A stretch of 64,000 nucleotides of DNA from a virus. Below are positions 1 through 64,000 of the stretch, one piece after another. The stretch spans positions 186,001-250,000 of IMG/VR virus record IMGVR_UViG_3300030419_008158; one strand, 5' to 3'. The notes under the pieces are model-generated. The model saw only the letters and a program-made list of their open reading frames with translations, ran no database searches and was not told the origin of the DNA. The position numbers were made by a program, and so were the translations under genes. Positions within the stretch are counted from its first letter, which is position 1. Each line of letters starts with the position of its first letter.

Positions 1-140
1 TGCGCCTTGCCCAGCCAGTCGGTGGCCGCTTGTTTTGACCCCTTTGCCGGCCAGAATGGTGCGTGCTTATCTCGCCTCTCGAGAAGACGGGCCTTCTCTT
101 CTTTGATGATTCTTCTGAGTTGTCGCTTTGAGATTCTCAT
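1..140 (-). CDS. Tagged phage protein, N-terminal fragment (cut by window edge)
   Basis: Only the first 46 residues are visible; the gene runs off the left edge. It opens with MRISKRQLRRIIKEE, followed by KARLLERRDKHAPFWPAKG. This is the same N-terminal tag carried by the next genes to the right, and it ends in the I-x-E pattern seen in T4-type prohead-protease sites. The start is the ATG at 138-140, 3 nt after the stop of the neighbouring gene. Function of the remainder is unknown. Confidence 0.75.
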   Translation of the reverse strand, partial: MRISKRQLRRIIKEEKARLLERRDKHAPFWPAKGSKQAATDWLGKA

Positions 141-143
141 TAT

Positions 144-344
144 CTATGCTTCTGCCTCTATAGTACCTTGTTCATATCCAGCATCATACGCCTGTGGATA
201 TGTTGAGCGATCAGCATCGTTTGGATACCCCTGATAAGCATCATCATACCCGCGATCGTACTCTTGATCTTCATCCCTGTTGGGGCTCATCATTCTAATC
301 TCTTCCTTGATGATCCTTCGCAGTTGTCGCTTGGTGATTCTCAC
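144..344 (-). CDS. Small tagged protein with Tyr/Asp/Gly-rich body
   Basis: 66 aa with a GTG start (342-344) and an AGAGGA ribosome site about 6 nt upstream. Residues 1-15 are the MRITKRQLRRIIKEE tag. The body is acidic and rich in Y, D and G, with a loosely repeated Y-D-x-G-Y pattern (YDRGYDDAYQGY, then YDAGYEQG). No enzymatic motif is visible. It is the shortest tagged protein here, so it could be a structural or DNA-mimic-like internal head protein, but that is a guess. Confidence 0.7.
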   Translation of the reverse strand: MRITKRQLRRIIKEEIRMMSPNRDEDQEYDRGYDDAYQGYPNDADRSTYPQAYDAGYEQGTIEAEA

Positions 345-357
345 GGTTTATCCTCTT

Positions 358-966
358 TTAAGCTCTAAAGGCATCTCGAACATAGTCGGTTGCGTAGTCA
401 ACGGCAGATTCCTTTTCGCCCTCAGACTCGGCGTACTCAATATTAGCAAGGGCATCGAGTGCCTCATCAACCTCAAACCCCGTACCCAAGTTTCGAACCA
501 TGTCTTCCAATTGAGCCAATGTTGCTGAATCGTTAGGGTTTCGTGATAGCTTGCTCAGCAGATCACTAGCTTGATCGTAAGTTGCTCGGCCACCAGATCG
601 ATTGTCGTCTACTACGTCCTGCACAAATGCGATCATTTGGTCAATAGGTTGTGATGGAGTATCAGAGTCTTCTTCGGAAACTGTGTGATAGCCTGCAGCT
701 TTAAGAGTGTTTAGCGACTGCAACTGTGCTTCAACACCGTCACGGGGCACCGGGCCGCCACCAAACTGCCTAGCAACATCATCATCGGTCATTGCGACGT
801 TATTTCCGTCTAGATACCAAAAACCCTGTGCTAAATCAGCATGACCCTTTTTGTCCATCTGCTCCATCAATCTTCTGCGCACAATTCTACGAATCTTCTG
901 CTCAGCCAGAACTTTGGCTTTCTCTTCTTTGATGATTTGTCTTAGTTGTCGCTTGGAGATTTTCAT
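358..966 (-). CDS. Tagged protein of unknown function, 202 aa
   Basis: The N-terminus is MKISKRQLRQIIKEE, then KAKVLAEQKIRRIVRRRLMEQ: three successive basic helical segments, each ending in [LI]-x-E or L-x-E-Q. The same extended leader is found in the next two genes. The remainder is acidic and helical, with no recognisable catalytic motif. ATG start; nearest upstream gene ends 16 nt away. Probable co-transcription with the whole 1-2.4 kb group. Confidence 0.8.
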   Translation of the reverse strand: MKISKRQLRQIIKEEKAKVLAEQKIRRIVRRRLMEQMDKKGHADLAQGFWYLDGNNVAMTDDDVARQFGGGPVPRDGVEAQLQSLNTLKAAGYHTVSEEDSDTPSQPIDQMIAFVQDVVDDNRSGGRATYDQASDLLSKLSRNPNDSATLAQLEDMVRNLGTGFEVDEALDALANIEYAESEGEKESAVDYATDYVRDAFRA

Positions 967-981
967 GTTGTTTTTTCCTTC

Positions 982-1371
982 TTACGTCATCTCGACAAAT
1001 TCGTCAAAGTCACCAGCTGCGTAAGGATCACCCCCTGCATACCAGTTGACAAACCAGTCCTTGAGCATTCCAACATCACCCGCGACGTCGAGCATGCTGT
1101 ACCCGCTTGGGCCGGTCCCCCTGTCTGTAAATCTCAGACCACGATATCGGGGGTTTCTTGTCATCTGCTTGAATGGACCACTCTCATCACGTATTTCCCC
1201 GTGTTCGTCCATCATGTCTAGGCCTCGAATTATTCCCTGTTGACCGGTTGGCTCAGCTGGTCCTCGCATCTTGATAGCTTGTTCAGCGATACGACGGACC
1301 TTCTGTTCAGCCAGGACCTTGGCTTTCTCTTCTTTGATAATTCTTCGAAGCTGTTTCTTTGTGATTCTCAT
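982..1371 (-). CDS. Tagged protein of unknown function, 129 aa
   Basis: I choose the ATG at 1369-1371 because it starts the MRITKKQLRRIIKEE tag and has an AGGAGC site 8-10 nt upstream. The leader continues KAKVLAEQKVRRIAEQ as in its neighbours. The start codon overlaps the stop of the upstream gene (TAATG), so translation is likely coupled. The globular part (about residues 45-129) contains aromatic and glycine residues typical of a small folded domain, but I recognise no family. Confidence 0.8.
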   Translation of the reverse strand: MRITKKQLRRIIKEEKAKVLAEQKVRRIAEQAIKMRGPAEPTGQQGIIRGLDMMDEHGEIRDESGPFKQMTRNPRYRGLRFTDRGTGPSGYSMLDVAGDVGMLKDWFVNWYAGGDPYAAGDFDEFVEMT

Positions 1372-1784
1372 TAGAAAAAAGCTCCTATTATGTTTAGCCA
1401 TGTGTCAAGGGTAAATCTGTCGCCGGCATCTGGGTCCATTTCGTCCGCAAGCTCATCGTCCCTGACATGCGTTACACCGTATGTGGATCTAAGCCAGTTG
1501 GCCAGCGCGACATGATCAGCCTTTGAGTCCAGATCTCCTTCCCACCAGACTGTCTTAATGCCTGGCTTGAGCTCAGGATGTGAGTCTGGGTATTGAATTA
1601 CAATACCGGAATTTTCAAGAGTACCAAGGCCGCTGGGAGGCGATCTGTAGTCTATCACTAGTGTTTCACCACCAGCCTGCTCCAATAGTTTCCTGCGGAC
1701 AATTCGACGGACCTTCTGCTCAGCCAGAACTTTGGTCTTCTCTTCTTTGACTATTCTTCTAAGTTGTCTTTTTGTGATTTTCAT
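1371..1784 (-). CDS. Tagged protein of unknown function, 137 aa
   Basis: Starts at the ATG 1782-1784 with MKITKRQLRRIVKEE, then KTKVLAEQKVRRIVRRKLLEQ. The body has a pattern of short beta-like strands (ETLVIDYR, GIVIQYP, IKTVWWEG) and an acidic C-terminal half. The stop overlaps the next start by 1 nt. No family recognised. The conserved leader against a divergent body argues for a targeting sequence rather than a shared function. Confidence 0.8.
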   Translation of the reverse strand: MKITKRQLRRIVKEEKTKVLAEQKVRRIVRRKLLEQAGGETLVIDYRSPPSGLGTLENSGIVIQYPDSHPELKPGIKTVWWEGDLDSKADHVALANWLRSTYGVTHVRDDELADEMDPDAGDRFTLDTWLNIIGAFF

Positions 1785-1795
1785 TCTGTATCCTT

Positions 1796-1912
1796 TTATG
1801 CTACGTTGCACTTGCCCAGGCAGCTCTCACACGAGCAACAACCGCAGCAGCAGCAGCAGTGTGAAGATTTAAATAAGTTGCGTAGACGATGAAAAAATAG
1901 ATTTGCTGACAT
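1796..1912 (-). CDS. Cysteine-rich microprotein, 38 aa
   Basis: An ATG at 1910-1912 preceded by AGGAG (8 nt spacing) opens a 38-codon frame. Its C-terminal half holds ten cysteines (HCCCCCGCCSCESCLGKC). It stops 12 nt before the next gene's start, which fits the spacing of real genes here. A Cys cluster of this density suggests metal binding or disulfides. However, the poly-Cys run comes from a TGC repeat, so a low-complexity accident remains possible. Confidence 0.5.
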   Translation of the reverse strand: MSANLFFHRLRNLFKSSHCCCCCGCCSCESCLGKCNVA

Positions 1913-1985
1913 GGCGTCATCTCCTGTGGTTTGTATTACGAGATGTAAATATCACAGTGCGGAGAAAATGCCGCTTGCGGCGAGA

Positions 1986-2396
1986 TCATTTTTCTCCGCG
2001 AGCCTCGTCGATGGCCTCAAGTGTCTTGGTCAGAATTTGCAGCGCGAGATTGTCTTTGTCCGCTGCTTTGCTCATTTTGTGAAGAGCTTCGACCAGATCA
2101 CCCATTTGATCGGCGTTCTCTTTAATTCGACCGATCGCATCATCGAGCGCCTGAAATTGATCGTCGTGTGCTTGCGCTTTTAGAACCATCATATCCTGTG
2201 TGCTCATGCTCGGCGCGGAATAGTGATTCTGAACGACGGAGCTTTCCTCACGATCAGATCTTTCGGCGACGGGCGCTGATGAAGGGGACGTCGACGTGTC
2301 CTGGACTCTCTCTGGATGTTGCTGCGTCTTCGACGACTCTTGCGCCGGCTGCACAACGTATGGATTTAGAAGCGGTGATACTGAACTGACTGTCAT
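1986..2396 (-). CDS. Unknown protein with disordered N-half and coiled-coil C-half
   Basis: 136 aa from the ATG at 2394-2396; a TTG-initiated extension to 2450 is possible. Residues 1-55 are rich in S, P, Q and T and look disordered. Residues 60-136 have heptad-like spacing of L/I/M (DDQFQALDDAIGRIKENA and onward) and probably form a coiled coil. It lacks the N-terminal tag. It lies just downstream of a predicted promoter (2494-2522) and probably heads the transcription unit running to position 1. Confidence 0.65.
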   Translation of the reverse strand: MTVSSVSPLLNPYVVQPAQESSKTQQHPERVQDTSTSPSSAPVAERSDREESSVVQNHYSAPSMSTQDMMVLKAQAHDDQFQALDDAIGRIKENADQMGDLVEALHKMSKAADKDNLALQILTKTLEAIDEARGEK

Positions 2397-2779
2397 TTTT
2401 GGCCTGTGTCTTTCCCGGTCGGGATCATAACCTGTCAAGGGCAAATACAACGCTAAGTATCCTTTTTCATGCGCGCAAGCTTGCGCCTATAAAATTATAC
2501 TCGAAATCGACAACCTGTACAACAATATTCTTAAGAGCCGGCTGTGCCGGCTCGAGCGAGCTAGCGCAGAAGAAAAGAGGCCGCGGCCTCGTCATCCCGT
2601 GGCGCGAAACGCCACCAAATCCGAGGCCAAACAGATGTCAACCCGTTTTCGACACCGCGTAGAGGCTCCAGATTGAATCCAGAAAGCTCTAGGTGTGTCT
2701 CTAATGAATCGGGCATGGAAAAATGGGTTTACCTAAGGGGCGTTCGATAAGATTCCTTAGAAGATCACCCAGAGCGAGA
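2397..2779. other. Intergenic region with promoter and palindromes
   Basis: I see no convincing gene in these 383 nt. The stretch holds the predicted minus-strand promoter at 2494-2522, a 14-nt perfect palindrome GCGCAAGCTTGCGC at 2473-2486 just downstream of it, a hairpin GAGCCGG-CTGTG-CCGGCTC near 2535-2553, and the palindrome GAGGCCGCGGCCTC near 2577-2590. None is followed by a convincing T-run, so operators or RNA structures are likelier than terminators. Confidence 0.5.
2494..2522 (-). promoter_or_regulatory. Predicted promoter TTGTAC-N17-TATAAT
   Basis: On the minus strand, TTGTAC (2517-2522) lies exactly 17 nt from TATAAT (2494-2499). This matches the GTGTAA-N17-TATAAT pattern repeated through the window. 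It would drive the gene at 1986-2396 and the tagged cluster beyond it. Confidence 0.6.
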
Positions 2780-3217
2780 TCAAGTCGACCGGTCCCAGGG
2801 ACGATTTCGAGTTCCGCCGCCGTAGGGTTTTTTCGGTCGAGGTTTGGGTGGGTTCGCCGCTCTTTTCTGCTTGAGCGCGTCCCGATAGGCCAGCACCAGA
2901 TCTTTTAGCTCGGCGCCGGTCGGATATTCTATCCCGGGGCGCATTTTTCTCGCGTGAAAGGACGCCGCGTTCGGACTAACGCCCAAAGCGCCAGCCAATT
3001 CGCGCGCCGCTTGCACGTCTCCGGGCGCCGCGACCATGCCGCTCCACAGCCTCGCCAAATCGTCCAACTCGCCGTCGGATCGTCTTGAGAGAAAACCCAA
3101 CCAACTTTTTAGCGCGAGGTCTCCCTCTCGGCGCAGCCGATCGAACTCCTCGATCGCGTCTTGAGTCTCCAGGGTTTCGGCAATGATCCGCCGCAGCTGT
3201 TTTCTTGTGATCTTCAT
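2780..3217 (-). CDS. Tagged protein of unknown function, 145 aa
   Basis: Start chosen at the ATG 3215-3217, which begins MKITRKQLRRIIAET; this tag variant ends I-A-E. The body is helical and charged, with a central segment (ELAGALGVSPNAASFHAR) that resembles a small helix-turn-helix. It ends in a basic, proline-rich tail (NPPKPRPKKPYGG). Its start overlaps the stop of the gene at 3214-3423, suggesting coupling. The HTH resemblance is weak and by eye only. Confidence 0.75.
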   Translation of the reverse strand: MKITRKQLRRIIAETLETQDAIEEFDRLRREGDLALKSWLGFLSRRSDGELDDLARLWSGMVAAPGDVQAARELAGALGVSPNAASFHARKMRPGIEYPTGAELKDLVLAYRDALKQKRAANPPKPRPKKPYGGGTRNRPWDRST

Positions 3218-3423
3218 TCTATGCACCCCGTTTTTCGGCAGTCGCCCGCGTGTTTAGCGCAGGGATCTTTCTTCATGTCTCGATTTAGAATGGTTCGACC
3301 CTTGGGAGCCCGAAGGCCCGCAATGAGCTCCTCGAACAGCTTTGGGTCCAGACCGGGAGGTGTGCCCTCCAGCTTTTCGGCTAGCTCGCGTATTTCGGCG
3401 AGACGACTCTTTCTATCGCTCAT
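3214..3423 (-). CDS. Small unknown protein, 69 aa
   Basis: ATG at 3421-3423 with GGAG 8 nt upstream. The protein is helical at the N-terminus (SRLAEIRELAEKLEG) and ends with three cysteines in CAKHAGDCRKTGC, which could bind metal. Unlike its neighbours it has no N-terminal tag. It is placed between two tag-type genes in one operon. Confidence 0.65.
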   Translation of the reverse strand: MSDRKSRLAEIRELAEKLEGTPPGLDPKLFEELIAGLRAPKGRTILNRDMKKDPCAKHAGDCRKTGCIE

Positions 3424-3425
3424 AT

Positions 3426-3746
3426 TCAGTTCTCCAATTCTTGTCTGTGCAGCTTGTAGCCCAAGTGATCCTCGATCTCGTGCATGTCGTCCAACATGGC
3501 AGCTAGCTTCGACCGCACCCACTCGGGCAAATGGTCGTCGTCCTCCAATCGATCGTGCAGAGACTGCGCTCTGCTGGCGATATTGAAAAGAGCTCCCCGC
3601 GACATTCGCGCGACTCCGCTGTCGATGGGATGGCCGACAGGATCGACTTTGGGCGCAGCACTCGCCGGCGGCAACGCTAACGCGCCCGCCTCCGCGGCCA
3701 CGCACTCCCTAACAATATTTCTCAGTAGACCTCTCGTGGCGCTCAT
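3426..3746 (-). CDS. Protein with degenerate tag, 106 aa
   Basis: The start MSATRGLLRNIVREC retains the pattern of the tag (basic helix, LLRNIVRE) but departs from the consensus. An Ala/Pro-rich linker follows, then an acidic helical domain (SLHDRLEDDDHLPEWVRSK and onward). Two nt separate it from each neighbour gene. No known family. I read it as a diverged member of the tagged set. Confidence 0.65.
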   Translation of the reverse strand: MSATRGLLRNIVRECVAAEAGALALPPASAAPKVDPVGHPIDSGVARMSRGALFNIASRAQSLHDRLEDDDHLPEWVRSKLAAMLDDMHEIEDHLGYKLHRQELEN

Positions 3747-3748
3747 TT

Positions 3749-4453
3749 TCAGCTCTCCTCGGAGCGATCGACGACAGCGTTCGCGCTCTCCAGAGCATCC
3801 AAAACAATGGCGCCCTCCTCACCCAAAGAATCAGCCAATCGCGATAAGCGGCGGTGCGCGATGTCCAGCGCGTTCGGGTTCTGTCTGAGCACTAGGTCCG
3901 CGAACTCCTCGTCCGCCCCGAACTGCACGTACATGTTCACAACGGCTTCCACCTGCTCCTGCACGGCGCCGCCCAGCTTGGCGTACTCCCGAGCAAAGTC
4001 GATAAGCAGGGAGCCCGACTCCTCTTCGCCACCAAAACCGTACTGCTCCGAGACAAGGCTGAGGTTGGTGTTCTTGCGGAAATTTCGACCCTCGCGCACT
4101 ACTGCCAGATACCCACCCGGAAATCCTGTCTTGAATCCTAGTTGTTCCAAGTACGCCTGGAACTCGTACGTGCGATCGCTGCTTCCGAAGCCCTCCTCGC
4201 TGTCCGCCAAGCTGTATGCCAGGTCGTCCGCGAAGTCCACGGCCATGGTGTTGATTCTCTGTCTCCCCACCGACTCGATCTCTTCGGGTGTGAGCAGATC
4301 TTCGGCGGTTCGCACGTATTCGCCCGGGTACACGACGTACTGGGTGTACTCGTCGGGGCCGTTGGCACCGAGGCCTCCGCGCTCGTCGAGCCTCCGCGTG
4401 AAAGCGGACTGCGCGCGCACGATCTCTCTAATCATCTCTTTGGAAATTTTCAT
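3749..4453 (-). CDS. Tagged protein of unknown function, 234 aa
   Basis: MKISKEMIREIVRAQ at the N-terminus is a looser version of the tag (IREIVRA in place of LRRIIKE). The rest is acidic, with aromatic-rich segments around residues 35-120 and a helical C-terminal half. No catalytic motif recognised. It is the first gene after the 410-nt GC-skewed non-coding block, so its promoter should lie there, although none of the GTGTAA class is visible. Confidence 0.75.
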   Translation of the reverse strand: MKISKEMIREIVRAQSAFTRRLDERGGLGANGPDEYTQYVVYPGEYVRTAEDLLTPEEIESVGRQRINTMAVDFADDLAYSLADSEEGFGSSDRTYEFQAYLEQLGFKTGFPGGYLAVVREGRNFRKNTNLSLVSEQYGFGGEEESGSLLIDFAREYAKLGGAVQEQVEAVVNMYVQFGADEEFADLVLRQNPNALDIAHRRLSRLADSLGEEGAIVLDALESANAVVDRSEES

Positions 4454-4789
4454 GAACGGAGTGGCTCCTGTCTTTTAGCATCTTGCAAGTCGATGTCTGA
4501 GGGTAAGTATGGCCTGAACGGGGAATTGTGTCTTTCGGAAAATTTTTTGAGAACTAGGGCCCTTTGCGACGGAAATCTTCCGGAAAAAAATTTTTCGAAG
4601 AGACCCCTTTTGAAACTGTCGGCGCTCCCAAAATTTTTTTTTGACTTGGGACCTAGCCCATTTTGGCCCTAATGTACACTGAGTTTGGGCCCCTTTTTTG
4701 GGCCCCCTGGGAGGGGCTCTAGAAGGCCCCCCGAAAGACCCCCCTTTGCCGGGCCCCCTGTATGCCTTTTGCCAGCTCGAGCCAGCCAT
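4454..4789. other. Low-complexity non-coding block
   Basis: The block is made of alternating G/C runs and A/T runs (GGGGCCC boxes, AAATTTTTTTTT). A 104-codon frame on the minus strand is compositionally driven and I do not call it a gene. It contains AGTGTACATTAGGG on the minus strand (4667-4680), which recurs on the plus strand at 10533-10546 in the other large non-coding block. Confidence 0.45.
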
Positions 4790-4822
4790 AAAAAAAGGGG
4801 CCCGATCCGAAGACGGGGCCCC
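4790..4822 (-). terminator. Rho-independent terminator after radA-like gene
   Basis: On the minus strand GGGGCCC (4816-4822) pairs with GGGCCCC (4797-4803) and is followed by a run of seven T. A GTC-TTCG-GAT cap extends the stem. It lies 42 nt past the stop of the RecA/RadA-like gene. Confidence 0.85.
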
Positions 4823-4863
4823 TAAAGAGCTAGCCGCGCCGGAGTCGGCGCCGCTCGGAGAGA

Positions 4864-5610
4864 TTAGGCAGAAATCTTGGCCACCACCTTGAAGCCGTTC
4901 TTCTTGAGGTCCAGGTAGAAGCGGTGACCCGCGCCACCGAACCGGTTCTTGGTCATCTCGAGGATTCGGCAGCCGAACAGCTCGGACCGCTGGTCCTCCT
5001 CGACCGTGAGCTCCATCATCGCGTCGACCATGTGCTTGAGCACGTTCCGACCCGCAAACTTTCCGTTTTTACCGACCTGGCCGATGACGATGGCGCAGGT
5101 GTTGTTCTCCTTGCACCAGTTCGTGATGAGCGACAGAGCGCGCTCCGGAGAGCGGCTGTTGGTCGAACCGTCGGCGTACTTGCCGTCGTCCATGGTCTGG
5201 AGGCTGTCCACCACGAGGACGAACTGCTTGTTGGGGTGCTTCGCTCGAAGCTTGTCACAGTTCTCGAGCAGCGTGGGGACGTGAATCTCCTCGCCCACCG
5301 CGAAACCGTTCTTGAGGCGGAGTCGCTCCGCTGTAAGCTTGACCTGGTAGAGACTCTCCTCACCGGTGTTGAAGACCCCGATGGCTCCGTTGCCCACCAG
5401 GCTGTCCACCAGCTTGAGCATCATTGTCGTCTTTCCCGCGCCCGGAGTTCCGGTGAACAAGGTCACCGACGAGGGCGTGATACCTTGACCGCCGAACGAG
5501 CCGTCGATGTAGTCCACGTGGGTCTTGATCCGAGTGCGAAGCGCCTTGGGCACCTCCACGTCCAGGATGTTAGTGCCAAAATCGAATCCGTTCTTAGTGT
5601 TGAGCTTCAT
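4864..5610 (-). CDS. RadA/RecA-superfamily ATPase
   Basis: 248 aa from ATG 5608-5610. Walker A GTPGAGKT is at residues 54-61 and Walker B VLVVDS at 131-136. KNRFG at 221-225 is the signature pentapeptide of RadA/Sms, which processes branched recombination intermediates. The protein is a single ATPase core: the zinc finger and Lon-like C-terminal domain of bacterial RadA (about 450 aa) are missing, as in other short phage recombinases. It is monocistronic, with promoter at 5684-5712 and a strong terminator behind it. The core fold is secure; the exact role (recombination, repair or a DnaB-like helicase) is inferred. Confidence 0.85.
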   Translation of the reverse strand: MKLNTKNGFDFGTNILDVEVPKALRTRIKTHVDYIDGSFGGQGITPSSVTLFTGTPGAGKTTMMLKLVDSLVGNGAIGVFNTGEESLYQVKLTAERLRLKNGFAVGEEIHVPTLLENCDKLRAKHPNKQFVLVVDSLQTMDDGKYADGSTNSRSPERALSLITNWCKENNTCAIVIGQVGKNGKFAGRNVLKHMVDAMMELTVEEDQRSELFGCRILEMTKNRFGGAGHRFYLDLKKNGFKVVAKISA

Positions 5611-5683
5611 TATCTCTCTCTCTCCAGTGTCGTGGTCTCTCGACCGGTTTAGCTCTCCGTCCCCTCTCCCCGGGAACATATCT

Positions 5684-5712
5684 ATTATACACCATGTGTT
5701 TGGCGCTTACAC
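5684..5712 (-). promoter_or_regulatory. Predicted promoter GTGTAA-N17-TATAAT
   Basis: GTGTAA (5707-5712), 17 nt, TATAAT (5684-5689), reading left. The transcript would begin with ATGTTCCC-GGGGAGAGGGG, a leader shared by the promoters near 6272, 7550 and 9398. Drives the RadA-like gene. Confidence 0.8.
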
Positions 5713-5716
5713 GTTT

Positions 5717-6235
5717 TTACTCACTTATTGGACTGACACTGAACTTTTTGTGCCATTCCTCGACACCGTTGACCAGCAGGCGCACGTAGGAGTCTTCCAT
5801 GCCGCGCTTGATCCAAGCAGGGCGGTTCTTCTTGCTGCGCCCGGGCCTAGAATCATCTTCTGCTACCACAATCCCGATATCGCCGTTCTTCGTCTCCATG
5901 AGATTCCCCGGGGAAAAGTCCGCGGACCACTCGACCTTGACCTCTTTGTGGGTTACTTCGGACAGCGCCTCTCGGTCGACAATCTGTATTCGATTGGTGA
6001 TGTTCTTCTTGGACTTACGCTTATGCTTTCTGCGCGCCTTAGCATTCTCGAACGCCACCTCTGAGGGTTGTGGGTTTTCTTCCAGCCACCGGTCATACTC
6101 GAGACCAGATATTTCGCCAGCGTTGAGCTTGTCTGTCATTTCTGCCAAACCCTGCTCCCACTCAGCGTCTCTGTTCTCTCTCGCTTGAGCTAGCACGTCC
6201 TGTTGGTGAAATCCTCTTATGTGTCTAGACATCAT
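5717..6235 (-). CDS. Unknown protein with C-terminal SH3-like domain
   Basis: 172 aa; ATG start with AGGAGA 6 nt upstream. Residues 1-75 are helical, and a strongly basic stretch (ARRKHKRKSKKN) lies near 68-80. The C-terminal 65 residues (NGDIGIVVAEDDSR, then YVRLLVNGVEEWHKK) have the strand pattern of the tiny MKVGDLV proteins that fill 12-25 kb, so this looks like that domain fused to a helical, possibly nucleic-acid-binding part. Family unknown. Confidence 0.7.
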   Translation of the reverse strand: MMSRHIRGFHQQDVLAQARENRDAEWEQGLAEMTDKLNAGEISGLEYDRWLEENPQPSEVAFENAKARRKHKRKSKKNITNRIQIVDREALSEVTHKEVKVEWSADFSPGNLMETKNGDIGIVVAEDDSRPGRSKKNRPAWIKRGMEDSYVRLLVNGVEEWHKKFSVSPISE

Positions 6236-6271
6236 ATTCTCCTGTTATCCCCTCTCCCTGGGTACATTTTT

Positions 6272-6300
6272 ATTATATCCTACCCCGGGCCGGATTACAC
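6272..6300 (-). promoter_or_regulatory. Predicted promoter GTGTAA-N17-TATAAT
   Basis: GTGTAA (6295-6300) and TATAAT (6272-6277), spacing 17. The -35 hexamer directly touches the T-run of the upstream terminator (6301-6352). The leader ATGTACCCAGGGAGAGGGGA precedes the AGGAGA site of the gene at 5717-6235. Confidence 0.8.
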
Positions 6301-6352
6301 AAAAAAAAAGACCGGCTGGAATCCCGGAGAGAGAGTGGGAAACCAGCCGGTC
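6301..6352 (-). terminator. Rho-independent terminator after MoxR-like gene
   Basis: GACCGGCTGG (minus strand, from 6352) pairs with CCAGCCGGTC and is followed by nine T. It closes the AAA+ gene at 6402-7487 and abuts the next promoter. Confidence 0.9.
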
Positions 6353-6401
6353 GCGAAGGGCGATACGGTATATTGGGAGAGCCGAACCGCCCGGGAGAAC
6401 C

Positions 6402-7487
6402 TTAGCTATTGCTCAGCTCGCGAGCCTTTCGAATCAGCTCAACAATCTCGTTACCGACCCGAGCATGGAGTGCCTTGATGGGACCCATGTTCTTGGTAGC
6501 CATGATTGCGTTCCACATGTGAACCATCTGCTCGGAGGGAAGACACCGAGCGAAATCAACCACGTTGTCCGCCTGGTTGTCGTCCCAGTCGTTCTTCGAA
6601 GCGTGGTCCACGATCTTGTCCAGAACGGTGAGGCTCTCACTGGCCTTCATCTTCTTGGCAACCTTAGCTGACACGTTTCCGGACAGCACATCATCCGCAC
6701 TGATTTGCTTCTCGTACTTGGCAACGAACTCAGAAAAAGCGATCGCAGCCTCGGTACCGACGAACCCTTGTGCCAGGGCGTAGAATCCCTCGGGACGTGA
6801 GCCGGCAACAGAGCTGGGCGACCAGCCCATGTGCTGGAGGCTGGTGTCCAACCGGTGCCAAGAAGCAGGGTTGGGAGCGATCGTACCGGGCTCAACAGCT
6901 CCGACATCGACTCGGAGGTGCGCAGGGTTCTGCTTGACGAAGTCGATCGTCACAGGGTCGACTCCCGCATTGGAAGCCCAGCTAGTCCAGTCGCTCGTGG
7001 TGGGCTCGAGGTCCACCGTCCAGAAGCGACGAAGAAGTGCCGGGTCCATGTCGTTGACATCGTACTCGGCGCCGTGGTTGACCGCAGCGAAAATACGAGT
7101 CTCGGGATGGAGCTCCATGGGATTACCGTCGGCATCGTTACCGAGGGACCGGTCCAAGACGACCTGGAAAAAGGCCTGCTGAACCTGAGGCATCGAGCGA
7201 TTGAGCTCATCGAGCATCACGACCACAGGCTCCCGGCAGCCTCGAACGAACCAGGAGGGGAGCACGAAGGTAGCCACACCGGACTCCTTGCTCACCTCAA
7301 AATCGGGAATACCCGTCACCTTGGACTCGTCCATGGTCGACCCACGAACATCGATGAAGGGGAGGCCGAGCTCTTTGGCTGCGGCCGCGGCCAGATGGCT
7401 CTTACCGACACCGGTCGGTCCCCGCATAAGAACAGCGATCTCTGGGGGAAGCTTCGTGGCCAGGCTTTTGAAAGTTTTGATGTCCAA
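6402..7487 (-). CDS. MoxR-family AAA+ ATPase
   Basis: 361 aa with a TTG start (7485-7487) preceded by AGGAGAGAG. Walker A GPTGVGKS is at residues 23-30, Walker B VVVMLDELNR at 88-97, and a sensor-1-like Asn in AAVNHG. MoxR/RavA-type ATPases work as chaperone-like remodelers with a von Willebrand A partner. That partner appears to be the metallopeptidase/VWA protein two genes upstream (8122-9360). The C-terminal third is helical and unassigned. It has its own promoter (7550-7578) and terminator. Substrate in the infected cell is unknown. Confidence 0.85.
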   Translation of the reverse strand: MDIKTFKSLATKLPPEIAVLMRGPTGVGKSHLAAAAAKELGLPFIDVRGSTMDESKVTGIPDFEVSKESGVATFVLPSWFVRGCREPVVVMLDELNRSMPQVQQAFFQVVLDRSLGNDADGNPMELHPETRIFAAVNHGAEYDVNDMDPALLRRFWTVDLEPTTSDWTSWASNAGVDPVTIDFVKQNPAHLRVDVGAVEPGTIAPNPASWHRLDTSLQHMGWSPSSVAGSRPEGFYALAQGFVGTEAAIAFSEFVAKYEKQISADDVLSGNVSAKVAKKMKASESLTVLDKIVDHASKNDWDDNQADNVVDFARCLPSEQMVHMWNAIMATKNMGPIKALHARVGNEIVELIRKARELSNS

Positions 7488-7549
7488 TTCTCTCTCCTAT
7501 CTTTTGATCTTGAACGTTTCTCTTCGTTCCCCTCCCTGGGAACATATCT

Positions 7550-7578
7550 ATTATACACCAGGTGCGGTGTCTTTACAC
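7550..7578 (-). promoter_or_regulatory. Predicted promoter GTGTAA-N17-TATAAT
   Basis: GTGTAA (7573-7578), 17 nt, TATAAT (7550-7555). The leader ATGTTCCCAGGGAGGGGAA follows. Drives the MoxR-like ATPase. Confidence 0.8.
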
Positions 7579-7613
7579 AAAACTAAATAACTTTTTAGTA
7601 GCAGCGAGCAAAA

Positions 7614-7826
7614 TTACACCTTTCTTAGTTCATTTTCATGAACTGTTCGAACGCGACCGGTCGAGAAGCTCATGGATATCTCTACCCATTTGCCTTTAAC
7701 GTTTAGCACCTCACCAAGCTGATCAGCGGGAATACCGTTAATCTTTGGCTGTCTCTTGGACTTCCCACGTGGGGGTGGTTGTGGCTTTACAAAAGTCACG
7801 AGGTCGCCTTCACTAAAAGATTTCAC
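7614..7826 (-). CDS. Small SH3-like protein, MKVGDLV family
   Basis: 70 aa, GTG start (7824-7826) with AGGAGAAAG upstream. The opening SEGDLVTFVK and the later strands LGEVLNVKG and VEISMSF match the KVGDLV-type pattern: a short barrel-like run of strands ending in a charged tail. A proline-rich basic insertion (PQPPPRGKSKRQPK) separates strands 1 and 2. Role unknown. Confidence 0.65.
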   Translation of the reverse strand: MKSFSEGDLVTFVKPQPPPRGKSKRQPKINGIPADQLGEVLNVKGKWVEISMSFSTGRVRTVHENELRKV

Positions 7827-7906
7827 TTACTTTCTCCTATCAAGTACTTCCAAATGTAAATAGCTGCCGCAAAACCTACAATTAATTCAAACACTTATGT
7901 AACCTC

Positions 7907-8125
7907 TTATGTTATCTTTTTACACACACCCTGACGGGCCAACTCACTCAACATCGTGCACGAAACATCTGTTATCTGCCCACTTTTTCTGAGTATCGTA
8001 TAGTTGTACAGCGCGTAAAGTGTGTCTCCTTTTTGAACTCTTGTCACGTCAACTATTGTGACAATTTCTGCATCCTTCGCCGAGCCTAGGAGAAGCAAGT
8101 CCCCAGGATCGTATTCGGGATTCAC
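7907..8125 (-). CDS. Small SH3-like protein, MKVGDLV family
   Basis: 72 aa. The GTG start at 8123-8125 overlaps the stop of the metallopeptidase/VWA gene by 4 nt (GTGA), so the two are probably coupled. DPGDLLLLGSAK, IVTIVDVTRVQ and YALYNYTILR give the family's strand pattern. No catalytic residues seen. Confidence 0.65.
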   Translation of the reverse strand: MNPEYDPGDLLLLGSAKDAEIVTIVDVTRVQKGDTLYALYNYTILRKSGQITDVSCTMLSELARQGVCKKIT

Positions 8126-9360
8126 GTCTTTTTGTTAGCGCGACTCATTTTCGCAACTGAATCCAGCCGGTCCGGTGCAAACAAAAGCTTTGTGCCGGGA
8201 ACCAACAGCCAGCAGCGCTTGAGCTTCGAGGGCTTTGGTTTTGCTGCCTCACCGTCTGTGATGATGATGTAGCCATCAAACCGATGACGGTTCTTGTTTG
8301 CATGAGAAGTGACACAGTCAAAATCCGTTCCACCGCAGCGGGTTCGTCCCGCCTGAGGTGTGCGATTCTTCTTCCACAGTGTCTCAGACTTCTCATCGAC
8401 TTCAGTGTCGAAATGGAACGTGGTAAACTCGGTTCTCTTTGCGAGAGAACGAAGCTCTCCGAACGCCTGCTCGAGCTCAGCATTTCCAACTGAACCGCTC
8501 TGGTCGATGTAGACCGCAATAGATGATGTGTAACCACGCTTAGCGCCGGTCGCCATGGGTCCGTGCTTCGGGTGAAGATGAACGACATTGACGTTAGACC
8601 ACGTCGTGGACCGTGTCCCTCGCTTGGACATTCCACAGAACTGCTTGAGAATGGCGCGCCAATCGACTTCATTTGAGACCATTTCTCGAAGCTTGCTGCG
8701 CATGCTGCCGCCAACAGATCCCCACTTACCCGTGCGATCTGCCTCTTTGACAGCCTCCTTGAGGACTTCTTTCATCTTGCCTTTAACAAGAGCTTTTTCC
8801 TCATCGGTCATTTCTCCCCAGCCACCGTGGTCATCGAAGCCGTTGCCCTCGCCCTCAGCTTGTTCCTTGGCTTCCTCGTCCTGCATAATCTGGGTGAAGT
8901 ACCACTCCTGAGACTTGTGCTTCGGAAGCGTGGAAATAAGCTTTGCGAGAGGGGAGTCCGCACCCGGTGACTCGGGATCGATCTCTTTGCCCGGGACGAG
9001 GCCACCATCTGGAAGCTCAGACGCTGGAATATCGGAGTTGATAGCCAGGTCAGCCGCGATGTTGGCGACGTTGTGGGGCTCGAGCTTTCGCGACGTGCAG
9101 TGCTCGAACGCCAAGTGAAAGCACTCGTGTTTGAGCAACCCCTTGACATGATTATCATTTAAGTCCGAGATGAAGTCCGGGTTGACCAGCATGTGGACGT
9201 CCGCATCCTTCACCATCACACCCGCAGTGGGAATGTCGTCGCCGAACTCGATGTTCACGCCGCGCAAAATGCGAGCGAAGAACGGCTCGTCGAACATCAT
9301 ACGCAGCAAGTGCGGTGTGAGGTCTTTGTTGTTTTCGATTCTTCGAGCTGCTTGGGTCAT
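8122..9360 (-). CDS. Putative metallopeptidase with VWA-like domain (DUF2201 type)
   Basis: 412 aa from ATG 9358-9360, with AGGAGA upstream. An HExxH zinc motif is at residues 78-82 (HECFH) in an N-terminal peptidase-like domain. A charged linker spans about 160-215, then a C-terminal von Willebrand A-like domain carries the MIDAS motif DQSGS at 286-290. This matches the arrangement of the bacterial DUF2201 metallopeptidase/VWA proteins that travel with MoxR ATPases, and a MoxR ATPase is encoded 0.6 kb downstream. Whether the peptidase is active is inferred only. Confidence 0.8.
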   Translation of the reverse strand: MTQAARRIENNKDLTPHLLRMMFDEPFFARILRGVNIEFGDDIPTAGVMVKDADVHMLVNPDFISDLNDNHVKGLLKHECFHLAFEHCTSRKLEPHNVANIAADLAINSDIPASELPDGGLVPGKEIDPESPGADSPLAKLISTLPKHKSQEWYFTQIMQDEEAKEQAEGEGNGFDDHGGWGEMTDEEKALVKGKMKEVLKEAVKEADRTGKWGSVGGSMRSKLREMVSNEVDWRAILKQFCGMSKRGTRSTTWSNVNVVHLHPKHGPMATGAKRGYTSSIAVYIDQSGSVGNAELEQAFGELRSLAKRTEFTTFHFDTEVDEKSETLWKKNRTPQAGRTRCGGTDFDCVTSHANKNRHRFDGYIIITDGEAAKPKPSKLKRCWLLVPGTKLLFAPDRLDSVAKMSRANKKT

Positions 9361-9397
9361 TTCGTCTCCTAAGTCCCCTCTCCCTGGGAACATTAAT

Positions 9398-9426
9398 ATT
9401 ATACCATGGGAGAGGTGATATTACAC
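9398..9426 (-). promoter_or_regulatory. Predicted promoter GTGTAA-N17-TATAAT
   Basis: GTGTAA (9421-9426) and TATAAT (9398-9403), spacing 17. The leader ATGTTCCCAGGGAGAGGGGA follows. Drives the metallopeptidase/VWA gene. Confidence 0.8.
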
Positions 9427-9439
9427 GAAATACTAGTAA

Positions 9440-9679
9440 TTATCGCGCGATCCAACGCTCTTTTTCCTCGCTGTAATCACGATAATCGTTTCCCGGGGCC
9501 GCTGTGCGTCCGGCCTGACCGTTGCGAATCGTGCACGAAGGGGGTGCAGTGCCCACAATTGCCATTCGAGTGAGGCGGCTCAGCACAAACTCGTACGAGT
9601 CTGGGTCAGTCTTGTCGCTGCAGATCATGCCGAGCAGACGAGCGACGTCGTCCCTGACTTGTTCTTCGATCTTTTTCAC
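9440..9679 (-). CDS. Small unknown protein, paralog of 17517-17714
   Basis: 79 aa. The N-terminus (VRDDVARLLGMI) and the C-terminus (YSEEKERWIAR) closely parallel VKDDVTKLLDYL and FSARKERWIAP in the protein at 17517-17714; the middle is diverged. Both sit alone directly behind a promoter. The conserved ends and variable centre suggest a small helical protein with a conserved partner surface. Function unknown. Confidence 0.7.
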   Translation of the reverse strand: MKKIEEQVRDDVARLLGMICSDKTDPDSYEFVLSRLTRMAIVGTAPPSCTIRNGQAGRTAAPGNDYRDYSEEKERWIAR

Positions 9680-9714
9680 GGAGTCTCCTGTGGAGTTTTG
9701 AGTGTTTTTATTTT

Positions 9715-9743
9715 ATTATACACTCTCCGCGGAAATCTTACAC
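9715..9743 (-). promoter_or_regulatory. Predicted promoter GTGTAA-N17-TATAAT
   Basis: GTGTAA (9738-9743), 17 nt, TATAAT (9715-9720). The -35 directly follows the T-run of the upstream terminator. Drives 9440-9679. Confidence 0.8.
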
Positions 9744-9784
9744 AAAAAAAAGGGCGCGCCGAGGATAAAATCTCCGACGCGCCC
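9744..9784 (-). terminator. Rho-independent terminator
   Basis: On the minus strand GGGCGCGTCGGAGA and TCCTCGGCGCGCCC form a long stem with a short A/T loop, followed by TTTTTTTT. It closes the gene at 9800-10030 and abuts the next promoter. Confidence 0.85.
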
Positions 9785-9799
9785 CACCCCCACCCGAGA

Positions 9800-10030
9800 C
9801 TACGAGTTGTTGGAGTCGCTCACATTTCCGAGAGACTCGTTCAAGAACGCCTGCAACGCAGTCGCCTCCTTGACAGTCATCTGCAGCTGGGTCGTACCGA
9901 CCGAGTACTGCTGCCCGCTTGCTGGAAGCGTCGCGATTGTGACGACATTGCTACCGGCCTTCTTGGCGGTGTCATTGCGGGAAATTCCAAATTGAAAACG
10001 ACTCGTAGTCTTAGTGCTGTTGTAACTCAT
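9800..10030 (-). CDS. Small unknown protein, 76 aa
   Basis: ATG at 10028-10030. The protein is Ser/Thr/Gln-rich, with beta-like strands (FQFGISRN, NVVTIATLP, TTQLQMTVKE) and a helical segment (ATALQAFLNESLG). It is expressed from its own promoter (10090-10118) and terminated at once, so it is a free-standing unit. No family recognised. Confidence 0.65.
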   Translation of the reverse strand: MSYNSTKTTSRFQFGISRNDTAKKAGSNVVTIATLPASGQQYSVGTTQLQMTVKEATALQAFLNESLGNVSDSNNS

Positions 10031-10089
10031 GTGCTATATTCTCCTAGTTGTTTTTAGCATCGATCCACTCCACTAGTGGAACGTGATAT

Positions 10090-10118
10090 AGTATAGCGGT
10101 TTGACCCTCGCTTTACAA
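10090..10118 (-). promoter_or_regulatory. Predicted promoter TTGTAA-N17-TATACT
   Basis: TTGTAA (10113-10118) and TATACT (10090-10095) with 17 nt between, a one-base variant of each hexamer. Drives 9800-10030. Confidence 0.65.
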
Positions 10119-10165
10119 AAATAAAATGGGCGCTGCGGGCGATGAGACGCCATTTAGCGCGCCCT
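10119..10165 (-). terminator. Probable terminator
   Basis: A GC-rich interrupted stem (GGGCGCGCT with AGCGCCC, inner GGCG/CGCC) precedes ATTTTATTTTTG on the minus strand. It lies just beyond the stop of 10170-10445 and abuts the next promoter. The stem has a bulge, so confidence is lower. Confidence 0.6.
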
Positions 10166-10169
10166 CGAG

Positions 10170-10445
10170 TCAAAACCCGGGAGCTGCCTTCGAAGTCACT
10201 GACAATTCAGTCTGCCGCCGATGGTGCTCGTGGAACACTGTCATGCTGTTGGCGATGGAAGGGACGAGATCCATGGGAATGTGCACGATCCACGTCGGCT
10301 CGTCCGGCTTGTCCTTGAGAGAGCACCCGAGAGAGAGAACCGTCGGGGATCCGGGCCCGTACGGCTCGTCAAGTCGCTTGAGCGTGATCGACGCTTTCTC
10401 GCGGTCGGTGTACGGGAATACTAGCTTGTCTAAGTGATCTGCCAT
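10170..10445 (-). CDS. Small unknown protein, 91 aa
   Basis: ATG 10443-10445, with AGGAGG 6 nt upstream. The sequence alternates strands (KASITLKRL, TVLSLGCSL, TWIVHIPMD) with a helical end holding FHEHHRR. It looks like a compact alpha/beta protein of unknown family. Free-standing unit with its own promoter (10462-10490). Confidence 0.65.
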   Translation of the reverse strand: MADHLDKLVFPYTDREKASITLKRLDEPYGPGSPTVLSLGCSLKDKPDEPTWIVHIPMDLVPSIANSMTVFHEHHRRQTELSVTSKAAPGF

Positions 10446-10461
10446 GTTACCTCCTGTGTAC

Positions 10462-10490
10462 ATTATAACATGCGGGGGAGAGATTTACAC
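10462..10490 (-). promoter_or_regulatory. Predicted promoter GTGTAA-N17-TATAAT
   Basis: GTGTAA (10485-10490), 17 nt, TATAAT (10462-10467). The short leader leads directly into the AGGAGG of the gene at 10170-10445. Confidence 0.8.
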
Positions 10491-10987
10491 GCGGGGGCGG
10501 GATACAAAAGAGTGAAAAAAAGTGATAAAAAAAGTGTACATTAGGGGGAAAGTGGGCCAAACCCCTAGGGCCACCGAGACCGGGCGAGACAGAGCGAGCT
10601 GAAGAGACAGCGGGCGTGCGGGAGCGTAAGCGCGTGGGCATTTTTCCGATTTTAGAGCCGTGTCGTCCCTCTGCGCAGTCGTCTGTCTCTTTAGAGTCTG
10701 AGGAGGAGTGGTGTTGAGTCTGCGTGGACTGCGAGCTGTTTCTCTCTTGATGCTTCCCTCTCTCTGTTCTAGTCTTTCTCTCCTACATTCTCTTTTTAGT
10801 GGGTGTTGCGCGCAAGATTTTTATGGATATTTTGACACAGACAGAGAAGGATCTACACTACATCAAGGGCTCTTGAAGACACTGCTGCGTTGTATTAGAG
10901 CTGTGTCCGTGTGACCCTTCTGTGGCATTTGATTGGCCCCTTGGAGAGAAAAAACAATGTCACAGAGAGCTTTCTGTTAGCTCGTAT
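10491..10987. other. Large non-coding block
   Basis: About 500 nt without a credible gene. The right half, from about 10630, is T/C-rich on the plus strand. It includes AGTGTACATTAGGG at 10533-10546 (plus), matching 4667-4680 (minus). A weak hairpin (ACAGA/TCTGT) followed by TTTTTT on the minus strand near 10952-10978 may terminate the alarmone-hydrolase operon. It marks the junction between the GC-richer left part and the AT-richer small-gene array. Confidence 0.45.
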
Positions 10988-11482
10988 CTAGACCAGCGAA
11001 AGTGCAATCTTGTAAAGGCTTGCATCGCCCTTGACCATCACTTGAAGAAGCTGACGTTTCTCGTTTAGAAAGACCAACGCGAACTTCTTGTCGTGTTTGA
11101 CAATGTCGCGTGCATTGCTTATCAAGTCTGCTAATTTAATCGTCTGCGCGCGGGGGCACGCTTGGGCAGAATGAGCTCGATCCATTGCTTTTCTATGTGC
11201 TCTATTTCCATCTTCGGGCTTGCTCACATCTGTCAATTCGTCGACGAGAAGTGCAACATCATCACCGAACTCTTTCTGTATTTCGTCTATCGTGACGGAC
11301 GTGTCCTCGACCACATCGTGTAGAAGAGCAGCGGCAAGCATTTCTTCATCATGATCGACAGTTGCAACGATTTCCATCACTTCGATTGGGTGGACAATGT
11401 ACGGCTGCTTTGTGTATTTTCTAATCTGGCCGTCGTGTGCCGTTGTAGCAAATGTAAGAGCTTTTTGAACTAGGTGTGTCAT
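10988..11482 (-). CDS. MESH1-like HD alarmone hydrolase
   Basis: 164 aa, about the size of stand-alone small alarmone hydrolases. RKYTKQPYIVHP (21-32) and ALLHDVVEDT (52-61) are signatures of the SpoT/MESH1 HD domain. The expected metal ligands are present: H31, H55-D56, and D119 in KLADLISN. The SpoT synthetase, TGS and ACT parts are absent. The family removes the 3'-pyrophosphate of (p)ppGpp, and some members act on NADPH. A phage copy could blunt the host stringent response. Its start overlaps the stop of the J-domain gene (ATGA). Confidence 0.85.
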   Translation of the reverse strand: MTHLVQKALTFATTAHDGQIRKYTKQPYIVHPIEVMEIVATVDHDEEMLAAALLHDVVEDTSVTIDEIQKEFGDDVALLVDELTDVSKPEDGNRAHRKAMDRAHSAQACPRAQTIKLADLISNARDIVKHDKKFALVFLNEKRQLLQVMVKGDASLYKIALSLV

Positions 11483-12030
11483 GAGCTTTTTCCTTTCTTG
11501 TGGTTAATCCACACCGCATCAGTAATACCTATTGATCTTCTTATTTGTGCTCTGAGCGAATCAGATTTGTCCGACGTACACCATACCCATCGAACTCTAT
11601 TTTTGAGCCGGCTTAGCCTCTGTTCTTTTTCTGTCAACTGATCGGCCATGGAGATCATCTCTTTTTCTGTCAATTTTACCTCAATCGACATATCATTTGC
11701 CATGGCAAAAAGTTTTCCGGCGTCGCCCAATTCGTACGCTGCTTGCATTTCCAAAAATGGCCCACTGTCTTTTGATACATCCGGATGTGTATTCATTGCC
11801 AGCTTTCTGTGCAATTTCTTCAAAACTCTCGTCGGGATTTTAAAGGCTCTGTCTTCTTCTTTTTCTGCCGGCGGTTCCTGTCCTGCTAACAGACTTCTCT
11901 CCTCATGAAAATCTCGTGCGAACTCCTCGAGATATTTTTGATCAAGCTCTCTAAACTCTTGCTCTTCAATTGAGAGAAGTTGCGACTTCAAAAGAAGTTT
12001 TTTGAACTTTCTATCCACACATCCCCCCAT
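11479..12030 (-). CDS. J-domain (DnaJ-like) protein
   Basis: 183 aa from ATG 12028-12030, overlapping the upstream stop (TGATG). The HPD tripeptide is at residues 82-84, within LHRKLAMNTHPDVSKD, followed by a helix (FLEMQAAYELGD) as in J-domain helices II-IV. A helical N-terminal region and a C-terminal coiled segment flank it. J-domains stimulate Hsp70 (DnaK) ATPase, so this could redirect the host chaperone to phage clients. The client is unknown. Co-translated with the alarmone hydrolase. Confidence 0.75.
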   Translation of the reverse strand: MGGCVDRKFKKLLLKSQLLSIEEQEFRELDQKYLEEFARDFHEERSLLAGQEPPAEKEEDRAFKIPTRVLKKLHRKLAMNTHPDVSKDSGPFLEMQAAYELGDAGKLFAMANDMSIEVKLTEKEMISMADQLTEKEQRLSRLKNRVRWVWCTSDKSDSLRAQIRRSIGITDAVWINHKKGKSS

Positions 12031-12239
12031 CAACTAGTAGAAGTGGTTTTAGAAGTGGGTATCGAAAGCTCAACAGGCCCTAGATCGTTATCAGTTACCC
12101 AGTATGTAGCACCAGCTGCATGGACGCAGTAGAATGTTCGTTTTTCATCTTGACGAGTGCTCACAATAAGACCGGGAATCAGAAGACGGGTGTTTCCTGT
12201 TTCATTTAGTCTTATCGTAACTAGTTCGCCTGTTTCCAC
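12030..12239 (-). CDS. Small SH3-like protein, MKVGDLV family
   Basis: 69 aa, beginning METGELVTIRLN, then LLIPGLIVSTRQ, TFYCVHAAGATYWV and DLGPVEL. These are the family strands with GEL in place of GDL. The stop is 1 nt into the J-domain gene start. Rightmost gene of the 11-12 kb operon. Confidence 0.65.
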   Translation of the reverse strand: METGELVTIRLNETGNTRLLIPGLIVSTRQDEKRTFYCVHAAGATYWVTDNDLGPVELSIPTSKTTSTS

Positions 12240-12269
12240 ATATCTAATTAACGCTTACTCATAAGATTG

Positions 12270-12746
12270 TTATCTTTTAGGGATTCTCCACAAGTTCAGC
12301 CACTCTTGTGACCATTGTGGTATTCCCATCGACGTGTAGGATCCGTGGATCCCCCAGCACCATTCGCTAGTAACCCACTTTTCTTTCTCTTCACAAAATT
12401 CAACAAACTCATCGTGTGGGTAAATGAACCAATCAGTGTCATCATTGCCAGCTTTTTCCGGAAATGCAATGTAAAGATCTTTTCCGGAATAACGTTTATC
12501 AATAGTAAGGCGACTTTTGAGCTGAATCCACAGTGCTGTTTTCGAAGGATTTTCAGGCTTGAAGGCAACTAGATCCGCAGCATGTTTATCAGTCGGGGTA
12601 TCAACACCCACATATCCTCGCACTGCGAGCTCTGACTTTAGCAAAGCTGAATGATACGCTTCCTGTTCTTTATTTGACATTTTGAGATAATTTTCTCTTT
12701 TGACTCTGTCGCCTAGCCAACATTGATCTGGTTTAGAATTTTTCAT
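12270..12746 (-). CDS. PD-(D/E)XK-like nuclease (tentative)
   Basis: 158 aa from ATG 12744-12746, with GAGGAG upstream. Residues KSELAVRGYVGVD (37-49), AADLVAF (56-62) and ALWIQLKSR (71-79) match the order E...D...Q-x-K of small PD-(D/E)XK endonuclease-fold proteins, with E39, D58, Q75 and K77 as candidate active-site residues. A KDLYIAFPE strand follows. Such proteins include restriction-like and repair nucleases. The C-terminal Trp-rich 40 residues are unassigned. The fold assignment is by pattern only. Confidence 0.5.
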   Translation of the reverse strand: MKNSKPDQCWLGDRVKRENYLKMSNKEQEAYHSALLKSELAVRGYVGVDTPTDKHAADLVAFKPENPSKTALWIQLKSRLTIDKRYSGKDLYIAFPEKAGNDDTDWFIYPHDEFVEFCEEKEKWVTSEWCWGIHGSYTSMGIPQWSQEWLNLWRIPKR

Positions 12747-12939
12747 CTTTCTCCTCTTCAGGTACAACTTCAGTTGCTGCCAAGTATCTTTTTCCTCTTA
12801 CAATTTTTGTACCCTGCGGGACTATACGCCACGCAAATACATCTTTATCCCACACGAGCAGACGATCAAAAGTTGGTGCCCCGCCTGTCACAAGACGACA
12901 AATCACCCACCCAAACGCAATTCCAAAAATAAATTCCAT
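12733..12939 (-). CDS. Small membrane-anchored protein
   Basis: 68 aa. Residues 1-20 (MEFIFGIAFGWVICRLVTGG) form a short transmembrane helix or uncleaved anchor. A soluble part with strands (RLLVWDKDVFAWRIV) and an acidic-basic tail (EEEKDEKF) follow. It overlaps the next gene's start by 14 nt. Role unknown. Confidence 0.6.
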   Translation of the reverse strand: MEFIFGIAFGWVICRLVTGGAPTFDRLLVWDKDVFAWRIVPQGTKIVRGKRYLAATEVVPEEEKDEKF

Positions 12940-12940
12940 C

Positions 12941-13102
12941 TTATTTGAATACCTTCTTTAGAGCCCATGGAATATGATATCGACATTCGTTTATATTGTT
13001 CCACTTTACAAGAACAGTTCCGTGAAATGCCTTGAATGAAACAATTCTTCCCCTTCCCAAATATTTGTCTTCTTTGTGCTCTACAAAATCACCGACTTTC
13101 AT
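12941..13102 (-). CDS. Small SH3-like protein, MKVGDFV
   Basis: 53 aa, ATG 13100-13102. MKVGDFVEHK, GRGRIVSFKAF, TVLVKWNN and CRYHIPWALKKV follow the family pattern. Its start overlaps the stop of the 25-aa membrane peptide gene (TGATG). One of the shortest members. Confidence 0.7.
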   Translation of the reverse strand: MKVGDFVEHKEDKYLGRGRIVSFKAFHGTVLVKWNNINECRYHIPWALKKVFK

Positions 13103-13179
13103 CACCTCAAACCTCTTTCTTCGTTCCAGATAAACAAAACAATTCCAATGACAGGAATTATCAAACCAAGCAGCTCCAT
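13102..13179 (-). CDS. Tiny membrane peptide, 25 aa
   Basis: ATG 13177-13179 opens MELLGLIIPVIGIVLFIWNE, a nearly pure transmembrane helix with a short charged tail. It is framed by a DUF2061-like membrane gene on one side and a 1-nt overlap with the MKVGDFV gene on the other. This packing supports it being real despite its size. Confidence 0.5.
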   Translation of the reverse strand: MELLGLIIPVIGIVLFIWNEERGLR

Positions 13180-13182
13180 TTT

Positions 13183-13416
13183 CTACTCTTTCTCTTCGTC
13201 AAAGAGTTTCCAAAACTTCGGCCAAAAAGTTTTTTCAAAGAAATAGTGAATAAATGTGTATAAAACATTTAGAAATACCATCAAACTCAAACTTTTCCAT
13301 GGATTACCCATCCATAACCAGGTAATTAGAGCACCAGGGGGAATTGAAAATACAAGCCTCCACACCAGTGCCTTAGTCATGGCTTCTCTGTGAGATATTT
13401 TATTCTCTACTGCCAT
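13183..13416 (-). CDS. DUF2061-like two-helix membrane protein
   Basis: 77 aa. TKALVWRLVFSIPPGALITW and SLSLMVFLNVLYTFIHYFFE are two membrane helices. The K-A-L-x-W-R motif at the start of helix 1 and the H-Y-x-x-E-x-x-W ending match the DUF2061 (predicted membrane protein) family. The molecular role of that family is unknown. Its start lies inside the end of the next SH3-like gene (17 nt overlap). Confidence 0.7.
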   Translation of the reverse strand: MAVENKISHREAMTKALVWRLVFSIPPGALITWLWMGNPWKSLSLMVFLNVLYTFIHYFFEKTFWPKFWKLFDEEKE

Positions 13417-13603
13417 TTATAACCTCCAGTTCACACTCATGAAACCACTCTGGGTCATTATTCAATTCTGGCAAAGCTGCTAAAACTGCGATGCCGTATG
13501 GATTTATTTCGCCGCCACACTCTTTAGACGGTTTGATTTCTAGTACAATTCCGGGAATGTCGCAGTACCCTTGTGACCAGTTTACTAGATCACCTATTTT
13601 CAC
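13400..13603 (-). CDS. Small SH3-like protein, MKIGDLV
   Basis: 67 aa with GTG start (13601-13603); GAGGTG upstream lies inside the previous gene. Its first 14 nt are shared with the last codons of 13590-13772 (ends SENR). Strands: GDLVNW, IPGIVLEIKP, GIAVLAALP. Ends ELEVING, the family's typical last strand. Confidence 0.75.
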   Translation of the reverse strand: MKIGDLVNWSQGYCDIPGIVLEIKPSKECGGEINPYGIAVLAALPELNNDPEWFHECELEVINGSRE

Positions 13604-13772
13604 TTATCACCTCTAGATCTTCTCCATGATACCACAAGCTTTCATTTTGCCACTGTACGTGTATGCTCAATTGATTCGGATCATATTTTTCTACTTGAAT
13701 TACAATTCCAACTCCGCCGTCAACTGACGTGCATGCACCTTCGACACACCTTACAAGATCACCAACTTTCAC
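13590..13772 (-). CDS. Small SH3-like protein, MKVGDLV
   Basis: 60 aa, GTG start (13770-13772). A compact textbook member: MKVGDLVRC, GGVGIVIQVEKY, LSIHVQWQ, and final LEVISENR overlapping the next start by 14 nt. Confidence 0.8.
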   Translation of the reverse strand: MKVGDLVRCVEGACTSVDGGVGIVIQVEKYDPNQLSIHVQWQNESLWYHGEDLEVISENR

Positions 13773-13775
13773 CGT

Positions 13776-13955
13776 TCAGCTTTCTTCTGCTATTGAAGCC
13801 AAGAATCCGATCTTTCGCTTTGGTTTGTCTTCAACTTCTTGTACTTCAAAACCCATTTTTTCTAGTTGCGATTCAAAATCTGCTGCTTCTTTTGATGCTC
13901 GAAGATATGGTTTGAGCGATACATTTGCATCAACTACGATAATATTTGGTTTCAT
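13776..13955 (-). CDS. Small unknown protein, 59 aa
   Basis: ATG 13953-13955 with GAGGT upstream. It starts MKPNIIVVDANVSLKPYL and continues with a charged helix (SKEAADFESQLEKMGFEV). Not an SH3-like member, though embedded in the array. The N-terminal IIVVDAN resembles the first strand of a PIN or Rossmann-like fold, but the protein is too short to say more. Confidence 0.6.
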   Translation of the reverse strand: MKPNIIVVDANVSLKPYLRASKEAADFESQLEKMGFEVQEVEDKPKRKIGFLASIAEES

Positions 13956-13958
13956 TAT

Positions 13959-14144
13959 TTATACCTCGTCTAATGTAATAACTTTCGCACTTCTGCTTAA
14001 AGATTCTAGGTTCATATGTGTAGGGTTTCTAAACGTTACTTCTCCAAAGACCCACACCAAAGCATAACCCCCAAAATCTGGCTGCACATCGATAATAGCA
14101 CCCATTTTTCCTGTTCTAAATGTCAACAAATCACCGACCTTCAT
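13959..14144 (-). CDS. Small SH3-like protein, MKVGDLL
   Basis: 61 aa, ATG 14142-14144, chosen over a longer frame because it restores the family N-terminus and the 14-nt overlap with 14131-14346. GAIIDVQPDFGG and YALVWVFGEVTF are the core strands. The C-terminus (SAKVITLDEV) departs from the usual xESR ending. Confidence 0.75.
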   Translation of the reverse strand: MKVGDLLTFRTGKMGAIIDVQPDFGGYALVWVFGEVTFRNPTHMNLESLSRSAKVITLDEV

Positions 14145-14346
14145 TGACAACCTCCACTCTAGACGCAGCAATCCATCCTATGTGAGACGTGCTCCAGAGC
14201 ACCTCGACTATCTGCTGTCCCTGGTCGGGGAACGGAAGTATTCGTTGATTGCCTCTGTACCTGTCAAGTCGTAAAATGGTGCCCATGTAACGTTCATCGT
14301 CGGCCGACGCTGGCCCCGCATGCATGATCAAGTCACCGACTTTCAT
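14131..14346 (-). CDS. Small SH3-like protein, MKVGDLI
   Basis: 71 aa, ATG start. MGTILRLDRYRG, QQIVEVLWSTSHIGW and the ending VEVVNEGR. Both ends share 14 nt with neighbours (14131-14144 and 14333-14346). Confidence 0.8.
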   Translation of the reverse strand: MKVGDLIMHAGPASADDERYMGTILRLDRYRGNQRILPFPDQGQQIVEVLWSTSHIGWIAASRVEVVNEGR

Positions 14347-14518
14347 TGACTAGCTCCAATGCACTCTTTCCCAGTGTTCGTGTCGTCATCATCTTGGGCC
14401 AAAACACTTCGTATGTGTTGTCATCATACTTTTCTTTAACCAGACCAAGCCCCCAATCTTTGACTAGGCCGGACCAGCGATCATCATAGACAAACTCGAC
14501 CAAGTCACCGACTTTCAC
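14333..14518 (-). CDS. Small SH3-like protein, MKVGDLV
   Basis: 61 aa, GTG start (14516-14518). WGLGLVKEKYDD and TYEVFWPK strands; ends LELVNESR. 14-nt dual-coding overlaps at both ends. Confidence 0.8.
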   Translation of the reverse strand: MKVGDLVEFVYDDRWSGLVKDWGLGLVKEKYDDNTYEVFWPKMMTTRTLGKSALELVNESR

Positions 14519-14729
14519 TGATTGCCTCCATCAAGCTTTCAGCAATATCATAGATCTTGCCGACCTTTGGATACATCACCGTAATACATGGATGAGCCGG
14601 ATTGCTTCCGCCCATTTGCTTTGAGAGAATGATGCCATGGCCAAGCAATTCTCGCTGATCAGATGCAGCCTTTAGTTTCCAGCTTGGTAGATTTCTAGTT
14701 TTTCTAATCACTAAATCACCAACTTTCAT
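14505..14729 (-). CDS. Small SH3-like protein, MKVGDLV
   Basis: 74 aa, ATG start. The loop after strand 1 is basic (RKTRNLPSWKLKAASDQR), followed by GHGIILSKQMG and CITVMYPK. Ends MEAISESR, overlapping the next gene by 14 nt. Its own start overlaps the upstream stop by 4 nt. Confidence 0.8.
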   Translation of the reverse strand: MKVGDLVIRKTRNLPSWKLKAASDQRELLGHGIILSKQMGGSNPAHPCITVMYPKVGKIYDIAESLMEAISESR

Positions 14730-14929
14730 TGAACAATCTCCAAATTATGATCAGACCAGCTCAACTCTTCACCCGTGTCTGGGTAAAGCACAGTTACCAA
14801 AAGTTCTTCTTCGTAAGGATCGATCCATCGTGGTCTTGTTGACACGACAATGCCTAGTGCACCGTGATGTTTAGTGCCAGAGTTAGTCCGAACTAGAGAT
14901 CCAATAGATAGAATGGGGTCAAAATTCAT
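14726..14929 (-). CDS. Small SH3-like protein, variant start
   Basis: 67 aa from ATG 14927-14929, chosen because it overlaps the upstream stop (TAATG). The N-terminus is MNFDPILSIGSLVRTNSG: an 8-residue extension before I-G-S-L-V, the family core. LGIVVSTRPRW and LLVTVLYPDTG follow. Confidence 0.75.
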   Translation of the reverse strand: MNFDPILSIGSLVRTNSGTKHHGALGIVVSTRPRWIDPYEEELLVTVLYPDTGEELSWSDHNLEIVQ

Positions 14930-15138
14930 TAGCTTGTCACCTTCGTCAAATCGCGTGACATAATCCAGACAACATTGTAAGTCGGAGCACTCCAGCAAAC
15001 TTGATGAACGTAGGTGTCACGTCCTCGATCTGCTCTTCGTGTTGCAGCAACCTTTTTAGAATCAACAATGATCCCGAGTGCTTTGTCGTTGCAGTAATCT
15101 TTATCAGAGACAACCTTGACAATATCACCGACTTTCAA
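14929..15138 (-). CDS. Small SH3-like protein, MKVGDIV
   Basis: 69 aa with a TTG start (15136-15138). TTG is forced by the overlap, because the preceding gene ends I-E-S-R (ATT GAA AGT CGG TGA). ALGIIVDSKKV and TYNVVWIMS are core strands. Confidence 0.75.
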   Translation of the reverse strand: MKVGDIVKVVSDKDYCNDKALGIIVDSKKVAATRRADRGRDTYVHQVCWSAPTYNVVWIMSRDLTKVTS

Positions 15139-15349
15139 TGATGACCTCTAGTTCCGAAAATGCCATGGCATGAAGGCCATTCTTCGTTTGGCCCAAACCA
15201 TTCTGGTCACGGCCCTGACCCTCTGCACCGGGAAAATAAACGTATGCTGATTGGCTGGCTGCGTCACCCCAAGTCTTCACAATGGTGCCGATGCGGCCCT
15301 TGTAAAACCTCGCGTCGCCCACGAAATTGACCAAATCACCGACTTTCAT
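15125..15349 (-). CDS. Small SH3-like protein, MKVGDLV
   Basis: 74 aa, ATG start overlapping the upstream TAA. RIGTIVKTWGD and SAYVYFPG strands, a Gly/Gln-rich loop (GQGRDQNGLGQT), and end ELEVIIESR with the 14-nt overlap. Confidence 0.8.
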   Translation of the reverse strand: MKVGDLVNFVGDARFYKGRIGTIVKTWGDAASQSAYVYFPGAEGQGRDQNGLGQTKNGLHAMAFSELEVIIESR

Positions 15350-15522
15350 TAGACATCCGCCCTAAGTCCGGAGTCAACAGGGAACTGGTGCTGACCTAGC
15401 TCATCGAATTCGACCACATATTGACACACATCCCAGTACCATTCGGGACATACATTGACAACCACACCGGCATAATAGCCGTCGGGGGTAAGTGCCTTGA
15501 CTCGATCTCCAACCCTAAACAA
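15349..15522 (-). CDS. Small SH3-like protein, TTG start (FRVGDRV)
   Basis: 57 aa. TTG at 15520-15522, with GGAGC 6 nt upstream, gives (M)FRVGDRVKAL, then YYAGVVVNVCP and CQYVVEFDEL. First gene after the promoter at 15565-15593. Easily missed because of its length and TTG start. Confidence 0.65.
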   Translation of the reverse strand: MFRVGDRVKALTPDGYYAGVVVNVCPEWYWDVCQYVVEFDELGQHQFPVDSGLRADV

Positions 15523-15564
15523 TGTCAGCTCCTATTTCGGGGACCATCCCCAACCAACATTTAT

Positions 15565-15593
15565 ATTATACCATGCACTCTGCTACCTTACAC
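15565..15593 (-). promoter_or_regulatory. Predicted promoter GTGTAA-N17-TATAAT inside the array
   Basis: GTGTAA (15588-15593), 17 nt, TATAAT (15565-15570). The leader contains GGGGATGGTCCCC, a small hairpin also found after the promoter at 24200. The -35 lies on the stop of the gene at 15588-15788. Confidence 0.8.
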
Positions 15594-15788
15594 AGACTCG
15601 TTACAAAAACTTTCAACAACTTCAATGTTACGAACCGGCGACCAAATTACATCGCCCTCATAAAAAAGCATACAAGAAGCAGGTTCGTACACATTGCTAT
15701 TGTAATATTCAAGTACTAATGCAGAACGATACACACTTTCAGTACCTCCTTCTCTGTAGTAGACATCAACCAAATCACCGGCTTTCAA
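15588..15788 (-). CDS. Small SH3-like protein, MKAGDLV
   Basis: 66 aa, TTG start (15786-15788), 14-nt overlap with the upstream gene's IESR end. YRSALVLEYYNSN and SCMLFYEGD strands. Its last codons carry the -35 element of the internal promoter. Confidence 0.7.
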   Translation of the reverse strand: MKAGDLVDVYYREGGTESVYRSALVLEYYNSNVYEPASCMLFYEGDVIWSPVRNIEVVESFCNESV

Positions 15789-16149
15789 TTATCACCTTTA
15801 CGTCTGTTTGCCAAACGGATGAAACTGTTCCATCTTCCCACGCCACTGTGCAAGTGTCAGGTACACCATAACTTCTCTGAACTTCTATAACTGTCCCTTT
15901 CTTTTCAGTAAAGGGGTGTCTAAGACTTATTACGATATCATTTGTATTCACATCGGAGTACATTTTTCCCTCTATTTCGATTTCTAATAATCCCTCTTCA
16001 GTCCACCTAGGGCCAACAGTCGGCCAGTGAACATTGTGCTGTGTCAGCTTTGGGTGCATAGGATCATCTTTAGTCTCAATAATAATCCCACCGCTCCAAG
16101 GATTGTCGAAGCACAGCGGACTATGCTTTACTAAATCACCGACTTTCAC
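15775..16149 (-). CDS. Tandem double SH3-like protein
   Basis: 124 aa, GTG start (16147-16149). Two family domains in one chain: residues 1-60 (MKVGDLVKH, GGIIIETKDD, QHNVHWPT, LLEIEIEGK) and 61-124 (NTNDIVISLRHPF, KGTVIEVQRSYG, TCTVAWEDG, VKVIIESR). This shows that neighbouring genes can fuse by loss of the overlap stop. 14-nt overlaps at both ends. Confidence 0.8.
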   Translation of the reverse strand: MKVGDLVKHSPLCFDNPWSGGIIIETKDDPMHPKLTQHNVHWPTVGPRWTEEGLLEIEIEGKMYSDVNTNDIVISLRHPFTEKKGTVIEVQRSYGVPDTCTVAWEDGTVSSVWQTDVKVIIESR

Positions 16150-16336
16150 TAATGACCTCTAGCTCATCTGAGTAAAATTTTTCAAAGTCATCATCTCCTG
16201 ATGACCAGTGAACTTCGACTAGTTGGGGATTTGTTTTTGGGGGTGCTGCCTCTATAATAATTCCGGGCACTTTGCCGTGAACATCAACAAACTCATCGAT
16301 GTCCTGCCTTACCCATACTAAATCCCCGACTTTCAT
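16136..16336 (-). CDS. Small SH3-like protein, MKVGDLV
   Basis: 66 aa, ATG start with a 4-nt overlap upstream. VPGIIIEAAPP and QLVEVHWSSG strands; ends LEVISESR with the 14-nt overlap. Confidence 0.8.
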   Translation of the reverse strand: MKVGDLVWVRQDIDEFVDVHGKVPGIIIEAAPPKTNPQLVEVHWSSGDDDFEKFYSDELEVISESR

Positions 16337-16575
16337 AAAGCCTCCACAAACAATTTGATATCTTTTTCAAAGTCAGCATCGTCATACCAACCCGCATGAT
16401 TCATGATAGTTTCGTTCCAACCGTACTCTTCAACAACATCAAACCATGCTATTTGAAATGCCAAGATAGTCTCGCCGGAACGCAGAAACGCCTCTTTTTG
16501 ATCTGTGATTATGCCTAGACCGGAGTGCTCCCATGAAGAATGGTGCACGTATTGTACCATGTCGCCAATTTTCAC
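16333..16575 (-). CDS. Small SH3-like protein, MKIGDMV
   Basis: 80 aa, GTG start (16573-16575). LGIITDQKEA and ILAFQIAWFDVVEEYGW strands; a longer acidic C-terminal part (DDADFEKDIKLFVEAL) suggests an extra helix. Confidence 0.75.
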   Translation of the reverse strand: MKIGDMVQYVHHSSWEHSGLGIITDQKEAFLRSGETILAFQIAWFDVVEEYGWNETIMNHAGWYDDADFEKDIKLFVEAL

Positions 16576-16898
16576 TAGATGTCTGCCAATCCTTTTCCAA
16601 ACTCGTCAAGGTCCGGATCAGATTCATGATTTTTTTGTCTACACTCACTAATCACTTTAAGCTCAGTAGACTCAAGATATTCCGGGTGACTATCACTCCA
16701 GCACACCAAAACTCTGTCCCTCTTTCCATCTTTTGTTGGGCCCATTCCATCAACTAGATCACCTCTCACAACTTTACCTCTGCCTATTTCTTGATAAATC
16801 TTAAAAGCCTGTGTCGCGCCGTAATAATCAATGTCAATTTTCTCAACAATCCCGTATCGCCCTGTTCTTTTTTCACAAACTAGGTCACCGACTTTCAC
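16575..16898 (-). CDS. Small SH3-like protein with long insertion
   Basis: 107 aa, GTG start (16896-16898). MKVGDLVCEKRTG, YGIVEKIDIDY and RVLVCWSDSHPEY are the core. A charged C-terminal tail (QKNHESDPDLDEFGKGLADI) follows an internal VISECR, as if the original stop had been lost and the frame had run on. Confidence 0.75.
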   Translation of the reverse strand: MKVGDLVCEKRTGRYGIVEKIDIDYYGATQAFKIYQEIGRGKVVRGDLVDGMGPTKDGKRDRVLVCWSDSHPEYLESTELKVISECRQKNHESDPDLDEFGKGLADI

Positions 16899-17046
16899 TT
16901 ATAAGCTCCAGTTCATGATAAAATGCAAACTCACAAACACCGTTTTCATAGAGGACAGACCACCCGTCGTTCATTGCTGAACATTCACTTACTATGATGC
17001 CGCACATTTTATTTGCTAGGTCAAACACCAGGTCACCAGTTCTCAT
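16885..17046 (-). CDS. Small SH3-like protein, MRTGDLV
   Basis: 53 aa, ATG 17044-17046. MRTGDLVFD, CGIIVSECSA, WSVLYENGV and LELISESR, whose final codons are the first 14 nt of the next gene. Short but a complete family pattern. Confidence 0.75.
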   Translation of the reverse strand: MRTGDLVFDLANKMCGIIVSECSAMNDGWSVLYENGVCEFAFYHELELISESR

Positions 17047-17444
17047 GAAACTACCTCTAGTAAGTGACGCTTAATGTAGGTTTCTTCACCGGTTTCGGTG
17101 CATAGAATCTTAGCCAAGCCAGGTGTTGGATTACCGTATCCCAGACGAACTCGACAGCGTGCCCGAAGAACAGTGTAAATGCGATCTTTGTGAAGTGTGA
17201 CTCGCCTTGATTGAGGCGGGAGTTTTGTCTCGCCGGCTGAGTTCATTCCCTTTGACGCGTCACTGTCATACCAAGCAGCTGTCTCAGCGGCTGTAACAGG
17301 ACGTGAGGACTCGACAATCCCTGCTTTATCATTAGAATAGTTCGTAAGTGGAAAACGAAGGCCGCCGCCTTCTTTGGTGGTAAAGCAGACGTTCTTGTTG
17401 AGTCGAACGAGTGCTCCCTTTCTAATCTTTTTTTCAGCATTCAT
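17043..17444 (-). CDS. Larger SH3-like relative, 133 aa
   Basis: ATG 17442-17444. KKIRKGALVRLNKNVCF opens the domain, KAGIVESSRPVT follows, and a second half (DRIYTVLRARCRVRLGY, AKILCTETGEETYIK) adds more strands. Possibly the ancestral, longer phage protein from which the small paralogs derive, or a separate KOW-like protein. It follows the promoter at 17482-17511. Confidence 0.65.
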   Translation of the reverse strand: MNAEKKIRKGALVRLNKNVCFTTKEGGGLRFPLTNYSNDKAGIVESSRPVTAAETAAWYDSDASKGMNSAGETKLPPQSRRVTLHKDRIYTVLRARCRVRLGYGNPTPGLAKILCTETGEETYIKRHLLEVVS

Positions 17445-17481
17445 GATCTGCTAGACTCCTGCTGCGGTTTTATATGTGACT

Positions 17482-17511
17482 ATTGTAACACTTTTGAACC
17501 CTTTCTTACAC
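17482..17511 (-). promoter_or_regulatory. Predicted promoter GTGTAA-N18-TACAAT
   Basis: GTGTAA (17506-17511) and TACAAT (17482-17487), spacing 18 instead of 17. A weaker variant of the class, driving 17043-17444 and the array to its left. Confidence 0.6.
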
Positions 17512-17516
17512 AAACC

Positions 17517-17714
17517 CTAGGGTGCTATCCAGCGCTCTTTTCTTGCACTAAAGTCATCATCAAATGCTGTAGTTCGAACAGGTCTGTCCAAAATCATACT
17601 AACTAGTTTGTCTCGAACCTCAGAGTAAACTCCTCCGTCTTCTGCAGCATTATTTAGCAAATAGTCCAACAATTTTGTTACATCATCTTTTACTAAACTT
17701 CTCATTTTTTCCAT
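17517..17714 (-). CDS. Small unknown protein, paralog of 9440-9679
   Basis: 65 aa from ATG 17712-17714 (AAGGAG 6 nt upstream). MEKMRSLVKDDVTKLLDYL and FSARKERWIAP match both ends of the protein at 9440-9679. Mostly helical. Confidence 0.65.
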   Translation of the reverse strand: MEKMRSLVKDDVTKLLDYLLNNAAEDGGVYSEVRDKLVSMILDRPVRTTAFDDDFSARKERWIAP

Positions 17715-17730
17715 GTGTTTCTCCTTATCC

Positions 17731-17829
17731 TTACAGGCCAATAATCCTTAGCGGAAGTGTAATAATAGTAAATAGTGTCTTAGCACAAGCAGCTATCAAT
17801 GTAGTTACTATAGATATAAAGATTTTCAT
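17731..17829 (-). CDS. Tiny membrane peptide, 32 aa
   Basis: ATG 17827-17829 with GGAG 6 nt upstream. MKIFISIVTTLIAACAKTLF then TIITLPLRIIGL, a single hydrophobic helix. Overlaps the preceding SH3-like gene by 4 nt (ATGA), which supports its being translated. Confidence 0.5.
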   Translation of the reverse strand: MKIFISIVTTLIAACAKTLFTIITLPLRIIGL

Positions 17830-18017
17830 TTTTTCTCCGAAAGAACCTGTAAGTCACCTTTTCGAAACCACCCGCGATCAAACGGATCTGTGCAAATTAC
17901 CTCATACATTCTGTCAATTTCACAACCATCAGACAAATCAAAAGTATCTGTAATAAGCCCAGCTTTACAGCCCCCCGTCATTGGGCAAACATATTGAACT
18001 AGATCACCCGGTTTCAA
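17826..18017 (-). CDS. Small SH3-like protein, MKPGDLV
   Basis: 63 aa, TTG start (18015-18017). CKAGLITDTFDLSDG, MYEVICTDPFD and LQVLSEKK. CPMTGGC could hold a metal but has only two cysteines. Confidence 0.7.
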   Translation of the reverse strand: MKPGDLVQYVCPMTGGCKAGLITDTFDLSDGCEIDRMYEVICTDPFDRGWFRKGDLQVLSEKK

Positions 18018-18139
18018 AGTCTATCCTCGTAAATTTTATGCTGCTGCGAGCACCTGTATAATTTTTTGTGATCAAAAAAAGAAGCAACCTGATCTTTAGA
18101 AGACGGCGATTCAAGGGCTATAAGATAACCCAAAGCCAT
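18014..18139 (-). CDS. Possible small gene, 41 aa
   Basis: ATG 18137-18139 opens MALGYLIALESPSSKDQVAS and ends in a basic segment (FFDHKKLYRCSQQHKIYEDRL). It overlaps the next gene's start by 4 nt. The ribosome site is poor, and the frame lies opposite the leader of the plus-strand gene at 18198, so it may be spurious. Confidence 0.4.
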   Translation of the reverse strand: MALGYLIALESPSSKDQVASFFDHKKLYRCSQQHKIYEDRL

Positions 18140-18197
18140 ATTTAGATGTGCCTCGCTCGTGCGAACGAGGCTTAACCCATTAAAAGGAGAAAGCACA

Positions 18198-18437
18198 ATG
18201 AGAGAGAAGTTAGAAGCCGCTTTAGGGTGGCTAAGACTGAGTGTTGACCTTGGACTTGCACTTCTATGTTTGGCGATTATCGTCGGGCTGATGTTTGGTC
18301 CTAGTGCACCATTCTTCCCAGTAGACGTCATTGGGAATGTGGTCGCTGTGACTAAAGGTCTTGGAAGTGAGGGTCTTGTGGGTCTCGTTGCTGTCTGGGT
18401 GCTAGCTAGCATCTTTAACAGGCAGTTAGGGGAGTGA
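18198..18437 (+). CDS. Plus-strand two-helix membrane protein (cargo cassette)
   Basis: 79 aa with AAAAGGAG 8 nt before the ATG. Two hydrophobic helices (LSVDLGLALLCLAIIVGLMF and EGLVGLVAVWVLASIF) are joined by a short loop. It is one of only four plus-strand genes. It is enclosed by an upstream inverted repeat (GCCTCG...CGAGGC, about 18151-18172) and a strong terminator (18470-18508), so it looks like a self-contained inserted unit. A holin-like role is possible by topology, but unsupported. Confidence 0.7.
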   Translation: MREKLEAALGWLRLSVDLGLALLCLAIIVGLMFGPSAPFFPVDVIGNVVAVTKGLGSEGLVGLVAVWVLASIFNRQLGE

Positions 18438-18469
18438 GGCGCCTCTGATGCCTTTCGGGGTATCGCCCG

Positions 18470-18508
18470 GGGTGGGGATGATTTATCATCCCCACCCTTT
18501 TTATTTTT
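18470..18508 (+). terminator. Strong plus-strand terminator
   Basis: GGGTGGGGATGAT (18470-18482), loop TT, ATCATCCCCACCC (18485-18497), then TTTTTATTTTT. Closes the plus-strand membrane gene. Confidence 0.9.
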
Positions 18509-18522
18509 CGTTATCTGCTTTG

Positions 18523-18711
18523 TCATTGCTCTTGCTTTGTGACCAGCTTCAAATATGTGTTGTATTCTGTTGTGATTTTTCCATCTGACCAATATACTGT
18601 TGCAGAGCTCTTATTTTTCTTGATAATCAAACCAGGGTTGGAATATCTTTCTTCAGCATGCTTAAATACCCATGCTCTGGAATGAAAATCGACTAGATCA
18701 CCCAGTTTCAT
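18523..18711 (-). CDS. Small SH3-like protein, MKLGDLV
   Basis: 62 aa, ATG start overlapping the upstream stop by 4 nt. NPGLIIKKNKSS and ATVYWSDGKITTEY strands; ends LKLVTKQEQ. Confidence 0.75.
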   Translation of the reverse strand: MKLGDLVDFHSRAWVFKHAEERYSNPGLIIKKNKSSATVYWSDGKITTEYNTYLKLVTKQEQ

Positions 18712-18917
18712 TCACTCTCCACACATGTTACGATTTTATAATCTTCATAGAAGTAGACTTGTTGTCCCTCTTTAGGCATGCAAGGAGATAAGTCCAAAGA
18801 GACGTAAGAGTGCATAATCCTGCCATTTTTTTCGTATTCAATGAGTGCATTATTGTTTTCAATTTGATCAACAATGCCCAGCATCAAGAGTGCTGCTATG
18901 ACAATGTCAGTCCTCAT
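18708..18917 (-). CDS. Small protein with N-terminal hydrophobic segment
   Basis: 69 aa. MRTDIVIAALLMLGIVDQIE then IEYEKNGRIMHSYVSLDLS and QQVYFYEDYKIVTCVESE. The second half resembles the SH3-like strand order; the first 18 residues could be a membrane anchor. It overlaps the next gene by 11 nt. Confidence 0.55.
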   Translation of the reverse strand: MRTDIVIAALLMLGIVDQIENNNALIEYEKNGRIMHSYVSLDLSPCMPKEGQQVYFYEDYKIVTCVESE

Positions 18918-19185
18918 CAGGAACCTCTACTTTAGTTGTACATTCTTCAAGTGCGTGAAAGTCAACATCAAGCCAAATTTCTTGAGGCTCGTCGGTGTCT
19001 TTCATCTTGCAAAGCCAGAGAGTTCTCATTTCAATATCATTGTGTGGAAAGCACATTGCAAGCAAATGTGTTCCTGATGGGTCAAGTGTAGTTGCAAACT
19101 CAACCAGATGAACAGACCGATTTCTGCCCTCTGAATTTTTTGCAAGATAAAGAATACCCTGTGTATTTGTTAGCGTCATTTTCAT
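18907..19185 (-). CDS. Unknown protein, 92 aa
   Basis: ATG start. Alternating strands (GILYLAKNS, VHLVEFATT, HLLAMCFP, TLWLCKMK) and an acidic C-terminus (EECTTKVEVPDED). Not obviously a KVGDLV member. Unknown family. Confidence 0.6.
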   Translation of the reverse strand: MKMTLTNTQGILYLAKNSEGRNRSVHLVEFATTLDPSGTHLLAMCFPHNDIEMRTLWLCKMKDTDEPQEIWLDVDFHALEECTTKVEVPDED

Positions 19186-19194
19186 GATGTTGTC

Positions 19195-19350
19195 TTATCT
19201 GTCCTTGTTTTTTCTATTTTCAAAAAAAGAGGGTGCAAGAATAATTGTTGCAGTCACAACCCCCATTATAAAGAAAATTAGACCATCGCTTATGACATGA
19301 GATGCTGCAACTCCGGAAGCTTTCGTCACTTCATGATAAAAAACCCACAT
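19195..19350 (-). CDS. Small single-pass membrane protein, 51 aa
   Basis: I take ATG 19348-19350, one base after the upstream stop (TAATATG), because a longer frame would overlap the neighbouring gene by 120 nt. MWVFYHEVTKASG is followed by a membrane helix (GLIFFIMGVVTATIILAPSF) and a basic tail (RKNKDR). Confidence 0.55.
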   Translation of the reverse strand: MWVFYHEVTKASGVAASHVISDGLIFFIMGVVTATIILAPSFFENRKNKDR

Positions 19351-19351
19351 A

Positions 19352-19624
19352 TTACCACATCCATCCCATAAGAGCACAGACTTCTTGAAAGAATGCATCG
19401 GGATAACTAGGGTAGTTATATTCTCGACAGCTGGGTCCATATTCACTATATCTATTTGGGCCTGTGTAGTCAACAGGTGTAAACCCTAGCTCGCCTCCGT
19501 TACCACCGTTCGCCATATCAATATACTGCAGTCTGACTTCGCGATACATGCTGCTTTGTGGCGTGATTTTTTCCATCTCCTTGTAAAACATTGCTGTTTC
19601 GAGTGCGCTCTTTGTTTTAGTCAT
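19352..19624 (-). CDS. Unknown protein, 90 aa
   Basis: ATG 19622-19624 with GGAG 7 nt upstream. Helical N-terminus (TKSALETAMFYKEMEKIT), then a Gly/Tyr/Pro-rich region (GGNGGELGF, PNRYSEYGP) and a hydrophobic C-terminal end. Unrecognised. Confidence 0.6.
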   Translation of the reverse strand: MTKTKSALETAMFYKEMEKITPQSSMYREVRLQYIDMANGGNGGELGFTPVDYTGPNRYSEYGPSCREYNYPSYPDAFFQEVCALMGWMW

Positions 19625-19651
19625 TATTTTCTCCAAATAAAGAAAGTGATT

Positions 19652-19849
19652 TTATCTAACAACATGCAGGTGATCAGACTTGCAGAGCCTAGTTTCGCCA
19701 TCTTGCCAGAGTACACGAGAAAAGTTGGCGTCTGGATAGCCGCTACGATTTGTCATCATGTTAGTTTCTAGCAACAAGCCCAGCTCTCCTTCACGATCGT
19801 AAGAAGACCATATACTACCCTGCAACAATACTAAATCACCTTTTTTCAC
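19652..19849 (-). CDS. Small SH3-like protein, MKKGDLV
   Basis: 65 aa, GTG start (19847-19849). ELGLLLETNMMT and FSRVLWQDGE strands; ends HLHVVR. Shares 14 nt with the gene upstream (ends SEKR). Confidence 0.75.
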   Translation of the reverse strand: MKKGDLVLLQGSIWSSYDREGELGLLLETNMMTNRSGYPDANFSRVLWQDGETRLCKSDHLHVVR

Positions 19850-20009
19850 TTATCACCTTTAGTCGACTCATAGAAACATTATCAAAATCTCGGTAGTGTA
19901 TCCTAGGAGGTGTCCATACAACATCAGCAGACTTGTTCTTGTTCCTGATTTCAAGAACCACTCCCAGGCACCCTCTTCTCTTGTGTTGAACCAAATCACC
20001 GACTTTCAT
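19836..20009 (-). CDS. Small SH3-like protein, MKVGDLV
   Basis: 57 aa from ATG 20007-20009, preferred over a 5-residue-longer frame because it gives the family start and a 4-nt overlap. CLGVVLEIRNKN and SADVVWTPP; ends LKVISEKR. Confidence 0.75.
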   Translation of the reverse strand: MKVGDLVQHKRRGCLGVVLEIRNKNKSADVVWTPPRIHYRDFDNVSMSRLKVISEKR

Positions 20010-20206
20010 TTGACAACCTTGCAATCTTTATAGAAATGCCTGTGGACAGCTCCATCAAGACGGCTCCAGCTTACGTGGATCCACTGCCCAGCGTGGTCAC
20101 TTGGGCTGGTGTACCCATCATCGATCACGACTCCATACCCGTTATGGCCACCACCGGGCGTGTTTGGCCCAGGGCGATCCAATACAACCAAATCACCGAC
20201 TTTCAT
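20006..20206 (-). CDS. Small SH3-like protein, MKVGDLV
   Basis: 66 aa from ATG 20204-20206; the longer frame to 20281 would run through the next gene. A Gly/Pro-rich loop (RPGPNTPGGGHNG), then YGVVIDDGYTS and IHVSWSRLDG. 14-nt overlap with the upstream gene. Confidence 0.75.
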   Translation of the reverse strand: MKVGDLVVLDRPGPNTPGGGHNGYGVVIDDGYTSPSDHAGQWIHVSWSRLDGAVHRHFYKDCKVVK

Positions 20207-20408
20207 TGATAGCCTCCAATGCACTATGCGCCAGAGGGTGCTCGTACCCGAATCGCGGAAACAAAACCAGCGGGGTACCAAAACTGCTGACTCCTACGAT
20301 AATGCCCAACTCATTTTTGATCGCATGTTTCATCGGGACACACACTCCGCCCTGAACCTTGCTGGTTGTAGGCTGAAATAAACACCTAACTAGGTCACCT
20401 ACTTTCAT
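20193..20408 (-). CDS. Small SH3-like protein, MKVGDLV
   Basis: 71 aa, ATG start. LGIIVGVSSFG and PLVLFPRFG strands; ends LEAINESR with the 14-nt overlap. A Lys/Gly insertion follows strand 1. Confidence 0.75.
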   Translation of the reverse strand: MKVGDLVRCLFQPTTSKVQGGVCVPMKHAIKNELGIIVGVSSFGTPLVLFPRFGYEHPLAHSALEAINESR

Positions 20409-20621
20409 TTATGCACCTTGAATTTGAATCATATGTAGGATGTGCGGGTGTTTAGTAGCCTTCCAGCCCTTGAGCATACTGATTAACTTGATGACGCTTT
20501 CGGTGTCTTCTCGATTCTGAAAGGTGACAAGCCAACCGTCGGAACCCCCGATCTCATCCAGGCCGTCAAATGCCTTGACGATATGTTCAACTGCGGAAAG
20601 TGGTGCGTTAGGAATAGTCAT
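20409..20621 (-). CDS. Small unknown protein, 70 aa
   Basis: ATG with AGGAGA upstream. Pattern helix (SAVEHIVKAFDGLDEI), strand (DGWLVTFQN), helix (DTESVIKLISMLKGW), strand (HILHMIQIQG): a small alpha/beta protein, not SH3-like. First gene after the promoter at 20667. Confidence 0.65.
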   Translation of the reverse strand: MTIPNAPLSAVEHIVKAFDGLDEIGGSDGWLVTFQNREDTESVIKLISMLKGWKATKHPHILHMIQIQGA

Positions 20622-20666
20622 TTTTTATTCTCCTTGCAAGTAGAGTCTGCCTCCACCGTCATTTAC

Positions 20667-20695
20667 ATTATACAATACGGTGACAATTCTTACAC
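20667..20695 (-). promoter_or_regulatory. Predicted promoter GTGTAA-N17-TATAAT
   Basis: GTGTAA (20690-20695), 17 nt, TATAAT (20667-20672). It overlaps the stop of the gene at 20668-20892 and drives 20409-20621 onward. Confidence 0.8.
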
Positions 20696-20892
20696 GTGCT
20701 ATCGGGCAAAGATGAGACAATTTCCCACTGATCGACCAGACCCACTTTGATTTTTCCGTCTGGCATTAATACTTTTATTCCTCTTGCATGTATGCTATAC
20801 ACGAGACCCATTTGATTTGTATAATCCTCTGATCGATTTCGAACTTTCCACCAGGAATCATATTTCATCTTTACAAGATCACCGGGTTTCAT
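20668..20892 (-). CDS. Small SH3-like protein, MKPGDLV
   Basis: 74 aa, ATG start overlapping the mgtC-like stop by 4 nt. GLVYSIHARG and IKVLMPDGK strands, then a C-terminal extension with CKNCHR, a possible half zinc site. The end of the gene is overprinted by a promoter. Confidence 0.7.
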   Translation of the reverse strand: MKPGDLVKMKYDSWWKVRNRSEDYTNQMGLVYSIHARGIKVLMPDGKIKVGLVDQWEIVSSLPDSTCKNCHRIV

Positions 20893-21563
20893 TGCACACT
20901 CACAGATTCCATATCTTCCAGAGTATTGACTATGTTGATCAACGAATCCATTCCGACGTCATTTGGCACTCTGACTATCATATCGAGATTTAGTGTTTCG
21001 TTAGCGCCTATTTTTGCAGAAAGTGATATTATAGAAATGTTTTGCTTTGTTAAGTTTTCCCTAAGATCATTGACAAGACCTTTTCTATCTCGAACTGTTA
21101 GACTTATTTCTCTTGTGCTATGGCCTGGAATAAAAAATTTCTGGAACTTATCAATGACAGTCAGCGCTGAGAGAACCAAAATTGTGGTGATCAAAGCCAA
21201 GTAATAGTACCCAGCTCCGCAAGCAATACCAATAATCGCGCAGGTCCATAGCGAACTAGCAGTTGTAAGACCCTTGACTGTCACACCAAATCTCAAAATG
21301 GCACCAGCTCCGAGAAATCCCACGCCTGATACTACTTGTGCCACTATTCTTGCGGGGTCGCTTGGAATATTTGGCGGCGAAAATTCTTTTGAAAATGCTA
21401 TACTTAAAATTGCTGCTAGGGCTGCCCCGAGACCTAAAATCATGTGTGTTCTTGTGCCTGCTGGTTGGCCATGGAATTCACGCTCGAGACCAATCAGAGC
21501 ACATAACCCGGCTGCGGCGCCTAAGTTTATCATGGATTCGATGTCGAAATTAAAAAGTTCCAT
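20889..21563 (-). CDS. MgtC/SapB-family membrane protein
   Basis: 224 aa, full length for the family. The N-terminal membrane domain has the hallmark GLEREFHGQPAGTRTHM and the segment ARIVAQVVSGVGFLGAGAI. A soluble ACT-like C-terminal domain starts near residue 150. MgtC in pathogens lowers F1Fo ATPase activity and helps survival at low Mg2+; a phage copy could retune host energy or ion balance. The ATG (21561-21563) lies about 7 nt after the predicted -10 (21570-21575), so the transcript would be almost leaderless. Confidence 0.9.
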   Translation of the reverse strand: MELFNFDIESMINLGAAAGLCALIGLEREFHGQPAGTRTHMILGLGAALAAILSIAFSKEFSPPNIPSDPARIVAQVVSGVGFLGAGAILRFGVTVKGLTTASSLWTCAIIGIACGAGYYYLALITTILVLSALTVIDKFQKFFIPGHSTREISLTVRDRKGLVNDLRENLTKQNISIISLSAKIGANETLNLDMIVRVPNDVGMDSLINIVNTLEDMESVSVQ

Positions 21564-21569
21564 CTAGAT

Positions 21570-21598
21570 ATTATATCAACAAGAACAAAGTTATACAA
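21570..21598 (-). promoter_or_regulatory. Predicted promoter TTGTAT-N17-TATAAT
   Basis: TTGTAT (21593-21598), 17 nt, TATAAT (21570-21575). The -10 is so close to the mgtC-like ATG that transcription should start at or near the A of the start codon. Confidence 0.65.
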
Positions 21599-21604
21599 GG
21601 CAGA

Positions 21605-21784
21605 CTATAGGACTCTTATCCATTTTTCGTGCATTTTTGACACACCCATATCCTCGTTGTAGAGTTGCCAAAGGGAACCTAAATATTGCTGCGCTTCATC
21701 AGTGTCAGCTTCACGAAGAAAATCAACTATGAGATAGACATCTTTTCCGTATGGGAGAACTGTGACTAAATCACCAATCTTCAT
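21605..21784 (-). CDS. Small SH3-like protein, MKIGDLV
   Basis: 59 aa from ATG 21782-21784, chosen for the family start over a 12-residue-longer frame. VYLIVDFLREAD and LGSLWQLYNED strands; ends KWIRVL. Confidence 0.7.
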   Translation of the reverse strand: MKIGDLVTVLPYGKDVYLIVDFLREADTDEAQQYLGSLWQLYNEDMGVSKMHEKWIRVL

Positions 21785-21789
21785 GAAAA

Positions 21790-21993
21790 TTAATTGTCGA
21801 TACTTCCTTCTCGAATACATCCGAGAGGAAGCTCATTCCAGCAGTATACCAAATCTTTTTCAAGAATAGTAACGCTCTCCTTTAAAGTATCAATTTTAGC
21901 TTTCCCGGGCGCTGAGTGTCTCCCTAGGGAAAACCCTACCATGAAAAATAAAATTGCGATTAAAAATAGGAGATTTCTTACTTTTGTGAACAT
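21790..21993 (-). CDS. Membrane-anchored small protein, spanin-like topology
   Basis: 67 aa. MFTKVRNLLFLIAILFFMVG is a membrane helix, followed by a charged coiled segment (KIDTLKESVTILEKDL) and two cysteines. Together with the overlapping next gene it resembles the short anchored coiled-coil pairs of Rz-type spanins, but nothing beyond topology supports that. Confidence 0.55.
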   Translation of the reverse strand: MFTKVRNLLFLIAILFFMVGFSLGRHSAPGKAKIDTLKESVTILEKDLVYCWNELPLGCIREGSIDN

Positions 21994-22208
21994 GTTTTGG
22001 CAACGCTATTTAGACGAGAATTTTCTGCCTCTAGTGAAGCTGCGTATTCAAAGAGGCCTTTGCAGCTGGTAGAAACTTCTTCAATGCAAGAATCTAGGGC
22101 TTCTCTGATTTCATTATTTCTAGGGAGTGATAGTAAAATCACAGTCAGCATTATACAGACAAATGATAGAATGACTACCAACATAGAAAGTTTCTTGTTT
22201 GTGTTCAT
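21978..22208 (-). CDS. Membrane-anchored coiled-coil small protein
   Basis: 76 aa. Basic start (MNTNKKL), membrane helix (SMLVVILSFVCIMLTVILLS), then a periplasmic-type coiled region (EALDSCIEEVSTSCKGLFEY, ASLEAENSRL) with three cysteines. Overlaps 21790-21993 by 16 nt. Confidence 0.6.
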   Translation of the reverse strand: MNTNKKLSMLVVILSFVCIMLTVILLSLPRNNEIREALDSCIEEVSTSCKGLFEYAASLEAENSRLNSVAKTCSQK

Positions 22209-22459
22209 GATACAGATTTTCCTTCACGTATGATATCAAATTCACGCCTGCAGTTGTGAATATTGATACCTGCGTATCCGTGTTTTTTATTATACTCCGG
22301 AGGTGTATCATCGTTTACCCATTCAATAAACACATTTCTTTGGTGTCCGTAATTGCATCTTACGATCTTTGTAACCAATCCAAAATAACGTTCGTCCTTG
22401 TTCTTTTGAATGATAAGGTCTCCAATCGCAGGCATTCTATGATGTAGCGACCTAGACAT
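22205..22459 (-). CDS. SH3-like protein with N-terminal extension
   Basis: 84 aa, ATG with GGAGAAG upstream. MSRSLHHRMPAIGDLIIQK: the family GDL core begins at residue 12. YFGLVTKIVRCN and NVFIEWVNDDTP follow. Overlaps the next start by 8 nt. Confidence 0.65.
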   Translation of the reverse strand: MSRSLHHRMPAIGDLIIQKNKDERYFGLVTKIVRCNYGHQRNVFIEWVNDDTPPEYNKKHGYAGINIHNCRREFDIIREGKSVS

Positions 22460-22643
22460 CTAGCTTCTCCAGCTGCCAGGGATACCATTCTAAAATCTTA
22501 CCACTATCGTGCATCACTTCGACGACACCAACCTCTGAAGAGTTGGGCCCAAACACACATGTGTTTACGATAATACCCCTTTTCGACTCGGGTCCGGTCC
22601 CAAAGCCTGGTGTCTTTGTTTTTACCAAATCACCGATTTTCAA
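22452..22643 (-). CDS. Small SH3-like protein, MKIGDLV
   Basis: 63 aa, TTG start (22641-22643), 14-nt overlap with the preceding gene (ends VENR). RGIIVNTCVFGP and VGVVEVMHDSGK strands. Confidence 0.75.
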   Translation of the reverse strand: MKIGDLVKTKTPGFGTGPESKRGIIVNTCVFGPNSSEVGVVEVMHDSGKILEWYPWQLEKLDV

Positions 22644-22854
22644 CTGTATACCATCCCGGCGCGTCAGAAGAAGTCTTGCTCAAATGAACAATTTTACTTC
22701 CCATGGGCCCTAAAAAATTCTGGTGAGATTCATCATACCCAGACGACTTTTTTGATCGTAAGATCACATCGGCAGGCAAAGAAATCTTACCGTCTTCGTA
22801 GTAAGAAATACCAAAATCGTAGCATTGTTCTCTATCTAGATAAATTTGTTTCAC
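22630..22854 (-). CDS. Diverged small protein in the SH3-like array
   Basis: 74 aa, GTG start (22852-22854). The N-terminus MKQIYLDREQCYDFGISYYE lacks GDLV, but the gene keeps the array spacing and ends WYTVENR with the 14-nt overlap. Core strands GKISLPADVILRS and GSKIVHLSKT. Probably a strongly drifted paralog. Confidence 0.6.
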   Translation of the reverse strand: MKQIYLDREQCYDFGISYYEDGKISLPADVILRSKKSSGYDESHQNFLGPMGSKIVHLSKTSSDAPGWYTVENR

Positions 22855-23066
22855 TTGACGACCTCAATATCATTGTCATTCATTATTTTTGAAATATTTT
22901 TGGCGGGCCACCAGATCTCAACTCCTGCTGTAACTTTAGAGAAATCATCTTCCAAGAAACCTACAATCACTCCTACACCCCATGGTTTAGAAACGAACTC
23001 TTCAAAATGATCAGGAGGAGATGTTCTACAATCCCTCTTTAGCTTTACTAAGTCTCCAACTTCCAC
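22851..23066 (-). CDS. Small SH3-like protein, MEVGDLV
   Basis: 71 aa, GTG start (23064-23066). WGVGVIVGFLEDD and AGVEIWWPAK strands; ends NDIEVVK. Overlaps both neighbours by 1-4 nt. Confidence 0.75.
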   Translation of the reverse strand: MEVGDLVKLKRDCRTSPPDHFEEFVSKPWGVGVIVGFLEDDFSKVTAGVEIWWPAKNISKIMNDNDIEVVK

Positions 23067-23380
23067 TAGTGATAATCAGCTTCATCGAAGCTAGGTGAAA
23101 GAACCATAAGGTGGACGATAGGAGCGTCTACATCCTCAGTAGACTCCGACTCCCAATAAGACCAGCCGATAAACTGGCGAGTACCAGCCTCAGAGTCTGC
23201 GTAAAAGGAGGGTCCGCTATGTTCATATACAACTGAACGTCCGGATAAATCACGTACCAGCAACTCGTCAGGAGGAACAGCACGATGCCGACCTGGCAAT
23301 GAAGCTAGCGGGACGAGAACCGTACCTCCCCCTGTAGGGGAGTCAGCTGATCGAAATGTAAAGTCTGAAAAATTAAGCAC
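23066..23380 (-). CDS. Unknown protein, 104 aa
   Basis: ATG start; beta-rich (GGTVLVPLASLPG, ELLVRDLSGRSVVYE, RQFIGWSYWESES, APIVHLMVLS). It may be a long relative of the SH3-like set because VLVPLASLP recalls their core, but the GDL start is missing. Confidence 0.6.
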   Translation of the reverse strand: MLNFSDFTFRSADSPTGGGTVLVPLASLPGRHRAVPPDELLVRDLSGRSVVYEHSGPSFYADSEAGTRQFIGWSYWESESTEDVDAPIVHLMVLSPSFDEADYH

Positions 23381-23395
23381 TAGGAATCTCCTTGT

Positions 23396-23533
23396 TTAGA
23401 AACTGCACTCTACACATTCTCCGGTACACACATCATGCTCGGTGCGCTGATCGCATGCTGGGCAGTGCTGCGCAGTATACTCATCGTTACCGCCGCGGTC
23501 ATCGTTCTCATCATCATCATACCAGTGCTTCAC
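23396..23533 (-). CDS. Small zinc-ribbon-like protein, 45 aa
   Basis: GTG start (23531-23533) with AGGAG 7 nt upstream. The N-terminal half is acidic (HWYDDDENDD). The C-terminal half holds CPAC, then DVCTGECVECSF: five cysteines that could form a Zn site (C-x2-C...C-x3-C-x2-C). It ends 15 nt before the next start, so the spacing is gene-like. Confidence 0.55.
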   Translation of the reverse strand: MKHWYDDDENDDRGGNDEYTAQHCPACDQRTEHDVCTGECVECSF

Positions 23534-23542
23534 TTCTTTCTC

Positions 23543-23809
23543 CTATATCAGCTCGACGTTATCGCAAATGCCACCAAAGAGCTTCGGGGTACCATTCACT
23601 GGCGGATAAACCTTAGCGGGCCAAGCATCCTTCTCCACACCACCGAAAATACATCGTTCGACTTGGATAACGTAACGTTCACACCCTTGGTAATGTTCAA
23701 ACCCGACGACTTCCCCCTCGACATAACAGGCTCGTTTACCCGAAAGGGACCGGCCGTCGGGGCCATCAGAAAAATCAAACGAGCGAACTCGATCACCAAC
23801 TTTAATCAT
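23543..23809 (-). CDS. SH3-like protein, MIKVGDRV
   Basis: 88 aa, ATG overlapping the upstream stop (TAATG). MIKVGDRVRSF, GEVVGFEHYQG, YVIQVERCIFGG and a long last part. A larger member of the KVGD family with a Gly-rich loop (DGPDGRSLSGK). Confidence 0.7.
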   Translation of the reverse strand: MIKVGDRVRSFDFSDGPDGRSLSGKRACYVEGEVVGFEHYQGCERYVIQVERCIFGGVEKDAWPAKVYPPVNGTPKLFGGICDNVELI

Positions 23810-24153
23810 TACGCATTCCTCACATCATCAAACATTGGCATGTACGTCTCTTTGAACCAGGCATCGTAACCGGCCTTGGTGGTGGGATACCCATCCCTCT
23901 TGAGCCACTTCTTGATGTGGGGGAGGAGGTATCCAGTCGACTTAGCAATATCGAGAGGAGCCTTGCCGGCATCCCTCTCAGCGAAGTAATCCTCGACAGT
24001 CCAGTTCTTCCGGAGGTGAGTCATGAAGCTACCAACCCCAGCAACCTTGAATCGAGCAACGAACTTGGCATCGGCAGCGTAGGGGTTACCGGTAGCACTG
24101 TAGTAGACGTACGGTCCGTCTTTGACGAGGTTTTCTTTAGTGAAAGCAGTCAT
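23809..24153 (-). CDS. Unknown protein, 114 aa
   Basis: ATG 24151-24153 with AGGAGA upstream. Two similar aromatic segments (YVYYSATGNPYAADAKFVAR and YPTTKAGYDAWFKETYM). The central helical part (VEDYFAERDAGKAPLDIAKS, then HIKKWLKRDGY) recalls small phage DNA-binding or regulatory proteins with an ANK- or HTH-like helix pair. Not assigned. First gene of its unit. Confidence 0.65.
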   Translation of the reverse strand: MTAFTKENLVKDGPYVYYSATGNPYAADAKFVARFKVAGVGSFMTHLRKNWTVEDYFAERDAGKAPLDIAKSTGYLLPHIKKWLKRDGYPTTKAGYDAWFKETYMPMFDDVRNA

Positions 24154-24199
24154 GATTTTCTCCTTTGTCTTCTAGGGACCATCCCCTCTAGACATTTAT

Positions 24200-24228
24200 A
24201 TTATACCATGACTCAGGCCAGCTTACAC
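24200..24228 (-). promoter_or_regulatory. Predicted promoter GTGTAA-N17-TATAAT
   Basis: GTGTAA (24223-24228), 17 nt, TATAAT (24200-24205). The leader contains GGGGATGGTCCC, as after the 15565 promoter. Drives 23809-24153 and the genes to its left. Confidence 0.8.
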
Positions 24229-24238
24229 AAAACGATAT

Positions 24239-24270
24239 AAAAAAAAGGCCTGGCGTGTGCCAGGCCTTTT
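24239..24270 (-). terminator. Bidirectional-looking terminator
   Basis: AAAAGGCCTGGC (24243-24254) and GCCAGGCCTTTT (24259-24270) pair perfectly over 12 bp around GTGT. On the minus strand it is followed by TTTTTTTT. It closes the gene at 24289-24672 just before the next promoter. Confidence 0.9.
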
Positions 24271-24288
24271 GTTAAAGGGCCGCGGCCT

Positions 24289-24672
24289 TTAAGCAGCCAT
24301 ATCGTAGATTGCACCGCGAATATTGGCATCTGGAACATACTTACGAAGCTTAGCTTGAACCTTGTTCCGTTCATAGTTTTGCTTTTTAGCAGCTTTGGTG
24401 TGGCCGTGACTATAAGGAACAGCCCGAAGAGCTTCTAGGATTTCACTGACCTCTGGATCTTGTAGGGTTTCCATTGCCAAGCTGTGAAAATGTTCCTTAG
24501 TACGCGCCCTGTTTTCTGCAACCTGCTTCGACCACTCCCTCGTAGCCTTTTTCTCTCTGTTGAGCGACCAAATAGCGATTGCCACCTTAGTAACGTTGTA
24601 CGCTACTTGTACAAGAACGATGGCGCAGAAGGCACCGAGTGTAATGAGAAGAGCATTCGTGAATAGTTCCAT
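24289..24672 (-). CDS. Membrane-anchored helical protein, 127 aa
   Basis: ATG 24670-24672 with AAAGGAG upstream. One N-terminal membrane helix (LLITLGAFCAIVLVQVAYNV), then a long charged helical cytoplasmic part (NREKKATREWSKQVAENR and onward) and a basic C-terminal region. Own promoter and terminator. Function unknown. Confidence 0.65.
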   Translation of the reverse strand: MELFTNALLITLGAFCAIVLVQVAYNVTKVAIAIWSLNREKKATREWSKQVAENRARTKEHFHSLAMETLQDPEVSEILEALRAVPYSHGHTKAAKKQNYERNKVQAKLRKYVPDANIRGAIYDMAA

Positions 24673-24718
24673 GAGATTCTCCTTTTTAAAATCGTTGGCC
24701 AGTTGTGCCAACATCGTT

Positions 24719-24747
24719 ATTATAACACAGTCAGATCTAGCTTACAC
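24719..24747 (-). promoter_or_regulatory. Predicted promoter GTGTAA-N17-TATAAT
   Basis: GTGTAA (24742-24747), 17 nt, TATAAT (24719-24724). Drives 24289-24672. Confidence 0.8.
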
Positions 24748-24756
24748 AAACGAAGC

Positions 24757-24936
24757 CTAAGAATTAACTGTCAGCGCATATTTGCTAAATGCACCGGGAA
24801 TCAAAGCGAGAACAATACATTTCTTGTTTGCAGCTTTTGCTTGAGAAATTGCATCTTTGGAATTGTAAGATAAGTTCAATTCTTTTGTAGCGATCTTGCC
24901 GTCAACACTGTAGATACATGTATATACTCTTGTCAT
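24757..24936 (-). CDS. Small unknown protein, 59 aa
   Basis: ATG 24934-24936, AGGA upstream. MTRVYTCIYSVDGKIATKEL, a helix (KDAISQAKAANKK), then CIVLALIPGAFSKYALTVNS. A plausible small alpha/beta protein between a promoter and an SH3-like gene. Confidence 0.6.
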   Translation of the reverse strand: MTRVYTCIYSVDGKIATKELNLSYNSKDAISQAKAANKKCIVLALIPGAFSKYALTVNS

Positions 24937-24957
24937 TTTTTCCTGCCATTTGAAAAT

Positions 24958-25161
24958 TTAAGCACAATTGCGCTTTGCTAATAAGCGCAAGCAATGTGAA
25001 CTGTACCAGTTGCCTGGGCCGACTGGAATTATTTTACCTTTTTCGTTGTAAAGCCTGACTAGCTGTTCGTAATCTTTGTTTCTGACAACAGACGCTACTA
25101 TGCATATTCCTTCTCTGTCGTTGCTAGTCATGACTAAGTCACCCACTGAATACTCATCCAT
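24958..25161 (-). CDS. Small SH3-like protein (YSVGDLV)
   Basis: 67 aa, ATG 25159-25161. MDEYSVGDLVMTS, CIVASVVRNKD, EQLVRLYNEKGK and a C-terminal basic end with cysteine. Last member of the dense part of the array. Confidence 0.7.
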   Translation of the reverse strand: MDEYSVGDLVMTSNDREGICIVASVVRNKDYEQLVRLYNEKGKIIPVGPGNWYSSHCLRLLAKRNCA

Positions 25162-25182
25162 AAAAGAATTGTATAGGTTTTC

Positions 25183-25644
25183 TTAGAGATGTTCAGATTT
25201 TACTCTCGTTCCGAAAAGATAATCAAAGATGGAGTTTGTGACACCCCAGTTTGAATTTTGATCCTTTCCCATGTGATGATCGTAGTGCCATGGAATCCAC
25301 TTTTTTCCCCACTCCACATCAATATGACTTTTTCTATGAACAAAGTAATAAACATGTGCGTGAAAGACAAGGCCGAACCAAAGCCAAATAGAGAACAAAG
25401 CGAGAGGAGAAGATAGTGCGACGGCTGACAATAACAGAACTATCTCGGTCAAGCCAGAGTTCATCGAGTCCGGAGGAAACTTTTCATAGTCAGCATCATA
25501 AAAATCGTTCTGTCTACAGTTTTTATGATGTGTTGAGAAGTGAGAATGAGAAAAGAGACGATATGAAAAATTATGAAGCAAGTACTTGTGAGCCACCCAT
25601 TCGAGCAGCCCGCCAGCAAAGATGCCAAGAAGAAAATAAAGCAA
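25183..25644 (-). CDS. Fatty-acid hydroxylase/sterol-desaturase family membrane protein
   Basis: 153 aa with a TTG start (25642-25644) and GGGAGG upstream. The histidine boxes of this di-iron family are in order: HKYLLH (19-24), HSHFSTHH (33-40), HRKSH, and WHYDHHMGKDQ near the C-terminus. Two hydrophobic regions flank the middle boxes. NWGVTNSIFDYLFGT is the typical family ending. Members hydroxylate lipids such as fatty acids, carotenoids or hopanoid/sterol precursors; the substrate is not predictable. It could modify host membrane lipids during infection. Confidence 0.8.
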   Translation of the reverse strand: MLYFLLGIFAGGLLEWVAHKYLLHNFSYRLFSHSHFSTHHKNCRQNDFYDADYEKFPPDSMNSGLTEIVLLLSAVALSSPLALFSIWLWFGLVFHAHVYYFVHRKSHIDVEWGKKWIPWHYDHHMGKDQNSNWGVTNSIFDYLFGTRVKSEHL

Positions 25645-25735
25645 CTGGAGGCCCTCCCATTAAATAAGGTATGGAAAACCTTCAAGACATGATCATACTT
25701 TTTGAAAATTTTTCAATTTTGTCACATTGCAAGAC

Positions 25736-25843
25736 TCATTTAAAGACGGTTTCTATATAGTCGCCTGTGTGTCTTAGAAAGAACTTGTGAGGCTTAGGGC
25801 TTACATTTGAGTCAATAAAGTAATACGGTGTGTTTTTTGACAA
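25736..25843 (-). pseudogene. Possible gene remnant or TTG-started small ORF
   Basis: A 35-codon open frame (SKNTPYYFIDSNVSPKPHKF, then HTGDYIETVFK) has protein-like composition and is open upstream for a few more codons. It has only a TTG and no ribosome site. It lies in an otherwise empty 240-nt AT-rich gap, so it could be the tail of a decayed gene. Confidence 0.35.
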
Positions 25844-25888
25844 AAGTTCAAAAAATTGTGTTCATTGATAAAATGTATCATGATAAAC

Positions 25889-26227
25889 TCATCCGCTCAG
25901 ATTTTTTGTAAGCCAATCTGACGCCGACACTGCTAATCCTGGAGTCCCTATTTCGGGAACCTTTCTATCATCAAACAGACCGGCATGTCTGGATTTTTCT
26001 AAGATGTCTGCAATCTCTTGAGCTTTATTCGCAACAGTTTTTAGAATGAGTTCCGCTTCTGGATTAATGCCGGTACAGGACATTACAGCTGCCCAATTAG
26101 CAACATCGTATGCTTCTTCTTTGATTTCCTCCACCAGTGCATCAGAACCTTTATAAAAAGATCGATCGCCATACTCTCGAGCACCTGCTTCAAGCCTTTT
26201 GTAACATTTGTCTAAAAAATTTTCCAT
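25889..26227 (-). CDS. MazG-like nucleotide pyrophosphohydrolase (tentative)
   Basis: 112 aa from ATG 26225-26227 (AAAGGGA upstream). EYGDRSFYKGSDALVEEIKE, followed by EAYDVANWAAVMS, has the E-E-x-x-E-E...D-V-A pattern of MazG-like/all-alpha NTP pyrophosphatases, whose acidic residues bind Mg2+. The family hydrolyses (d)NTPs to monophosphates. It sits next to a plus-strand gene and 0.5 kb from the PurA/PurZ-like synthetase, a pairing also found in phages that make 2-aminoadenine DNA. The specificity here is unknown. Confidence 0.6.
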   Translation of the reverse strand: MENFLDKCYKRLEAGAREYGDRSFYKGSDALVEEIKEEAYDVANWAAVMSCTGINPEAELILKTVANKAQEIADILEKSRHAGLFDDRKVPEIGTPGLAVSASDWLTKNLSG

Positions 26228-26297
26228 TTTTTGTATCCCTTTCACTATCTGTAAGTCATTTAAATTGTAGTAAAGACCAGCAAACAGTGCAAACTTT

Positions 26298-26320
26298 GAG
26301 TTGGCAAAATATGAAATATT
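26298..26320 (+). promoter_or_regulatory. Hairpin upstream of plus-strand gene
   Basis: GGCAAAATAT-GAA-ATATTTTGCC is a perfect 10-bp inverted repeat, 47 nt before the ATG at 26367. It may be an operator or leader structure of the plus-strand gene; no clear -35/-10 pair is visible. Confidence 0.5.
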
Positions 26321-26366
26321 TTGCCAGATACCATTGAAGCATACTTATAGACAGGAGACTGTAACA

Positions 26367-26729
26367 ATGCTATTTGATAGCCTCATATTTTTAATGATAG
26401 GTGCTTCAATTTTTGGGCTAGGTGTGGGTTTAGGAGCGATTATAGAATTCAGAAGGTCAAAAGAGTGTTTTAGTGAAATTCTTATAGAAAGAGACGAAAC
26501 ATACATTCAAAACACAGAAGCTTTTTTGGAGTCAGCTAACAGAATAGAGGGAAAAATAAGAATTCTTCATCAAAGAATATCATATACAACTGAAGAACTT
26601 CGGCAGCTAAATCATTTTGTTACTACAAATATACCCGAAGAAACTCAGATTATTCCGATCCCGACAAAAATCGAAGATGAAAATCACACTCCTCCCATGC
26701 CTTACAAAGTCGATTCATGGTGGAGATAG
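26367..26729 (+). CDS. Plus-strand membrane/coiled-coil protein, 120 aa
   Basis: ATG with AGGAGA 10 nt upstream. An N-terminal membrane helix (LIFLMIGASIFGLGVGLGAI), then a coiled-coil (CFSEILIERDETYIQN, ANRIEGKIRILHQRI) and a Pro-rich end. It converges on the purA-like gene with 1 nt between the stops. Function unknown; topology like phage inner-membrane accessory proteins. Confidence 0.65.
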   Translation: MLFDSLIFLMIGASIFGLGVGLGAIIEFRRSKECFSEILIERDETYIQNTEAFLESANRIEGKIRILHQRISYTTEELRQLNHFVTTNIPEETQIIPIPTKIEDENHTPPMPYKVDSWWR

Positions 26730-26730
26730 G

Positions 26731-27771
26731 CTAAATAGTTTCGGGCGACTCTGACCAAGAAATTGTCCAAATGTGTGGGCATGACTTTTTGAGAAAGTTT
26801 TCTATGAAGTCTTTGAATTCATTTTCGCTCTTAAAATCAATGATTTTGTCATCAACTATCAGCTTGTACACACCGACTTCACGGATGACATCCATCTTGT
26901 TAAAGATAAGCCTAGTCACACCATTTACATTTGCTGCCCTCACCAAGCTATCTAAATCCATCCAGTTACATTGACGAGGTCTTCCAGTAGTTGCACCGAA
27001 CTCCATCCCTACCTTTTGAATCTGGAGCAGCGCTGGGTGTTCACCACCAAACTTTTTTGACCCAACATATGTTTCATAAGGTTTGGCGACTCCGATAATC
27101 TGGTGAATACTTTGAGGAGGTATACCTACATTGACAGCAGCAGATACTGTACAAGTGCTCGAACTGACGTATGGGTAATCTCCCCAGTCGATGTCTAAAC
27201 CAAAGCCCTGGGCGCCTTCCATCAGAACAGCTTTTCGACGCCCACGCTGGCTCCATATCGCATCGTAGGGATCAATTAGAAACTTTGAAATTCTCTTTTC
27301 ATCGATTGCGCGCTTTCCAATTCTTGCGTGCTTGTCCCTGTAAGCAGGACCATTACCTGTCCTGGTGGTGCCGATTCTCTCTTCTTGAAGCTCTTCTTCT
27401 ACGTGTGCACTCTGCACAATATGAGCATTGCTGGCAATCTTAACAAGCCTTCTTGCTTCAATGCCTGATTCTTCGAGTTCATCTATTTCTGATAAAAATT
27501 TATCAACATCAACAACACACCCACCTCCGATGAGTGATGGTATTTCATGAAAGACACCTGCAGGGACCAAGTGTGTTACAAACTTTTTACCATTGTGAAA
27601 AATTGTATGGCCTGCATTTGACCCGCCGTTATACCTTGCTACAAGATCATAATTTCCTGTCTTTGCAAGTGTGTGTACAACTTTTCCCTTTCCACAGTCT
27701 CCGTACTGTAAATCAACAACAACATCAGCAATCGGCGGCATTATCTTCTCCAGTTTTTTATTGATTGCCAT
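26731..27771 (-). CDS. purA-like: Adenylosuccinate synthetase-like enzyme (PurA/PurZ type)
   Basis: 346 aa, shorter than bacterial PurA (about 430) and like archaeal/phage forms. Family motifs are all present: GDCGKGK P-loop (23-29), RYNGGSNAGHT, HLVPAG, IGTTRTGNGPAY, EGAQGFGLDIDWGDYPYVSS and TTGRPRQ. PurA joins IMP and aspartate with GTP. The phage homolog PurZ instead uses dGMP to start diaminopurine (Z) synthesis. The Asp of the first motif, the catalytic base in PurA, is retained, which argues for a PurA-like activity. The nearby MazG-like gene argues the other way. Family secure, substrate open. Confidence 0.85.
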   Translation of the reverse strand: MAINKKLEKIMPPIADVVVDLQYGDCGKGKVVHTLAKTGNYDLVARYNGGSNAGHTIFHNGKKFVTHLVPAGVFHEIPSLIGGGCVVDVDKFLSEIDELEESGIEARRLVKIASNAHIVQSAHVEEELQEERIGTTRTGNGPAYRDKHARIGKRAIDEKRISKFLIDPYDAIWSQRGRRKAVLMEGAQGFGLDIDWGDYPYVSSSTCTVSAAVNVGIPPQSIHQIIGVAKPYETYVGSKKFGGEHPALLQIQKVGMEFGATTGRPRQCNWMDLDSLVRAANVNGVTRLIFNKMDVIREVGVYKLIVDDKIIDFKSENEFKDFIENFLKKSCPHIWTISWSESPETI

Positions 27772-27809
27772 CTAAAGATATGAAACCGGGTTTAGATTTT
27801 CAACTAAAG

Positions 27810-28709
27810 TTAATAAATGTTTTCGTATTTACCTGAAGAGAATCTTCCGTAAAAGAAGGGAATAGCATTGTTTCCAATTCTACCATGTGTCCAGGGAAAG
27901 GGAAGCCTATAAGCTTCCACAAATCTGGAACCCTGTTTGTGCCTTTTCTTCCACCGAATATAGTTTTTCCACGGTTTACCGAATGATTGACCAAGCACCA
28001 ATATTCTAAACTTTCGATCCCGAATGCTCTTTCCTAGGCATCCGCTCCAAGATCGATCAAACCACCTGCCATAAGTTGAGTCTGAGAACACCACCGCGAC
28101 AGGCTTAGTTTCGCAGAGTCCACCATATTTTGCAGCAGATGCGATTGCGGATCCGCCTGCAGAGTGTCCTACAATAATCCTTTTGAATACAAAATTCTTA
28201 TTTTTTCTCAAAATTTGGACGACTTTTTCTTCAACTTCACTTGTATAGCTCAAGAACTCGTTCTTTTTTCTAAACACGCGTCCTTGTCTTTTCCACTGTG
28301 TAGATGTGAATTTACTCCATGGCATTTCGGCAACAACAAGAATAGCGGGCCAGCTTTGTTTTCTTACCAGCCACGAATATTGCGGTGCAAGTCGCTTCTC
28401 AAAAGTTTTCTTACTAAAGCCTGTAAGACCGTGAAACCAATAAATGATCTCAGCAGATGATGCACTTTCTAAACCATCTGGGATTATTACAATGGTGTCC
28501 CTATGACCCCTCTTGTGGCGGCGATCATTTTGCCCAGATGACTTTGTAGGCATCGATATTAAAGTAAAACAGACACGATGTTTTACTAACGCGTCTTTCA
28601 TCCATTTGATAGGTTTTGGGTTTGAATCTGGGTGAGCTATCAAATCCACTTCACACGCCACAGCCGGAGGTGTTAGAAGGATCAACAGCACTGTCAGAAT
28701 GAACCTCAT
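27810..28709 (-). CDS. Secreted alpha/beta hydrolase
   Basis: 299 aa. Signal peptide MRFILTVLLILLTPPAVA with a likely cut before C19-E20. The nucleophile elbow is GHSAGG with S183. YWFHG (90-94) fits an oxyanion loop; a downstream acid and His (PWTHG near the C-terminus) could complete the triad. Positively charged surface. Such exported phage esterases could act on outer envelope lipids or polysaccharide esters, for lysis or superinfection control. The substrate is not inferable from sequence. Confidence 0.75.
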   Translation of the reverse strand: MRFILTVLLILLTPPAVACEVDLIAHPDSNPKPIKWMKDALVKHRVCFTLISMPTKSSGQNDRRHKRGHRDTIVIIPDGLESASSAEIIYWFHGLTGFSKKTFEKRLAPQYSWLVRKQSWPAILVVAEMPWSKFTSTQWKRQGRVFRKKNEFLSYTSEVEEKVVQILRKNKNFVFKRIIVGHSAGGSAIASAAKYGGLCETKPVAVVFSDSTYGRWFDRSWSGCLGKSIRDRKFRILVLGQSFGKPWKNYIRWKKRHKQGSRFVEAYRLPFPWTHGRIGNNAIPFFYGRFSSGKYENIY

Positions 28710-28969
28710 GACTTCTTTTTCTTTTTCTCTCTTTTCTGTTTCTTGCTCTGACGTTCTTTCTTCTCCTTCTTCGGAGAGTCTTTCTTCTCTAGAACTTCTC
28801 GATAGTGAACAGTAAAGTTATTGGCTGCATGTCGACGGCGAACTTTCGTCTGCGTGTTTTCATTTGATGCGATCTTGTTTCGCTTAGCATCAGCTTCAGC
28901 AAAAGTATCAAATGTGCCTGCTTTTGTCCATGGCCCCATGATTTTTTGATTCTTAGGATTTTTTGTCAT
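28706..28969 (-). CDS. Basic protein with poly-Lys tail, 87 aa
   Basis: ATG start. The N-terminal part (PWTKAGTFDTFAEADAKRNK, then TVHYREVLEK) looks like a small folded domain. The last 25 residues are almost all K/R/E (KKEKKERQSKKQKREKKKKK), suggesting nucleic-acid binding. Overlaps the secreted-hydrolase start by 4 nt. Confidence 0.65.
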   Translation of the reverse strand: MTKNPKNQKIMGPWTKAGTFDTFAEADAKRNKIASNENTQTKVRRRHAANNFTVHYREVLEKKDSPKKEKKERQSKKQKREKKKKKS

Positions 28970-28974
28970 ATGTT

Positions 28975-29175
28975 TTACTCCAAACTTCCGGTCAACTCTT
29001 TTAGATTGTTTGTCAAATGATCTATCTTGTCAAGCAATTCTTTTATTGCAAACTGTTGATTTACTTCTGATCGTACGGATTCTGCTAGCTCGCGCTGGGC
29101 ATGTTCAAGCTTTTCTCTCAGAAGCTTATTTTCGCTTCGCAGCTCTTCGATCGTTTTCTCTCTCTCATGAGACAT
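28975..29175 (-). CDS. Small coiled-coil protein, 66 aa
   Basis: ATG with GAGGT upstream inside the preceding gene. Clear heptads throughout (TIEELRSENKLLREKLEHAQ, then IKELLDKIDHLTNNLKEL). Probably oligomeric. It begins inside the tail of 29118-29426, sharing 58 nt in another frame. Confidence 0.6.
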   Translation of the reverse strand: MSHEREKTIEELRSENKLLREKLEHAQRELAESVRSEVNQQFAIKELLDKIDHLTNNLKELTGSLE

Positions 29176-29426
29176 TTTTTCTTTACCTCTTTTCTATCCG
29201 TATTATTAGTATCGTATCTTTTAGAACAACAGTTTACAATCTCAAATTTCCAAAATTTGTTATCGAACTCTCTTAGTACACCGTCAACAAGAAGGCTCAG
29301 AGCATACTCATTTTCTGTAGCACTCATGAACTTATCAATGTAGATACCTAAGATTTCTTTTTCGCCCGTATAGGGAAAAAATGACGTCATATTTGATTTT
29401 GCAAATATTAGGTCACCCGGTTTCAT
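29118..29426 (-). CDS. SH3-like protein with read-on tail, MKPGDLI
   Basis: 102 aa from ATG 29424-29426. Residues 1-65 follow the family (MKPGDLIFAKS, LGIYIDKFMSA, YALSLLVDGV, KFEIVNCC). The remaining 37 residues are very basic and overlap the coiled-coil gene in another frame, as though the original stop had been lost. Confidence 0.6.
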   Translation of the reverse strand: MKPGDLIFAKSNMTSFFPYTGEKEILGIYIDKFMSATENEYALSLLVDGVLREFDNKFWKFEIVNCCSKRYDTNNTDRKEVKKKCLMRERKRSKSCEAKISF

Positions 29427-29439
29427 TTTGTTTGAGATG

Positions 29440-29649
29440 TCATTTTTTCTCAAAGTCTTTTTTACCAGCCTTTTCTACAAGTTGAACTCTTGCTTCGTGC
29501 ATCTCACCTTGACATAAAATGTGATAAGTCATCATCAGCCTATCAAATTCAATAACCATGCCGATGTAGGGCTTTTTTACTGTCGACCAGTCTTTCATGT
29601 GATCAAACTCTCCCCACTTGGCAAATCTGACTAAATCACCCGGTTTCAT
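29440..29649 (-). CDS. Small SH3-like protein, MKPGDLV
   Basis: 69 aa, ATG start with a 4-nt overlap upstream. YIGMVIEFDRLMM and YHILCQGEMHEARV strands; lysine-rich end. Confidence 0.7.
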   Translation of the reverse strand: MKPGDLVRFAKWGEFDHMKDWSTVKKPYIGMVIEFDRLMMTYHILCQGEMHEARVQLVEKAGKKDFEKK

Positions 29650-29831
29650 TTCTTGTGCTTGAGAAGATTAATTGAACGCATCTCTGCAATTACCTGACGG
29701 CCTTCGTCAGTATCTTTTACAGGGCACAGAAGTCCATTTCCAACCACATACCACCCATCATTTCGGCGAGTTAGATGATAATCACATGCTGTATCAAACT
29801 CAATACCATCGTCAAACTTTATTTTTGACAT
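29646..29831 (-). CDS. Small unknown protein, 61 aa
   Basis: ATG overlapping the upstream stop (TAATG). MSKIKFDDGIEFDTACDYHL, NDGWYVVGNGLLCPVKD and a terminal helix. It may be a distant SH3-like relative; no GDLV start. Confidence 0.6.
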   Translation of the reverse strand: MSKIKFDDGIEFDTACDYHLTRRNDGWYVVGNGLLCPVKDTDEGRQVIAEMRSINLLKHKK

Positions 29832-30610
29832 TACTTGCCCCTCTTTTTTCTTCGATCTTTCTTGAGATCATCAATCATTACATTTACCTGTGAACCTTCA
29901 AGAAGAAGAGAAAAACAAGGCTTTCCTTTAGGGCTTACGAAGACCTCACTAGTCACCAAACCCAATTGACCTTTCTTGGTCTGAGCAAGAGACCCTACAG
30001 GCCAACGAGATGCAGCGTCTGCCATCTTTTCACGATCAGTTTTGCACAGACTCATCATTTTTTGTGCTGACCACTCGTCCAAAAAGTCAATATTACCTGC
30101 GAGCCATTCTGTGCACTCTCTGAGTGCTTTTGCCTTGCCCGGCTGGCCCGAAAGATAATATTGATCATACCTTCGACAAAAAGCTACACCGATTTCAATG
30201 TCTCTCTTTTCAGATTCGCTGGGAACCCATTGGCCGTAGTTGCGAATGTCATCTGCTTTCGCTTGAAGCTTTTTCCTAAAGCTTTCTTGTTTTTCGCTTA
30301 GACTCCAGCCACGAGAAAGCTTGTAAGCAAAGTCACGAAGTACCTGTGCTGATTTCTCCATTCCGGGAAGCTCAGAATCTGATAACAACTTATCGACTGC
30401 TTCTTTGTTTTGTGGTTCTGGAGGGCTAGAGACAACAGCAGAATCGTACCAGGCACGTTGTTTTGTGGTGAGAGATCGACCACCGTCAAGTCGAACAAGC
30501 ATATCTCTTACAAATCGAACATTTTTCGAATTGCCGCAATTTGCTGCTTCCCATCGACTGACCATTTCGTTGCCAAGTTCAATTCTCTTCGCTACACTCA
30601 TTCTTGCCAT
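29831..30610 (-). CDS. Helical repeat protein with C-terminal SH3-like domain
   Basis: 259 aa, first gene after the promoter at 30644. Two related helical segments near residues 15-60 and 85-125 share the motif G-R/W-S-L-T/S-x-K-Q (DGGRSLTTKQ, SRGWSLSEKQ). A third helical region follows. The last 55 residues (WPVGSLAQTKKGQLGLVTSE, then FSLLLEGSQVNVMIDDL) form an MKVGDLV-type domain. Basic C-terminal end. Could link the small-domain family to a nucleic-acid or ribosome target, but the target is unknown. Confidence 0.7.
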   Translation of the reverse strand: MARMSVAKRIELGNEMVSRWEAANCGNSKNVRFVRDMLVRLDGGRSLTTKQRAWYDSAVVSSPPEPQNKEAVDKLLSDSELPGMEKSAQVLRDFAYKLSRGWSLSEKQESFRKKLQAKADDIRNYGQWVPSESEKRDIEIGVAFCRRYDQYYLSGQPGKAKALRECTEWLAGNIDFLDEWSAQKMMSLCKTDREKMADAASRWPVGSLAQTKKGQLGLVTSEVFVSPKGKPCFSLLLEGSQVNVMIDDLKKDRRKKRGK

Positions 30611-30643
30611 TCTTGCCTCCTAGCCGATTGGCCTTACATGTAT

Positions 30644-30672
30644 ATTATACCATGGGCAAGAACTACTTACAC
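30644..30672 (-). promoter_or_regulatory. Predicted promoter GTGTAA-N17-TATAAT
   Basis: GTGTAA (30667-30672), 17 nt, TATAAT (30644-30649). Drives 29831-30610 and the genes to its left. Confidence 0.8.
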
Positions 30673-30677
30673 ATTTT

Positions 30678-30866
30678 CTATAAGCTCTTTTTCATGGGTA
30701 GAACATGAGATGGTCTGGGAGGCCTACGATCGCACTGTCTGCACTGCGTATCAGTGCACTTCTTTGAAACCCACTCGTCACACGGATCACAAAAATAAGC
30801 ATCAAAATTCGTATCGTAATGAAACCAATTTCCACAGATGTTACACGATGCTGTATAGTCAATCAA
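30678..30866 (-). CDS. Small zinc-finger-like protein, 62 aa
   Basis: I take TTG 30864-30866, which overlaps the end of the acidic gene; an ATG further out (30995) would overprint that gene. Cysteine pairs CNIC, CDPC and CRQC, plus a further Cys, give a likely one- or two-zinc ribbon. The C-terminus is basic and proline-rich (RRPPRPSH). Possibly a nucleic-acid-binding adaptor. Confidence 0.6.
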   Translation of the reverse strand: MIDYTASCNICGNWFHYDTNFDAYFCDPCDEWVSKKCTDTQCRQCDRRPPRPSHVLPMKKSL

Positions 30867-31014
30867 TCCATTTTCCCCACGTATGTTGGGCGCTGTCTTG
30901 TGCTTCATACCACTCATCTTCATCGTGCCAAAAATCTCTCCATGAAAAATCATGGAATTCTCTAGAGTATTCATTCTCTTGACAATAAAACTCATCTTCG
31001 TCTGTGTATAACAT
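30859..31014 (-). CDS. Acidic, aromatic-rich small protein, 51 aa
   Basis: ATG 31012-31014. Very acidic and rich in W, Y, F (MLYTDEDEFYCQENEYSREF, then FSWRDFWHDEDEWYEAQ). Its tail overlaps the zinc-finger gene by 8 nt. A protein this acidic could mimic DNA or bind a basic partner. Easily overlooked because the frame is under 60 codons. Confidence 0.55.
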   Translation of the reverse strand: MLYTDEDEFYCQENEYSREFHDFSWRDFWHDEDEWYEAQDSAQHTWGKWID

Positions 31015-31016
31015 TT

Positions 31017-31160
31017 TTATCGGCGCCGTGCTCGACTAAGTGTCTTAGAGTGCCTATCATAGCTACTGCAAACTGACATCTTCTTATCATCTTCTTCTGC
31101 AGTCTTTTTAATGAGATAAAAAGTATAGGCAGCTGTTGTGGCGAAAAATAACCAGATCAT
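31017..31160 (-). CDS. Small single-pass membrane protein, 47 aa
   Basis: ATG 31158-31160 with AGAGGAA upstream. MIWLFFATTAAYTFYLIKK is a membrane segment, followed by an acidic then basic tail (SRARRR). Ends 2 nt before the next start. Confidence 0.55.
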   Translation of the reverse strand: MIWLFFATTAAYTFYLIKKTAEEDDKKMSVCSSYDRHSKTLSRARRR

Positions 31161-31220
31161 AATAATTCCTCTCAGGGTTAAAAGCGTATTGCCCTTTATA
31201 ATAAAAAAGAGAGCGTATGT

Positions 31221-31382
31221 TTACAATTCGCTATCAACATCATCCAAAGGTTCAGAACAAACTACACCCGGTGTTGGTGAAGAAAGCGACTCCAGAACCC
31301 AATATCCAAACTTCCTAAGATTTTCTTTGATGCTTTCTATCAAAAGTATCATTTCCTCGACATCTTCCCTGGTCTTGTACAT
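31221..31382 (-). CDS. Small helical protein, 53 aa
   Basis: ATG 31380-31382 overlaps the upstream stop (TAATG). MYKTREDVEEMILLIESIKE, then FGYWVLESLSS and an acidic end. Likely a coiled or helical adaptor; unknown. Confidence 0.55.
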   Translation of the reverse strand: MYKTREDVEEMILLIESIKENLRKFGYWVLESLSSPTPGVVCSEPLDDVDSEL

Positions 31383-31732
31383 TAAAGCTCTTCAATTCTC
31401 TTTGCTTTATCATCAATCAATAAATCAAAGTGAGGCTTTGGATTTGGGCTGGTTCCAGTTACAAGTTCGTGGTATTTGCAACCCCATTCTGCAAGCTGCT
31501 TGGATGTGTGATGGGCATAATCTTTGCCTGACACAGAACCTCTCGCAGTCCAATATACTATTTTCCAACCCTCGTCATAAAGATTGTTGATTTTTTCAAT
31601 ATTCTTTTGGTTGGGTTCAGAAAGATCGTACCTTCTCTCACCGGAATAAAAGCAAATTGTCTCATCAATGTCGACCAGGGCTACCTTTTGTTTTCCTTCG
31701 TCGGAAAACCTTTTTGACTCATGAAACTTCAT
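31382..31732 (-). CDS. HAD-superfamily phosphatase
   Basis: 116 aa. Motif I VDIDET (20-25), a Thr-containing motif II (YWTARG) and motif IV LLIDDKAK fit a small HAD phosphatase lacking a large cap. The similar proteins at 50760-51332 and 60457-60816 are not close copies. Substrate probably a sugar- or nucleotide-phosphate. Confidence 0.75.
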   Translation of the reverse strand: MKFHESKRFSDEGKQKVALVDIDETICFYSGERRYDLSEPNQKNIEKINNLYDEGWKIVYWTARGSVSGKDYAHHTSKQLAEWGCKYHELVTGTSPNPKPHFDLLIDDKAKRIEEL

Positions 31733-31805
31733 AAAACACCTCTGTATGTTTTTCCTCTGTATGATTGCATTTTATGACACAGAAGTAAAAAATTCACCCA
31801 ATTGT

Positions 31806-32105
31806 CTAGTCATCCATCATTTTTTCCAGCCCTAAAACTGATCTTGCCATGCTAAAAGAGTAGTATAACTGTGTAAACATATCCCAAGCATACTCAACTT
31901 TCACTGGTCGTATAGATTTTGTGCGCCAATATTCAGGATCGACTTCAGAAATTGCATCCTCAGCTTCACACAAGTTATTTGCCTTGATGAACTGTACATG
32001 GCTTTTGAACTCCCTATTTGAAGTTTTCTCATAAAGTTCGAAAATTTTTCCTTCAAGCTCTTCATCCTTTTCAAAAAGATCAATTTGAATTCCCAAACTA
32101 TTCAT
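31806..32105 (-). CDS. Unknown protein, 99 aa
   Basis: ATG start. Acidic, helical, with aromatic patches (VEYAWDMFTQLYYSFSMARS). No family recognised. Three nt from the next gene, same unit. Confidence 0.55.
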   Translation of the reverse strand: MNSLGIQIDLFEKDEELEGKIFELYEKTSNREFKSHVQFIKANNLCEAEDAISEVDPEYWRTKSIRPVKVEYAWDMFTQLYYSFSMARSVLGLEKMMDD

Positions 32106-32108
32106 ATC

Positions 32109-32339
32109 TTACCTCCTGTCGCTCAGATTTTTCTTTTTTCGGCTTGCAAACTTTTTTCCATCTGCTGACATGCACACGTCTGCATGATTTTTACGCTTGA
32201 CGCAGACGTTATAGATATCATCATCATCTTTAATCTTCTGGCACAGTATTTTTGGGTACCACGTTGCCCAAAATGCTATCCCTAAAACAGAAAAACCCAT
32301 AAGTAAAAATGTTACTATTATTATTTCTATAATACTCAT
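32109..32339 (-). CDS. Single-pass membrane protein, 76 aa
   Basis: ATG 32337-32339 (GAGAGG upstream), preferred to a TTG two codons earlier. Membrane helix MSIIEIIIVTFLLMGFSVLG, then a soluble basic domain with three cysteines (ILCQKI, NVCVKRKNHADVC). Unknown. Confidence 0.6.
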   Translation of the reverse strand: MSIIEIIIVTFLLMGFSVLGIAFWATWYPKILCQKIKDDDDIYNVCVKRKNHADVCMSADGKKFASRKKKNLSDRR

Positions 32340-32386
32340 TCCCAACCTCTCAAGGTGAATTATTTGTGTGTCGTAAGCAGAGGAAC

Positions 32387-32653
32387 CTAAACATAATATG
32401 GATTAACTCCGGCACTGTGTTGGGTTGCGTCTTGAATCTCTTTAATTTCTGAGAACTCTTCTTTTAACATACTGTCGACTGCGTACATCATAGTTTGCTT
32501 TGCGCCGGCGCATCCTTGGCATCCTCCGCCTAATATCACATAAAGAATGCCTGTCTCAGCGTCAAACTCTCGGGCAGTCAAAGATCCTCCATGCATTGCT
32601 AAGCCTGGATTTACATTTTCATTTATGAATTCTTGTATCGTCTCTTTATTCAT
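32387..32653 (-). CDS. NifU/NfuA-type Fe-S carrier domain protein
   Basis: 88 aa, equal to the NfuA C-terminal domain alone. C45-x2-C48 in GGGCQGCAGA is the cluster-binding motif. NPGLAMHGGSL matches the family's N-x-G-x-x-x-x-H-G-G start. It would carry or deliver a 4Fe-4S cluster. It is encoded 1 nt from an A-type carrier, so the phage carries a two-step Fe-S delivery pair. Confidence 0.88.
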   Translation of the reverse strand: MNKETIQEFINENVNPGLAMHGGSLTAREFDAETGILYVILGGGCQGCAGAKQTMMYAVDSMLKEEFSEIKEIQDATQHSAGVNPYYV

Positions 32654-32654
32654 A

Positions 32655-32990
32655 CTAAAACCCTACTGACTCTCCGCAACCACATGATCTTGTTGCCTTA
32701 GGAGAGTTGAAGGTAAACCCAGAAGACATTATCGTCTCTTCGTAGTCAACCTCTGTACCCATTAAGAATAGATATGATTTTTTGTCACACAAGACACGAA
32801 GACCAGGTTTTTCAATTATGTGATATAGACTTTCGTCTTCAGGGGGTTCAATGAAATCTATTTGATACTTGAAGCCGGAACAACCTCCTCCTTGAAGGCC
32901 TATGTGCAACGGCCAATCGTTAGGTTTATCCATTCGTGATCTTATTTCTTTCGCCTTCTGGATTGCTTTATCTGTTATCGTCAATTTCAT
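32655..32990 (-). CDS. A-type Fe-S carrier (IscA/ErpA/SufA-like)
   Basis: 111 aa. The three invariant cysteines are C37 (GGGCSGF), C103 and C105 (SCGCGES). GLQGGGCSGFKYQ is diagnostic. A-type proteins receive clusters from a scaffold and pass them to 4Fe-4S targets; two radical-SAM enzymes encoded in this window (41732 and 58818) would be natural clients. Overlaps the upstream tagged gene by 4 nt. Confidence 0.9.
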   Translation of the reverse strand: MKLTITDKAIQKAKEIRSRMDKPNDWPLHIGLQGGGCSGFKYQIDFIEPPEDESLYHIIEKPGLRVLCDKKSYLFLMGTEVDYEETIMSSGFTFNSPKATRSCGCGESVGF

Positions 32991-35023
32991 TTAGGGCTCC
33001 ATAGTTTGTTACGGTCAGTGTCGTAGATCGGAACACCAAGGTCTAGTGAAGCCAACATAATCTTCTTCACTACACCTGCCGAGAAATAATCAATGTCTTT
33101 AGCTGTGTTGCCACTAGGCGGGCTCTGACCGCCAGAAATTAGTTTTTCTGCTGTTTTGAGAATAGCGTCTGTAACATCATCCTTTGCAACGATAACCCCT
33201 CTAGGTCTCCAGTTATCCACCAGGGCCTCATTATTCGACCACTCTGCACCTACCGGGTTCCACGTTGACTGGTCTAAAACGTATGGGATACCATCTCTTG
33301 CCATCTTCTCCATATATTCGTTTCCGCGCTGGAGCTGGCCGTATCGGCTGTAATCTTTTGACACAGAGGGTCGTTTGTTTCTGCCAGAAGACCGATCTCT
33401 CTGTGCAATAGCCTCCTCGTCACCTTCTGGCCCTACACCATAATCCCCGTAAAACCCTGAATACATTTTGTCTTGATCGTTTGTTGCCAGCGTTATTCGA
33501 CCTTTGATCCACAGCCCGTATGGGAGACCGGCTGCTGGCTCAAAGCTATCACCAGGGAGAGTCATTGTGGTAGAAAGCTCGTCCTTGCCTCTTCCTTTCA
33601 TGTTCTCAATGCCATAGAAATCATCAGTCCAGTGGACAGTGTCTAGGGTGCTAAGAAATTGGTGGTCTGCATTCTTGTTGAATGCGCGCTTGATATCTCT
33701 GCCAGCCTCTTTGCCGATTTGCCCACCGAAGAACTGATCGCCGAACTTATCCGATGCGGCAAGGTCATGCACGAAGCCCATGGGGTCTTCCTTGAGAAGC
33801 TGTCTCACGTATTTTCTTAAAACGTTTTCTTTCATAGCATCCTTCTTTAGCCTAATCTCTACGTCGCTCCTCCCGAAGATCCCGTCTCCGCCAAGCGCGC
33901 TTGTTATTTTGTAACCTAGAGACTCAATGCTGGCGACATCTTCTGGAAATTGTTGGGCGAACTCTTCGACTCCCATGACCGTCTTTTCAGGCATGAGACC
34001 GGTGCCGAATATTAGTTCCTCAACGCCCTCTTCCCTGTAGCTTTCGTCGAAGTTCCTAAACTCTCCACCCATAGCCTTGATGAGATCGATGAGAGGCCCA
34101 TGATCAGCATACATTTCCTTTTCGGCTTGTTTTCTTGCGCGGTCGAGGCCTCGGTGTTCGACCTCGAAGATATTGAACATTGCCACCTTTCCCTTGAGTG
34201 GGTCAAGCACTGTGTCAAACATGTCTTTGAACTTCTTTTCGTATTGCTGTGCCCTTTGGTCGTGCTTAGACCCGGGATTTAATTCGATGATATCACCGTT
34301 TTTCATGTTAAGTTGTTCTGGAACGCCGAGAACCAAGCTTCCATCGTTCTTTAGGTAGTCAGCAAAGATGTCGCCAAATAGATCAAAGTCACCACTGGGT
34401 AGTTCGATACCCGGAAACAGCTCACTCAGCAAGACGTCTGGGTTTGAGACACCAAGTCTGCGACCAGTTTTCTTCATTGAATCTCTAACATGTTCGGCTT
34501 CCATGGTTCCACCACCATGAGACAGCCAGACCAGTTCCATCATATACTCTTTTATAAGAGTTGTGAATGGGTCTTTAGCGCTGAATGATTTCGCATCACT
34601 ATTCTCAAGCATGTGGTGTAGATCATGCGCCAGATAGTGAGGGTTAACGTCAGCTATGAATGTATCTCCACCGGCAGGAACTTCAAAAGACTTAGGGTAG
34701 ACGTAAAGAAGATTGATTCCGTCTGGATCCATCTCCTTCTGTATTTTCGGGTATAGCTTTCCGATGTTTGAAATGTCAGTAAGGGCAACTTGTCCTCTAC
34801 TCTTGAACCCTGATACTTTACCCTGTATTTCATTTGGCAGTCTATGCGCCCAGCTGAGGTCGTCTGTGTGTGCGACATAGATGTTGACGCTCTGTGGGAT
34901 TGCTTTGAAGTAGTCAGCAACCTCTTCGCGGACCATTACATCGTCGTCATCCTGCTTGAGATATTCAAAGTCGTCTAGAGGGACTTCCATGAGAAGGTCT
35001 CTTATGTATTCGTGTAGTAACAT
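32987..35023 (-). CDS. Large tagged protein with internal second tag and ART-like C-terminal domain
   Basis: 678 aa. The N-terminal tag is MLLHEYIRDLLMEV. The first domain (20-390) includes AHDLHHMLE and a helical region. A second tag, MKENVLRKYVRQLLKED, sits at 397-413. After it, residues 415-678 are homologous to the protein at 40915-41730: TVHW, ELSTTMTLPGD, YGLWIKGRITLATND and NNEALVDNW align. The H/R, S-T/S and E spots resemble those of ADP-ribosyltransferase folds, but this is tentative. Probably a fusion of two tagged proteins, or a polyprotein to be cut at the inner tag. Confidence 0.7.
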   Translation of the reverse strand: MLLHEYIRDLLMEVPLDDFEYLKQDDDDVMVREEVADYFKAIPQSVNIYVAHTDDLSWAHRLPNEIQGKVSGFKSRGQVALTDISNIGKLYPKIQKEMDPDGINLLYVYPKSFEVPAGGDTFIADVNPHYLAHDLHHMLENSDAKSFSAKDPFTTLIKEYMMELVWLSHGGGTMEAEHVRDSMKKTGRRLGVSNPDVLLSELFPGIELPSGDFDLFGDIFADYLKNDGSLVLGVPEQLNMKNGDIIELNPGSKHDQRAQQYEKKFKDMFDTVLDPLKGKVAMFNIFEVEHRGLDRARKQAEKEMYADHGPLIDLIKAMGGEFRNFDESYREEGVEELIFGTGLMPEKTVMGVEEFAQQFPEDVASIESLGYKITSALGGDGIFGRSDVEIRLKKDAMKENVLRKYVRQLLKEDPMGFVHDLAASDKFGDQFFGGQIGKEAGRDIKRAFNKNADHQFLSTLDTVHWTDDFYGIENMKGRGKDELSTTMTLPGDSFEPAAGLPYGLWIKGRITLATNDQDKMYSGFYGDYGVGPEGDEEAIAQRDRSSGRNKRPSVSKDYSRYGQLQRGNEYMEKMARDGIPYVLDQSTWNPVGAEWSNNEALVDNWRPRGVIVAKDDVTDAILKTAEKLISGGQSPPSGNTAKDIDYFSAGVVKKIMLASLDLGVPIYDTDRNKLWSPK

Positions 35024-35024
35024 C

Positions 35025-36182
35025 TTATAATCCTATAAAGATAACGTCGCCTGACGAGTTGTACTCTCTTGCCAAGGACGCCCAGACTCGCTTAGCTTCT
35101 GGTGAAGTTCCTGACCCTATTGTGCAGTGATGTGCTCCAATAAACACACCACCCGATGATCTAGAGTATTCTACTGCCTTGTCAATAAAGGCTTTGTAGA
35201 TTTGCTTACCGTATCCCTTGCCTCTGTTTTCAGGGTTGTTGATCCAGGCATTGTCAACATCATAGAATTTTGGTCGGAATACCGCTTGTCCTATCTCTAC
35301 TTCTTCGTACTGACCAGTTTCTTCGTTTTTAACAATGTCGGTTCTTGGTTTTGCGTTCGCTACATACTTCTTTTCTGCATCGAGATATTCAGGTGTCTTC
35401 ATTAGAGCGTCAACATCTGATTGGCACTCTTTGAATCCAAGGTTTGACCCTCCTTGAGCATATCCGATGTTAGGTAGATCAACACGAAAGTAGTAGCTGT
35501 CACCTCTGTGCTTGAACGTAGCAGCCTCTGTCAAGGTTGCTGTGTATCTACTGTCACCTTCATATATGAACTGATCTACGTGATTAAAGCTTAAACCTTG
35601 AGCTGCGCCAAGAATTTCAACTTCAGCCATGCATTCGTTTCTGGCACCACCTGCAAGATCTGAACCACTCCAGCTGGGTAATTCATCTTCTAAATCAGGA
35701 ATCCAAAACCCGTAATCCTCAAGATCGTCAATCAAAAGCTCACTTACACCAATTGATTCAATGTCTTCTTCTTCTAGATCTCGAATGTCTCTAATGTCGT
35801 TGTCGATCATGTGCTTGACAATCTTTACGATTGACGCGCGGTCAAAACAAACACTCGAGTCCATAACGTCTCTGAAAAATCCGTATCCTTTGTCGAAGAA
35901 GGTCGACTTGGAAAGCAAATCATCGAACAGCTCTTCATCGTAGTCCAGCTTTTCGAAGTAGAAGTTCTTCAGTGCAGATTCTGAAACCATGCCGAGAGTA
36001 TCTTCACCGTTGAACAAGAATAGTACCCTGGAATAATCTTCTGCTGCAGTTCTTAACATATCACCGATATCGAACGATGTGCCGCTTTCGTATTCTGGCT
36101 GGATGTCAACTACGACAAGACTACCCTTTGATCCTTGCTCTTGCTCGAGTAAAACCCTTATATATTCACGCAGCAGCTTCAT
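35025..36182 (-). CDS. Tagged protein with C-terminal GNAT acetyltransferase domain
   Basis: 385 aa. The tag MKLLREYIRVLLEQ is followed by a domain starting LVVVDIQPEYESG, which recalls the first strand of isochorismatase-like hydrolases. A helical acidic middle part follows. The C-terminal GNAT-like domain (from about 210) contains the acetyl-CoA loop RGKGYGKQIYKAF. TSPEAKRVWASL, a pattern shared with the GNAT gene downstream, lies near the end. If injected, it could acetylate a host protein. The N-domain identity is uncertain. Confidence 0.7.
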   Translation of the reverse strand: MKLLREYIRVLLEQEQGSKGSLVVVDIQPEYESGTSFDIGDMLRTAAEDYSRVLFLFNGEDTLGMVSESALKNFYFEKLDYDEELFDDLLSKSTFFDKGYGFFRDVMDSSVCFDRASIVKIVKHMIDNDIRDIRDLEEEDIESIGVSELLIDDLEDYGFWIPDLEDELPSWSGSDLAGGARNECMAEVEILGAAQGLSFNHVDQFIYEGDSRYTATLTEAATFKHRGDSYYFRVDLPNIGYAQGGSNLGFKECQSDVDALMKTPEYLDAEKKYVANAKPRTDIVKNEETGQYEEVEIGQAVFRPKFYDVDNAWINNPENRGKGYGKQIYKAFIDKAVEYSRSSGGVFIGAHHCTIGSGTSPEAKRVWASLAREYNSSGDVIFIGL

Positions 36183-36775
36183 GATATCACCAGCTTTCCT
36201 GCAGCCTCAAGCGCACTCATTGTTGTGGGTGGCTTTGTGTATCTCTTGCTAAGGGGTGATCCCTGAAAGTCAACGACCTTTGGCATACCTGCGCTGCTTC
36301 GTCCGACTGTGGATGCATGTTGCTCGCAGTTATCTTCTTCTTCCGGTGTAATGGTGTTTTGCAAGTCATCAAGCTGGACGCTTTGTACGTCACTACGGTT
36401 TGACAGATAATAATCCCAGACTTCTCTTGCGGACGGTGAGACGTGATCACGATCGGAGACTAAGCCCCCACCGTTTTGAGTCGCCCATTCCATCATTACA
36501 TCATATAGCATAGGGCCCCAGCCCTGGGAGGCATGTGATATTACAACTTCCCAGGCACCGCCGCACGGATGAGCAGGCTTCCTGACAGCTATTTTTCCAC
36601 CGATTGGAGCTGTCGAATGAATATAGGTTCCGTAGTCAGGGTTTTTCACAACATAGCGAACTACAGCATGATCACCCTTGTTTAGGACCTCTACAAACAC
36701 GTCTTCTGGTAAATCAGCAGGCCCTTTAGCAGCCTCGGTCAGCAGTTCTCTTATGTACTCGCGGAGTAGGTTCAT
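36179..36775 (-). CDS. Tagged GNAT-like acetyltransferase
   Basis: 198 aa. Tag MNLLREYIRELLTEA. A GNAT-like core follows: WEVVISHASQGWGPMLYDVM, with a Q-G-W-G-P acetyl-CoA loop, and LVSDRDHVSPSAREVWDYYL. The last 60 residues look disordered. Overlaps both neighbours by 4 nt. Known GNATs acetylate proteins, antibiotics or small amines; the target is unknown. Confidence 0.7.
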   Translation of the reverse strand: MNLLREYIRELLTEAAKGPADLPEDVFVEVLNKGDHAVVRYVVKNPDYGTYIHSTAPIGGKIAVRKPAHPCGGAWEVVISHASQGWGPMLYDVMMEWATQNGGGLVSDRDHVSPSAREVWDYYLSNRSDVQSVQLDDLQNTITPEEEDNCEQHASTVGRSSAGMPKVVDFQGSPLSKRYTKPPTTMSALEAAGKLVIS

Positions 36776-37557
36776 CGCCCTGTTATCTCCTTCGCCTGCT
36801 CAAGCGTTTTAATGTTCCAGCCTTCGGGATTTAGATCATACTTTGGGTGCAGACCTTGCATCACTAAGTCCAGCCAATACTCCCACAGCTCACCAGATTT
36901 TTCCTGAAGCTGGTTGCGTGATATACGGATTGGTATCATCTCATCCAGCAAAGTGGCAGCTTTAGCTCTGTGGTGACCGTCTGAAAACATGAGAGATCCA
37001 TCAGCATAAACTCGGACATCCAGGGGTTCCCTTATCCCACCAGCAAAATGTTTTTCAGCCCAGGCGAGTTGCTCTTCCTTGGGCAGCTTGCGAAAGTTTT
37101 GCCAATACCACTCGGTCCGGTACTCACCTGTATCTGTGTCTAAAATCTTGGCGGGTACCATCAACTGTTGGCCGGCTGTTTCAAGAAGCACAGACTCTTG
37201 CATCGTCCATGGGCCAGCCTGACCGCTTTTCAAACAGTTGACCATTGTCTCTTCGGCTGTGTATTCGTTATGAATTTCTGGTTGGAATATGTCGTAATAC
37301 GTTTCTCTGTCAATCCCACCTGGTTTTGTGTCGTGGGTCTGCCAGTCAAATATCATATCACCTTTTTCAACCCAGGCATGAAGATAACTCTCGCCGCTAA
37401 ACTTATCAGTCACCCTACCATGAACAACCTTGAACCTGGTTAGGTCTGAGAATTCTTCTTGAGAAGAACCCTGAGCCATCTTGACAGCATGCGGATAGCA
37501 CTGGCCTATCGCAGTCTCAATCAGCAGACCTCTTATGTACTCGCGGAGCAGGTTCAT
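36772..37557 (-). CDS. Tagged protein: possible papain-like domain plus ParB-like domain
   Basis: 261 aa. Tag MNLLREYIRGLLIET. Residues 18-75 hold QCYPHAVKMAQ, YLHAWVEKGD and MIFDWQ: C20, H60 and D71 are in the order of a papain/transglutaminase-type triad. Residues 175-210 (PLDVRVYADGSLMFSDGHHR) carry the G-H-H-R motif of ParB/Srx-like nucleotide-binding domains. Overlaps the next gene by 4 nt. Both assignments are by motif only. Confidence 0.6.
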   Translation of the reverse strand: MNLLREYIRGLLIETAIGQCYPHAVKMAQGSSQEEFSDLTRFKVVHGRVTDKFSGESYLHAWVEKGDMIFDWQTHDTKPGGIDRETYYDIFQPEIHNEYTAEETMVNCLKSGQAGPWTMQESVLLETAGQQLMVPAKILDTDTGEYRTEWYWQNFRKLPKEEQLAWAEKHFAGGIREPLDVRVYADGSLMFSDGHHRAKAATLLDEMIPIRISRNQLQEKSGELWEYWLDLVMQGLHPKYDLNPEGWNIKTLEQAKEITGR

Positions 37558-38801
37558 TAGTCTTCGCCCTTTGATACTGTCGTGTCATTATATTTCTTTT
37601 TCATCCAATTTGACAACGCTTTTGTCACGTCTATCTGAGACAGTCTTGTGTCGTCCGGAAACGATTTTAGGTTGTTGAGATAATCTTTAAAAAATAAATT
37701 CTCAACAGCATCATCGAGAACTCTAGACACATCATCATCAACGTCTAATGCTGCAAGAGCTCCTGTCTCAGCCTCGTCCGGAAGCTTGTACGCATTTTTC
37801 GCAGCCATGGCAAGATTTTTTGCTGTTGCGAAACCTGGAATCATACCCTGGATTTCATCAACGACGATATCGGTTACTGTAGCAGCCAGTCCCTTGGCAC
37901 CCTCCTTACCCTGCTTCTTAAGCTGAGCGTATTTGATCACCGCTCTTAGGTCGCCAACTGTCTTAACATCGTTAATTGACGTCATCTTTTTCTTTTGTTT
38001 TTTCTCTACAAGAATTTTCTGTAACAGCGCTTCCCTTATGTAACTTCTTATGATTGATTCATTCATGTACTTCTTGAGAAGGTCAATAAGCTCCTTGTCT
38101 TTACCCCTTGGTTGTTTACCAAGGTAGGGGACGACTAGTCCTTTTCTATCCCGCGGACCCTTGACCACCTCTGCAGGGCCCTCCTGTGCGTACTCATCTT
38201 CAAATTTTGTTAGGGCTTTCTTGATCTCTTCTTGGGACATCATCTTGATCGCAGCTTCGGGATGATTGGTCGATCTAAGTCCTGAAATGCTAGATGCGCC
38301 GTCCTCATGTTTGTGCGCGCCACGAATACCTTTTTTTTGTTTCGCGCTGTAATAAGAAGAGTCAACCGAGTCCCACAGCTCGTCTTTATCCATGGTCTTG
38401 CCCAAGAATTCTATCTCATCCCCAGCCTCTTCCCACACCTCTTGTGATATGAGAACTTCTGACCCTGTATCAAACCGGTTCACTCCTCCCGATTTTTCGA
38501 TGACCCAGTGCGGAACTTTGTAGGCATACACGTTACCGCTAACACCATGATTCCAGGCGATATCTGTTGGGTTGGGTGTTAGAAACACACCGGATTTAAC
38601 GGGACCCTCTATCCAGTCTCTGGACCAGCCTTCCTCTCCTTTTGCACCCCAGCGCTCGGCCGGTTTTGGTGAAGCGGGGCGTTTGCCGATATGATAAAGT
38701 GTACGCTTGTCCTTCTGGCCTCGAATCGATTTTTCAGATAGAATATCTCTTATATGTTTTCGAATCAAATCCACTTTAAAGTTCCTAAAAGCATATTTCA
38801 C
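37557..38801 (-). CDS. Tagged protein with ART-like N-domain and internal second tag
   Basis: 414 aa. The tag lies slightly inside (VDLIRKHIRDILSEK, 10-24). TLYHIGKRP (34-42), GVFLTPNPTDIAW (71-83) and SEVLISQEVW (114-123) are in the order Y-H...F-L-T...E expected of an ADP-ribosyltransferase-like fold. A second tag is at about 246-265 (MNESIIRSYIREALLQKILV). It is followed by a helical domain that ends with an acidic segment (ALDVDDDVSRVLDDAVENLF) and a basic C-terminus. Probably two tagged proteins fused. Confidence 0.6.
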   Translation of the reverse strand: MKYAFRNFKVDLIRKHIRDILSEKSIRGQKDKRTLYHIGKRPASPKPAERWGAKGEEGWSRDWIEGPVKSGVFLTPNPTDIAWNHGVSGNVYAYKVPHWVIEKSGGVNRFDTGSEVLISQEVWEEAGDEIEFLGKTMDKDELWDSVDSSYYSAKQKKGIRGAHKHEDGASSISGLRSTNHPEAAIKMMSQEEIKKALTKFEDEYAQEGPAEVVKGPRDRKGLVVPYLGKQPRGKDKELIDLLKKYMNESIIRSYIREALLQKILVEKKQKKKMTSINDVKTVGDLRAVIKYAQLKKQGKEGAKGLAATVTDIVVDEIQGMIPGFATAKNLAMAAKNAYKLPDEAETGALAALDVDDDVSRVLDDAVENLFFKDYLNNLKSFPDDTRLSQIDVTKALSNWMKKKYNDTTVSKGED

Positions 38802-40041
38802 TACTCATAACATCTTCTAAATAACCAAATGTATTTTCTGGTTTACCGTTCAAATCAAAAGTCATTCCGGAGGTCGCATCAGCAAGAGGCTCCCATCCGC
38901 CGGTTATGTCTTTGCTCATGTTGTCTATGAAAGCGTACAGCTTTATATCATCAATTGATTCGAGCATCATCAATAGCTTTTCCTGTGTTATCGTACTGTT
39001 AGTATTGTATGACTTACCGACTTTTGATGCAGGAATTAGAAAACTTTGTCCAGGCTCATCAGTAAAAACTATGACAATTTTTTTGCTATTCGCTCGCCAG
39101 TCCACATAAAACTCATCAAGAGGCGGATCGGACTCATCTATTACATTGCCCACCCATACAGGCCATAAAAGCTCTTCCCACTGGTATGGCAAAAAAGCAG
39201 ATATATTTCTTAGAGATAAATAAAGTGCGTCATATAACATCTCATACTGCCCTATCATGTCATATGTTGTTACGTCACCTAGCACATCCTGAAATTCCCC
39301 TATTGCTTGCAGGTTACTAGCCAAGTACAGAAAATTATGTTTTCCTGGCGTGTCGCCGGCGTTTTTAGGGCCCACAATAAGTGCCCACTTTACATGACTT
39401 GATTCTTTATACTTTTCAGAGAAAGCACTTGCAAGTGCATAGACAGATTCAATTTCTGGTAACATAGATGCAGACAAATCAAGTATGATCAGTACGTCGA
39501 CGTCTTCTTTTTCACACTCATCGTAAACGCTAATACTTGAGTCTTCTTCAGGGTCAGAAAGTGCGTCTTCAGGTTGCTCTGCTGCGATGTCTTTGACGTC
39601 TTTTTCTTCTCTTTCACCTTGTGTAAAGCTTCCCTTGCAGAGACCCTCTTCTAAGTACCCTTTAACGCAGTATGTTGTATAAAAACCTTCGTTTCCGTCT
39701 TCTGTGACGCAAGGCTTTTCGCCCAAATTATAGTGGTGAGGATCACACTCTAGAAACTCTTTGCACTCACTCATACTCAACACTATCGGCGGGTCCACAC
39801 AGACATCTTTTGTAATCTCAATTCTCATTAGAGGTCCACTAACACCAGGGCAAAAATAATATTCTGTTCTTATACATAGTTTCTCGTATTCTTCTTGAGA
39901 ATCAACTATTATAATTTCGCTGGTGTCGTTGTCATAATTCACATGTGTATGGTAGACAGGGTTTTCCATAAACCATTCCGAACAACTTACGTTGGTAAAA
40001 GACAGCAATATCATCGCAAGAAGTATTAGTGTGTGTTTCAT
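38785..40041 (-). CDS. Exported VWA-domain (lipo)protein
   Basis: 418 aa. Signal peptide MKHTLILLAMILLSFTNVSC; C20 could be a lipid anchor, though the -3 residue is unusual. A cysteine-rich region spans 55-135 and an acidic linker 140-175. The VWA domain starts at DVLIILDLSASM (about 182-193), with MIDAS D-x-S-x-S, and includes IVIVFTDEPG. Cell-surface VWA lipoproteins of this style are frequent in Deltaproteobacteria-type genomes, so the gene is probably host-derived. It sits inside the tagged operon but has no tag. Confidence 0.75.
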   Translation of the reverse strand: MKHTLILLAMILLSFTNVSCSEWFMENPVYHTHVNYDNDTSEIIIVDSQEEYEKLCIRTEYYFCPGVSGPLMRIEITKDVCVDPPIVLSMSECKEFLECDPHHYNLGEKPCVTEDGNEGFYTTYCVKGYLEEGLCKGSFTQGEREEKDVKDIAAEQPEDALSDPEEDSSISVYDECEKEDVDVLIILDLSASMLPEIESVYALASAFSEKYKESSHVKWALIVGPKNAGDTPGKHNFLYLASNLQAIGEFQDVLGDVTTYDMIGQYEMLYDALYLSLRNISAFLPYQWEELLWPVWVGNVIDESDPPLDEFYVDWRANSKKIVIVFTDEPGQSFLIPASKVGKSYNTNSTITQEKLLMMLESIDDIKLYAFIDNMSKDITGGWEPLADATSGMTFDLNGKPENTFGYLEDVMSSEICF

Positions 40042-40571
40042 GCTTTCACCATCATGGGGCTTTCTTCGTCTTTCAAGAGGATGAGATCGAATTGTGATTC
40101 CTGAGATGCGAATTTATCTTTTCTCTTAATGAAGAGGTATATCGCCGTGATTGGCATAGCGGCACCAGGTTCCATTCTTATTTCGTTTTCGTCCCAGAAC
40201 AGCCGCGGTTCTTGGCCCGCAGTAATTGGATCGTAGCCTTGTCCATCGTCGATAGTAGCCTGAAGGATTACATGAATTGTCTTGCCTCTATTCGAAGCAT
40301 CCCACACATCAGCAAATCTAACAGCAGTATGAAAAGTCTCAGACCACGAAACACCGGTGGATTCATTTTGTAGCTGACCGAGGATTAATCTTGCTCGCTC
40401 GTCGCCGCTGATTTTACCCCTACGGATTGCTGACGCTAATGATGCACTGGGCATTGTAAGCTTCATCCCTCTGTATACGTTTTTCTTGCCCTTTGTGAAG
40501 GATGGTTGTCCGTAAGCTGATGCAATCCTTTCGTTCAATAGAGACCTTATGTATTCGCGGAGAAGTTTCAT
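40038..40571 (-). CDS. Tagged ADP-ribosyltransferase (T4 Alt/ModA-like motifs)
   Basis: 177 aa. Tag MKLLREYIRSLLNER. The R-S-E signature is clear: R34 in VYRGMKL, S75-W-S77 in GVSWSETF, and E128-N-E130 in WDENEIRMEPGA. This is the arginine-specific ART pattern of T4 Alt and ModA, which modify host RNA polymerase. T4 Alt is packed in the head and injected. If the tag is a head-targeting signal, this protein would be an injected effector of the same kind. Overlaps both neighbours by 1-4 nt. Confidence 0.8.
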   Translation of the reverse strand: MKLLREYIRSLLNERIASAYGQPSFTKGKKNVYRGMKLTMPSASLASAIRRGKISGDERARLILGQLQNESTGVSWSETFHTAVRFADVWDASNRGKTIHVILQATIDDGQGYDPITAGQEPRLFWDENEIRMEPGAAMPITAIYLFIKRKDKFASQESQFDLILLKDEESPMMVKA

Positions 40572-40918
40572 TATATCTTACTCAAACTATCCGGCCATTT
40601 TTTCCATGTTCGACTGTCACCGTCAGGCTGAACCATGACGAATTTTCCGCCGCGGCGCACAACAGTCCCCACCTTTAGAGAACCGTTCTTGAGCGTCCAT
40701 TGGACCCGGTCGCCTTTTTTGAATCCGGCCTTTAATTCATTTCGCTTTCGCTTGACTGTGTCAGCCACAGCTGTCCATATGACTCGAAGATCAGCTATTG
40801 GCATCTCTTCCATTTGATCCAAGATAACTTGAACGTTTGGGTTCTGGGCAGGTGGTTCTACGGGAGCATCTGCCGTTTCCTGAATCAATTTTCTTAGTTG
40901 TCTCTTAGTAATTTTCAT
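40571..40918 (-). CDS. Tagged protein with SH3-like domain
   Basis: 115 aa from ATG 40916-40918, which begins MKITKRQLRKLIQET (tag type A, here within the type B operon). A proline-rich linker follows, then a helix (QVILDQMEEMPIADLRVIWT). The last 50 residues (FKKGDRVQWTLKNG, VGTVVRRGGKFVMVQPDG, WPDSLSKI) are a KVGDLV-type domain. It unites the two hallmark sequence families of this genome in one chain. Confidence 0.75.
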   Translation of the reverse strand: MKITKRQLRKLIQETADAPVEPPAQNPNVQVILDQMEEMPIADLRVIWTAVADTVKRKRNELKAGFKKGDRVQWTLKNGSLKVGTVVRRGGKFVMVQPDGDSRTWKKWPDSLSKI

Positions 40919-41730
40919 ACCCAACCCCTCGATGTGAACTCTTTGTGAGTCATGACTTGAATGTCCAGGCCGGCTTCTTCCGCCAGATCCTCCCATTCTT
41001 CTGCTTCTGTTGTATCGGGAACTTTCGGTTCGGTTCGTTCGGAACCCGGGTGCCACTCCGGAGGCAATCTGGTAAGTGGACCATCAGGTACGATCAACGC
41101 CATAGGTGTCCAGTTATCAACCAGCGCCTCATTGTTCTGTGTGCTTCGAAATCCGCCAAAGCTTGGATCCCAGTCTTCTTCATCCAGGACTAGAATCTTG
41201 TACTCTTCATAAGCTTCTGGGTCGTATGTCGATTGAACGCCCTTGTTGATACCAGACTGCTTCTTCATATCCGGGAATACTTCTTCGTATGCCAGTGTTC
41301 CCCCTGTGTAAAGCTGGTCCATATCATTTGCCAAAAGCGTGATATGGCCTTTGATAAGAATGCCATAGTCTCCGAATTTACCTGCACCCTTGATCTCACC
41401 TGGTAGATAAGCTGAAGCTGATAATTCATCCTTGGAGCTAAATGATCCGTCAAGAAAAGCTTTCATCGTCTGAGGGCTTCGAAACCAGTGAACAGTTACC
41501 AAGCTGTCAAGAAACCCGCGATCAGCACTTTTGGCAAACGCCTTCTTGAGATCTCGCCCCTGTGAACGTGCTTGCTTAACTAGTTCAACATGTTCTTCAT
41601 CGGTAGCGTATACACTGGGGGTTGGATTGTTCTCTTTAGTACCTGCTGCGGCGAGATCTTTAGCTAACTGTTTGCGTTTAGCTGCGTCTTCAATCAGCAG
41701 ACCTCTTATGTATTCTCGGAGGATGTTCAT
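40915..41730 (-). CDS. Tagged protein, paralog of the C-terminal half of 32987-35023
   Basis: 271 aa. Tag MNILREYIRGLLIED. The body aligns with residues 425-655 of the 678-aa protein: KKAFAKSADRGFLDSLVTVH, DELSASAYLPGE, YGILIKGHITLLANDMDQLY and NNEALVDNW. H (VHW), S-x-S (LSAS) and E (NEALVDNW) occupy positions reminiscent of ART catalytic motifs. This supports an ADP-ribosyltransferase-like fold but is not proof. Confidence 0.65.
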   Translation of the reverse strand: MNILREYIRGLLIEDAAKRKQLAKDLAAAGTKENNPTPSVYATDEEHVELVKQARSQGRDLKKAFAKSADRGFLDSLVTVHWFRSPQTMKAFLDGSFSSKDELSASAYLPGEIKGAGKFGDYGILIKGHITLLANDMDQLYTGGTLAYEEVFPDMKKQSGINKGVQSTYDPEAYEEYKILVLDEEDWDPSFGGFRSTQNNEALVDNWTPMALIVPDGPLTRLPPEWHPGSERTEPKVPDTTEAEEWEDLAEEAGLDIQVMTHKEFTSRGWV

Positions 41731-41731
41731 T

Positions 41732-43045
41732 TTATGTCTTATCTCCGACTATAGTATCTATCAGCGCTTTTCTTCTGTCCTTATCAGCCCACGCTTTTTG
41801 CGCGTACGGGTCTAGCGAGTGAAGAGGGTCGAAATACAAAAACTTTTTTCCTGGCTTTACGCTGGGTGCTGTGTATACGCTTATCCCAAAATTCCTGTCG
41901 TATCTCTCAAAAGAATGTACGCAACGCTTTCCACCGCCGCCGGGAGCATCGACAACAAACGTGGGTGTGTTAAATCCAGCAGTAACTCCTCGCACACTCT
42001 TCTCAACATCTATCGCAGTCTGAACTGACGTTCTCATATCCTCAGTACCAGCTGTTAGGTCATGAATGTAGACATAGTAAGGCTGGATGTTAATGTAGCT
42101 TAGCTTTTTCACCAATGATATCATGCTGTCGGCAGAGTCGTTCACGTGATTCTGAAATACAGACTGATTTCTGACTTTTACTCCCCTCGAAAATAAAACG
42201 TTCATGGCGTCTTGTGTGATACCCGTAATTTCATTTGAGTGATTGAAATGCGTATGAATACATACCTCTTTGTACTGTTTTCTTGCCTTGCTAGTTATCC
42301 TACACACAGCATCTGTCCACGCTGCGTCTGTCAAGATCTTCATCGGCATAATCGCAAGACCCTTCGTAGCAAATCGGAACCGCCTAATGTGATCAATCTT
42401 TAGAAGCTCTTCACCTAAGTCTTTTACCTGAGAGGCTTTTAAGCGATAAGAATCTCCTCCGGATATCACTACATCCTGAATTTGCTTGTTTTCGCGGAGG
42501 TACTTGAACATATCATTCCACCGATCTCGAGAGGCTTTAATAGATACTTTCTCCGCTGTGTCTGTGTCTCCCCCGACGGCGTATGCCCGAGTGCAGTATC
42601 GACAGTATACAGGGCACGTGTCTAGCGCAAGAAATAGCACCTTATCTTCGTATCGATGAGTCAGACCTTTTACAGGAGAGTCTGCCTGTTCACCCAAGCT
42701 ATCGAAACGTAACATAGGATGATCAGGTTGAAGATGTGAAGCAAGCGTCAGGAATTGTCTTCTGATGGGACAATTGTCAGGATTGTTCCAATTCATCAAC
42801 GAAAGAAGATAAGGCGTAATACGTGTCGTCATCGGTGCTCTTCTAAAACCTTCTTTAGCGTCTTCTAGAAACTTTTTATCCACAAGATCCTGAATTGTAT
42901 TTAGAAGCTTCCTGTGATTTGTAATTGCATTCTTTTCTTGCCACTTATGATCAACAAAAGTGTCATAGTCGATATCCCGCCATGCAGGAATAGCTCTCCA
43001 AAACTCATCGCCTCTGAATTCTGTGCTGTCTGAAAAGACGTTCAT
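41732..43045 (-). CDS. kamA-like: Lysine 2,3-aminomutase-family radical SAM enzyme
   Basis: 437 aa, close to the bacterial enzyme (about 420-440). Radical-SAM cysteines C144, C148 and C151 lie in CPVYCRYCTR. PLP lysine K373 is in DAPGGGGK. D303 (NDSAD context) and D366 (VVDAPG) match the two aspartates that hold the lysine substrate. The enzyme interconverts alpha- and beta-lysine; beta-lysine serves as an osmolyte, and lysylation of EF-P uses a related enzyme lacking the C-terminal part present here. Fe-S carriers encoded 9 kb away could mature it. Very unusual phage cargo. Confidence 0.88.
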   Translation of the reverse strand: MNVFSDSTEFRGDEFWRAIPAWRDIDYDTFVDHKWQEKNAITNHRKLLNTIQDLVDKKFLEDAKEGFRRAPMTTRITPYLLSLMNWNNPDNCPIRRQFLTLASHLQPDHPMLRFDSLGEQADSPVKGLTHRYEDKVLFLALDTCPVYCRYCTRAYAVGGDTDTAEKVSIKASRDRWNDMFKYLRENKQIQDVVISGGDSYRLKASQVKDLGEELLKIDHIRRFRFATKGLAIMPMKILTDAAWTDAVCRITSKARKQYKEVCIHTHFNHSNEITGITQDAMNVLFSRGVKVRNQSVFQNHVNDSADSMISLVKKLSYINIQPYYVYIHDLTAGTEDMRTSVQTAIDVEKSVRGVTAGFNTPTFVVDAPGGGGKRCVHSFERYDRNFGISVYTAPSVKPGKKFLYFDPLHSLDPYAQKAWADKDRRKALIDTIVGDKT

Positions 43046-43770
43046 GCAAAACCTCCAGCGTTAGGATATCTTATCTTTGCATATTTTCTATACTCACTTC
43101 TTATTTTAAGCATAAAGGGATGTAGACTCTCTTCAGAATAACCGTTCGCTTTTCCCGTTTCAAAAATTCTGTACAGCTCATAATCTATCACATCACTCAA
43201 AGGCACCTTGTTGGATTTTGCTCTCTTCATAAACCCAGCAATGTGTGCCTTTACTTCGGCGGGACAAAGATAGTATTCAGCAGCATTTGAAAGTGACTTC
43301 CAAATCACATCAGCTGTGGGTGTCTTTTCTTGACAATCCATAAGTTCCCACGTCTCTTGCCCTGAGTGCTCTAGTTCATGTCTAATAACATCAACTAGCT
43401 CGTCATTAATGTTACTAAGAACTTGATCCGGATAATCTCGAGGCAAAACAAGATTCACACGTAAATCTGACGTCGATCTTTGGGACTGTGATGCTCCTAA
43501 ATCATACTCATAAGCAGCATCTGCGTTGACAGATTGTCCCTCTGTTACATGGATAATCACATCCCTAAGATAATCTATTTCTGTAATTTCCGGTACATTC
43601 TGCAGCCTAAAATAGGCTTCTCCAGTTTGTCTAAAATGCTCTCGAACATCTTCATCTTTTAGAGCACTTAGAACATGGCGCTTTATTATTGTCGTATATC
43701 TATCAAGCTTGCGACCGGTAATCACAGCCTCAAACAGCAAAGAGCTTATATAGTCACGGAGAAGCTTCAT
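43042..43770 (-). CDS. Tagged putative zinc metallopeptidase
   Basis: 242 aa from ATG 43768-43770, beginning with the tag MKLLRDYISSLLFEA. HExxH at 131-135 (HELEH) followed by SGQETWE gives a candidate zinc site. The preceding NDELVDVIR is typical of the helix leading into it. The rest is helical. If delivered into the host with the DNA, it could cleave a host protein; no family assigned. Its end overlaps the KamA start by 4 nt. Confidence 0.7.
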   Translation of the reverse strand: MKLLRDYISSLLFEAVITGRKLDRYTTIIKRHVLSALKDEDVREHFRQTGEAYFRLQNVPEITEIDYLRDVIIHVTEGQSVNADAAYEYDLGASQSQRSTSDLRVNLVLPRDYPDQVLSNINDELVDVIRHELEHSGQETWELMDCQEKTPTADVIWKSLSNAAEYYLCPAEVKAHIAGFMKRAKSNKVPLSDVIDYELYRIFETGKANGYSEESLHPFMLKIRSEYRKYAKIRYPNAGGFA

Positions 43771-44105
43771 GCACTGCCCCACTTTTTTGCAAGTCCTTCT
43801 GATATCAGGAATGCTCTTATATCAACATCGTCCATAACATATACAGTCGCCAACCAACGTCCGTACTTGCCCTTTCCGTGTGTCTCAATTGTTACTTCTT
43901 TACCTAGGCAGAGCTCTCTAACTCTGTCACGGGCTTTTATCGCCAAAGCTTTTTCTTCGAGGTCTTTCGTTCGAATCTCAGGTGTATCAATTCCTATGAG
44001 CCTAAGTTTTATTTTTTTGGCCCACATCTTAAAGCCCAAGTCAACTTCAGCTGTAAGCGTATCACCATCATAAACCTTTGTTATGATTGCTCTATATACA
44101 TACAT
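43767..44105 (-). CDS. Staphylococcal-nuclease-like (SNase) protein
   Basis: 112 aa. VYDGDTL (11-17), RLIGIDTPE (35-43) and GKGKYGRWLATVYV are the SNase-fold catalytic blocks (D-G-D, R, E and R). There is no signal peptide, so it is cytoplasmic and may act on host DNA or RNA. Overlaps the tagged metallopeptidase by 4 nt. Confidence 0.85.
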   Translation of the reverse strand: MYVYRAIITKVYDGDTLTAEVDLGFKMWAKKIKLRLIGIDTPEIRTKDLEEKALAIKARDRVRELCLGKEVTIETHGKGKYGRWLATVYVMDDVDIRAFLISEGLAKKWGSA

Positions 44106-44160
44106 CAGACTTCTCGCATAATGAAATTGATTTCATAGTGCTAAATATCTTGCAAAAGAC

Positions 44161-44196
44161 AAAAAAAAGGGCAGGTTGAAAGTTTTCAACCTGCCC
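44161..44196 (-). terminator. Strong minus-strand terminator
   Basis: GGGCAGGTTGAAA and TTTCAACCTGCCC pair over 13 bp (44169-44181 with 44184-44196) and are followed by TTTTTTTT on the minus strand. Closes the lipoprotein gene at 44217. Confidence 0.92.
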
Positions 44197-44216
44197 AAAA
44201 CAAGAAATTTGTCTTG

Positions 44217-44462
44217 CTACTGCTCAGTTGCTTCTTCTGCTGTTTCAACAGCATCGCCAGCTTGAGCACCCCCGTCAGAAGAAGGGGAGGCATCGTCTTC
44301 TACAGTCTGTGTTGTATCTTCTGTAGATTGTGTATCCACAACATCTTCTACAACTTCAACAGCTGTGCTTGAAGACGCATCAGCATCAACCTTATCATCA
44401 CAACCTGTGTTTACAAACAGAAATAAAAGCGCTACCAAGGAAACGGTAAGAATGTTCTTCAT
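44217..44462 (-). CDS. Small acidic lipoprotein
   Basis: 81 aa. Signal MKNILTVSLVALLFLFVNTG with lipobox cysteine C21 (NTGCDDK). The mature part is a low-complexity run of D, E, T, V, S and A without aromatic residues. AGGAGA upstream and a strong terminator behind. This composition recalls lipoproteins of Myxococcota/Bradymonadota. Possible role in surface exclusion; unproven. Confidence 0.75.
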   Translation of the reverse strand: MKNILTVSLVALLFLFVNTGCDDKVDADASSSTAVEVVEDVVDTQSTEDTTQTVEDDASPSSDGGAQAGDAVETAEEATEQ

Positions 44463-44525
44463 GATTTCTCCTTTTTTTACCGAGGCTATAGTTTAGGAAA
44501 ATCATGAAGAATGTTCACTACTTTT

Positions 44526-45614
44526 TTATTTTTTTAATCCACCTAAAACTGTAACTGCAATTAGGCCTGGCAGATTCTTTTGAACGTAGACACCTGAAAA
44601 CAGTGTGTCTGCACGGCCACCCACGTAAGAGAAGGCTGACTCAAGTCTATTGCTTACACCGGGATCTTCTGCCATTTCGCTGGTTACGACGAGTAAAAGA
44701 ACACCTGACTTGGCATTTCCTGACGGTCCTGGACACGGAGAAGATCGCAAACACCCTTGATATACTGTTGAACCCAAGTCTGCTCTAGTAACGTCTCTCA
44801 CAACAGTACTTCCAAGCAAGATTCTCCCGTCTTGGTGAAGACATTTTTCCAAATCTTTTGAGTCAAAACTCTGGATTGGGGAGCTGTCATTTGCCATTTT
44901 TAGTACAACACCTAAAAGCTTGGCAAAATTCTTGTTGGCAGCCGGATACATGTTGAGCATCCCAACTTTTCCTCGAAGAAGTTGCAACTGCTTCTCATTG
45001 TCAATTACAACATGTGGGTGATCAGAAACATCAGACAAAAGAAGCTTGTAGTTGTTACTAATTGTTGGGTTGAGCATTTCTTGAGCTGTCGGTTTGCTTA
45101 TTACATAAATGACCTTTCCGACTGCTTCTATGGAGCTTAGATAACGAGTTGCAGAATTATGAAGAACGTGACACGCTGAGCCGGTTCCACCACCGCCGCC
45201 TGCCAAGACGAAAATCCAGTCAACCTTTCCAATTCTCGTTCTAAGCGCGTCTTCGTAAAGGGCGCTATTTTCACCAAGCACCTTCTTGCCGACAACAACG
45301 TCTTTTCCGACACCATCGGCGCCTGGTATTAAAAGAAAATGTGCAGGATCAACGCCGTCCGGCTGGTCTTTTACCGTGGTGTTGACAAGAAGTGTTTTGC
45401 TGAACCCTACATCTAAAAATGCTTTTGCCAGTTTTCCTCCACCCCCACCAACTCCAATAAATGCGCAGTTAATTGCACTGGGCGCTGTATTGTCAGGTAA
45501 AAGTCTTTCATCACCTTGGGCAGGTGCATCATCATATGCTTCAACAAAACCAAAGTCAAAGTCTGTATTGTTGATGTAGTTTTCGTTAATTTCGTTCTCG
45601 TTTTCTGTACTCAT
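44526..45614 (-). CDS. FtsZ/tubulin-superfamily GTPase
   Basis: 362 aa. An acidic disordered N-terminus (1-45) is followed by the nucleotide fold: IGVGGGGGK (53-61) and the tubulin/FtsZ signature GGGGGTGSA (139-147). The loop expected to activate GTP hydrolysis of the next subunit (T7; here about MLNMYPAANKN) lacks the usual acidic residues, so polymer dynamics may differ from FtsZ. Relatives include PhuZ of nucleus-forming phages and TubZ of plasmids. A spindle-like or decoy-FtsZ role is inferred. Confidence 0.8.
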   Translation of the reverse strand: MSTENENEINENYINNTDFDFGFVEAYDDAPAQGDERLLPDNTAPSAINCAFIGVGGGGGKLAKAFLDVGFSKTLLVNTTVKDQPDGVDPAHFLLIPGADGVGKDVVVGKKVLGENSALYEDALRTRIGKVDWIFVLAGGGGGTGSACHVLHNSATRYLSSIEAVGKVIYVISKPTAQEMLNPTISNNYKLLLSDVSDHPHVVIDNEKQLQLLRGKVGMLNMYPAANKNFAKLLGVVLKMANDSSPIQSFDSKDLEKCLHQDGRILLGSTVVRDVTRADLGSTVYQGCLRSSPCPGPSGNAKSGVLLLVVTSEMAEDPGVSNRLESAFSYVGGRADTLFSGVYVQKNLPGLIAVTVLGGLKK

Positions 45615-45678
45615 GTCAACCTCTCTTTGTAGGACAAGTTAATTGTAAATATCTAAGAGTTGAAGTTTTGCTTCGATA

Positions 45679-45882
45679 TCACTCTGTGCTTCTAACTCTG
45701 CTTGGGAAAAGTGTCACATTAATGGACACATCCAGCATATGTTTGTCTGCCTTCACACGAACTATTTTATGAGTGTGTGTCCCAATTGTACTGGTCATAA
45801 TTTCAAGAACAGTGCCTGTATGCTCTCTTCCCATATAGTCAAAATTCACTCTATCACCGACTTTTACTGTTTTTTCAATCAT
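45679..45882 (-). CDS. Small SH3-like protein, KVGDRV
   Basis: 67 aa from ATG 45880-45882. MIEKTVKVGDRVNFDYMG, GTVLEIMTSTIG and HKIVRVKADKH. A stand-alone family member 16 kb away from the array. Its start lies 13 nt behind the tmRNA 3' end. Confidence 0.65.
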   Translation of the reverse strand: MIEKTVKVGDRVNFDYMGREHTGTVLEIMTSTIGTHTHKIVRVKADKHMLDVSINVTLFPSRVRSTE

Positions 45883-45894
45883 GCTCAAAAAATA

Positions 45895-46258
45895 TGGTGG
45901 AGGTGCCGGGAGTCGAACCCGGGTCCAGCATGTCTCCTTCAGCAGGTCATTCACAAGTTTGTCTGATTTATTTCCAAACCAGCAAGGTATCTCGAAAACA
46001 CCGCGTCCCTATCGAGAATCAGGATCTCACCTGCTTGCGCCGGGAACCATTGTGGATCTTTTTTTACTCCGTGAGATCAACCACTTATCCGATCTTTGTT
46101 AACAAGGTTACCGGAAACCCCGCGACTAAGCAGCTAGTGCGTAATCGTACTCAACATTATCGTTGGCAATTAAAGTTCGTAACACTGTCACGCCATGTGT
46201 TACAGTTGGCTACTTGCACCTGAAAAATTCAACACCCTGTCGAAACCATTTCACCCCC
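45895..46258 (-). ncRNA. ssrA: tmRNA (transfer-messenger RNA)
   Basis: 364 nt. The 5' end GGGGGTG (46252-46258) pairs with 3' CACCTCC, followed by A-CCA at 45895-45898; this includes one G-U. GGTTTCGACAGGG after the 5' strand and GGGTTCGACTCCC near the 3' end are tmRNA hallmarks. An internal tag frame ends with ALAA. tmRNA rescues stalled ribosomes and marks the nascent chain for proteolysis. Encoded CCA indicates a complete gene. Confidence 0.93.
46126..46167 (-). other. tmRNA tag-peptide frame
   Basis: Starting from GCC at 46165-46167 the frame reads A-N-D-N-V-E-Y-D-Y-A-L-A-A, then TAG. The opening AND and the hydrophobic ALAA end match the bacterial tag family; the A-L-A-A end is what ClpXP recognises. 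The central NVEYDY differs from the E. coli tag, as expected for a different lineage. Confidence 0.85.
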
Positions 46259-46271
46259 ATAACTTTTTTCT

Positions 46272-46739
46272 CTACTCAATTGTTAGTGTCCCTACACCCG
46301 TATAGACAACGACTCCTAGACCGGCGACTGTATGGGGCTCAGCTTCAACTGCCTTTTTTAGGAGCCCAAGCGTTGTAGGAAATCCAAACTTTACGCGATA
46401 AAATCCACGCTTGTAATCATACTGTTCAAGTGTTCCATCCACAAAATCAAAGTCCCACATATTGTCGCGAACTACTCCGGCGACATAATTCTCAAAATCA
46501 TAATCTCCTCGATTATAATCATCAAGTAAGCCAGATTCTCGCAAAACCTGAATTATCAAATTATCCTTGAACACAGGGGACGTGACGAGCTGTGCAAAGC
46601 TTTGAAATATTCCTGTGTCTTCAAATACACTCTCGTGATAGTTATCGTGACAGTGTATTACGTCACACCCACCATCAAATTTTAGTTCGACGGGTGTCAC
46701 ATCATCAAACTCAAGTGTTAAAACTCTATAATCAGCCAT
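46272..46739 (-). CDS. Unknown acidic phage protein, 155 aa
   Basis: ATG with AGGAGAA upstream, 14 nt before the tmRNA 5' end. Strand-rich start (YRVLTLEFDDVTPVELKF), CDVIHCHDNYHE (two Cys, three His), a helical acidic middle and a C-terminal strand (LGVVVYTGVGTLTIE). Unknown family. The C-x5-C-H context may bind metal. Confidence 0.65.
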   Translation of the reverse strand: MADYRVLTLEFDDVTPVELKFDGGCDVIHCHDNYHESVFEDTGIFQSFAQLVTSPVFKDNLIIQVLRESGLLDDYNRGDYDFENYVAGVVRDNMWDFDFVDGTLEQYDYKRGFYRVKFGFPTTLGLLKKAVEAEPHTVAGLGVVVYTGVGTLTIE

Positions 46740-46761
46740 CTTATTCTCCTAGTGTAATTAT

Positions 46762-46849
46762 TGGCGGAAGGAGAGGGATTCGAACCCCCGGTAGCTCTCA
46801 CTACGGCGGTTTTCAAGACCGCTGCCTTCAACCACTCGGCCATCCTTCC
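46762..46849 (-). tRNA. tRNA-Ser (UGA)
   Basis: 88 nt with 3' CCA encoded. The acceptor GGAAGGA pairs with TCCTTCC; the loop CTTGAAA holds anticodon TGA. The long variable arm (CCGTAGTGAGAGCTACCGGG region) and the G-discriminator are serine-type. Confidence 0.95.
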
Positions 46850-46850
46850 T

Positions 46851-47207
46851 CTATTCTTCTTTTCCACCCTTTATAAGGGTGAATTTAGATCTCTTTTCAT
46901 TGACTTTTCTTTCATTGTATTTTGATTTTTGTGTCTCTAGAGATAGACAAAATTCTTTCATCCAGTCCTCTCTTTCAAATGCGTAATGAACAAATTCCAT
47001 CGCAATCATTGATGATATTGTATCATCCATGTGTTCATTTTTCAATGGGGGAATCATAGAAGATAAAGTGCCATCTTTTTCAAAGAAAAGTATAGCTACA
47101 GGCAAATTTTCATGATCGCTGGGATCAATTTCTAAAATTGCACTATGAAGAGCCTTATATAACGGACGGTCTGCTTCTCCATTACTTCCTGTGATGTTAG
47201 ATTTCAT
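46851..47207 (-). CDS. Unknown protein, 118 aa
   Basis: ATG 47205-47207 with GAAGAAAAG upstream, inside the end of the pckA-like gene (11-nt overlap). Strand-helix pattern with [16 protein letters not shown], a helical section ([20 protein letters not shown]) and a basic C-terminus. Unknown family. Confidence 0.6.
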
Positions 47208-48651
47208 TTTTCTTTTCTTCAAAAAGTGTCATTAAGCGGGTACATGCATCTTCATACTGATCAAAAGTCTTCCATCGACGCTCAGGACACAAATACTGAT
47301 CTACCTCGGAGTCAAAGCTGTTCGGTATGGAAAGCCCTGTCAACAAGTGTGTTATAAACCATTTTTTTGTAAGGCGTCCGGACACTATCTCTCTGATTAT
47401 CTTTCGAGAGACGCTTATTGGCATTCTTGTACCCACTCCGTACCCACCTCCTGACCACCCTGTATTGACAAGCCAACAGTCTACGTTGTGATCAAGTATT
47501 TTCTTCTCTAAAAGGTTTGCATATGCATCTACATGCATAGGCATAAAAGGTGCACCAAAGCAGTGCGAAAATGTTGCCTGGGGTTCAACAATTCCGGATT
47601 CAGTTCCTGCAACTTTAGCTGTGTATCCCATCTTAAAGTGCTGAACTGCTTGTTCTCTTGTTAACCTAGAAACCGGAGGAAGCACACCAAATGCATCACA
47701 CGTTAGGAATATCACATTTTCAGGATGAGCACAGACACCTGTTTTAGATGCACCAGTAATTAGAGAAATATCGTATGAAGACCTTGTGTTTTCTGTAATT
47801 TGAGAATCTGAAAAATCTGGAACGCCATCTTTGACAATAACATTTTCTAAAATCGATCCTTCTTGCTGGCACGCATTCCAAATTTGTGGCTCAGCTTCTT
47901 TAGAAAGATTAATCACCTTAGCATAACAACCGCCCTCAAAATTAAAAAGACCATCAGGAGACCAGCCATGCTCGTCGTCGCCGATTAGAAGTCTCTCCTC
48001 ATCAGACGAAAGTGTCGTTTTTCCTGTGCCAGACAAGCCAAAAAATACTGCGGGTCGACTTCCATCTTTTGCTGTGTTGACAGAGCAGTGCATTGGAAGA
48101 ACATTTTTTTGCGGCAACAAATAGTTCAAGACAGTAAACACAGACTTCTTAATTTCACCTGCGTAGTATGTTCCTGTGATGAGTATTTCTTGGCTATCCA
48201 AGTTGATAAGAACCCTAGGATCTTCCTGTGCACCGGGAGCACAGTAAAGAGTCCAGTCACAAGATTCATCTTTGTTTTCTTTGCATACAAACATGTTATT
48301 CGCAAAAAGTGCCTGCCATGAAAGCTCTGTGGTCACCTCTAGTGAAAGAGCATAGTTCGAATCCCACCCAGCTTGCAAAAATTGTGTGGTGACATTTTTA
48401 TCGCTCAAATAACGAAGAATTCTTTCCTTAGTGTCAAGAAAATAAGCCTGTGTCACTCTTTGATTGTTTTCCCAATCAATTAGGGACGCCTTCTCATCGA
48501 GTGGATCGCATACAAAGAACTTAGCAGTTGGGCATCTGCCTGTATACTTTCCCGTAGTTACTACAAGCGCTCCAGTTTTTAATTGAGATGCGCCTTCGTG
48601 GGAAAGTGCCCTCTCAAGAAAAGATTTTTTAGCTCGGATCGAACTTTTCAT
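47197..48651 (-). CDS. pckA: Phosphoenolpyruvate carboxykinase (ATP)
   Basis: 484 aa (bacterial enzyme about 525-540; mainly the N-terminus is trimmed). The kinase-1a P-loop GLSGTGKT is at 205-212 and the kinase-2 acidic loop GDDEHGW at 224-230. The PEPCK signature LFNFEGGCYAKVINL and the C-terminal NTGWSGGGYGVGTRMPI are intact. It converts oxaloacetate and ATP to PEP and CO2, the entry to gluconeogenesis. No frameshift or missing catalytic segment. A rare phage metabolic gene. Confidence 0.93.
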   Translation of the reverse strand: MKSSIRAKKSFLERALSHEGASQLKTGALVVTTGKYTGRCPTAKFFVCDPLDEKASLIDWENNQRVTQAYFLDTKERILRYLSDKNVTTQFLQAGWDSNYALSLEVTTELSWQALFANNMFVCKENKDESCDWTLYCAPGAQEDPRVLINLDSQEILITGTYYAGEIKKSVFTVLNYLLPQKNVLPMHCSVNTAKDGSRPAVFFGLSGTGKTTLSSDEERLLIGDDEHGWSPDGLFNFEGGCYAKVINLSKEAEPQIWNACQQEGSILENVIVKDGVPDFSDSQITENTRSSYDISLITGASKTGVCAHPENVIFLTCDAFGVLPPVSRLTREQAVQHFKMGYTAKVAGTESGIVEPQATFSHCFGAPFMPMHVDAYANLLEKKILDHNVDCWLVNTGWSGGGYGVGTRMPISVSRKIIREIVSGRLTKKWFITHLLTGLSIPNSFDSEVDQYLCPERRWKTFDQYEDACTRLMTLFEEKKNEI

Positions 48652-48737
48652 AAAGAATCATGTCTCCTCTTACATTTCCTACATTGTAATACTCAAAAAT
48701 TTTTCGTAATAAAGGAAATCTTAAGAGGCACACACTT

Positions 48738-49577
48738 TTAGATGCGCAAAGAATCCAGTGTACCGCCTGCCATCCAATTTTTATCGCAGCGACCTTTAAT
48801 GCCAGGGACTTCGCCGTGACTCGTCCACTGCCAGACATCCCAGGAGTTCCATATTTTTGTAGGCTTTCTTTTTGGGTCAACACCCTCGTTGTAACTAGCC
48901 CACCATACAGGATACTCAGCCAGCTCTTTTAGAGATGACTTTGATGCTTTCGCCAAATAAAGATTGACCGCCCATCTTGCTGTATAGATCATGGGCTTTG
49001 ATCCAATTTCAGACTCAACATATTCAAGCCACGCTAAACTCCAGTCAACGTTATGCTGATCGTCTGTTTTCATTCCTGCTTCGACATCTAAGACAGGAAT
49101 TAGATCTCCTGGCTGCAAAAGAGGTTCAAGCTTAGATAAAAAATGTTGTGCTTCTGCAATTGCATCTTTTCGAATACCGCTATCAATGCCCGTGTCAGGC
49201 CGTCCAAAATGATAGCCACCGACTGCGATATCATTGCTATGACACCCATCAATATTTCTTTTATGTGGCTTGTTTGTGTGGGTTCTTCCTTCAGTCACTT
49301 TAACCCATGCATACTCAACGCCTGCAGCCTTTACTCCTGCCCAGTCAATTTTTCCATTCCACGCTGATACATCAATTCCCATCAGAACAGGAATTCCCAT
49401 TTTTCCTAATGTTTTTGGGCCTGCTATACCATCGACGGCCAAAGAATTGTATGTTTGATACAGCTTTACAGCTGCTTCTGTTTTAGGGCCAAAATCACCA
49501 TCAGGTGTGATTGATAATGAACGCTGAAGACGTTGGATCTCTTGACCTTTGTCTCCCTTACGCATTACATAAGACAT
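48738..49577 (-). CDS. Endolysin: peptidoglycan-binding domain + GH25 muramidase
   Basis: 279 aa from ATG 49575-49577 with GGAGGT upstream; a Cys-rich in-frame extension (CPGCFGCSVPC) before it is ignored. Residues 5-62 are PG_binding_1 (KGDKGQEIQRLQRSLSITPD, then DGIAGPKTLGKMG). Residues 66-279 are GH25: GIDVSAWNGKIDW and the catalytic pair D164-x-E166 in VLDVEAG. It cleaves the glycan strand between MurNAc and GlcNAc. No signal peptide, so it needs a holin. Confidence 0.93.
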   Translation of the reverse strand: MSYVMRKGDKGQEIQRLQRSLSITPDGDFGPKTEAAVKLYQTYNSLAVDGIAGPKTLGKMGIPVLMGIDVSAWNGKIDWAGVKAAGVEYAWVKVTEGRTHTNKPHKRNIDGCHSNDIAVGGYHFGRPDTGIDSGIRKDAIAEAQHFLSKLEPLLQPGDLIPVLDVEAGMKTDDQHNVDWSLAWLEYVESEIGSKPMIYTARWAVNLYLAKASKSSLKELAEYPVWWASYNEGVDPKRKPTKIWNSWDVWQWTSHGEVPGIKGRCDKNWMAGGTLDSLRI

Positions 49578-49699
49578 TATTACCTCCGTGTCTAATCTGC
49601 ACGGAACAGAGCATCCAAAGCATCCCGGGCAAAATCCCCGCTTTTCTCTCTGTTCACTTACAACAGAAATATCATGCACAAAAATAAGTATCTTATGCC

Positions 49700-50431
49700 C
49701 TAGGTCAGCTTCTTTATCCTGTCTAGAGATTTTCTATGATAATTCTTGTCAAATTCACACCCTACAAATTTCCTTCCATTTCTAAGAGCAGCAACTGCTG
49801 TGCTACCTGATCCTGAAAAGAAATCTAGAACTGTGTCACCGGGTGAAGTATTGGCTAAAACAATTCTCTCGAGAAGCTCAATAGGCTTTTGTGTGGAGTG
49901 CCAACCAGCATACTCCTTTGATGTGGTGTGATTATTTTTATACCAAACATCAGTAGGAATTTTTCCTAAAGGATTGTTTTGTGCGCCCTTTCGAACATTT
50001 GATTTCATCTTGTAGGGTATGCGCACTTCGTCTGCATTGAAGGGAAATTCCTTACCCTTAGAGTACATCAATAAATCTTCATGCTTTCTTGGAAATGTCT
50101 TTTTTGTTCGACCACCCCAGTCATAAGACCATATAATCCAATTCTGGTAAAAGAGATCATCTTGATTGTTAAGGACGTCTAGTTTGAGACGTAAAAATGT
50201 ATCAGATTTAGTTGTGCCCCACACGTAAAGACATCGCCCTGGTGCGAGAACACGAGCCGCTTCTTTGACCCATTTCTCGCACCAAGACAAATAATGCTTT
50301 TCAGACATCCACTGGTTGTCCCAGTAGTCTTTTATCGTACGATAATACGGTGGATCTGCGATAATAAGATCGACAGAATCATCTGGTAACGATGATAAAA
50401 AATTAAGACAGTCAGTGCAGTCTAATCGCAT
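49700..50431 (-). CDS. DNA methyltransferase (N6-adenine or N4-cytosine, beta class)
   Basis: 243 aa. DPPY at 26-29 and, near the C-terminus, the AdoMet site FFSGSGSTAVAAL, in the beta-class order (catalytic motif first). TQKPIELLERIV is the usual segment X neighbour. No restriction enzyme is encoded nearby, so it is an orphan methylase, probably for self-protection from host restriction or for regulation. Confidence 0.92.
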   Translation of the reverse strand: MRLDCTDCLNFLSSLPDDSVDLIIADPPYYRTIKDYWDNQWMSEKHYLSWCEKWVKEAARVLAPGRCLYVWGTTKSDTFLRLKLDVLNNQDDLFYQNWIIWSYDWGGRTKKTFPRKHEDLLMYSKGKEFPFNADEVRIPYKMKSNVRKGAQNNPLGKIPTDVWYKNNHTTSKEYAGWHSTQKPIELLERIVLANTSPGDTVLDFFSGSGSTAVAALRNGRKFVGCEFDKNYHRKSLDRIKKLT

Positions 50432-50434
50432 ATG

Positions 50435-50641
50435 CTACGCCCTTTTTTGAACAAAATCGTAGAGCTTTTCCGCAACAATCAAAACGTCTTCAGTTGCGTA
50501 TGGATTGACAGGCATTCGCTGTCCTTCTGGCTTTAGACATTCATTGTCAAATTGGCGCGCGTTTCGAGATTCAAGAATCCCAATTGCCATTCCTAGCAAG
50601 TCACTTCTAAGCTCATATCCGCTCTTATTTGAATCACCCAT
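50435..50641 (-). CDS. Conserved-looking small phage protein, 68 aa
   Basis: ATG 50639-50641 with GGAGG 7 nt upstream. SGYELRSDLLGMAIGILESR, then NPYATEDVLIVAEKLYDFVQ. This pattern is reminiscent of small proteins common in T4-like marine phages, but I cannot name its function. It is expressed from the promoter at 50704-50732. Confidence 0.7.
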   Translation of the reverse strand: MGDSNKSGYELRSDLLGMAIGILESRNARQFDNECLKPEGQRMPVNPYATEDVLIVAEKLYDFVQKRA

Positions 50642-50703
50642 TTTTTCCTCCTTGTGTGTGTGTGTTGTAATGGGTTTCACAAAGCACTTTGCTTTGTAAT
50701 TTT

Positions 50704-50732
50704 ACTATAGTAAATCATGCATCGATGTTCAC
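50704..50732 (-). promoter_or_regulatory. Divergent promoter with palindromic -10
   Basis: Minus strand: GTGAAC (50727-50732), 17 nt, TATAGT (50704-50709). The -10 lies in TTTACTATAGTAAA (50701-50714), a perfect 14-nt palindrome that gives TATAGT on both strands. An inverted repeat ACAAAGC...GCTTTGT lies at about 50679-50697. Serves the minus gene at 50435 and may serve the plus gene at 50760. Confidence 0.55.
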
Positions 50733-50759
50733 TAAGATATTTATGAACAAGGCTTGCTA

Positions 50760-51332
50760 ATGAAGACACTTGTAATATTTGATTTCGATGACACGCTATT
50801 TCGAAGCGGAGCGATGATAGGGGTTCATCGCCCAGGTAAACCAAAGCGTTATTTGAGCTCTCATGAATACGCGACATATGTGCCTAAAGAGGATGAAGAA
50901 TTTGACTATGAGCAGTTTCATGTATATCCACCAGATCCAGTACCTATTGAAAAATCCACTGAAAAGCTTCAAAGATCTGTGGGTAGTCAGGGCATTAGAA
51001 ACGTAGTGATACTCACAGCTCGAACACACCCAGAACCTGTCGAAGAAGTATTACAAAACTTTGGAATGCCGCCTGTCGAAGTCCTCGCCATAGGATCAGC
51101 TGACCCTGAAAGAAAAGCAGATGAAGTTGAAAGGCTGATCAGTGAAAGAGGATATGAAAGAGTCATTGTGTATGAAGATAGTAGTCCCAATATTGCAGCA
51201 ATAAAAGCTCGTGTAAAGCCCATCCTAGGTGGAAATTTTACTGGTTTTAAAGTAAAAGCAACACCTCGAGGAGATGTCCTGCAAAAAGAATCAAAGGGTT
51301 ACCGTTTCAGGCACATCCGAAACTTCACCTAG
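50760..51332 (+). CDS. HAD-like phosphatase, SAK-repair type
   Basis: 190 aa from ATG 50760-50762 on the plus strand. Motif I FDFDDTLF (8-15), motif II VVILTAR and motif IV VYEDSSPN. The layout, with the large insertion between motifs I and II, resembles the HAD domain of the Swiss-Army-knife RNA-repair-like proteins. Divergent from 50435-50641; the intergenic palindromes may control both. Confidence 0.75.
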   Translation: MKTLVIFDFDDTLFRSGAMIGVHRPGKPKRYLSSHEYATYVPKEDEEFDYEQFHVYPPDPVPIEKSTEKLQRSVGSQGIRNVVILTARTHPEPVEEVLQNFGMPPVEVLAIGSADPERKADEVERLISERGYERVIVYEDSSPNIAAIKARVKPILGGNFTGFKVKATPRGDVLQKESKGYRFRHIRNFT

Positions 51333-51474
51333 GTCTCATTGACCTTTACCTAATACACTCATGTGCTAGCGGGCTGACAAAATCCAAGTTGTCTTCGCCA
51401 TTACCGTCGTGCTCGGACACGTCTTTAGTGCGTTGCGGCACACTAAAGATTCACATAATACTCCGCAAAGCAAA

Positions 51475-51499
51475 CACTGAAAATGATAGACTTTCAGTG
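51475..51499 (+). terminator. Possible terminator between converging genes
   Basis: CACTGAAA (51475-51482) pairs with TTTCAGTG (51492-51499), followed by AATTTAATT rather than a clean T-run. A second 8-bp hairpin, CTTTAGTG...CACTAAAG, lies at 51423-51448. Confidence 0.45.
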
Positions 51500-51502
51500 A
51501 AT

Positions 51503-51901
51503 TTAATTATCATCCTTGACTCCTGAGCCGTACCATCTTGCATTCCACCCTCGTGTGTCATAGTGTGTAAAAGTTCTATAAAGCCCTATGCCACCCTTGG
51601 CCATTTTGCCCTCCTTTATTAGGCTGACAATGACTTCCTTGACTTCTTTAGGTGTCATTCCCTTTATCTTAATGTCGGCAGCTTTTGCACGCATGTGCTG
51701 ACTTTTTCTTGCGCCGCCTATTCTTCTGTTGTATTTTGGAGAGCGATACCCAGAAATAATTCGAATTGGCTTGCCAATATAATCTCTAAGAACCTGTAGA
51801 TTTTTTGCCAAAAAACATACATTGTCCATTAGCTCTTCTGGTACATTAGTCCCGTCTTTACACTTAAACTCAGATAATAAAAAATTTTTTTCTAATTTCA
51901 T
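51503..51901 (-). CDS. M15-family peptidase (D-Ala-D-Ala / L-Ala-D-Glu type)
   Basis: 132 aa from ATG 51899-51901. The zinc ligands are in place: SGYRSPKYNRRIGG, S-x-H69-M-R-A-K-A-A-D76-I, and THYDTRGW near the C-terminus. This is the compact Peptidase_M15 fold used by phages to cut cell-wall peptides. Together with the GH25 endolysin the phage attacks both glycan and peptide bonds. Promoter at 51909-51937. Confidence 0.85.
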   Translation of the reverse strand: MKLEKNFLLSEFKCKDGTNVPEELMDNVCFLAKNLQVLRDYIGKPIRIISGYRSPKYNRRIGGARKSQHMRAKAADIKIKGMTPKEVKEVIVSLIKEGKMAKGGIGLYRTFTHYDTRGWNARWYGSGVKDDN

Positions 51902-51908
51902 GTGATTA

Positions 51909-51937
51909 ATCATATACAAAAAACAAGAACTTTACAA
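51909..51937 (-). promoter_or_regulatory. Predicted promoter TTGTAA-N17-TATGAT
   Basis: TTGTAA (51932-51937), 17 nt, TATGAT (51909-51914). A weaker member of the class, directly ahead of the M15 peptidase start. The spacing again implies a very short leader. Confidence 0.55.
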
Positions 51938-51938
51938 T

Positions 51939-52709
51939 TTAGACGCCAGAAACTCTTTTACGTAGCACAGCAATGTGTGTGCCGTTCCACCACTGGAGTG
52001 AAGGAGTTTCGAACGGAGTGGGCCGCTTTCCTGGAATAATTGCTCGTGATGAAACAATGTCAAACCCAAGATCTTCCCATGCACTTCGTGTCCCTCTTCG
52101 AACAGGCTCTTGCTCCCAATCATCAATAACAGCAATAAATGTATCTGCAAACGCAGGATAAAAATGTACGAAAGCATTTCTTTGAGATTCTTCTGAGTGT
52201 TCTCCGTCATAAAAAAATACATCTATTTTTGGAAGCTTTCTGACATCAAACTGAAAACAGTCTTCTTCGTAAAATTGAATATCTGCATTTGGTAAAAATC
52301 TTTCTATGTTCTGCAAAAAACTGGCCCTAGGGTTGGTCGACTCCGAAAACTCGCTAAAATTATCAATTGCGTGAACAGAAGAAAGTGTGCCTTCGTTTCC
52401 TAAGACAGCTGACACCAAAGTAGACCCCATATAAGTACCCACTTCCAAGTAATTTGCACTTGGAAGACTGCAAATATTATTCATCATATGACGAAATTGG
52501 TAGCCTGAAAATCCTATCAGCTTATTGGGTGTGTCGATATGTGCCTCCACTACTGAATCGTATGCAAGACTCTTGGGCAACTTAGAGTCATTGGCACACG
52601 CTTGCTGAATACTCTTATCAACATGAGCTGTTAAAGTAACGTCTCTATTGTTATAATCTGCCATCGAGGCGAATTCATTTTCAAAAAGATTTGGGCTGTC
52701 TAGTATCAT
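51939..52709 (-). CDS. Class I SAM-dependent methyltransferase
   Basis: 256 aa. The AdoMet loop YLEVGTYMGSTLVSAVLG (motif I), HAIDNFSE (acidic residue after strand 2) and DVFFYDGEHSEESQRNAFVH resemble the Methyltransf_24/TylF-like group of small-molecule or sugar methyltransferases. It is placed just left of the surface-sugar cluster and could methylate a glycan. Confidence 0.8.
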   Translation of the reverse strand: MILDSPNLFENEFASMADYNNRDVTLTAHVDKSIQQACANDSKLPKSLAYDSVVEAHIDTPNKLIGFSGYQFRHMMNNICSLPSANYLEVGTYMGSTLVSAVLGNEGTLSSVHAIDNFSEFSESTNPRASFLQNIERFLPNADIQFYEEDCFQFDVRKLPKIDVFFYDGEHSEESQRNAFVHFYPAFADTFIAVIDDWEQEPVRRGTRSAWEDLGFDIVSSRAIIPGKRPTPFETPSLQWWNGTHIAVLRKRVSGV

Positions 52710-52741
52710 TTTGTCTATTTTCCTGTCATTAAAACTTAGTT

Positions 52742-52817
52742 TGGAGCCACTGAGAGGACTCGAACCTCCGACCTGCTGATTACAAATCAGCTGCTCTACC
52801 AGCTGAGCTACAGTGGC
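52742..52817 (-). tRNA. tRNA-Thr (UGU)
   Basis: 76 nt, CCA encoded. Acceptor GCCACTG with CAGTGGC, D-arm GCTC/GAGC, anticodon loop TTTGTAA (TGT), T-arm GGAGG/CCTCT with one mismatch. Confidence 0.95.
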
Positions 52818-52821
52818 ACTT

Positions 52822-52923
52822 TCACATTACATCGTCTCCCAAAAAATGTGTCATAGTAAAATATGAGGTCACTACACACACGGCAAAAAATGCTGCTGTA
52901 AACTTTAAAGTTGTCTTTAGCAT
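52822..52923 (-). CDS. Tiny membrane peptide, 33 aa
   Basis: ATG 52921-52923 overlapping the phosphomannomutase stop. MLKTTLKFTAAFFAVCVVTS then YFTMTHFLGDDVM: one hydrophobic helix. It ends just before tRNA-Thr. Spacing supports it; no more can be said. Confidence 0.45.
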   Translation of the reverse strand: MLKTTLKFTAAFFAVCVVTSYFTMTHFLGDDVM

Positions 52924-53729
52924 ATGTCCCTTTTTATTTTTGGAATTATTTCGTGATGAATTATGTCAATTGTCGCTTCAGGGCATGAAGTTTGATATGC
53001 TCTGTCAAATTTTTTCAAAGCATCATAAATTTTTTTGTCATTTCCGGAACCTGTACACTTATCCCCTACAAACCAACACTTTTTCCCTTCAAAGTATTTT
53101 AAAGCATAGGTTTTATCCCAGCCGCTAGGGTAGATATCAATTGATGTTTGCCCGCCCAGAGCACATGTTACATCTATTTTTTCTTTCTCACAAAATTCTC
53201 TAACCAGTTCTATGAATTGGTCTCTTATGTTTGCTGACTTGTCCAGATCTAAAAAAATACTTCGCTCTTTGTCGCCTGAATTTCTTCCGATGGGACACCA
53301 GTTTAGCAAAGATTTTCTATAGCTTATAAACTCCCCCGTTAGAGGAACATCATGCTTTGCTAAAAGAGCGAGCTGAAGGTATAGCAGCTGTCTAATAAGA
53401 AGACGATACTTTTTCTTTCCAACTTTTTGAATCATAGACGCTGTCTGTACCTCTATGAAGTCACGCTCGTCGTCACACCACTTGTAAATTTGTGTACCGT
53501 TACAGGGCATTAGAACGATATCATCTAGGCTGTGAATGATCCCTGATTGCCACAAGAAGCTGCATTGCTTGGTTACGTAATCGATACCTGAGCCTGTAAC
53601 TATCGCCACGCTAACATTGCGCAGATCAGTTAAATCTTTTAGCGCGTGTATCATCTCATCTGTGATGGCTTTTCTCACTGGCGTGAGAGTTCCGTCCATA
53701 TCAAACAAAACTGTCTGGCAGCTTTTCAT
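52917..53729 (-). CDS. Eukaryotic-type phosphomannomutase (HAD family)
   Basis: 270 aa from ATG 53727-53729 (overlaps the upstream stop TAATG). LFDMDGTLTPVR carries the catalytic Asp pair D10 and D12. NGTQIYKW, CPIGRNSGDKER and GGQTSIDIYPSGWDKTYALK match human PMM1/PMM2 block by block, whereas ordinary bacterial phosphomannomutase is a different alpha-D-phosphohexomutase. It converts mannose-6-P to mannose-1-P, the precursor of GDP-sugars. The closeness to the eukaryotic type is unusual in a phage. Confidence 0.88.
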   Translation of the reverse strand: MKSCQTVLFDMDGTLTPVRKAITDEMIHALKDLTDLRNVSVAIVTGSGIDYVTKQCSFLWQSGIIHSLDDIVLMPCNGTQIYKWCDDERDFIEVQTASMIQKVGKKKYRLLIRQLLYLQLALLAKHDVPLTGEFISYRKSLLNWCPIGRNSGDKERSIFLDLDKSANIRDQFIELVREFCEKEKIDVTCALGGQTSIDIYPSGWDKTYALKYFEGKKCWFVGDKCTGSGNDKKIYDALKKFDRAYQTSCPEATIDIIHHEIIPKIKRDIC

Positions 53730-53935
53730 TACCACTCTTCTTCAGACTTGATGGGTGCATTACACATATCAAAAGGATCTATTCGAACAGTTCCAGTGCT
53801 TTGATTGCGCGACAATAATTTTGAAGCACGTTTGACAATATCTTCAAAGACACAAATTCCGGGATCTTTTTCGGTTCCCATAGTATTATAATAATCAATC
53901 AAATCCAAAAGTATGGACCTTGTTTCATCGTTCAT
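53729..53935 (-). CDS. Small unknown protein, 68 aa
   Basis: ATG 53933-53935 with GAGG upstream. Helical N-half (ETRSILLDLIDYYNTMG), then CVFEDIVKRASKLLSR and an acidic end. Coupled to the phosphomannomutase gene by a 1-nt overlap. Confidence 0.6.
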   Translation of the reverse strand: MNDETRSILLDLIDYYNTMGTEKDPGICVFEDIVKRASKLLSRNQSTGTVRIDPFDMCNAPIKSEEEW

Positions 53936-53946
53936 TTTTATCCGCC

Positions 53947-54063
53947 TCAAGGATGAATTGGTGGGGATAATGATAGGTCAGCTATCGCCGAAAATGTCCA
54001 CCATACCGCTAGACCAATTGCAACTCCTAATACTGCGCGAAGAAATAGTCGCACTGCAATCAT
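53947..54063 (-). CDS. Tiny membrane peptide, 38 aa
   Basis: ATG 54061-54063 with GGAG upstream. MIAVRLFLRAVLGVAIGLAV then WWTFSAIADLSLSPPIHP, one membrane helix. It lies 11 nt before the next gene's start. Confidence 0.45.
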   Translation of the reverse strand: MIAVRLFLRAVLGVAIGLAVWWTFSAIADLSLSPPIHP

Positions 54064-54118
54064 ATGTTTCTCCATCGTATTTGTTAGTATAGCACTTTAA
54101 ACACAAAAATTCATTTGT

Positions 54119-54194
54119 TGGTGAGCCACCTGGGACTTGAACCCAGAACCCACGGATTAAAAGACCGATACTCTTCCTGTTGAGCTAGAGGCCC
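54119..54194 (-). tRNA. tRNA-Lys (UUU), slightly degenerate
   Basis: 76 nt, CCA encoded. Acceptor GGGCCTC with GTGGCTC has a G-U and one T-T mismatch. Anticodon loop CTTTTAA (TTT). The anticodon stem TCGGT/TCCGT has mismatches at both ends. A second tRNA-Lys(UUU) with a better stem lies at 61738-61810, so this copy may be drifting. Confidence 0.8.
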
Positions 54195-54222
54195 CAACAA
54201 ACTTTATCTAATACTTAGACAT

Positions 54223-54846
54223 GTGAAAGCATATGTTAAATCACGCTTCTTCATTGTATTCTCTATCTTTATTTTTACAATTGCGGTATCATGTATTGGC
54301 AGTACTTGGTCGCCCAAAAAATCTTCTGTAAGACAAAATTCACAGCTAGGCGAATGTGATCCATGGAAATCAGGTCCACAAATGATAAAGCTTCCTGTGT
54401 TTTCAAATGCATGGCAAATAGTCAGTGAATGTGATCGACACGAAAGAGAAGCAGTCACTATTGCAATGATTTTTTTCTACAAAGAATGGCAACACACATT
54501 TGGCGACTCTTCAAATAGCGTGTGGATGGCACTCAACACGCTTCTAATAGAGTGGTCTCAGCTGGACAAAAGAGCAACAGCACACGACATGTCAGGAAAA
54601 CTTAGATATGAGGCAGCACTTGCAGGAGCTGCTCTCACTTCTGGTATGATTTGGGTTAGGCCTGGTCATAATGTTCCTGTATGTGAAACTGCATTTGTCC
54701 ACGAACTAGTGCATATAGCAATTTGGAGTCAAAAAGGAACAGATGGTGACCCAGATCACTTGGGAGACAAGTATACTGGGTGGTCCGTTGATCACGCTGC
54801 GCTCATACAAAGAGTCAACGACCAGCTTTGCTCTTTGAGCATATAG
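54223..54846 (+). CDS. Plus-strand secreted metallopeptidase-like lipoprotein
   Basis: 207 aa, GTG start (54223-54225) with a weak ribosome site. Signal segment with lipobox-like cysteine C24 (TIAVSC). HELVH at 160-164 followed by D177 and H179 (GDPDHLG) gives a candidate zinc site, H-E-x-x-H...H/D. It converges with the polysaccharide cluster and adjoins tRNA-Lys, a classical insertion spot. Possibly an exported protease that alters the envelope; unproven. Confidence 0.7.
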   Translation: MKAYVKSRFFIVFSIFIFTIAVSCIGSTWSPKKSSVRQNSQLGECDPWKSGPQMIKLPVFSNAWQIVSECDRHEREAVTIAMIFFYKEWQHTFGDSSNSVWMALNTLLIEWSQLDKRATAHDMSGKLRYEAALAGAALTSGMIWVRPGHNVPVCETAFVHELVHIAIWSQKGTDGDPDHLGDKYTGWSVDHAALIQRVNDQLCSLSI

Positions 54847-54850
54847 AAGT

Positions 54851-55585
54851 CTATTTTTTGCTTTTGAAGACCTGATCGCAAAGCTGTGTCGTACTGGGTG
54901 TCCCTACATCAAATTCGCAGTACTTCATTCCATATGGCCTACCAACATTTTCGACCAGTCTGTGTACGTGAATTATCCCATGCATAAAATGTTTTTCTAC
55001 ATTGGCAAGGTCATCATAAAATTGTAGCTGACTTGTTGGTGTTATAAAGAACCAATCAGAACAGTGCCTATCTGCACCCGCAACATAACCATTTTGATTC
55101 AAAACTACAGATGTTTGGAGATTATTGAGATCAAGCTTTGACTTAAAAACTAAGTCTGTTCGCATACGAACAAAATACTCATAGTCGCTAGGATTTTCAA
55201 CCATTCTAGCACAATCTGCAATGCCCTGGTATTGTGACTTGACTCGGTAATAGATATCTCTCGACTTCTCTAGAGTTATAGGCATATCTCGCTCTATAGA
55301 AAGCTTGTTATAGTTTGAAACATCAAACACAAGCGGATCATTTACTTCTAGTTTGACCAAGTTACAGGGCTTGTAAAGCTCAACAAAATCTTCTAGCTCA
55401 TTTGTTTCAAATGTATCATTGTACTCATGGTGAACTTGTGTGTTTTTCCAGTCTTTGTCCCACTGTAAGTTAGCATAAATGTCATAACTTCCTAAACCAT
55501 CTAAGAAGTTTTCTTTTATATTGTCAAACACTCTTCTGACAAATCTGGGATAACCCGAAAAACAAACGGCAAATTTTTTCTTCAT
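54851..55585 (-). CDS. Putative glycosyltransferase-like protein
   Basis: 244 aa from ATG 55583-55585. MKKKFAVCFSGYPRFVRR opens like several bacterial capsule/LPS proteins. YEYFVRMRTDLVF contains a D-x-x-F/T-D-L element that could bind sugar-nucleotide metal. DWFFITPTSQLQFY and the C-terminal YCEFDVGTP fit WavE-like or fringe-like enzymes. Placement inside the sugar cluster supports a glycosyltransfer role. Family uncertain. Confidence 0.55.
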   Translation of the reverse strand: MKKKFAVCFSGYPRFVRRVFDNIKENFLDGLGSYDIYANLQWDKDWKNTQVHHEYNDTFETNELEDFVELYKPCNLVKLEVNDPLVFDVSNYNKLSIERDMPITLEKSRDIYYRVKSQYQGIADCARMVENPSDYEYFVRMRTDLVFKSKLDLNNLQTSVVLNQNGYVAGADRHCSDWFFITPTSQLQFYDDLANVEKHFMHGIIHVHRLVENVGRPYGMKYCEFDVGTPSTTQLCDQVFKSKK

Positions 55586-56544
55586 TCCCACGCTCCCCTT
55601 ATCTCGTCAAATCTACTGAAGAGTTTTTTTGCAAGTGCTTCTCTAACAGACCCCAGCAGAGATCTAAAGGGCTCTTCGGTGAAGCAATAATGACCTGATA
55701 CTTCTACAATCATTCTTTCAGGTGGCGAACTTTTGTGCTCTTCAGGAATCCACTTGGAAAATTTATTGACTTTTTTGCATGTTCGAAGAGCATCATCAAA
55801 TCTAATCCCATGCTCCAGAAGAAGTCGGGTTTGTGTGACACCAAACTCAGGCGCTATGTTAATAGAGTCTAAGCCTAGCGAGGCTCTTTTTTGTATTTGT
55901 GCCCTTGACAAGTAATCCCCGTTGTGCTCTTTGGAAAGAATGCCGTGCTTTTTTGTAATCTCCACCATGTCTTCAAGCCTGGCCGGATCAAAATTTCCAA
56001 CGTTGGACGTGCCACTTATTTTTACGCCTGACTGTATTACGCCGAACTTTACACGGTCAAATTCTCTACCCATGCTTTTTTGAAGAGATGACAAAATAAA
56101 ATCTAAGTCTTCAGCTGTATACGGAAAAATTGACTCTTCGGTACCTACTTCAAATAGAATATTATCGTCTAGATTCATGCAGTAAGAAATTAACTCTTCA
56201 GTTTTTCGAACGCCCTCTTCAACAGTGCTGCACGTCTTCCATGGATCGATGTGAAGCATGTCAAATTTGCTTTCAATATCGTTTTTTAGGCTGTCTAGAC
56301 CGTCATCATGCTCTGACCCTTGACCGGGCCCACCATGATCTCTAACTAAGCAAACAGCATCACTTTTCTCTTTAACATATTGAGAAAAATCACCTGTCGT
56401 CCAACTATTGACGTACCCACCGGTATTTTCAATTTGCCGCCTAGACGGAATCAAACCTAGCGAGCTTTTTTCTTTGGAGTATTCTATTACTATGTCAACT
56501 ATCTCTTGAGACATGGGGCCCACAAACAATCTTGGTATTTTCAT
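55582..56544 (-). CDS. KbaZ/GatZ-like TIM-barrel protein (class II aldolase accessory)
   Basis: 320 aa. LGLIPSRRQIENTGGYVNSW, VCLVRDHGGPGQG (metal/phosphate segment), MLHIDPWKTC, ILFEVGTEES and SGVKISG follow the D-tagatose-1,6-bisphosphate aldolase subunit pattern. In bacteria such proteins act in sugar pathways next to nucleotidyltransferases. Here it overlaps the NTase-kinase gene by 4 nt. Exact substrate unknown. Confidence 0.75.
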   Translation of the reverse strand: MKIPRLFVGPMSQEIVDIVIEYSKEKSSLGLIPSRRQIENTGGYVNSWTTGDFSQYVKEKSDAVCLVRDHGGPGQGSEHDDGLDSLKNDIESKFDMLHIDPWKTCSTVEEGVRKTEELISYCMNLDDNILFEVGTEESIFPYTAEDLDFILSSLQKSMGREFDRVKFGVIQSGVKISGTSNVGNFDPARLEDMVEITKKHGILSKEHNGDYLSRAQIQKRASLGLDSINIAPEFGVTQTRLLLEHGIRFDDALRTCKKVNKFSKWIPEEHKSSPPERMIVEVSGHYCFTEEPFRSLLGSVREALAKKLFSRFDEIRGAWE

Positions 56545-58121
56545 AGATCACCTCTTTTCTCCAGGCTTCGAAACAGATTGTACTTGCCGAAATTAAACAA
56601 AAACTTATCAAGTGGGTGCTCATGAAGTGGAGACATATTAATCCATATCAAAGATGTAAGCATCTTAACCTTGTCTAAATCATACCCGTGTGACGTTACG
56701 AAACTGTGTAAAACTTCTTGACAATCAATTAGATTTTTTCTGCATAAAATGTCACACTCATAACCTACTTTTCGAGGTTGCAGTATGTAGTGACTTTGAT
56801 TGACTAGCTCATGATTGAAGACAAGATTGTGATTTAGTTTTGCAAGATCATAGTACACATCACCCACATCTAATCTTCCTGCAAAATCTTGACGCCAGTC
56901 TATTAGAACAAAATCTGTTTCTGTTTCGATGACGTTGTCAAGAATCAGATCGCCATGTATTGTAGTAGCTATGCCATTACAAAGCCATTCCCAATCTATT
57001 GAAGACAACATCTCTTGTACAGGCGGGATTTTCTTTCCGTTGATAATTGATGCTTTATCAGACAGATCCCCTAAATGAAGCTGTATCCTCTTTTTAGTTT
57101 TTTCAAAATAAAACTTATGACAGTCTGCAGATATGTCTTCGTTACTCTTACCCGGGTTCCACATGTTTTGTGAAACCCAGTCTAAAAATAGTGACATTTT
57201 ATCAGGTGTGACAGAATCAGCAAAGAGGTCTCCTGGGACGTATCTATATTTGAAAAAATGTCTAGAAGATGCAGCTATTCTAGGTACCAACCCAGACAAA
57301 GAAGTTGCCCTTTCTACACGTTTACTAATAAGCGTCTCATCATGAAAAAACTTGACGACGTGATTATTTACAATATAAATGTTTTCCTGAATTTTGTCCA
57401 AGACTTCTATCGAAGAGGACATTTTCTCTCTGGTTTTTGACAAAGCGAAAGGCTCGCCGATATCATACCATTCGTCTACTAATACTGTGTCAAATTGAAT
57501 ATTTTCCTGGTCTGACATCATCTGCAAAACATGGCAATCCGAAAGACTTTTAGCACTTGCCTTGTCCGACGTAGCTACTATTCTATCTAGACATCTCCAG
57601 AATATTTCGAAGTCTTTAATTCCAGCCAAGCCCGGATAGGCGTAATCGTAATTAATTTCTCCCTTTTCATTGATCTTGATAAGGTGTTGATCAGGTGAAA
57701 CATTGATAGTTCTATACTGCTCAGAAGTTTCTGATTTTGCAGTACCGATCCAGTTATATGAAGGGTCAGGTATCTTGTCGAGTATGACTGAGTCGCAAAC
57801 ATGAAAAATAAAAGGGCACTGCAATTTCGGCCTGGCGACGTTCATTGAATGAAGAAGGCTAGAGTTTTCACCCTTATAATTTTCGACTTCTACAAATTCA
57901 AAACTAGCACCAGGATAAGTCAACTCCAAAAACTCTTTCACGTGATAACCATAATGTCCTATGGTTATCACAAATTTTGTACCAGAAGGATAATTCTCAA
58001 TTATGTGTGATAGTGCAGGTTTGTCTCCCACTCTTACAAGTGACTTGTTAGTAAAGTCTGTCAAGCTACCTAAGCGACTCCCTAAGCCGCTGGTCGTTAT
58101 TAGTACTTTATGCTCTGCCAT
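56541..58121 (-). CDS. Bifunctional sugar nucleotidyltransferase + APH-like kinase
   Basis: 526 aa. Residues 1-235 form a nucleotidyltransferase: TTSGLGSRLGSLTDFTNKSL is the glycine loop, VGDKPAL follows, and D110 (VCDS) is the metal-binding Asp. Residues 240-526 are a choline/aminoglycoside kinase-like domain: Brenner motif HGDLILDN (389-396) and IDWRQDF with D408. The order recalls LicC plus LicA fused in one chain, so it could phosphorylate and then nucleotidylate a small alcohol or sugar. Confidence 0.85.
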   Translation of the reverse strand: MAEHKVLITTSGLGSRLGSLTDFTNKSLVRVGDKPALSHIIENYPSGTKFVITIGHYGYHVKEFLELTYPGASFEFVEVENYKGENSSLLHSMNVARPKLQCPFIFHVCDSVILDKIPDPSYNWIGTAKSETSEQYRTINVSPDQHLIKINEKGEINYDYAYPGLAGIKDFEIFWRCLDRIVATSDKASAKSLSDCHVLQMMSDQENIQFDTVLVDEWYDIGEPFALSKTREKMSSSIEVLDKIQENIYIVNNHVVKFFHDETLISKRVERATSLSGLVPRIAASSRHFFKYRYVPGDLFADSVTPDKMSLFLDWVSQNMWNPGKSNEDISADCHKFYFEKTKKRIQLHLGDLSDKASIINGKKIPPVQEMLSSIDWEWLCNGIATTIHGDLILDNVIETETDFVLIDWRQDFAGRLDVGDVYYDLAKLNHNLVFNHELVNQSHYILQPRKVGYECDILCRKNLIDCQEVLHSFVTSHGYDLDKVKMLTSLIWINMSPLHEHPLDKFLFNFGKYNLFRSLEKRGDL

Positions 58122-58449
58122 ATTTGTCTTTTAGGCGGACGATATCGTCCTCGCCAAAGTAAGATCCCGTTTGAACTTCAATGAACACCAAATCTTCACT
58201 ACCACAATTTTTGATTGTGTGTTTAGACATAACGGGAACGTGAACTCGATCACCTCCGGAAACTGTCAAAGGCTTGCCGTCTAAAAACACTTCGCCGGCG
58301 CCCGAAACTATTATCCAGTCCTCAGCTCGCTTGTGATGAAATTGATAGCTTGGGCTTTGCCCGGGCTTCACAGTAATTTTTTTTACTTTACAATTTTCAT
58401 CGTCCAAAAGAACTTCATAGATACCCCATGGCCTCTCTGTCTTTTCCAT
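58108..58449 (-). CDS. Mannose-6-phosphate isomerase-type cupin
   Basis: 113 aa. RPWGIYEVL, VKPGQSPSYQFHHKRAEDW, GEVFLDG and QTGSYFGEDDIVRLKDKYGR are the conserved C-terminal cupin of type II PMI/GMP proteins; the metal-binding His pair is HH. It may interconvert Fru-6-P and Man-6-P, feeding the phosphomannomutase. A single-domain isomerase is short but known. Confidence 0.85.
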   Translation of the reverse strand: MEKTERPWGIYEVLLDDENCKVKKITVKPGQSPSYQFHHKRAEDWIIVSGAGEVFLDGKPLTVSGGDRVHVPVMSKHTIKNCGSEDLVFIEVQTGSYFGEDDIVRLKDKYGRA

Positions 58450-58791
58450 CTAGTTTCCCCTATATGCCACAATTGATGCTATCTTTAGATCTTCTTTTTC
58501 TCCAGAGAATGTAATAATGTCAACAACAGGCAAGACCGGGTCGTCATTTGCAAAAATAGAAAGTTCTGCTATTACTGTCATATCATTGACATGTAGATTG
58601 TCTACGTTGACCCGCAGAGAATTGACTGACTTGAAGATTTCGTCGTTTGCTCCCAAAACATCCTGCTTTCCAGACACAGAAATGTTCCAATCTTTGAGAG
58701 AGACATTTTCATGAAACATATCCCCCAGCGTTTCTAGTTGCTTTTGTTCAAATGCAGTAAAATAAGATCTCGCAATATCTTCTAAATTCAT
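58450..58791 (-). CDS. NTF2/SnoaL-like protein
   Basis: 113 aa. IARSYFTAFEQKQLETLGDM, then HENVSLKDW and the C-terminal beta-sheet (VIAELSIFAND, VVDIITFSGEKEDLKIASIV) give the typical NTF2-like cone fold. Members act as isomerases, cyclases or binding subunits. The role in this sugar cluster is unknown. Confidence 0.75.
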   Translation of the reverse strand: MNLEDIARSYFTAFEQKQLETLGDMFHENVSLKDWNISVSGKQDVLGANDEIFKSVNSLRVNVDNLHVNDMTVIAELSIFANDDPVLPVVDIITFSGEKEDLKIASIVAYRGN

Positions 58792-58817
58792 AGTTTTCCT
58801 TTTTATGAACCGAGATG

Positions 58818-60464
58818 CTATCCTGCGTAGGTTAGCATTCTTTCGGCTTCGCTTGTACCGTACTTGTCAATATAGTATTTTTCTGACAATTCTTCAAATA
58901 TCTTATTTCCCACGTCGTCGAACTTTTCTGCTCTTTTAATGTCCTTATGGTATGACTTGGGCAGTGTGACGTAAAGAGGAAAGACCCGTTGAATTCCCAA
59001 CATTTCATCAGGCTGAAGGTATGGTTTTGGCATTCTCAAAATAGACTTTTCTATGAAAGAAGTCGCTTGAAGATTCGGGTCTAACCATCCTTCTTCTATC
59101 GCTTTCTGTCGTAACACTGTTCCTCTATAGGGTGCAAATATATTGACTGCGATAGAATCAAAAGTTTCGATGTCCCTTACAAGATTGATGGTATCAAGAA
59201 CCAACTCTCTTGTCTCGTAGGGCATTCCGATAATTGTGTTAACTGAGTAGGGCAATTTGAAATTTCCTAAAATCTTAGCCTTTTCAATCATAGTTTCGTT
59301 TTTGATTCTACGATAAAGTCTTTTTCTTCGAAACTCTTCATTACCATGCTCCAGCCCAAAAGACATTCGATACAAACCTACTTCACGAAGCCATCCTATC
59401 TTATCTTCATCAATATCTTCAAACCGAGTCTGGCACCAGAAAGGAAGCCGAAAGTCTTTGTACATCTCAGCAAATTCTTTTAGTTCGCTTTTTGGGCGGG
59501 CCATAAAAGCATCATCATTAATATACAGAAAATTAGGATTGTACTTCTCAACCATCGATTCTAGCTCTCGTCGAACTGTATCGATACTTTTTCGTCTTGT
59601 GTATACGCCCTGCTTTTTTTCTTTTGCAAGGACACTCTGGATGGGAGAATTACAAAACGTGCACTGGTATGGGCAGCCTCTGTAAGTTTCAATTGGAATT
59701 GCCTTCCAAATCTTAGCACCGAGAGGCCTAAGAAAACGTCTTTCATCGAACAAAGAAAAATCTGGAATTATGTCATTGACATTTACCAGAGGTCTGGGTC
59801 CGTTGATTATGATTTTTCCATCTTTATCTTTTGCCCGGGTTCCTTTGATATCGAGCAGAGATGTAGAGTTTCGCACAGACTCACAAAATTCAGGTATAAT
59901 GTGCTCTCCTTCACCCGATGCTATGCATTGCACGTTAGGATCAGAAATTACATCATTCGGTGCCATTGTTGGAAAAACCCCACCTATGATCGATTTAATG
60001 TTTGGATATTTTGAAACAACAGACATCAAGTCTTGCACTTGAGGCCATGTATCCTCGACCAGCGTAGAAACAATAACTACATGTGGGTCAAACTCTTCAA
60101 GCTTCTGGGTAAAATCTCCTAACAAGTCTGTCTTTGGATTGCCAAATAGCTTTATTGGATCAAACTTTCTGCTGGCCATGAGCTTGTTTGCACGCGTAGC
60201 ACTAGCTGATTCGTCCATTGCTTCTTTTACATTTTCATCGTCTGCTTTTCCGACAAACTCATAAGTTGGCATATAAGGTGTGCAGTCAAAAAGATCCACA
60301 TTATATTTTTGTTCTTTGAGAATTGCTGTCCACAAGCCTATAGCATAAGAAGGTGTCAACATCATGCTCAAGTTGGGATAGACAATTAAAGTTCGAAAGT
60401 CTTCTCTATCAATGCTTTTTGCTGTTGATGAAACTTCTTTCTTGATTTTTACTTCTCTAGACAT
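58818..60464 (-). CDS. B12-binding-type radical SAM enzyme
   Basis: 548 aa. A cobalamin-binding-like N-terminal domain (LIVYPNLSMMLTPSYAIGLW and the following fold) precedes the radical-SAM cysteines C264, C268 and C271 in YRGCPYQCTFC. IGMPYETRE is a conserved downstream motif. Such enzymes perform methylations or rearrangements on sugars, antibiotics or lipids. In this cluster it may modify the glycan or a phosphonate. Two phage-borne Fe-S carriers could supply its cluster. Confidence 0.85.
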   Translation of the reverse strand: MSREVKIKKEVSSTAKSIDREDFRTLIVYPNLSMMLTPSYAIGLWTAILKEQKYNVDLFDCTPYMPTYEFVGKADDENVKEAMDESASATRANKLMASRKFDPIKLFGNPKTDLLGDFTQKLEEFDPHVVIVSTLVEDTWPQVQDLMSVVSKYPNIKSIIGGVFPTMAPNDVISDPNVQCIASGEGEHIIPEFCESVRNSTSLLDIKGTRAKDKDGKIIINGPRPLVNVNDIIPDFSLFDERRFLRPLGAKIWKAIPIETYRGCPYQCTFCNSPIQSVLAKEKKQGVYTRRKSIDTVRRELESMVEKYNPNFLYINDDAFMARPKSELKEFAEMYKDFRLPFWCQTRFEDIDEDKIGWLREVGLYRMSFGLEHGNEEFRRKRLYRRIKNETMIEKAKILGNFKLPYSVNTIIGMPYETRELVLDTINLVRDIETFDSIAVNIFAPYRGTVLRQKAIEEGWLDPNLQATSFIEKSILRMPKPYLQPDEMLGIQRVFPLYVTLPKSYHKDIKRAEKFDDVGNKIFEELSEKYYIDKYGTSEAERMLTYAG

Positions 60465-60816
60465 CTATTTCTTCTATTCCTTTATTTCTAGTAACACAGT
60501 AGGCATACGCCGTAGGAATATCAGAATCTTTTTTGAAATCATTGATGAGAATTCTGGATCCGCCGCCGATGCCCATGACAAGCTGATCGTATATTATGCC
60601 CGCATCAGACAATTGTTCAACTGTCTGCTTTCGCATACACTCCTTTCGGCCTGTCACCAGGATTATATTATACCCTTTGCGATCCCACTCATTCAGCTTT
60701 TCAATAGTTCCTTTTAGGAGCGTCATTTTGCTATGAGAAGATGCAGCTGTACTTGGTTTCATATGTGTTACAAGCGTGCCATCAATATCACAAAAAATAG
60801 TTTTAGGACGACTCAT
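60457..60816 (-). CDS. HAD-family phosphatase
   Basis: 119 aa from ATG 60814-60816. Motif I FCDIDGTLV (7-15), motif II LVTGRK and motif IV ILINDFKKD. Lacks a large cap, like the small HAD proteins in capsule clusters. Overlaps the radical-SAM gene by 8 nt. Confidence 0.75.
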   Translation of the reverse strand: MSRPKTIFCDIDGTLVTHMKPSTAASSHSKMTLLKGTIEKLNEWDRKGYNIILVTGRKECMRKQTVEQLSDAGIIYDQLVMGIGGGSRILINDFKKDSDIPTAYAYCVTRNKGIEEIDV

Positions 60817-60831
60817 CTCGCTGTCTCCGTG

Positions 60832-60907
60832 TGGAGCGGGTGATGGGTCTCGAACCCACAACATTCAGCTTGGAAGGCTGACACTCTACCAATTGAGTTA
60901 CACCCGC
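60832..60907 (-). tRNA. tRNA-Gly (UCC)
   Basis: 76 nt, CCA encoded. Acceptor GCGGGTG with CACCCGC; anticodon loop CTTCCAA (TCC); T-arm GTGGG/CCCAT with one mismatch. Confidence 0.93.
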
Positions 60908-61014
60908 AAAAAAATGGTTACTAGATAATACTAAGATCATTTTTCACCTAGTCCGGTTATGGACTTATTATTGTTCATCATATAGACACCACTGTCTTAT
61001 TCTACTGTCATAGT

Positions 61015-61632
61015 TTAATCCTTTTTGCCGCCATTGTTAACCCAGCTAAGTTTTTTCCTAAGCATTTTATGAATTCCTGGATTCACGATCAAAGATTTTG
61101 GTAGCAATTCGTGTCTAATAAAATTTCTCATAAATCGAGTATCAGAGTTACTGGGATCTTCAACATAAGATACGTTCTTTCTTGCACACCAATCTTCAAA
61201 AATTGCTTTTCTGGTTTGCAAAAAAGGTCGAATATAACAATCTCTAGTCTCTGGGATCAAATACGAAGTACCGTGCAGTGAAGTAAAAATCCAAGTCTCA
61301 GCAACGTCATCCAAGTGATGACATGTAATTACTGGCAGATTTTCTCGAGAATCTTCAAAAAAATCATATCTCTTCACTCTCCAAAAGTCTTCTAAAGAAA
61401 CACCCTTTGGAGGTTCATCCCAGTTTTTTCCCACAGTAATTGGGATATCTTTTTCTATACAGTACTTTCGAACTAGAACCTCTGCCTTGTCAGAATAATC
61501 TGTCCCGTGATTATAGTGCAGAACACGCACATCGTGTGACTTGCGTAAAAAATCTAAAGCTGCCATTGAATCACAACCACCGGACACAGCAATAGCAATT
61601 TGTCTCGGCAGCTTTCTTGAAAGTCGAATCAC
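61015..61632 (-). CDS. tilS-like: tRNA(Ile)-lysidine synthetase-like PP-loop ATPase
   Basis: 205 aa, lacking the long C-terminal part of bacterial TilS (about 430 aa). SGGCDS PP-loop (17-22), HHLDDVAET, RPFLQTRKAIFEDWC and EDPSNSDTRFMRNFIRHEL are TilS-specific blocks. TilS changes C34 of tRNA-Ile2 (CAU) to lysidine so that it reads AUA. A tRNA with anticodon CAU lies only 19 nt away, so the phage seems to carry both the tRNA and its modifier. Confidence 0.88.
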   Translation of the reverse strand: MIRLSRKLPRQIAIAVSGGCDSMAALDFLRKSHDVRVLHYNHGTDYSDKAEVLVRKYCIEKDIPITVGKNWDEPPKGVSLEDFWRVKRYDFFEDSRENLPVITCHHLDDVAETWIFTSLHGTSYLIPETRDCYIRPFLQTRKAIFEDWCARKNVSYVEDPSNSDTRFMRNFIRHELLPKSLIVNPGIHKMLRKKLSWVNNGGKKD

Positions 61633-61650
61633 GACAATCTCCTTTTTGAA

Positions 61651-61727
61651 TGGTGGGCCTCCGGGGACTTGAACCCCGAACCTGCCGGTTATGAGCCGGA
61701 TGCTCTAACCTATTGAGCTAGAGGCCC
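61651..61727 (-). tRNA. tRNA with anticodon CAU, probably tRNA-Ile2
   Basis: 77 nt, CCA encoded. Acceptor GGGCCTC/GAGGCCC, anticodon loop CTCATAA. CAU may mean elongator Met or Ile2 (C34 to lysidine). The adjacent tilS-like gene makes Ile2 likelier, decoding AUA. Confidence 0.85.
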
Positions 61728-61737
61728 TCAAATAACT

Positions 61738-61810
61738 TACCCCCTGTCCGGTTCGAACGGACGACCTAGCGGTTAAAAGCCGCGTGCTCTACCAACTGAG
61801 CTAAGGAGGT
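61738..61810 (-). tRNA. tRNA-Lys (UUU)
   Basis: 73 nt without encoded CCA (the 3' neighbours are AAG). Acceptor ACCTCCT with AGGGGGT, anticodon loop CTTTTAA, D- and T-arms complete. Second copy of the lysine isoacceptor in the window. Confidence 0.9.
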
Positions 61811-61814
61811 ATAA

Positions 61815-62047
61815 ATGAAGCGGGTCACCCAACATCCCGCTTCTGACACGGCCTATCCCCCTCGGCCTAACTGCGGGTTATCGCAGGTCTGCATTCTGGG
61901 TTACGCTTACGCAATCACGAGCCTGGCTTCAACCGGCATGCCACTCGCTCCATCTCGTTTATAAGATGTTAACGCTCCAAACGCTAAGCTAAGTGCCCGG
62001 TGATCTATCCAGGTCCCTTGACCCGTGTCTCCCACATAACTTTATCA
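61815..62047 (-). ncRNA. Candidate structured non-coding RNA of unknown class
   Basis: 233 nt with no gene, GC-richer than the surroundings and full of inverted repeats. GAAGCGGG...CCCGCTTC is at 61818-61844; GGCC...GGCC near 61851-61866 and CATCT...AGATG near 61951-61968 are others. It lacks the conserved boxes of RNase P RNA or 6S RNA that I know. It lies directly 3' of the tRNA-like element and could be part of the same RNA. Confidence 0.5.
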
Positions 62048-62226
62048 AACCCGGGGCCGGATTTGAACCGGCTACCCCACCTCGTAACGTAGATCCACTT
62101 TGCATAAGTGTTTCCAACGCAGACCCCATCGCCACTAGTTCCGGCAGGGGCGATCTTCCCTGTTTGCTCCGGTGTGTGGATCTTTGGTTTCCTACTGGGT
62201 GCGCTCTCCCAATGAGCTACCCGGGT
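62048..62226 (-). ncRNA. tRNA-like RNA with about 100-nt structured insert in anticodon arm
   Basis: The acceptor ACCCGGG pairs perfectly with CCCGGGT; D-arm GCTC/GAGC and T-arm GCCGG-TTCAAAT-CCGGC are canonical. Between them, where a 17-nt anticodon arm belongs, lies about 120 nt. It contains CACC/GGTG, an 8-bp stem AGATCCAC/GTGGATCT and a hairpin CAGGG/CCCTG whose loop (ATCGC) can pair with a downstream GGCGAT: a pseudoknot. It could be an intron-containing tRNA or a larger RNA with a tRNA-like domain. No CCA encoded. Confidence 0.6.
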
Positions 62227-62232
62227 ACATAA

Positions 62233-62309
62233 TGGCACCCCGAACAGGATTCGAACCTGTGACCCTCGGCTTAGAAGGCCGATGCTCTATCCAGCTGAGC
62301 TATCGGGGC
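62233..62309 (-). tRNA. tRNA-Arg (UCU)
   Basis: 77 nt, CCA encoded. Acceptor GCCCCGA with TCGGGGT, loop CTTCTAA (TCT), complete D- and T-arms. Decodes AGA/AGG. Confidence 0.95.
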
Positions 62310-62347
62310 ATTTTTTATTTAGATTTCAATGAGCAATCTTACAAGAT

Positions 62348-62376
62348 ATTATAACATCTTCATTGATCATTTACAT
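62348..62376 (-). promoter_or_regulatory. Predicted promoter ATGTAA-N17-TATAAT
   Basis: ATGTAA (62371-62376), 17 nt, TATAAT (62348-62353). About 39 nt ahead of the tRNA-Arg 5' end. Likely drives the 61.6-62.3 kb tRNA cluster. Confidence 0.7.
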
Positions 62377-62388
62377 CTATTATATGAT

Positions 62389-62474
62389 TGGTGCGGCTGG
62401 CGGGATTCGAACCCGCATAGCTCAAAGCCGACAGATTTTAAGTCTGTTGTGTATACCAGTTCCACCACAGCCGC
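62389..62474 (-). tRNA. tRNA-Leu (UAA)
   Basis: 86 nt, CCA encoded. Acceptor GCGGCTG with CAGCCGC, loop CTTAAAA (TAA), long variable arm as in leucine tRNAs, T-arm GCGGG/CCCGC. Confidence 0.95.
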
Positions 62475-62522
62475 GAAATCTCTTTATATTTCAATGAGCG
62501 TGTCAACCTCTTGACAGAAAAT

Positions 62523-62551
62523 ATTATAACACGCTGTGACTGTCTTTACAC
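62523..62551 (-). promoter_or_regulatory. Predicted promoter GTGTAA-N17-TATAAT
   Basis: GTGTAA (62546-62551), 17 nt, TATAAT (62523-62528). 49 nt ahead of tRNA-Leu. Confidence 0.8.
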
Positions 62552-62561
62552 GAAATAAGCC

Positions 62562-62960
62562 CTACAGAACAGTAGAGGCTACTATTTTTTTTGCCCACTT
62601 AATACATGGTTTTAGAAAAGCATATGTGTTTTCTTCCAGAACGTCCCAATCAACCCACTGTGAGTCAATGTGCTCAACGACGAGAGTGTGTGGGTGAGGA
62701 GTTATGACTGGATCTTGGGTTGTCTGTGCCACGTAGCATGTCATATCTCCACTGATTACACTCTTGTTGCCCCAGACAAAATTGAGATTTGTAATGCCAG
62801 CTTCTTCTTTGGTTTCACGTAAAGCTGCTTCTAAAGAAGACTCTCCGGGATCAATGATACCCTTGGGAATATCCATCACGCCGTCTCTTGCGATAAGTGC
62901 AAGAACTTTTGTCTTTTCGTGAATCTGTCTGACGATTATAATTCCAGCGCCGGGTTTCAT
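62562..62960 (-). CDS. Nudix hydrolase
   Basis: 132 aa. The Nudix box is complete: GIIDPGESSLEAALRETKEE, then AGI (G-x5-E-x7-R-E-x2-E-E-x-G). Nudix enzymes clean up or regulate nucleoside diphosphate derivatives such as oxidised dNTPs, NAD, or ADP-ribose left by ADP-ribosylation. Immediately follows a small membrane gene. Confidence 0.92.
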   Translation of the reverse strand: MKPGAGIIIVRQIHEKTKVLALIARDGVMDIPKGIIDPGESSLEAALRETKEEAGITNLNFVWGNKSVISGDMTCYVAQTTQDPVITPHPHTLVVEHIDSQWVDWDVLEENTYAFLKPCIKWAKKIVASTVL

Positions 62961-63145
62961 TTCTTTTTCTTTCTACGTGCTGAACGTCTGATGAACTTTT
63001 CCAACAAAAAAAGTCGCCGCTTTAGAAACTTGTTCTCTAGTTCGAGGCGTTTGCGTGCTTCTTCGTCTTCTGGGCTCATGAATAGAAAGGAGACGAAAAT
63101 TCCTGCTAAAAAGCAAAGAAAATGGGTTACAAATGTATAGACCAT
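62957..63145 (-). CDS. Small membrane protein with basic tail, 62 aa
   Basis: MVYTFVTHFLCFLAGIFVSF is a membrane helix, then an acidic patch (MSPEDEEARKR), a charged helix and a poly-Lys/Arg end (RRSARRKKKK). Its stop overlaps the Nudix start by 4 nt. Unknown. Confidence 0.6.
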   Translation of the reverse strand: MVYTFVTHFLCFLAGIFVSFLFMSPEDEEARKRLELENKFLKRRLFLLEKFIRRSARRKKKK

Positions 63146-63169
63146 GAATTTCTCTCCTGTTGTATATTA

Positions 63170-64000
63170 TCATATGCTTATTTCGACAATCCTCATTGGC
63201 GTCGCAATATATTCATTCCATAGACTGGTTCGAACTTCCCCGTCGCATGTATCAAGCTCATAGCAAATATTGTTCTTGTCTCGTCCCGGGTATTCTAGTC
63301 GAAGCAAATTACATGCTCGGCGCCCATTATCAACTGCATACGACTTAATGTCAGATCTAAATCCAGCTCTAACATTACCGACTAGAGTTAGGATTATGTT
63401 TGACTCTTTTCTAAAGAAAGGCCTTTCAGCAGTCGTAAAGCAAGAAATGTCAAAAGTTTGCCCGGATGCTATTGACTTTTGAATTCTTTCCACACCCGAA
63501 AGTGTTGTATAGTGAAAAAGTTTTTTTGGATTGTGTGTGCTTCCGTATAGCTGTGTTGTAAACTCATCATCAAGAAGGACATAAGGCTCCATGTCCCCCC
63601 TGGAATAAAAGTAAGCAAACTTTAAATTCTCGATATCTGGAAAATAGCTTCCAAAATCTCTCTCAAATGACCAGAACCTGTGATTGACAAAGTCTTCAAT
63701 GAAGTCGTAAACATTCTTGACTGTAAGAAGATCGTATCTAGGCACTTCGACATTGAGCTGAAATGAAAAGTATTTTTCAATCAACGCTCTTGCTTCATGA
63801 ATCTCTTGAGTTTCACACGAGTCAGGATGCTTGCAGCTAATCTCTCCACCCCTTGAATCTATTCCTACTTCTTGAAGCTTCAACATTTGCACAACAAAGT
63901 CTTCCCACTGAGCAAGCGTAAAAAAAGATGAAGCTGGCTTAAAATAGCCTAACACTCTTTTTTCTTCTTTTATAGCTTCTTTGATAAATTCATGTAGCAT
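63170..64000 (-). CDS. Tagged protein with possible ART-like C-terminal domain (start at window edge)
   Basis: 276 aa if the ATG at 63998-64000 is the true start. MLHEFIKEAIKEE is a divergent tag, ending I-K-E-E. The N-half is helical with two cysteines. The C-half holds LFHYTTLSGVERI, FDISCFTTAERPFF and, near the end, CDGEVRTSLWNEY: Y/H, S-x-F-T and E in the order of ADP-ribosyltransferase folds. Tentative. It lies 20 kb from the main tagged operon. An upstream continuation beyond the window cannot be excluded. Confidence 0.6.
   Translation of the reverse strand: MLHEFIKEAIKEEKRVLGYFKPASSFFTLAQWEDFVVQMLKLQEVGIDSRGGEISCKHPDSCETQEIHEARALIEKYFSFQLNVEVPRYDLLTVKNVYDFIEDFVNHRFWSFERDFGSYFPDIENLKFAYFYSRGDMEPYVLLDDEFTTQLYGSTHNPKKLFHYTTLSGVERIQKSIASGQTFDISCFTTAERPFFRKESNIILTLVGNVRAGFRSDIKSYAVDNGRRACNLLRLEYPGRDKNNICYELDTCDGEVRTSLWNEYIATPMRIVEISI

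What the first reader, a model, noticed from the sequence alone, without database searches (positions are those of the whole stretch)
1..64000. One N-terminal tag on at least 16 otherwise unrelated proteins: candidate head-packaging/injection signal
Seen in sequence: proteins at 1-140, 144-344, 358-966, 982-1371, 1371-1784, 2780-3217 and 40571-40918 start M[KR]I[ST]K/R-x-QLR[RK][IL][IV]x-E. Those at 32987, 35025, 36179, 36772, 37557, 40038, 40915 and 43042 start MxLLREYIRxLLxE or close variants; 3426, 3749 and 63170 are looser. All end the basic helix with [LI]-x-E. Known: T4 internal head proteins and Alt carry a short N-terminal capsid-targeting sequence cut by prohead protease gp21 at [LI]-x-E. 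The cargo here (ADP-ribosyltransferase, GNATs, metallopeptidase) fits injected effectors. Inference: a large, modular set of effectors packaged in the capsid.
Basis: partly seen in the sequence, partly recalled or inferred. Interest (0 to 1): 0.92.

Follow-up and report, generated by a model that had tools for sequence, protein, structure and literature searches.

The report
Jumbo phage's tagged capsid-packaged protein arsenal
A giant marine bacterial virus marks about 50 otherwise unrelated proteins with the same short front-end label that its own head-building proteins carry, which most likely loads them into the virus head, where the label is cut off before the proteins are injected into the host; the idea is known from phage T4, but not on this scale or with several labelled proteins fused in one chain.

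Summary
A model built only from 15 window tags finds 33 more tagged ORFs in the rest of the 284-kb phage genome and none on the opposite strand. Two relatives have 40 and 27. The phage has a T4-type head module with an S77 prohead protease. Two small head-cluster genes beside the protease carry the same tag, and their orthologues in relatives carry variants of it. The predicted cut site [LI]-x-E occurs in the tags (78/85) and at the major-capsid junction in 13/13 loci. All 12 tagged viral records of at least 140 kb have S77. Identical cargo domains follow the tag at the N-terminus in one genome and inside multi-cargo chains in another, with the L-x-E junction kept. Best explanation: a T4-like capsid-targeting and processing system on an unusual scale, probably with polyprotein cargo. 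Not shown: presence in virions, cleavage, injection. Most cargo functions are unknown; one looks like an ADP-ribosyltransferase. The tag is not detectably homologous in sequence to T4's targeting peptide. ORF 63170 does not carry the tag; 3426 and 3749 are weak.

The parts
1..140 (-). N-terminal part of QLR-tagged ORF (genome 185415-186140), which also has an internal second tag outside the window
144..344 (-). QLR-tagged ORF, 66 aa, very acidic cargo (GTG start)
358..966 (-). QLR-tagged ORF, 202 aa; second L-A-E site after the tag (KAKVLAE)
982..1371 (-). QLR-tagged ORF, 129 aa
1371..1784 (-). QLR-tagged ORF, 137 aa
1946..1953 (-). late-like promoter motif GATATTTA, 169 nt upstream of the QLR array start
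   Evidence: motif inferred, not tested
2780..3217 (-). QLR-tagged ORF, 145 aa
3426..3746 (-). weakly tagged ORF (MSATRGLLRNIVRECVAAE), 106 aa; cargo groups with canonically tagged proteins of relatives
   Evidence: score 7.0; cargo cluster
3749..4453 (-). weakly QLR-tagged ORF (MKISKEMIREIVRAQ), 234 aa; three tagged homologues in relatives
32987..35023 (-). REYI-tagged two-cargo protein, 678 aa: tag - domain H (HDLHH motif) - internal tag (ENVLRKYVRQLLKE) - domain B
35025..36182 (-). REYI-tagged ORF, 385 aa; C-terminal domain resembles GNAT; the two halves are separate ORFs in a relative
36179..36775 (-). REYI-tagged ORF, 198 aa (GNAT-like by eye); junction LLTE-AAKGP also found inside a 931-aa protein of a relative
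36772..37557 (-). REYI-tagged two-domain ORF, 261 aa; second domain ParB-like, follows a remnant linker ESVLLE-TA; N-terminally tagged on its own in a relative
37557..38774 (-). REYI-tagged ORF, 405 aa (GTG start), ART-like N-terminal domain by eye, internal tag at residue 240, then a domain also found under a QLR tag at genome 273550-274326
40038..40571 (-). REYI-tagged ORF, 177 aa; ADP-ribosyltransferase-like (R34, S75-W-S/T, E128-x-E130 invariant in six homologues)
40571..40918 (-). QLR-tagged ORF, 115 aa, inside the REYI operon
40915..41730 (-). REYI-tagged ORF, 271 aa, domain B (same as C-terminal half of 32987-35023)
43042..43770 (-). REYI-tagged ORF, 242 aa, HELEH metallopeptidase-like motif; homologous domain follows an internal tag in L056
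44142..44149 (-). late-like promoter motif GATATTTA, 44 nt upstream of the first gene (43767-44105) of the REYI operon
   Evidence: inferred
63170..64000 (-).
   Evidence: score -3.4

Best explanation
The tag is a capsid-targeting and processing peptide. Tagged proteins are made late, and their basic amphipathic N-terminal helix docks on the prohead core, probably on the very acidic scaffold (net charge -56), as the tagged core proteins do. The S77 protease then cuts after [LI]-x-E and removes the tag, and the released cargo stays in the head and enters the host with the DNA. About 50 proteins of this phage use it, as two tag families (QLR and REYI). Some chains carry several cargos separated by internal tags and are probably cut into separate proteins. 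Shown: tag, its distribution, protease, head module, tagged genes in the head cluster, conserved cut-site motif, modular cargo. Inferred: docking, cleavage, packaging, injection, and effector function.
For: S77 protease in a T4-like module of major head protein, protease, portal and terminase with an acidic 540-aa scaffold-like ORF. The window-only model scores two head-cluster genes beside the protease at 22.6 and 17.8 against a shuffle maximum of 18.6; their orthologues in relatives carry variants of the tag and rank next after canonical tags among 1082 ORFs. [LIVM]-x-E at residue 14 in 78/85 QLR tags and a second peak at 21-22 in 29/85, background 2%. The major-capsid junction Q-x-L-[KR]-E before the conserved domain is present in all 13 loci where it was found, matching T4 gp21's L/I-x-E rule (PMC9026906). 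12/12 tagged viral records >=140 kb have S77. In 257 Gb of bacterial and archaeal genomes the tag occurs only on contigs of four MAGs; one is a contig that also carries S77. 462 tagged relatives' ORFs plus this phage's form 345 cargo clusters. Cargo-tag junctions are conserved between N-terminal and internal positions.
Against: No virion proteomics was found for this uncultured clade. The T4 targeting peptide is not clearly recognised by the tag model: IPII and IPIII rank 16 of 470 T4 starts. QLR cargo is acidic (median pI 4.6), whereas T4 internal proteins are basic (PMC9026906). Core proteins A and B are assigned by position only. Twelve shorter tagged records lack S77, though they may be fragments. 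No viral control set of untagged records was searched.
Confidence: 0.85

Rival explanations
1. Packaged but structural: the tagged proteins are core or filler proteins for a large head, not effectors injected to act on the host.
For: Two tagged genes lie in the head cluster; most small QLR cargos match no known enzyme family; T4 IPIII mutants affect head assembly (PMC9026906).
Against: Cargo turnover is extreme (345 clusters), unlike assembly proteins. Some REYI cargos look enzymatic: R-S-E motif ART, poly(A) polymerase/tRNA nucleotidyltransferase head domain, HAD RNA-repair and PAP2 domains in relatives' tagged chains.
Confidence: 0.25
2. Not packaging: the basic amphipathic helix sends proteins to the host membrane, nucleoid or another shared partner during infection.
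For: The helix is basic and amphipathic (charge +0.2 per residue), which fits membrane or nucleic-acid binding.
Against: It is on the protease-linked head genes, ends at an [LI]-x-E site, and occurs where tested with S77 phages.
Confidence: 0.08
3. A DNA or translation element (5' leader or recombination hot spot) kept at gene starts, with no targeting role for the peptide.
For: Tag DNA identity is slightly above random-codon expectation (0.71 against 0.66). At the contig ends a cargo is exchanged between homologous tags.
Against: Codons vary, upstream DNA is not conserved, and tags occur internally without a start codon.
Confidence: 0.03

Closest known systems
T4 internal proteins IPI-III and Alt with capsid targeting sequence (CTS), processed by gp21
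   Same: Short N-terminal peptide shared by otherwise unrelated proteins, L/I-x-E cleavage rule, S77 protease, T4-like head module, Alt is an ADP-ribosyltransferase (PMC9026906, PMC12373910).
   Different: About 50 tagged proteins instead of a handful; two tag families; internal tags in multi-cargo chains; no clear sequence homology of the tag; acidic rather than basic QLR cargo.
Ejection proteins of giant phages phiKZ and SPN3US
   Same: Many proteins packaged with the DNA and processed by a distant gp21 homologue (PMC5694885).
   Different: Their propeptides are mostly long and do not form one shared tag; the proteases belong to the diverged S80 group; no such tag arrays are described there.
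T-even internal-protein variants detected by their signal sequence
   Same: Cargo varies, leader is kept; at least 10 reported across the group; IP1-3 inhibit GmrSD restriction (PMC12373910).
   Different: Here dozens lie in one genome and hundreds across relatives.

Membership tests
T4-type capsid-targeting (CTS) system | S77 (gp21-like) prohead protease in the genome | tested here: met
   PF03420 E 5.7e-27; PHROG 207 E 9.8e-51
T4-type capsid-targeting (CTS) system | gp23-like major capsid protein with [LI]-x-E junction | tested here: met
   PHROG 138 1.1e-71, PF07068; junction in 13/13 loci where found
T4-type capsid-targeting (CTS) system | one short N-terminal peptide on otherwise unrelated proteins | tested here: met
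T4-type capsid-targeting (CTS) system | peptide ends at [LI]-x-E | tested here: met
   78/85 QLR tags; REYI tags seen directly
T4-type capsid-targeting (CTS) system | same kind of peptide on prohead core proteins | tested here: met
   core role itself inferred from position
T4-type capsid-targeting (CTS) system | sequence similarity to the T4 CTS (MKTYQEFIAE) | tested here: inconclusive
   IPII and IPIII rank 16 of 470, IPI 110
T4-type capsid-targeting (CTS) system | proteins in virions with the tag removed, and injected | not testable with these tools
   needs virion proteomics of a cultured relative
R-S-E ADP-ribosyltransferases (ORF 40038-40571) | catalytic R, S-x-S/T and E-x-E motifs | tested here: met
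   R34, S75-W76-S/T, E128-x-E130 in all six
R-S-E ADP-ribosyltransferases (ORF 40038-40571) | ART fold | tested here: inconclusive
   model pLDDT 78; several of the top PDB matches are ARTs but best E 0.035, TM 0.39

The most novel reading that the evidence does not exclude
The phage packs multi-effector polyproteins: chains of two to four cargo domains separated by internal targeting tags are drawn into the prohead and cut by the prohead protease at every [LI]-x-E, so one gene delivers several injected proteins, and cargo is freely reshuffled between genomes at the tags.
Probability: 0.5. Interest if true: 0.85.

Novelty: new variant of a known kind. Interest (0 to 1): 0.74.

Why it matters
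Which proteins giant phages inject is mostly unknown. A readable tag turns that into a list: about 50 candidates here and hundreds of cargo families in relatives, most without any known relatives. They are likely to include counter-defence proteins, as T4's IP1-3 are. It also offers a large natural set of packaging peptides and possibly polyprotein-style cargo in a tailed phage, which I did not find described.

Tried and rejected
T4 late promoter TATAAATA: not enriched. Sequence homology of the tag to T4 CTS: not clear. Isolated phages: no tag match in INPHARED apart from a weak one in an uncultured 484-kb phage. Literature search for the peptide string: none. Structure of domain B (40915-41730): model too poor to use, pLDDT 46. 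Pfam, PHROGs and PADLOC on cargo: few matches. 63170 as a member: rejected.

Full report
WHAT IS THERE. The window is bases 186001-250000 of a 284,429-base virus record. Two tag families exist: QLR (MKITKRQLRRIIKEE) and REYI (MKLLREYIRxLLxE). An alignment of 36 QLR proteins keeps only MKITKRQLRRIIxEE and has 12% mean column identity.

CHANCE. A profile made only from the 15 window tags, scored by leave-one-out, gives 29.6-45.1 (QLR) and 10.8-37.4 (REYI). The best of 39,000 shuffled N-termini is 18.6; one window tag (37557-38774, 10.8) is inside the shuffle range. At score 17 the profile finds 14 ORFs in the window, 33 elsewhere in the genome, and none on the plus strand. A broader profile counts 47 here, 40 in G006 and 27 in G008. 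The degenerate DNA pattern gives 1-21 matches in each of 16 records, and its backwards control gives none. Synonymous codons vary and upstream DNA is not conserved, so the peptide is what is kept.

LINK TO THE HEAD. The genome has a T4-like head module: major head protein, head maturation protease of family S77, portal and large terminase, plus an acidic 540-aa scaffold-like ORF just upstream of the capsid gene (pI 4.5, net charge -56). Beside the protease lie two small genes, MAKITKRMLKGIVKECLVEILSE (genome 81574-82035) and MAKRVRKITPNFLKRIVVEEARKLQAE (81252-81533). They score 22.6 and 17.8 with the window-only profile. Orthologues with tag variants lie beside the protease in the relatives; the second tier of scores among 1082 ORFs of the head regions is made largely of them. 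T4 has its core genes 67 and 68 beside its protease gene too. The core role here is inferred from position.

CUT SITE. T4 gp21 cuts after L/I-x-E (PMC9026906). In 85 QLR proteins of three genomes [LIVM]-x-E falls at residue 14 in 78, and a second site at 21-22 in 29; background is 2%. The major capsid protein has Q-[AGS]-Q-[VIL]-L-[KR]-E just before its conserved domain in all 13 loci where the junction was found. Six of the loci searched gave no match to the capsid pattern.

WHERE THE TAG OCCURS. All 12 tagged records of at least 140 kb have S77; 18 of 30 overall, the rest being shorter and possibly fragments. In 257 Gb of bacterial and archaeal genomes the pattern occurs only in four MAGs. 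In one, the tagged contig also holds S77; in another, S77 is on a different contig; in two, S77 was not found. No untagged viral control set was searched, so the S77 association alone is suggestive.

MODULAR CARGO AND INTERNAL TAGS. 462 distinct tagged ORFs from relatives plus this phage's own form 345 cargo clusters, 268 of them single. Homologues of ORF 40038 and of domain B are preceded by an REYI-type tag, or a degenerate form of it, in nearly every locus examined, whether at the protein start or inside a longer chain. Domain H starts MLLHEYIRDLLME-VPLDDFEYL here and ESVVRQYIKDLLVE-VPLDDFEYV inside a 988-aa ORF of a close relative, which carries three tagged cargos. ORF 36179 starts MNLLREYIRELLTE-AAKGPADLP here and has the junction GESVIVRLLTE-AAKGPQDLP inside a 931-aa protein of G006 that also carries DUF192, poly(A) polymerase head and PAP2 domains. 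One domain occurs under both tag families (ORFs 37557 and 273550). In this genome, internal tags were found almost only in proteins that are already tagged; one further protein, 266204-266824, has a tag near its start that may mark the true start.

EXPRESSION. The motif AGATA[TC]TTA lies 24-46 nt upstream of the portal gene and other genes, of the REYI operon (window 44149), and of some tagged arrays. A different sigma-70-like pair (TTTGTGTAA, TATAATA) marks a cluster of genes at about window 5-31 kb, where no tagged gene lies. Calling these late and early is an inference.

CARGO FUNCTION. ORF 40038 keeps R, S-W-S/T and E-x-E in all six homologues. Its model (pLDDT 78) has ADP-ribosyltransferases among its top PDB matches, with weak scores. 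36772 has a weak ParB-like match, and a homologue of 35025 a weak GNAT match. QLR cargo is small (median 106 aa) and acidic (median pI 4.6 against 5.9, p 2.5e-9). DNA mimicry against restriction is a possible role, from general knowledge of such inhibitors; it was not tested.

COMPARISON. It works like the T4 internal-protein system, in which IP1-3 share nothing but the packaging leader (PMC12373910). Sequence homology of the leaders is unclear: IPII and IPIII rank 16 of 470 T4 starts. I therefore call it a new variant of that kind.

LIMITS. Everything beyond sequence is inference. Gene starts come from a simple caller. The contig ends overlap imperfectly, so the record's ends may be mis-assembled or variable.

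Noticed in passing
genome 1-392 and 284009-284429 (L002, L013): The contig ends overlap at 91-96% identity on both sides of one tagged cargo that differs completely, as if cargo were swapped between homologous tags in the population (or an assembly artefact).
   Followed up: partly
window about 13400-29650: Many small paralogous ORFs start M-K-V/I/P-G-D-L-V and lie in tandem in the region of early-like promoters.
   Followed up: no
window 5000-30700: Early-like promoter pair TTTGTGTAA and TATAATA about 17 nt apart, distinct from the late-like AGATAYTTA.
   Followed up: partly
window 45895-46258 and 46762-62474: The phage encodes a tmRNA (tag ANDNVEYDYALAA) and eight tRNAs.
   Followed up: no
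window 41732-43045: Untagged radical-SAM / lysine 2,3-aminomutase-like gene (PF12544 E 5.3e-7) sits inside the tagged REYI operon.
   Followed up: no
window 43767-44105: First gene of the REYI operon, untagged, matches a PADLOC model named SNc+LTD (staphylococcal-nuclease-like).
   Followed up: no
window 32387-32990: Two ORFs just downstream of the REYI operon look like NifU- and IscA-type iron-sulphur cluster proteins (by eye).
   Followed up: no
G006:C1:177340-180120: Relative G006 has two adjacent gp23-like major capsid genes (640 and 631 aa open frames).
   Followed up: no
NHDW01000006.1 (L236, L240, L241): A 306-kb contig filed under a Methylococcaceae MAG carries tag arrays and S77, so it is probably a phage genome binned by mistake.
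   Followed up: partly
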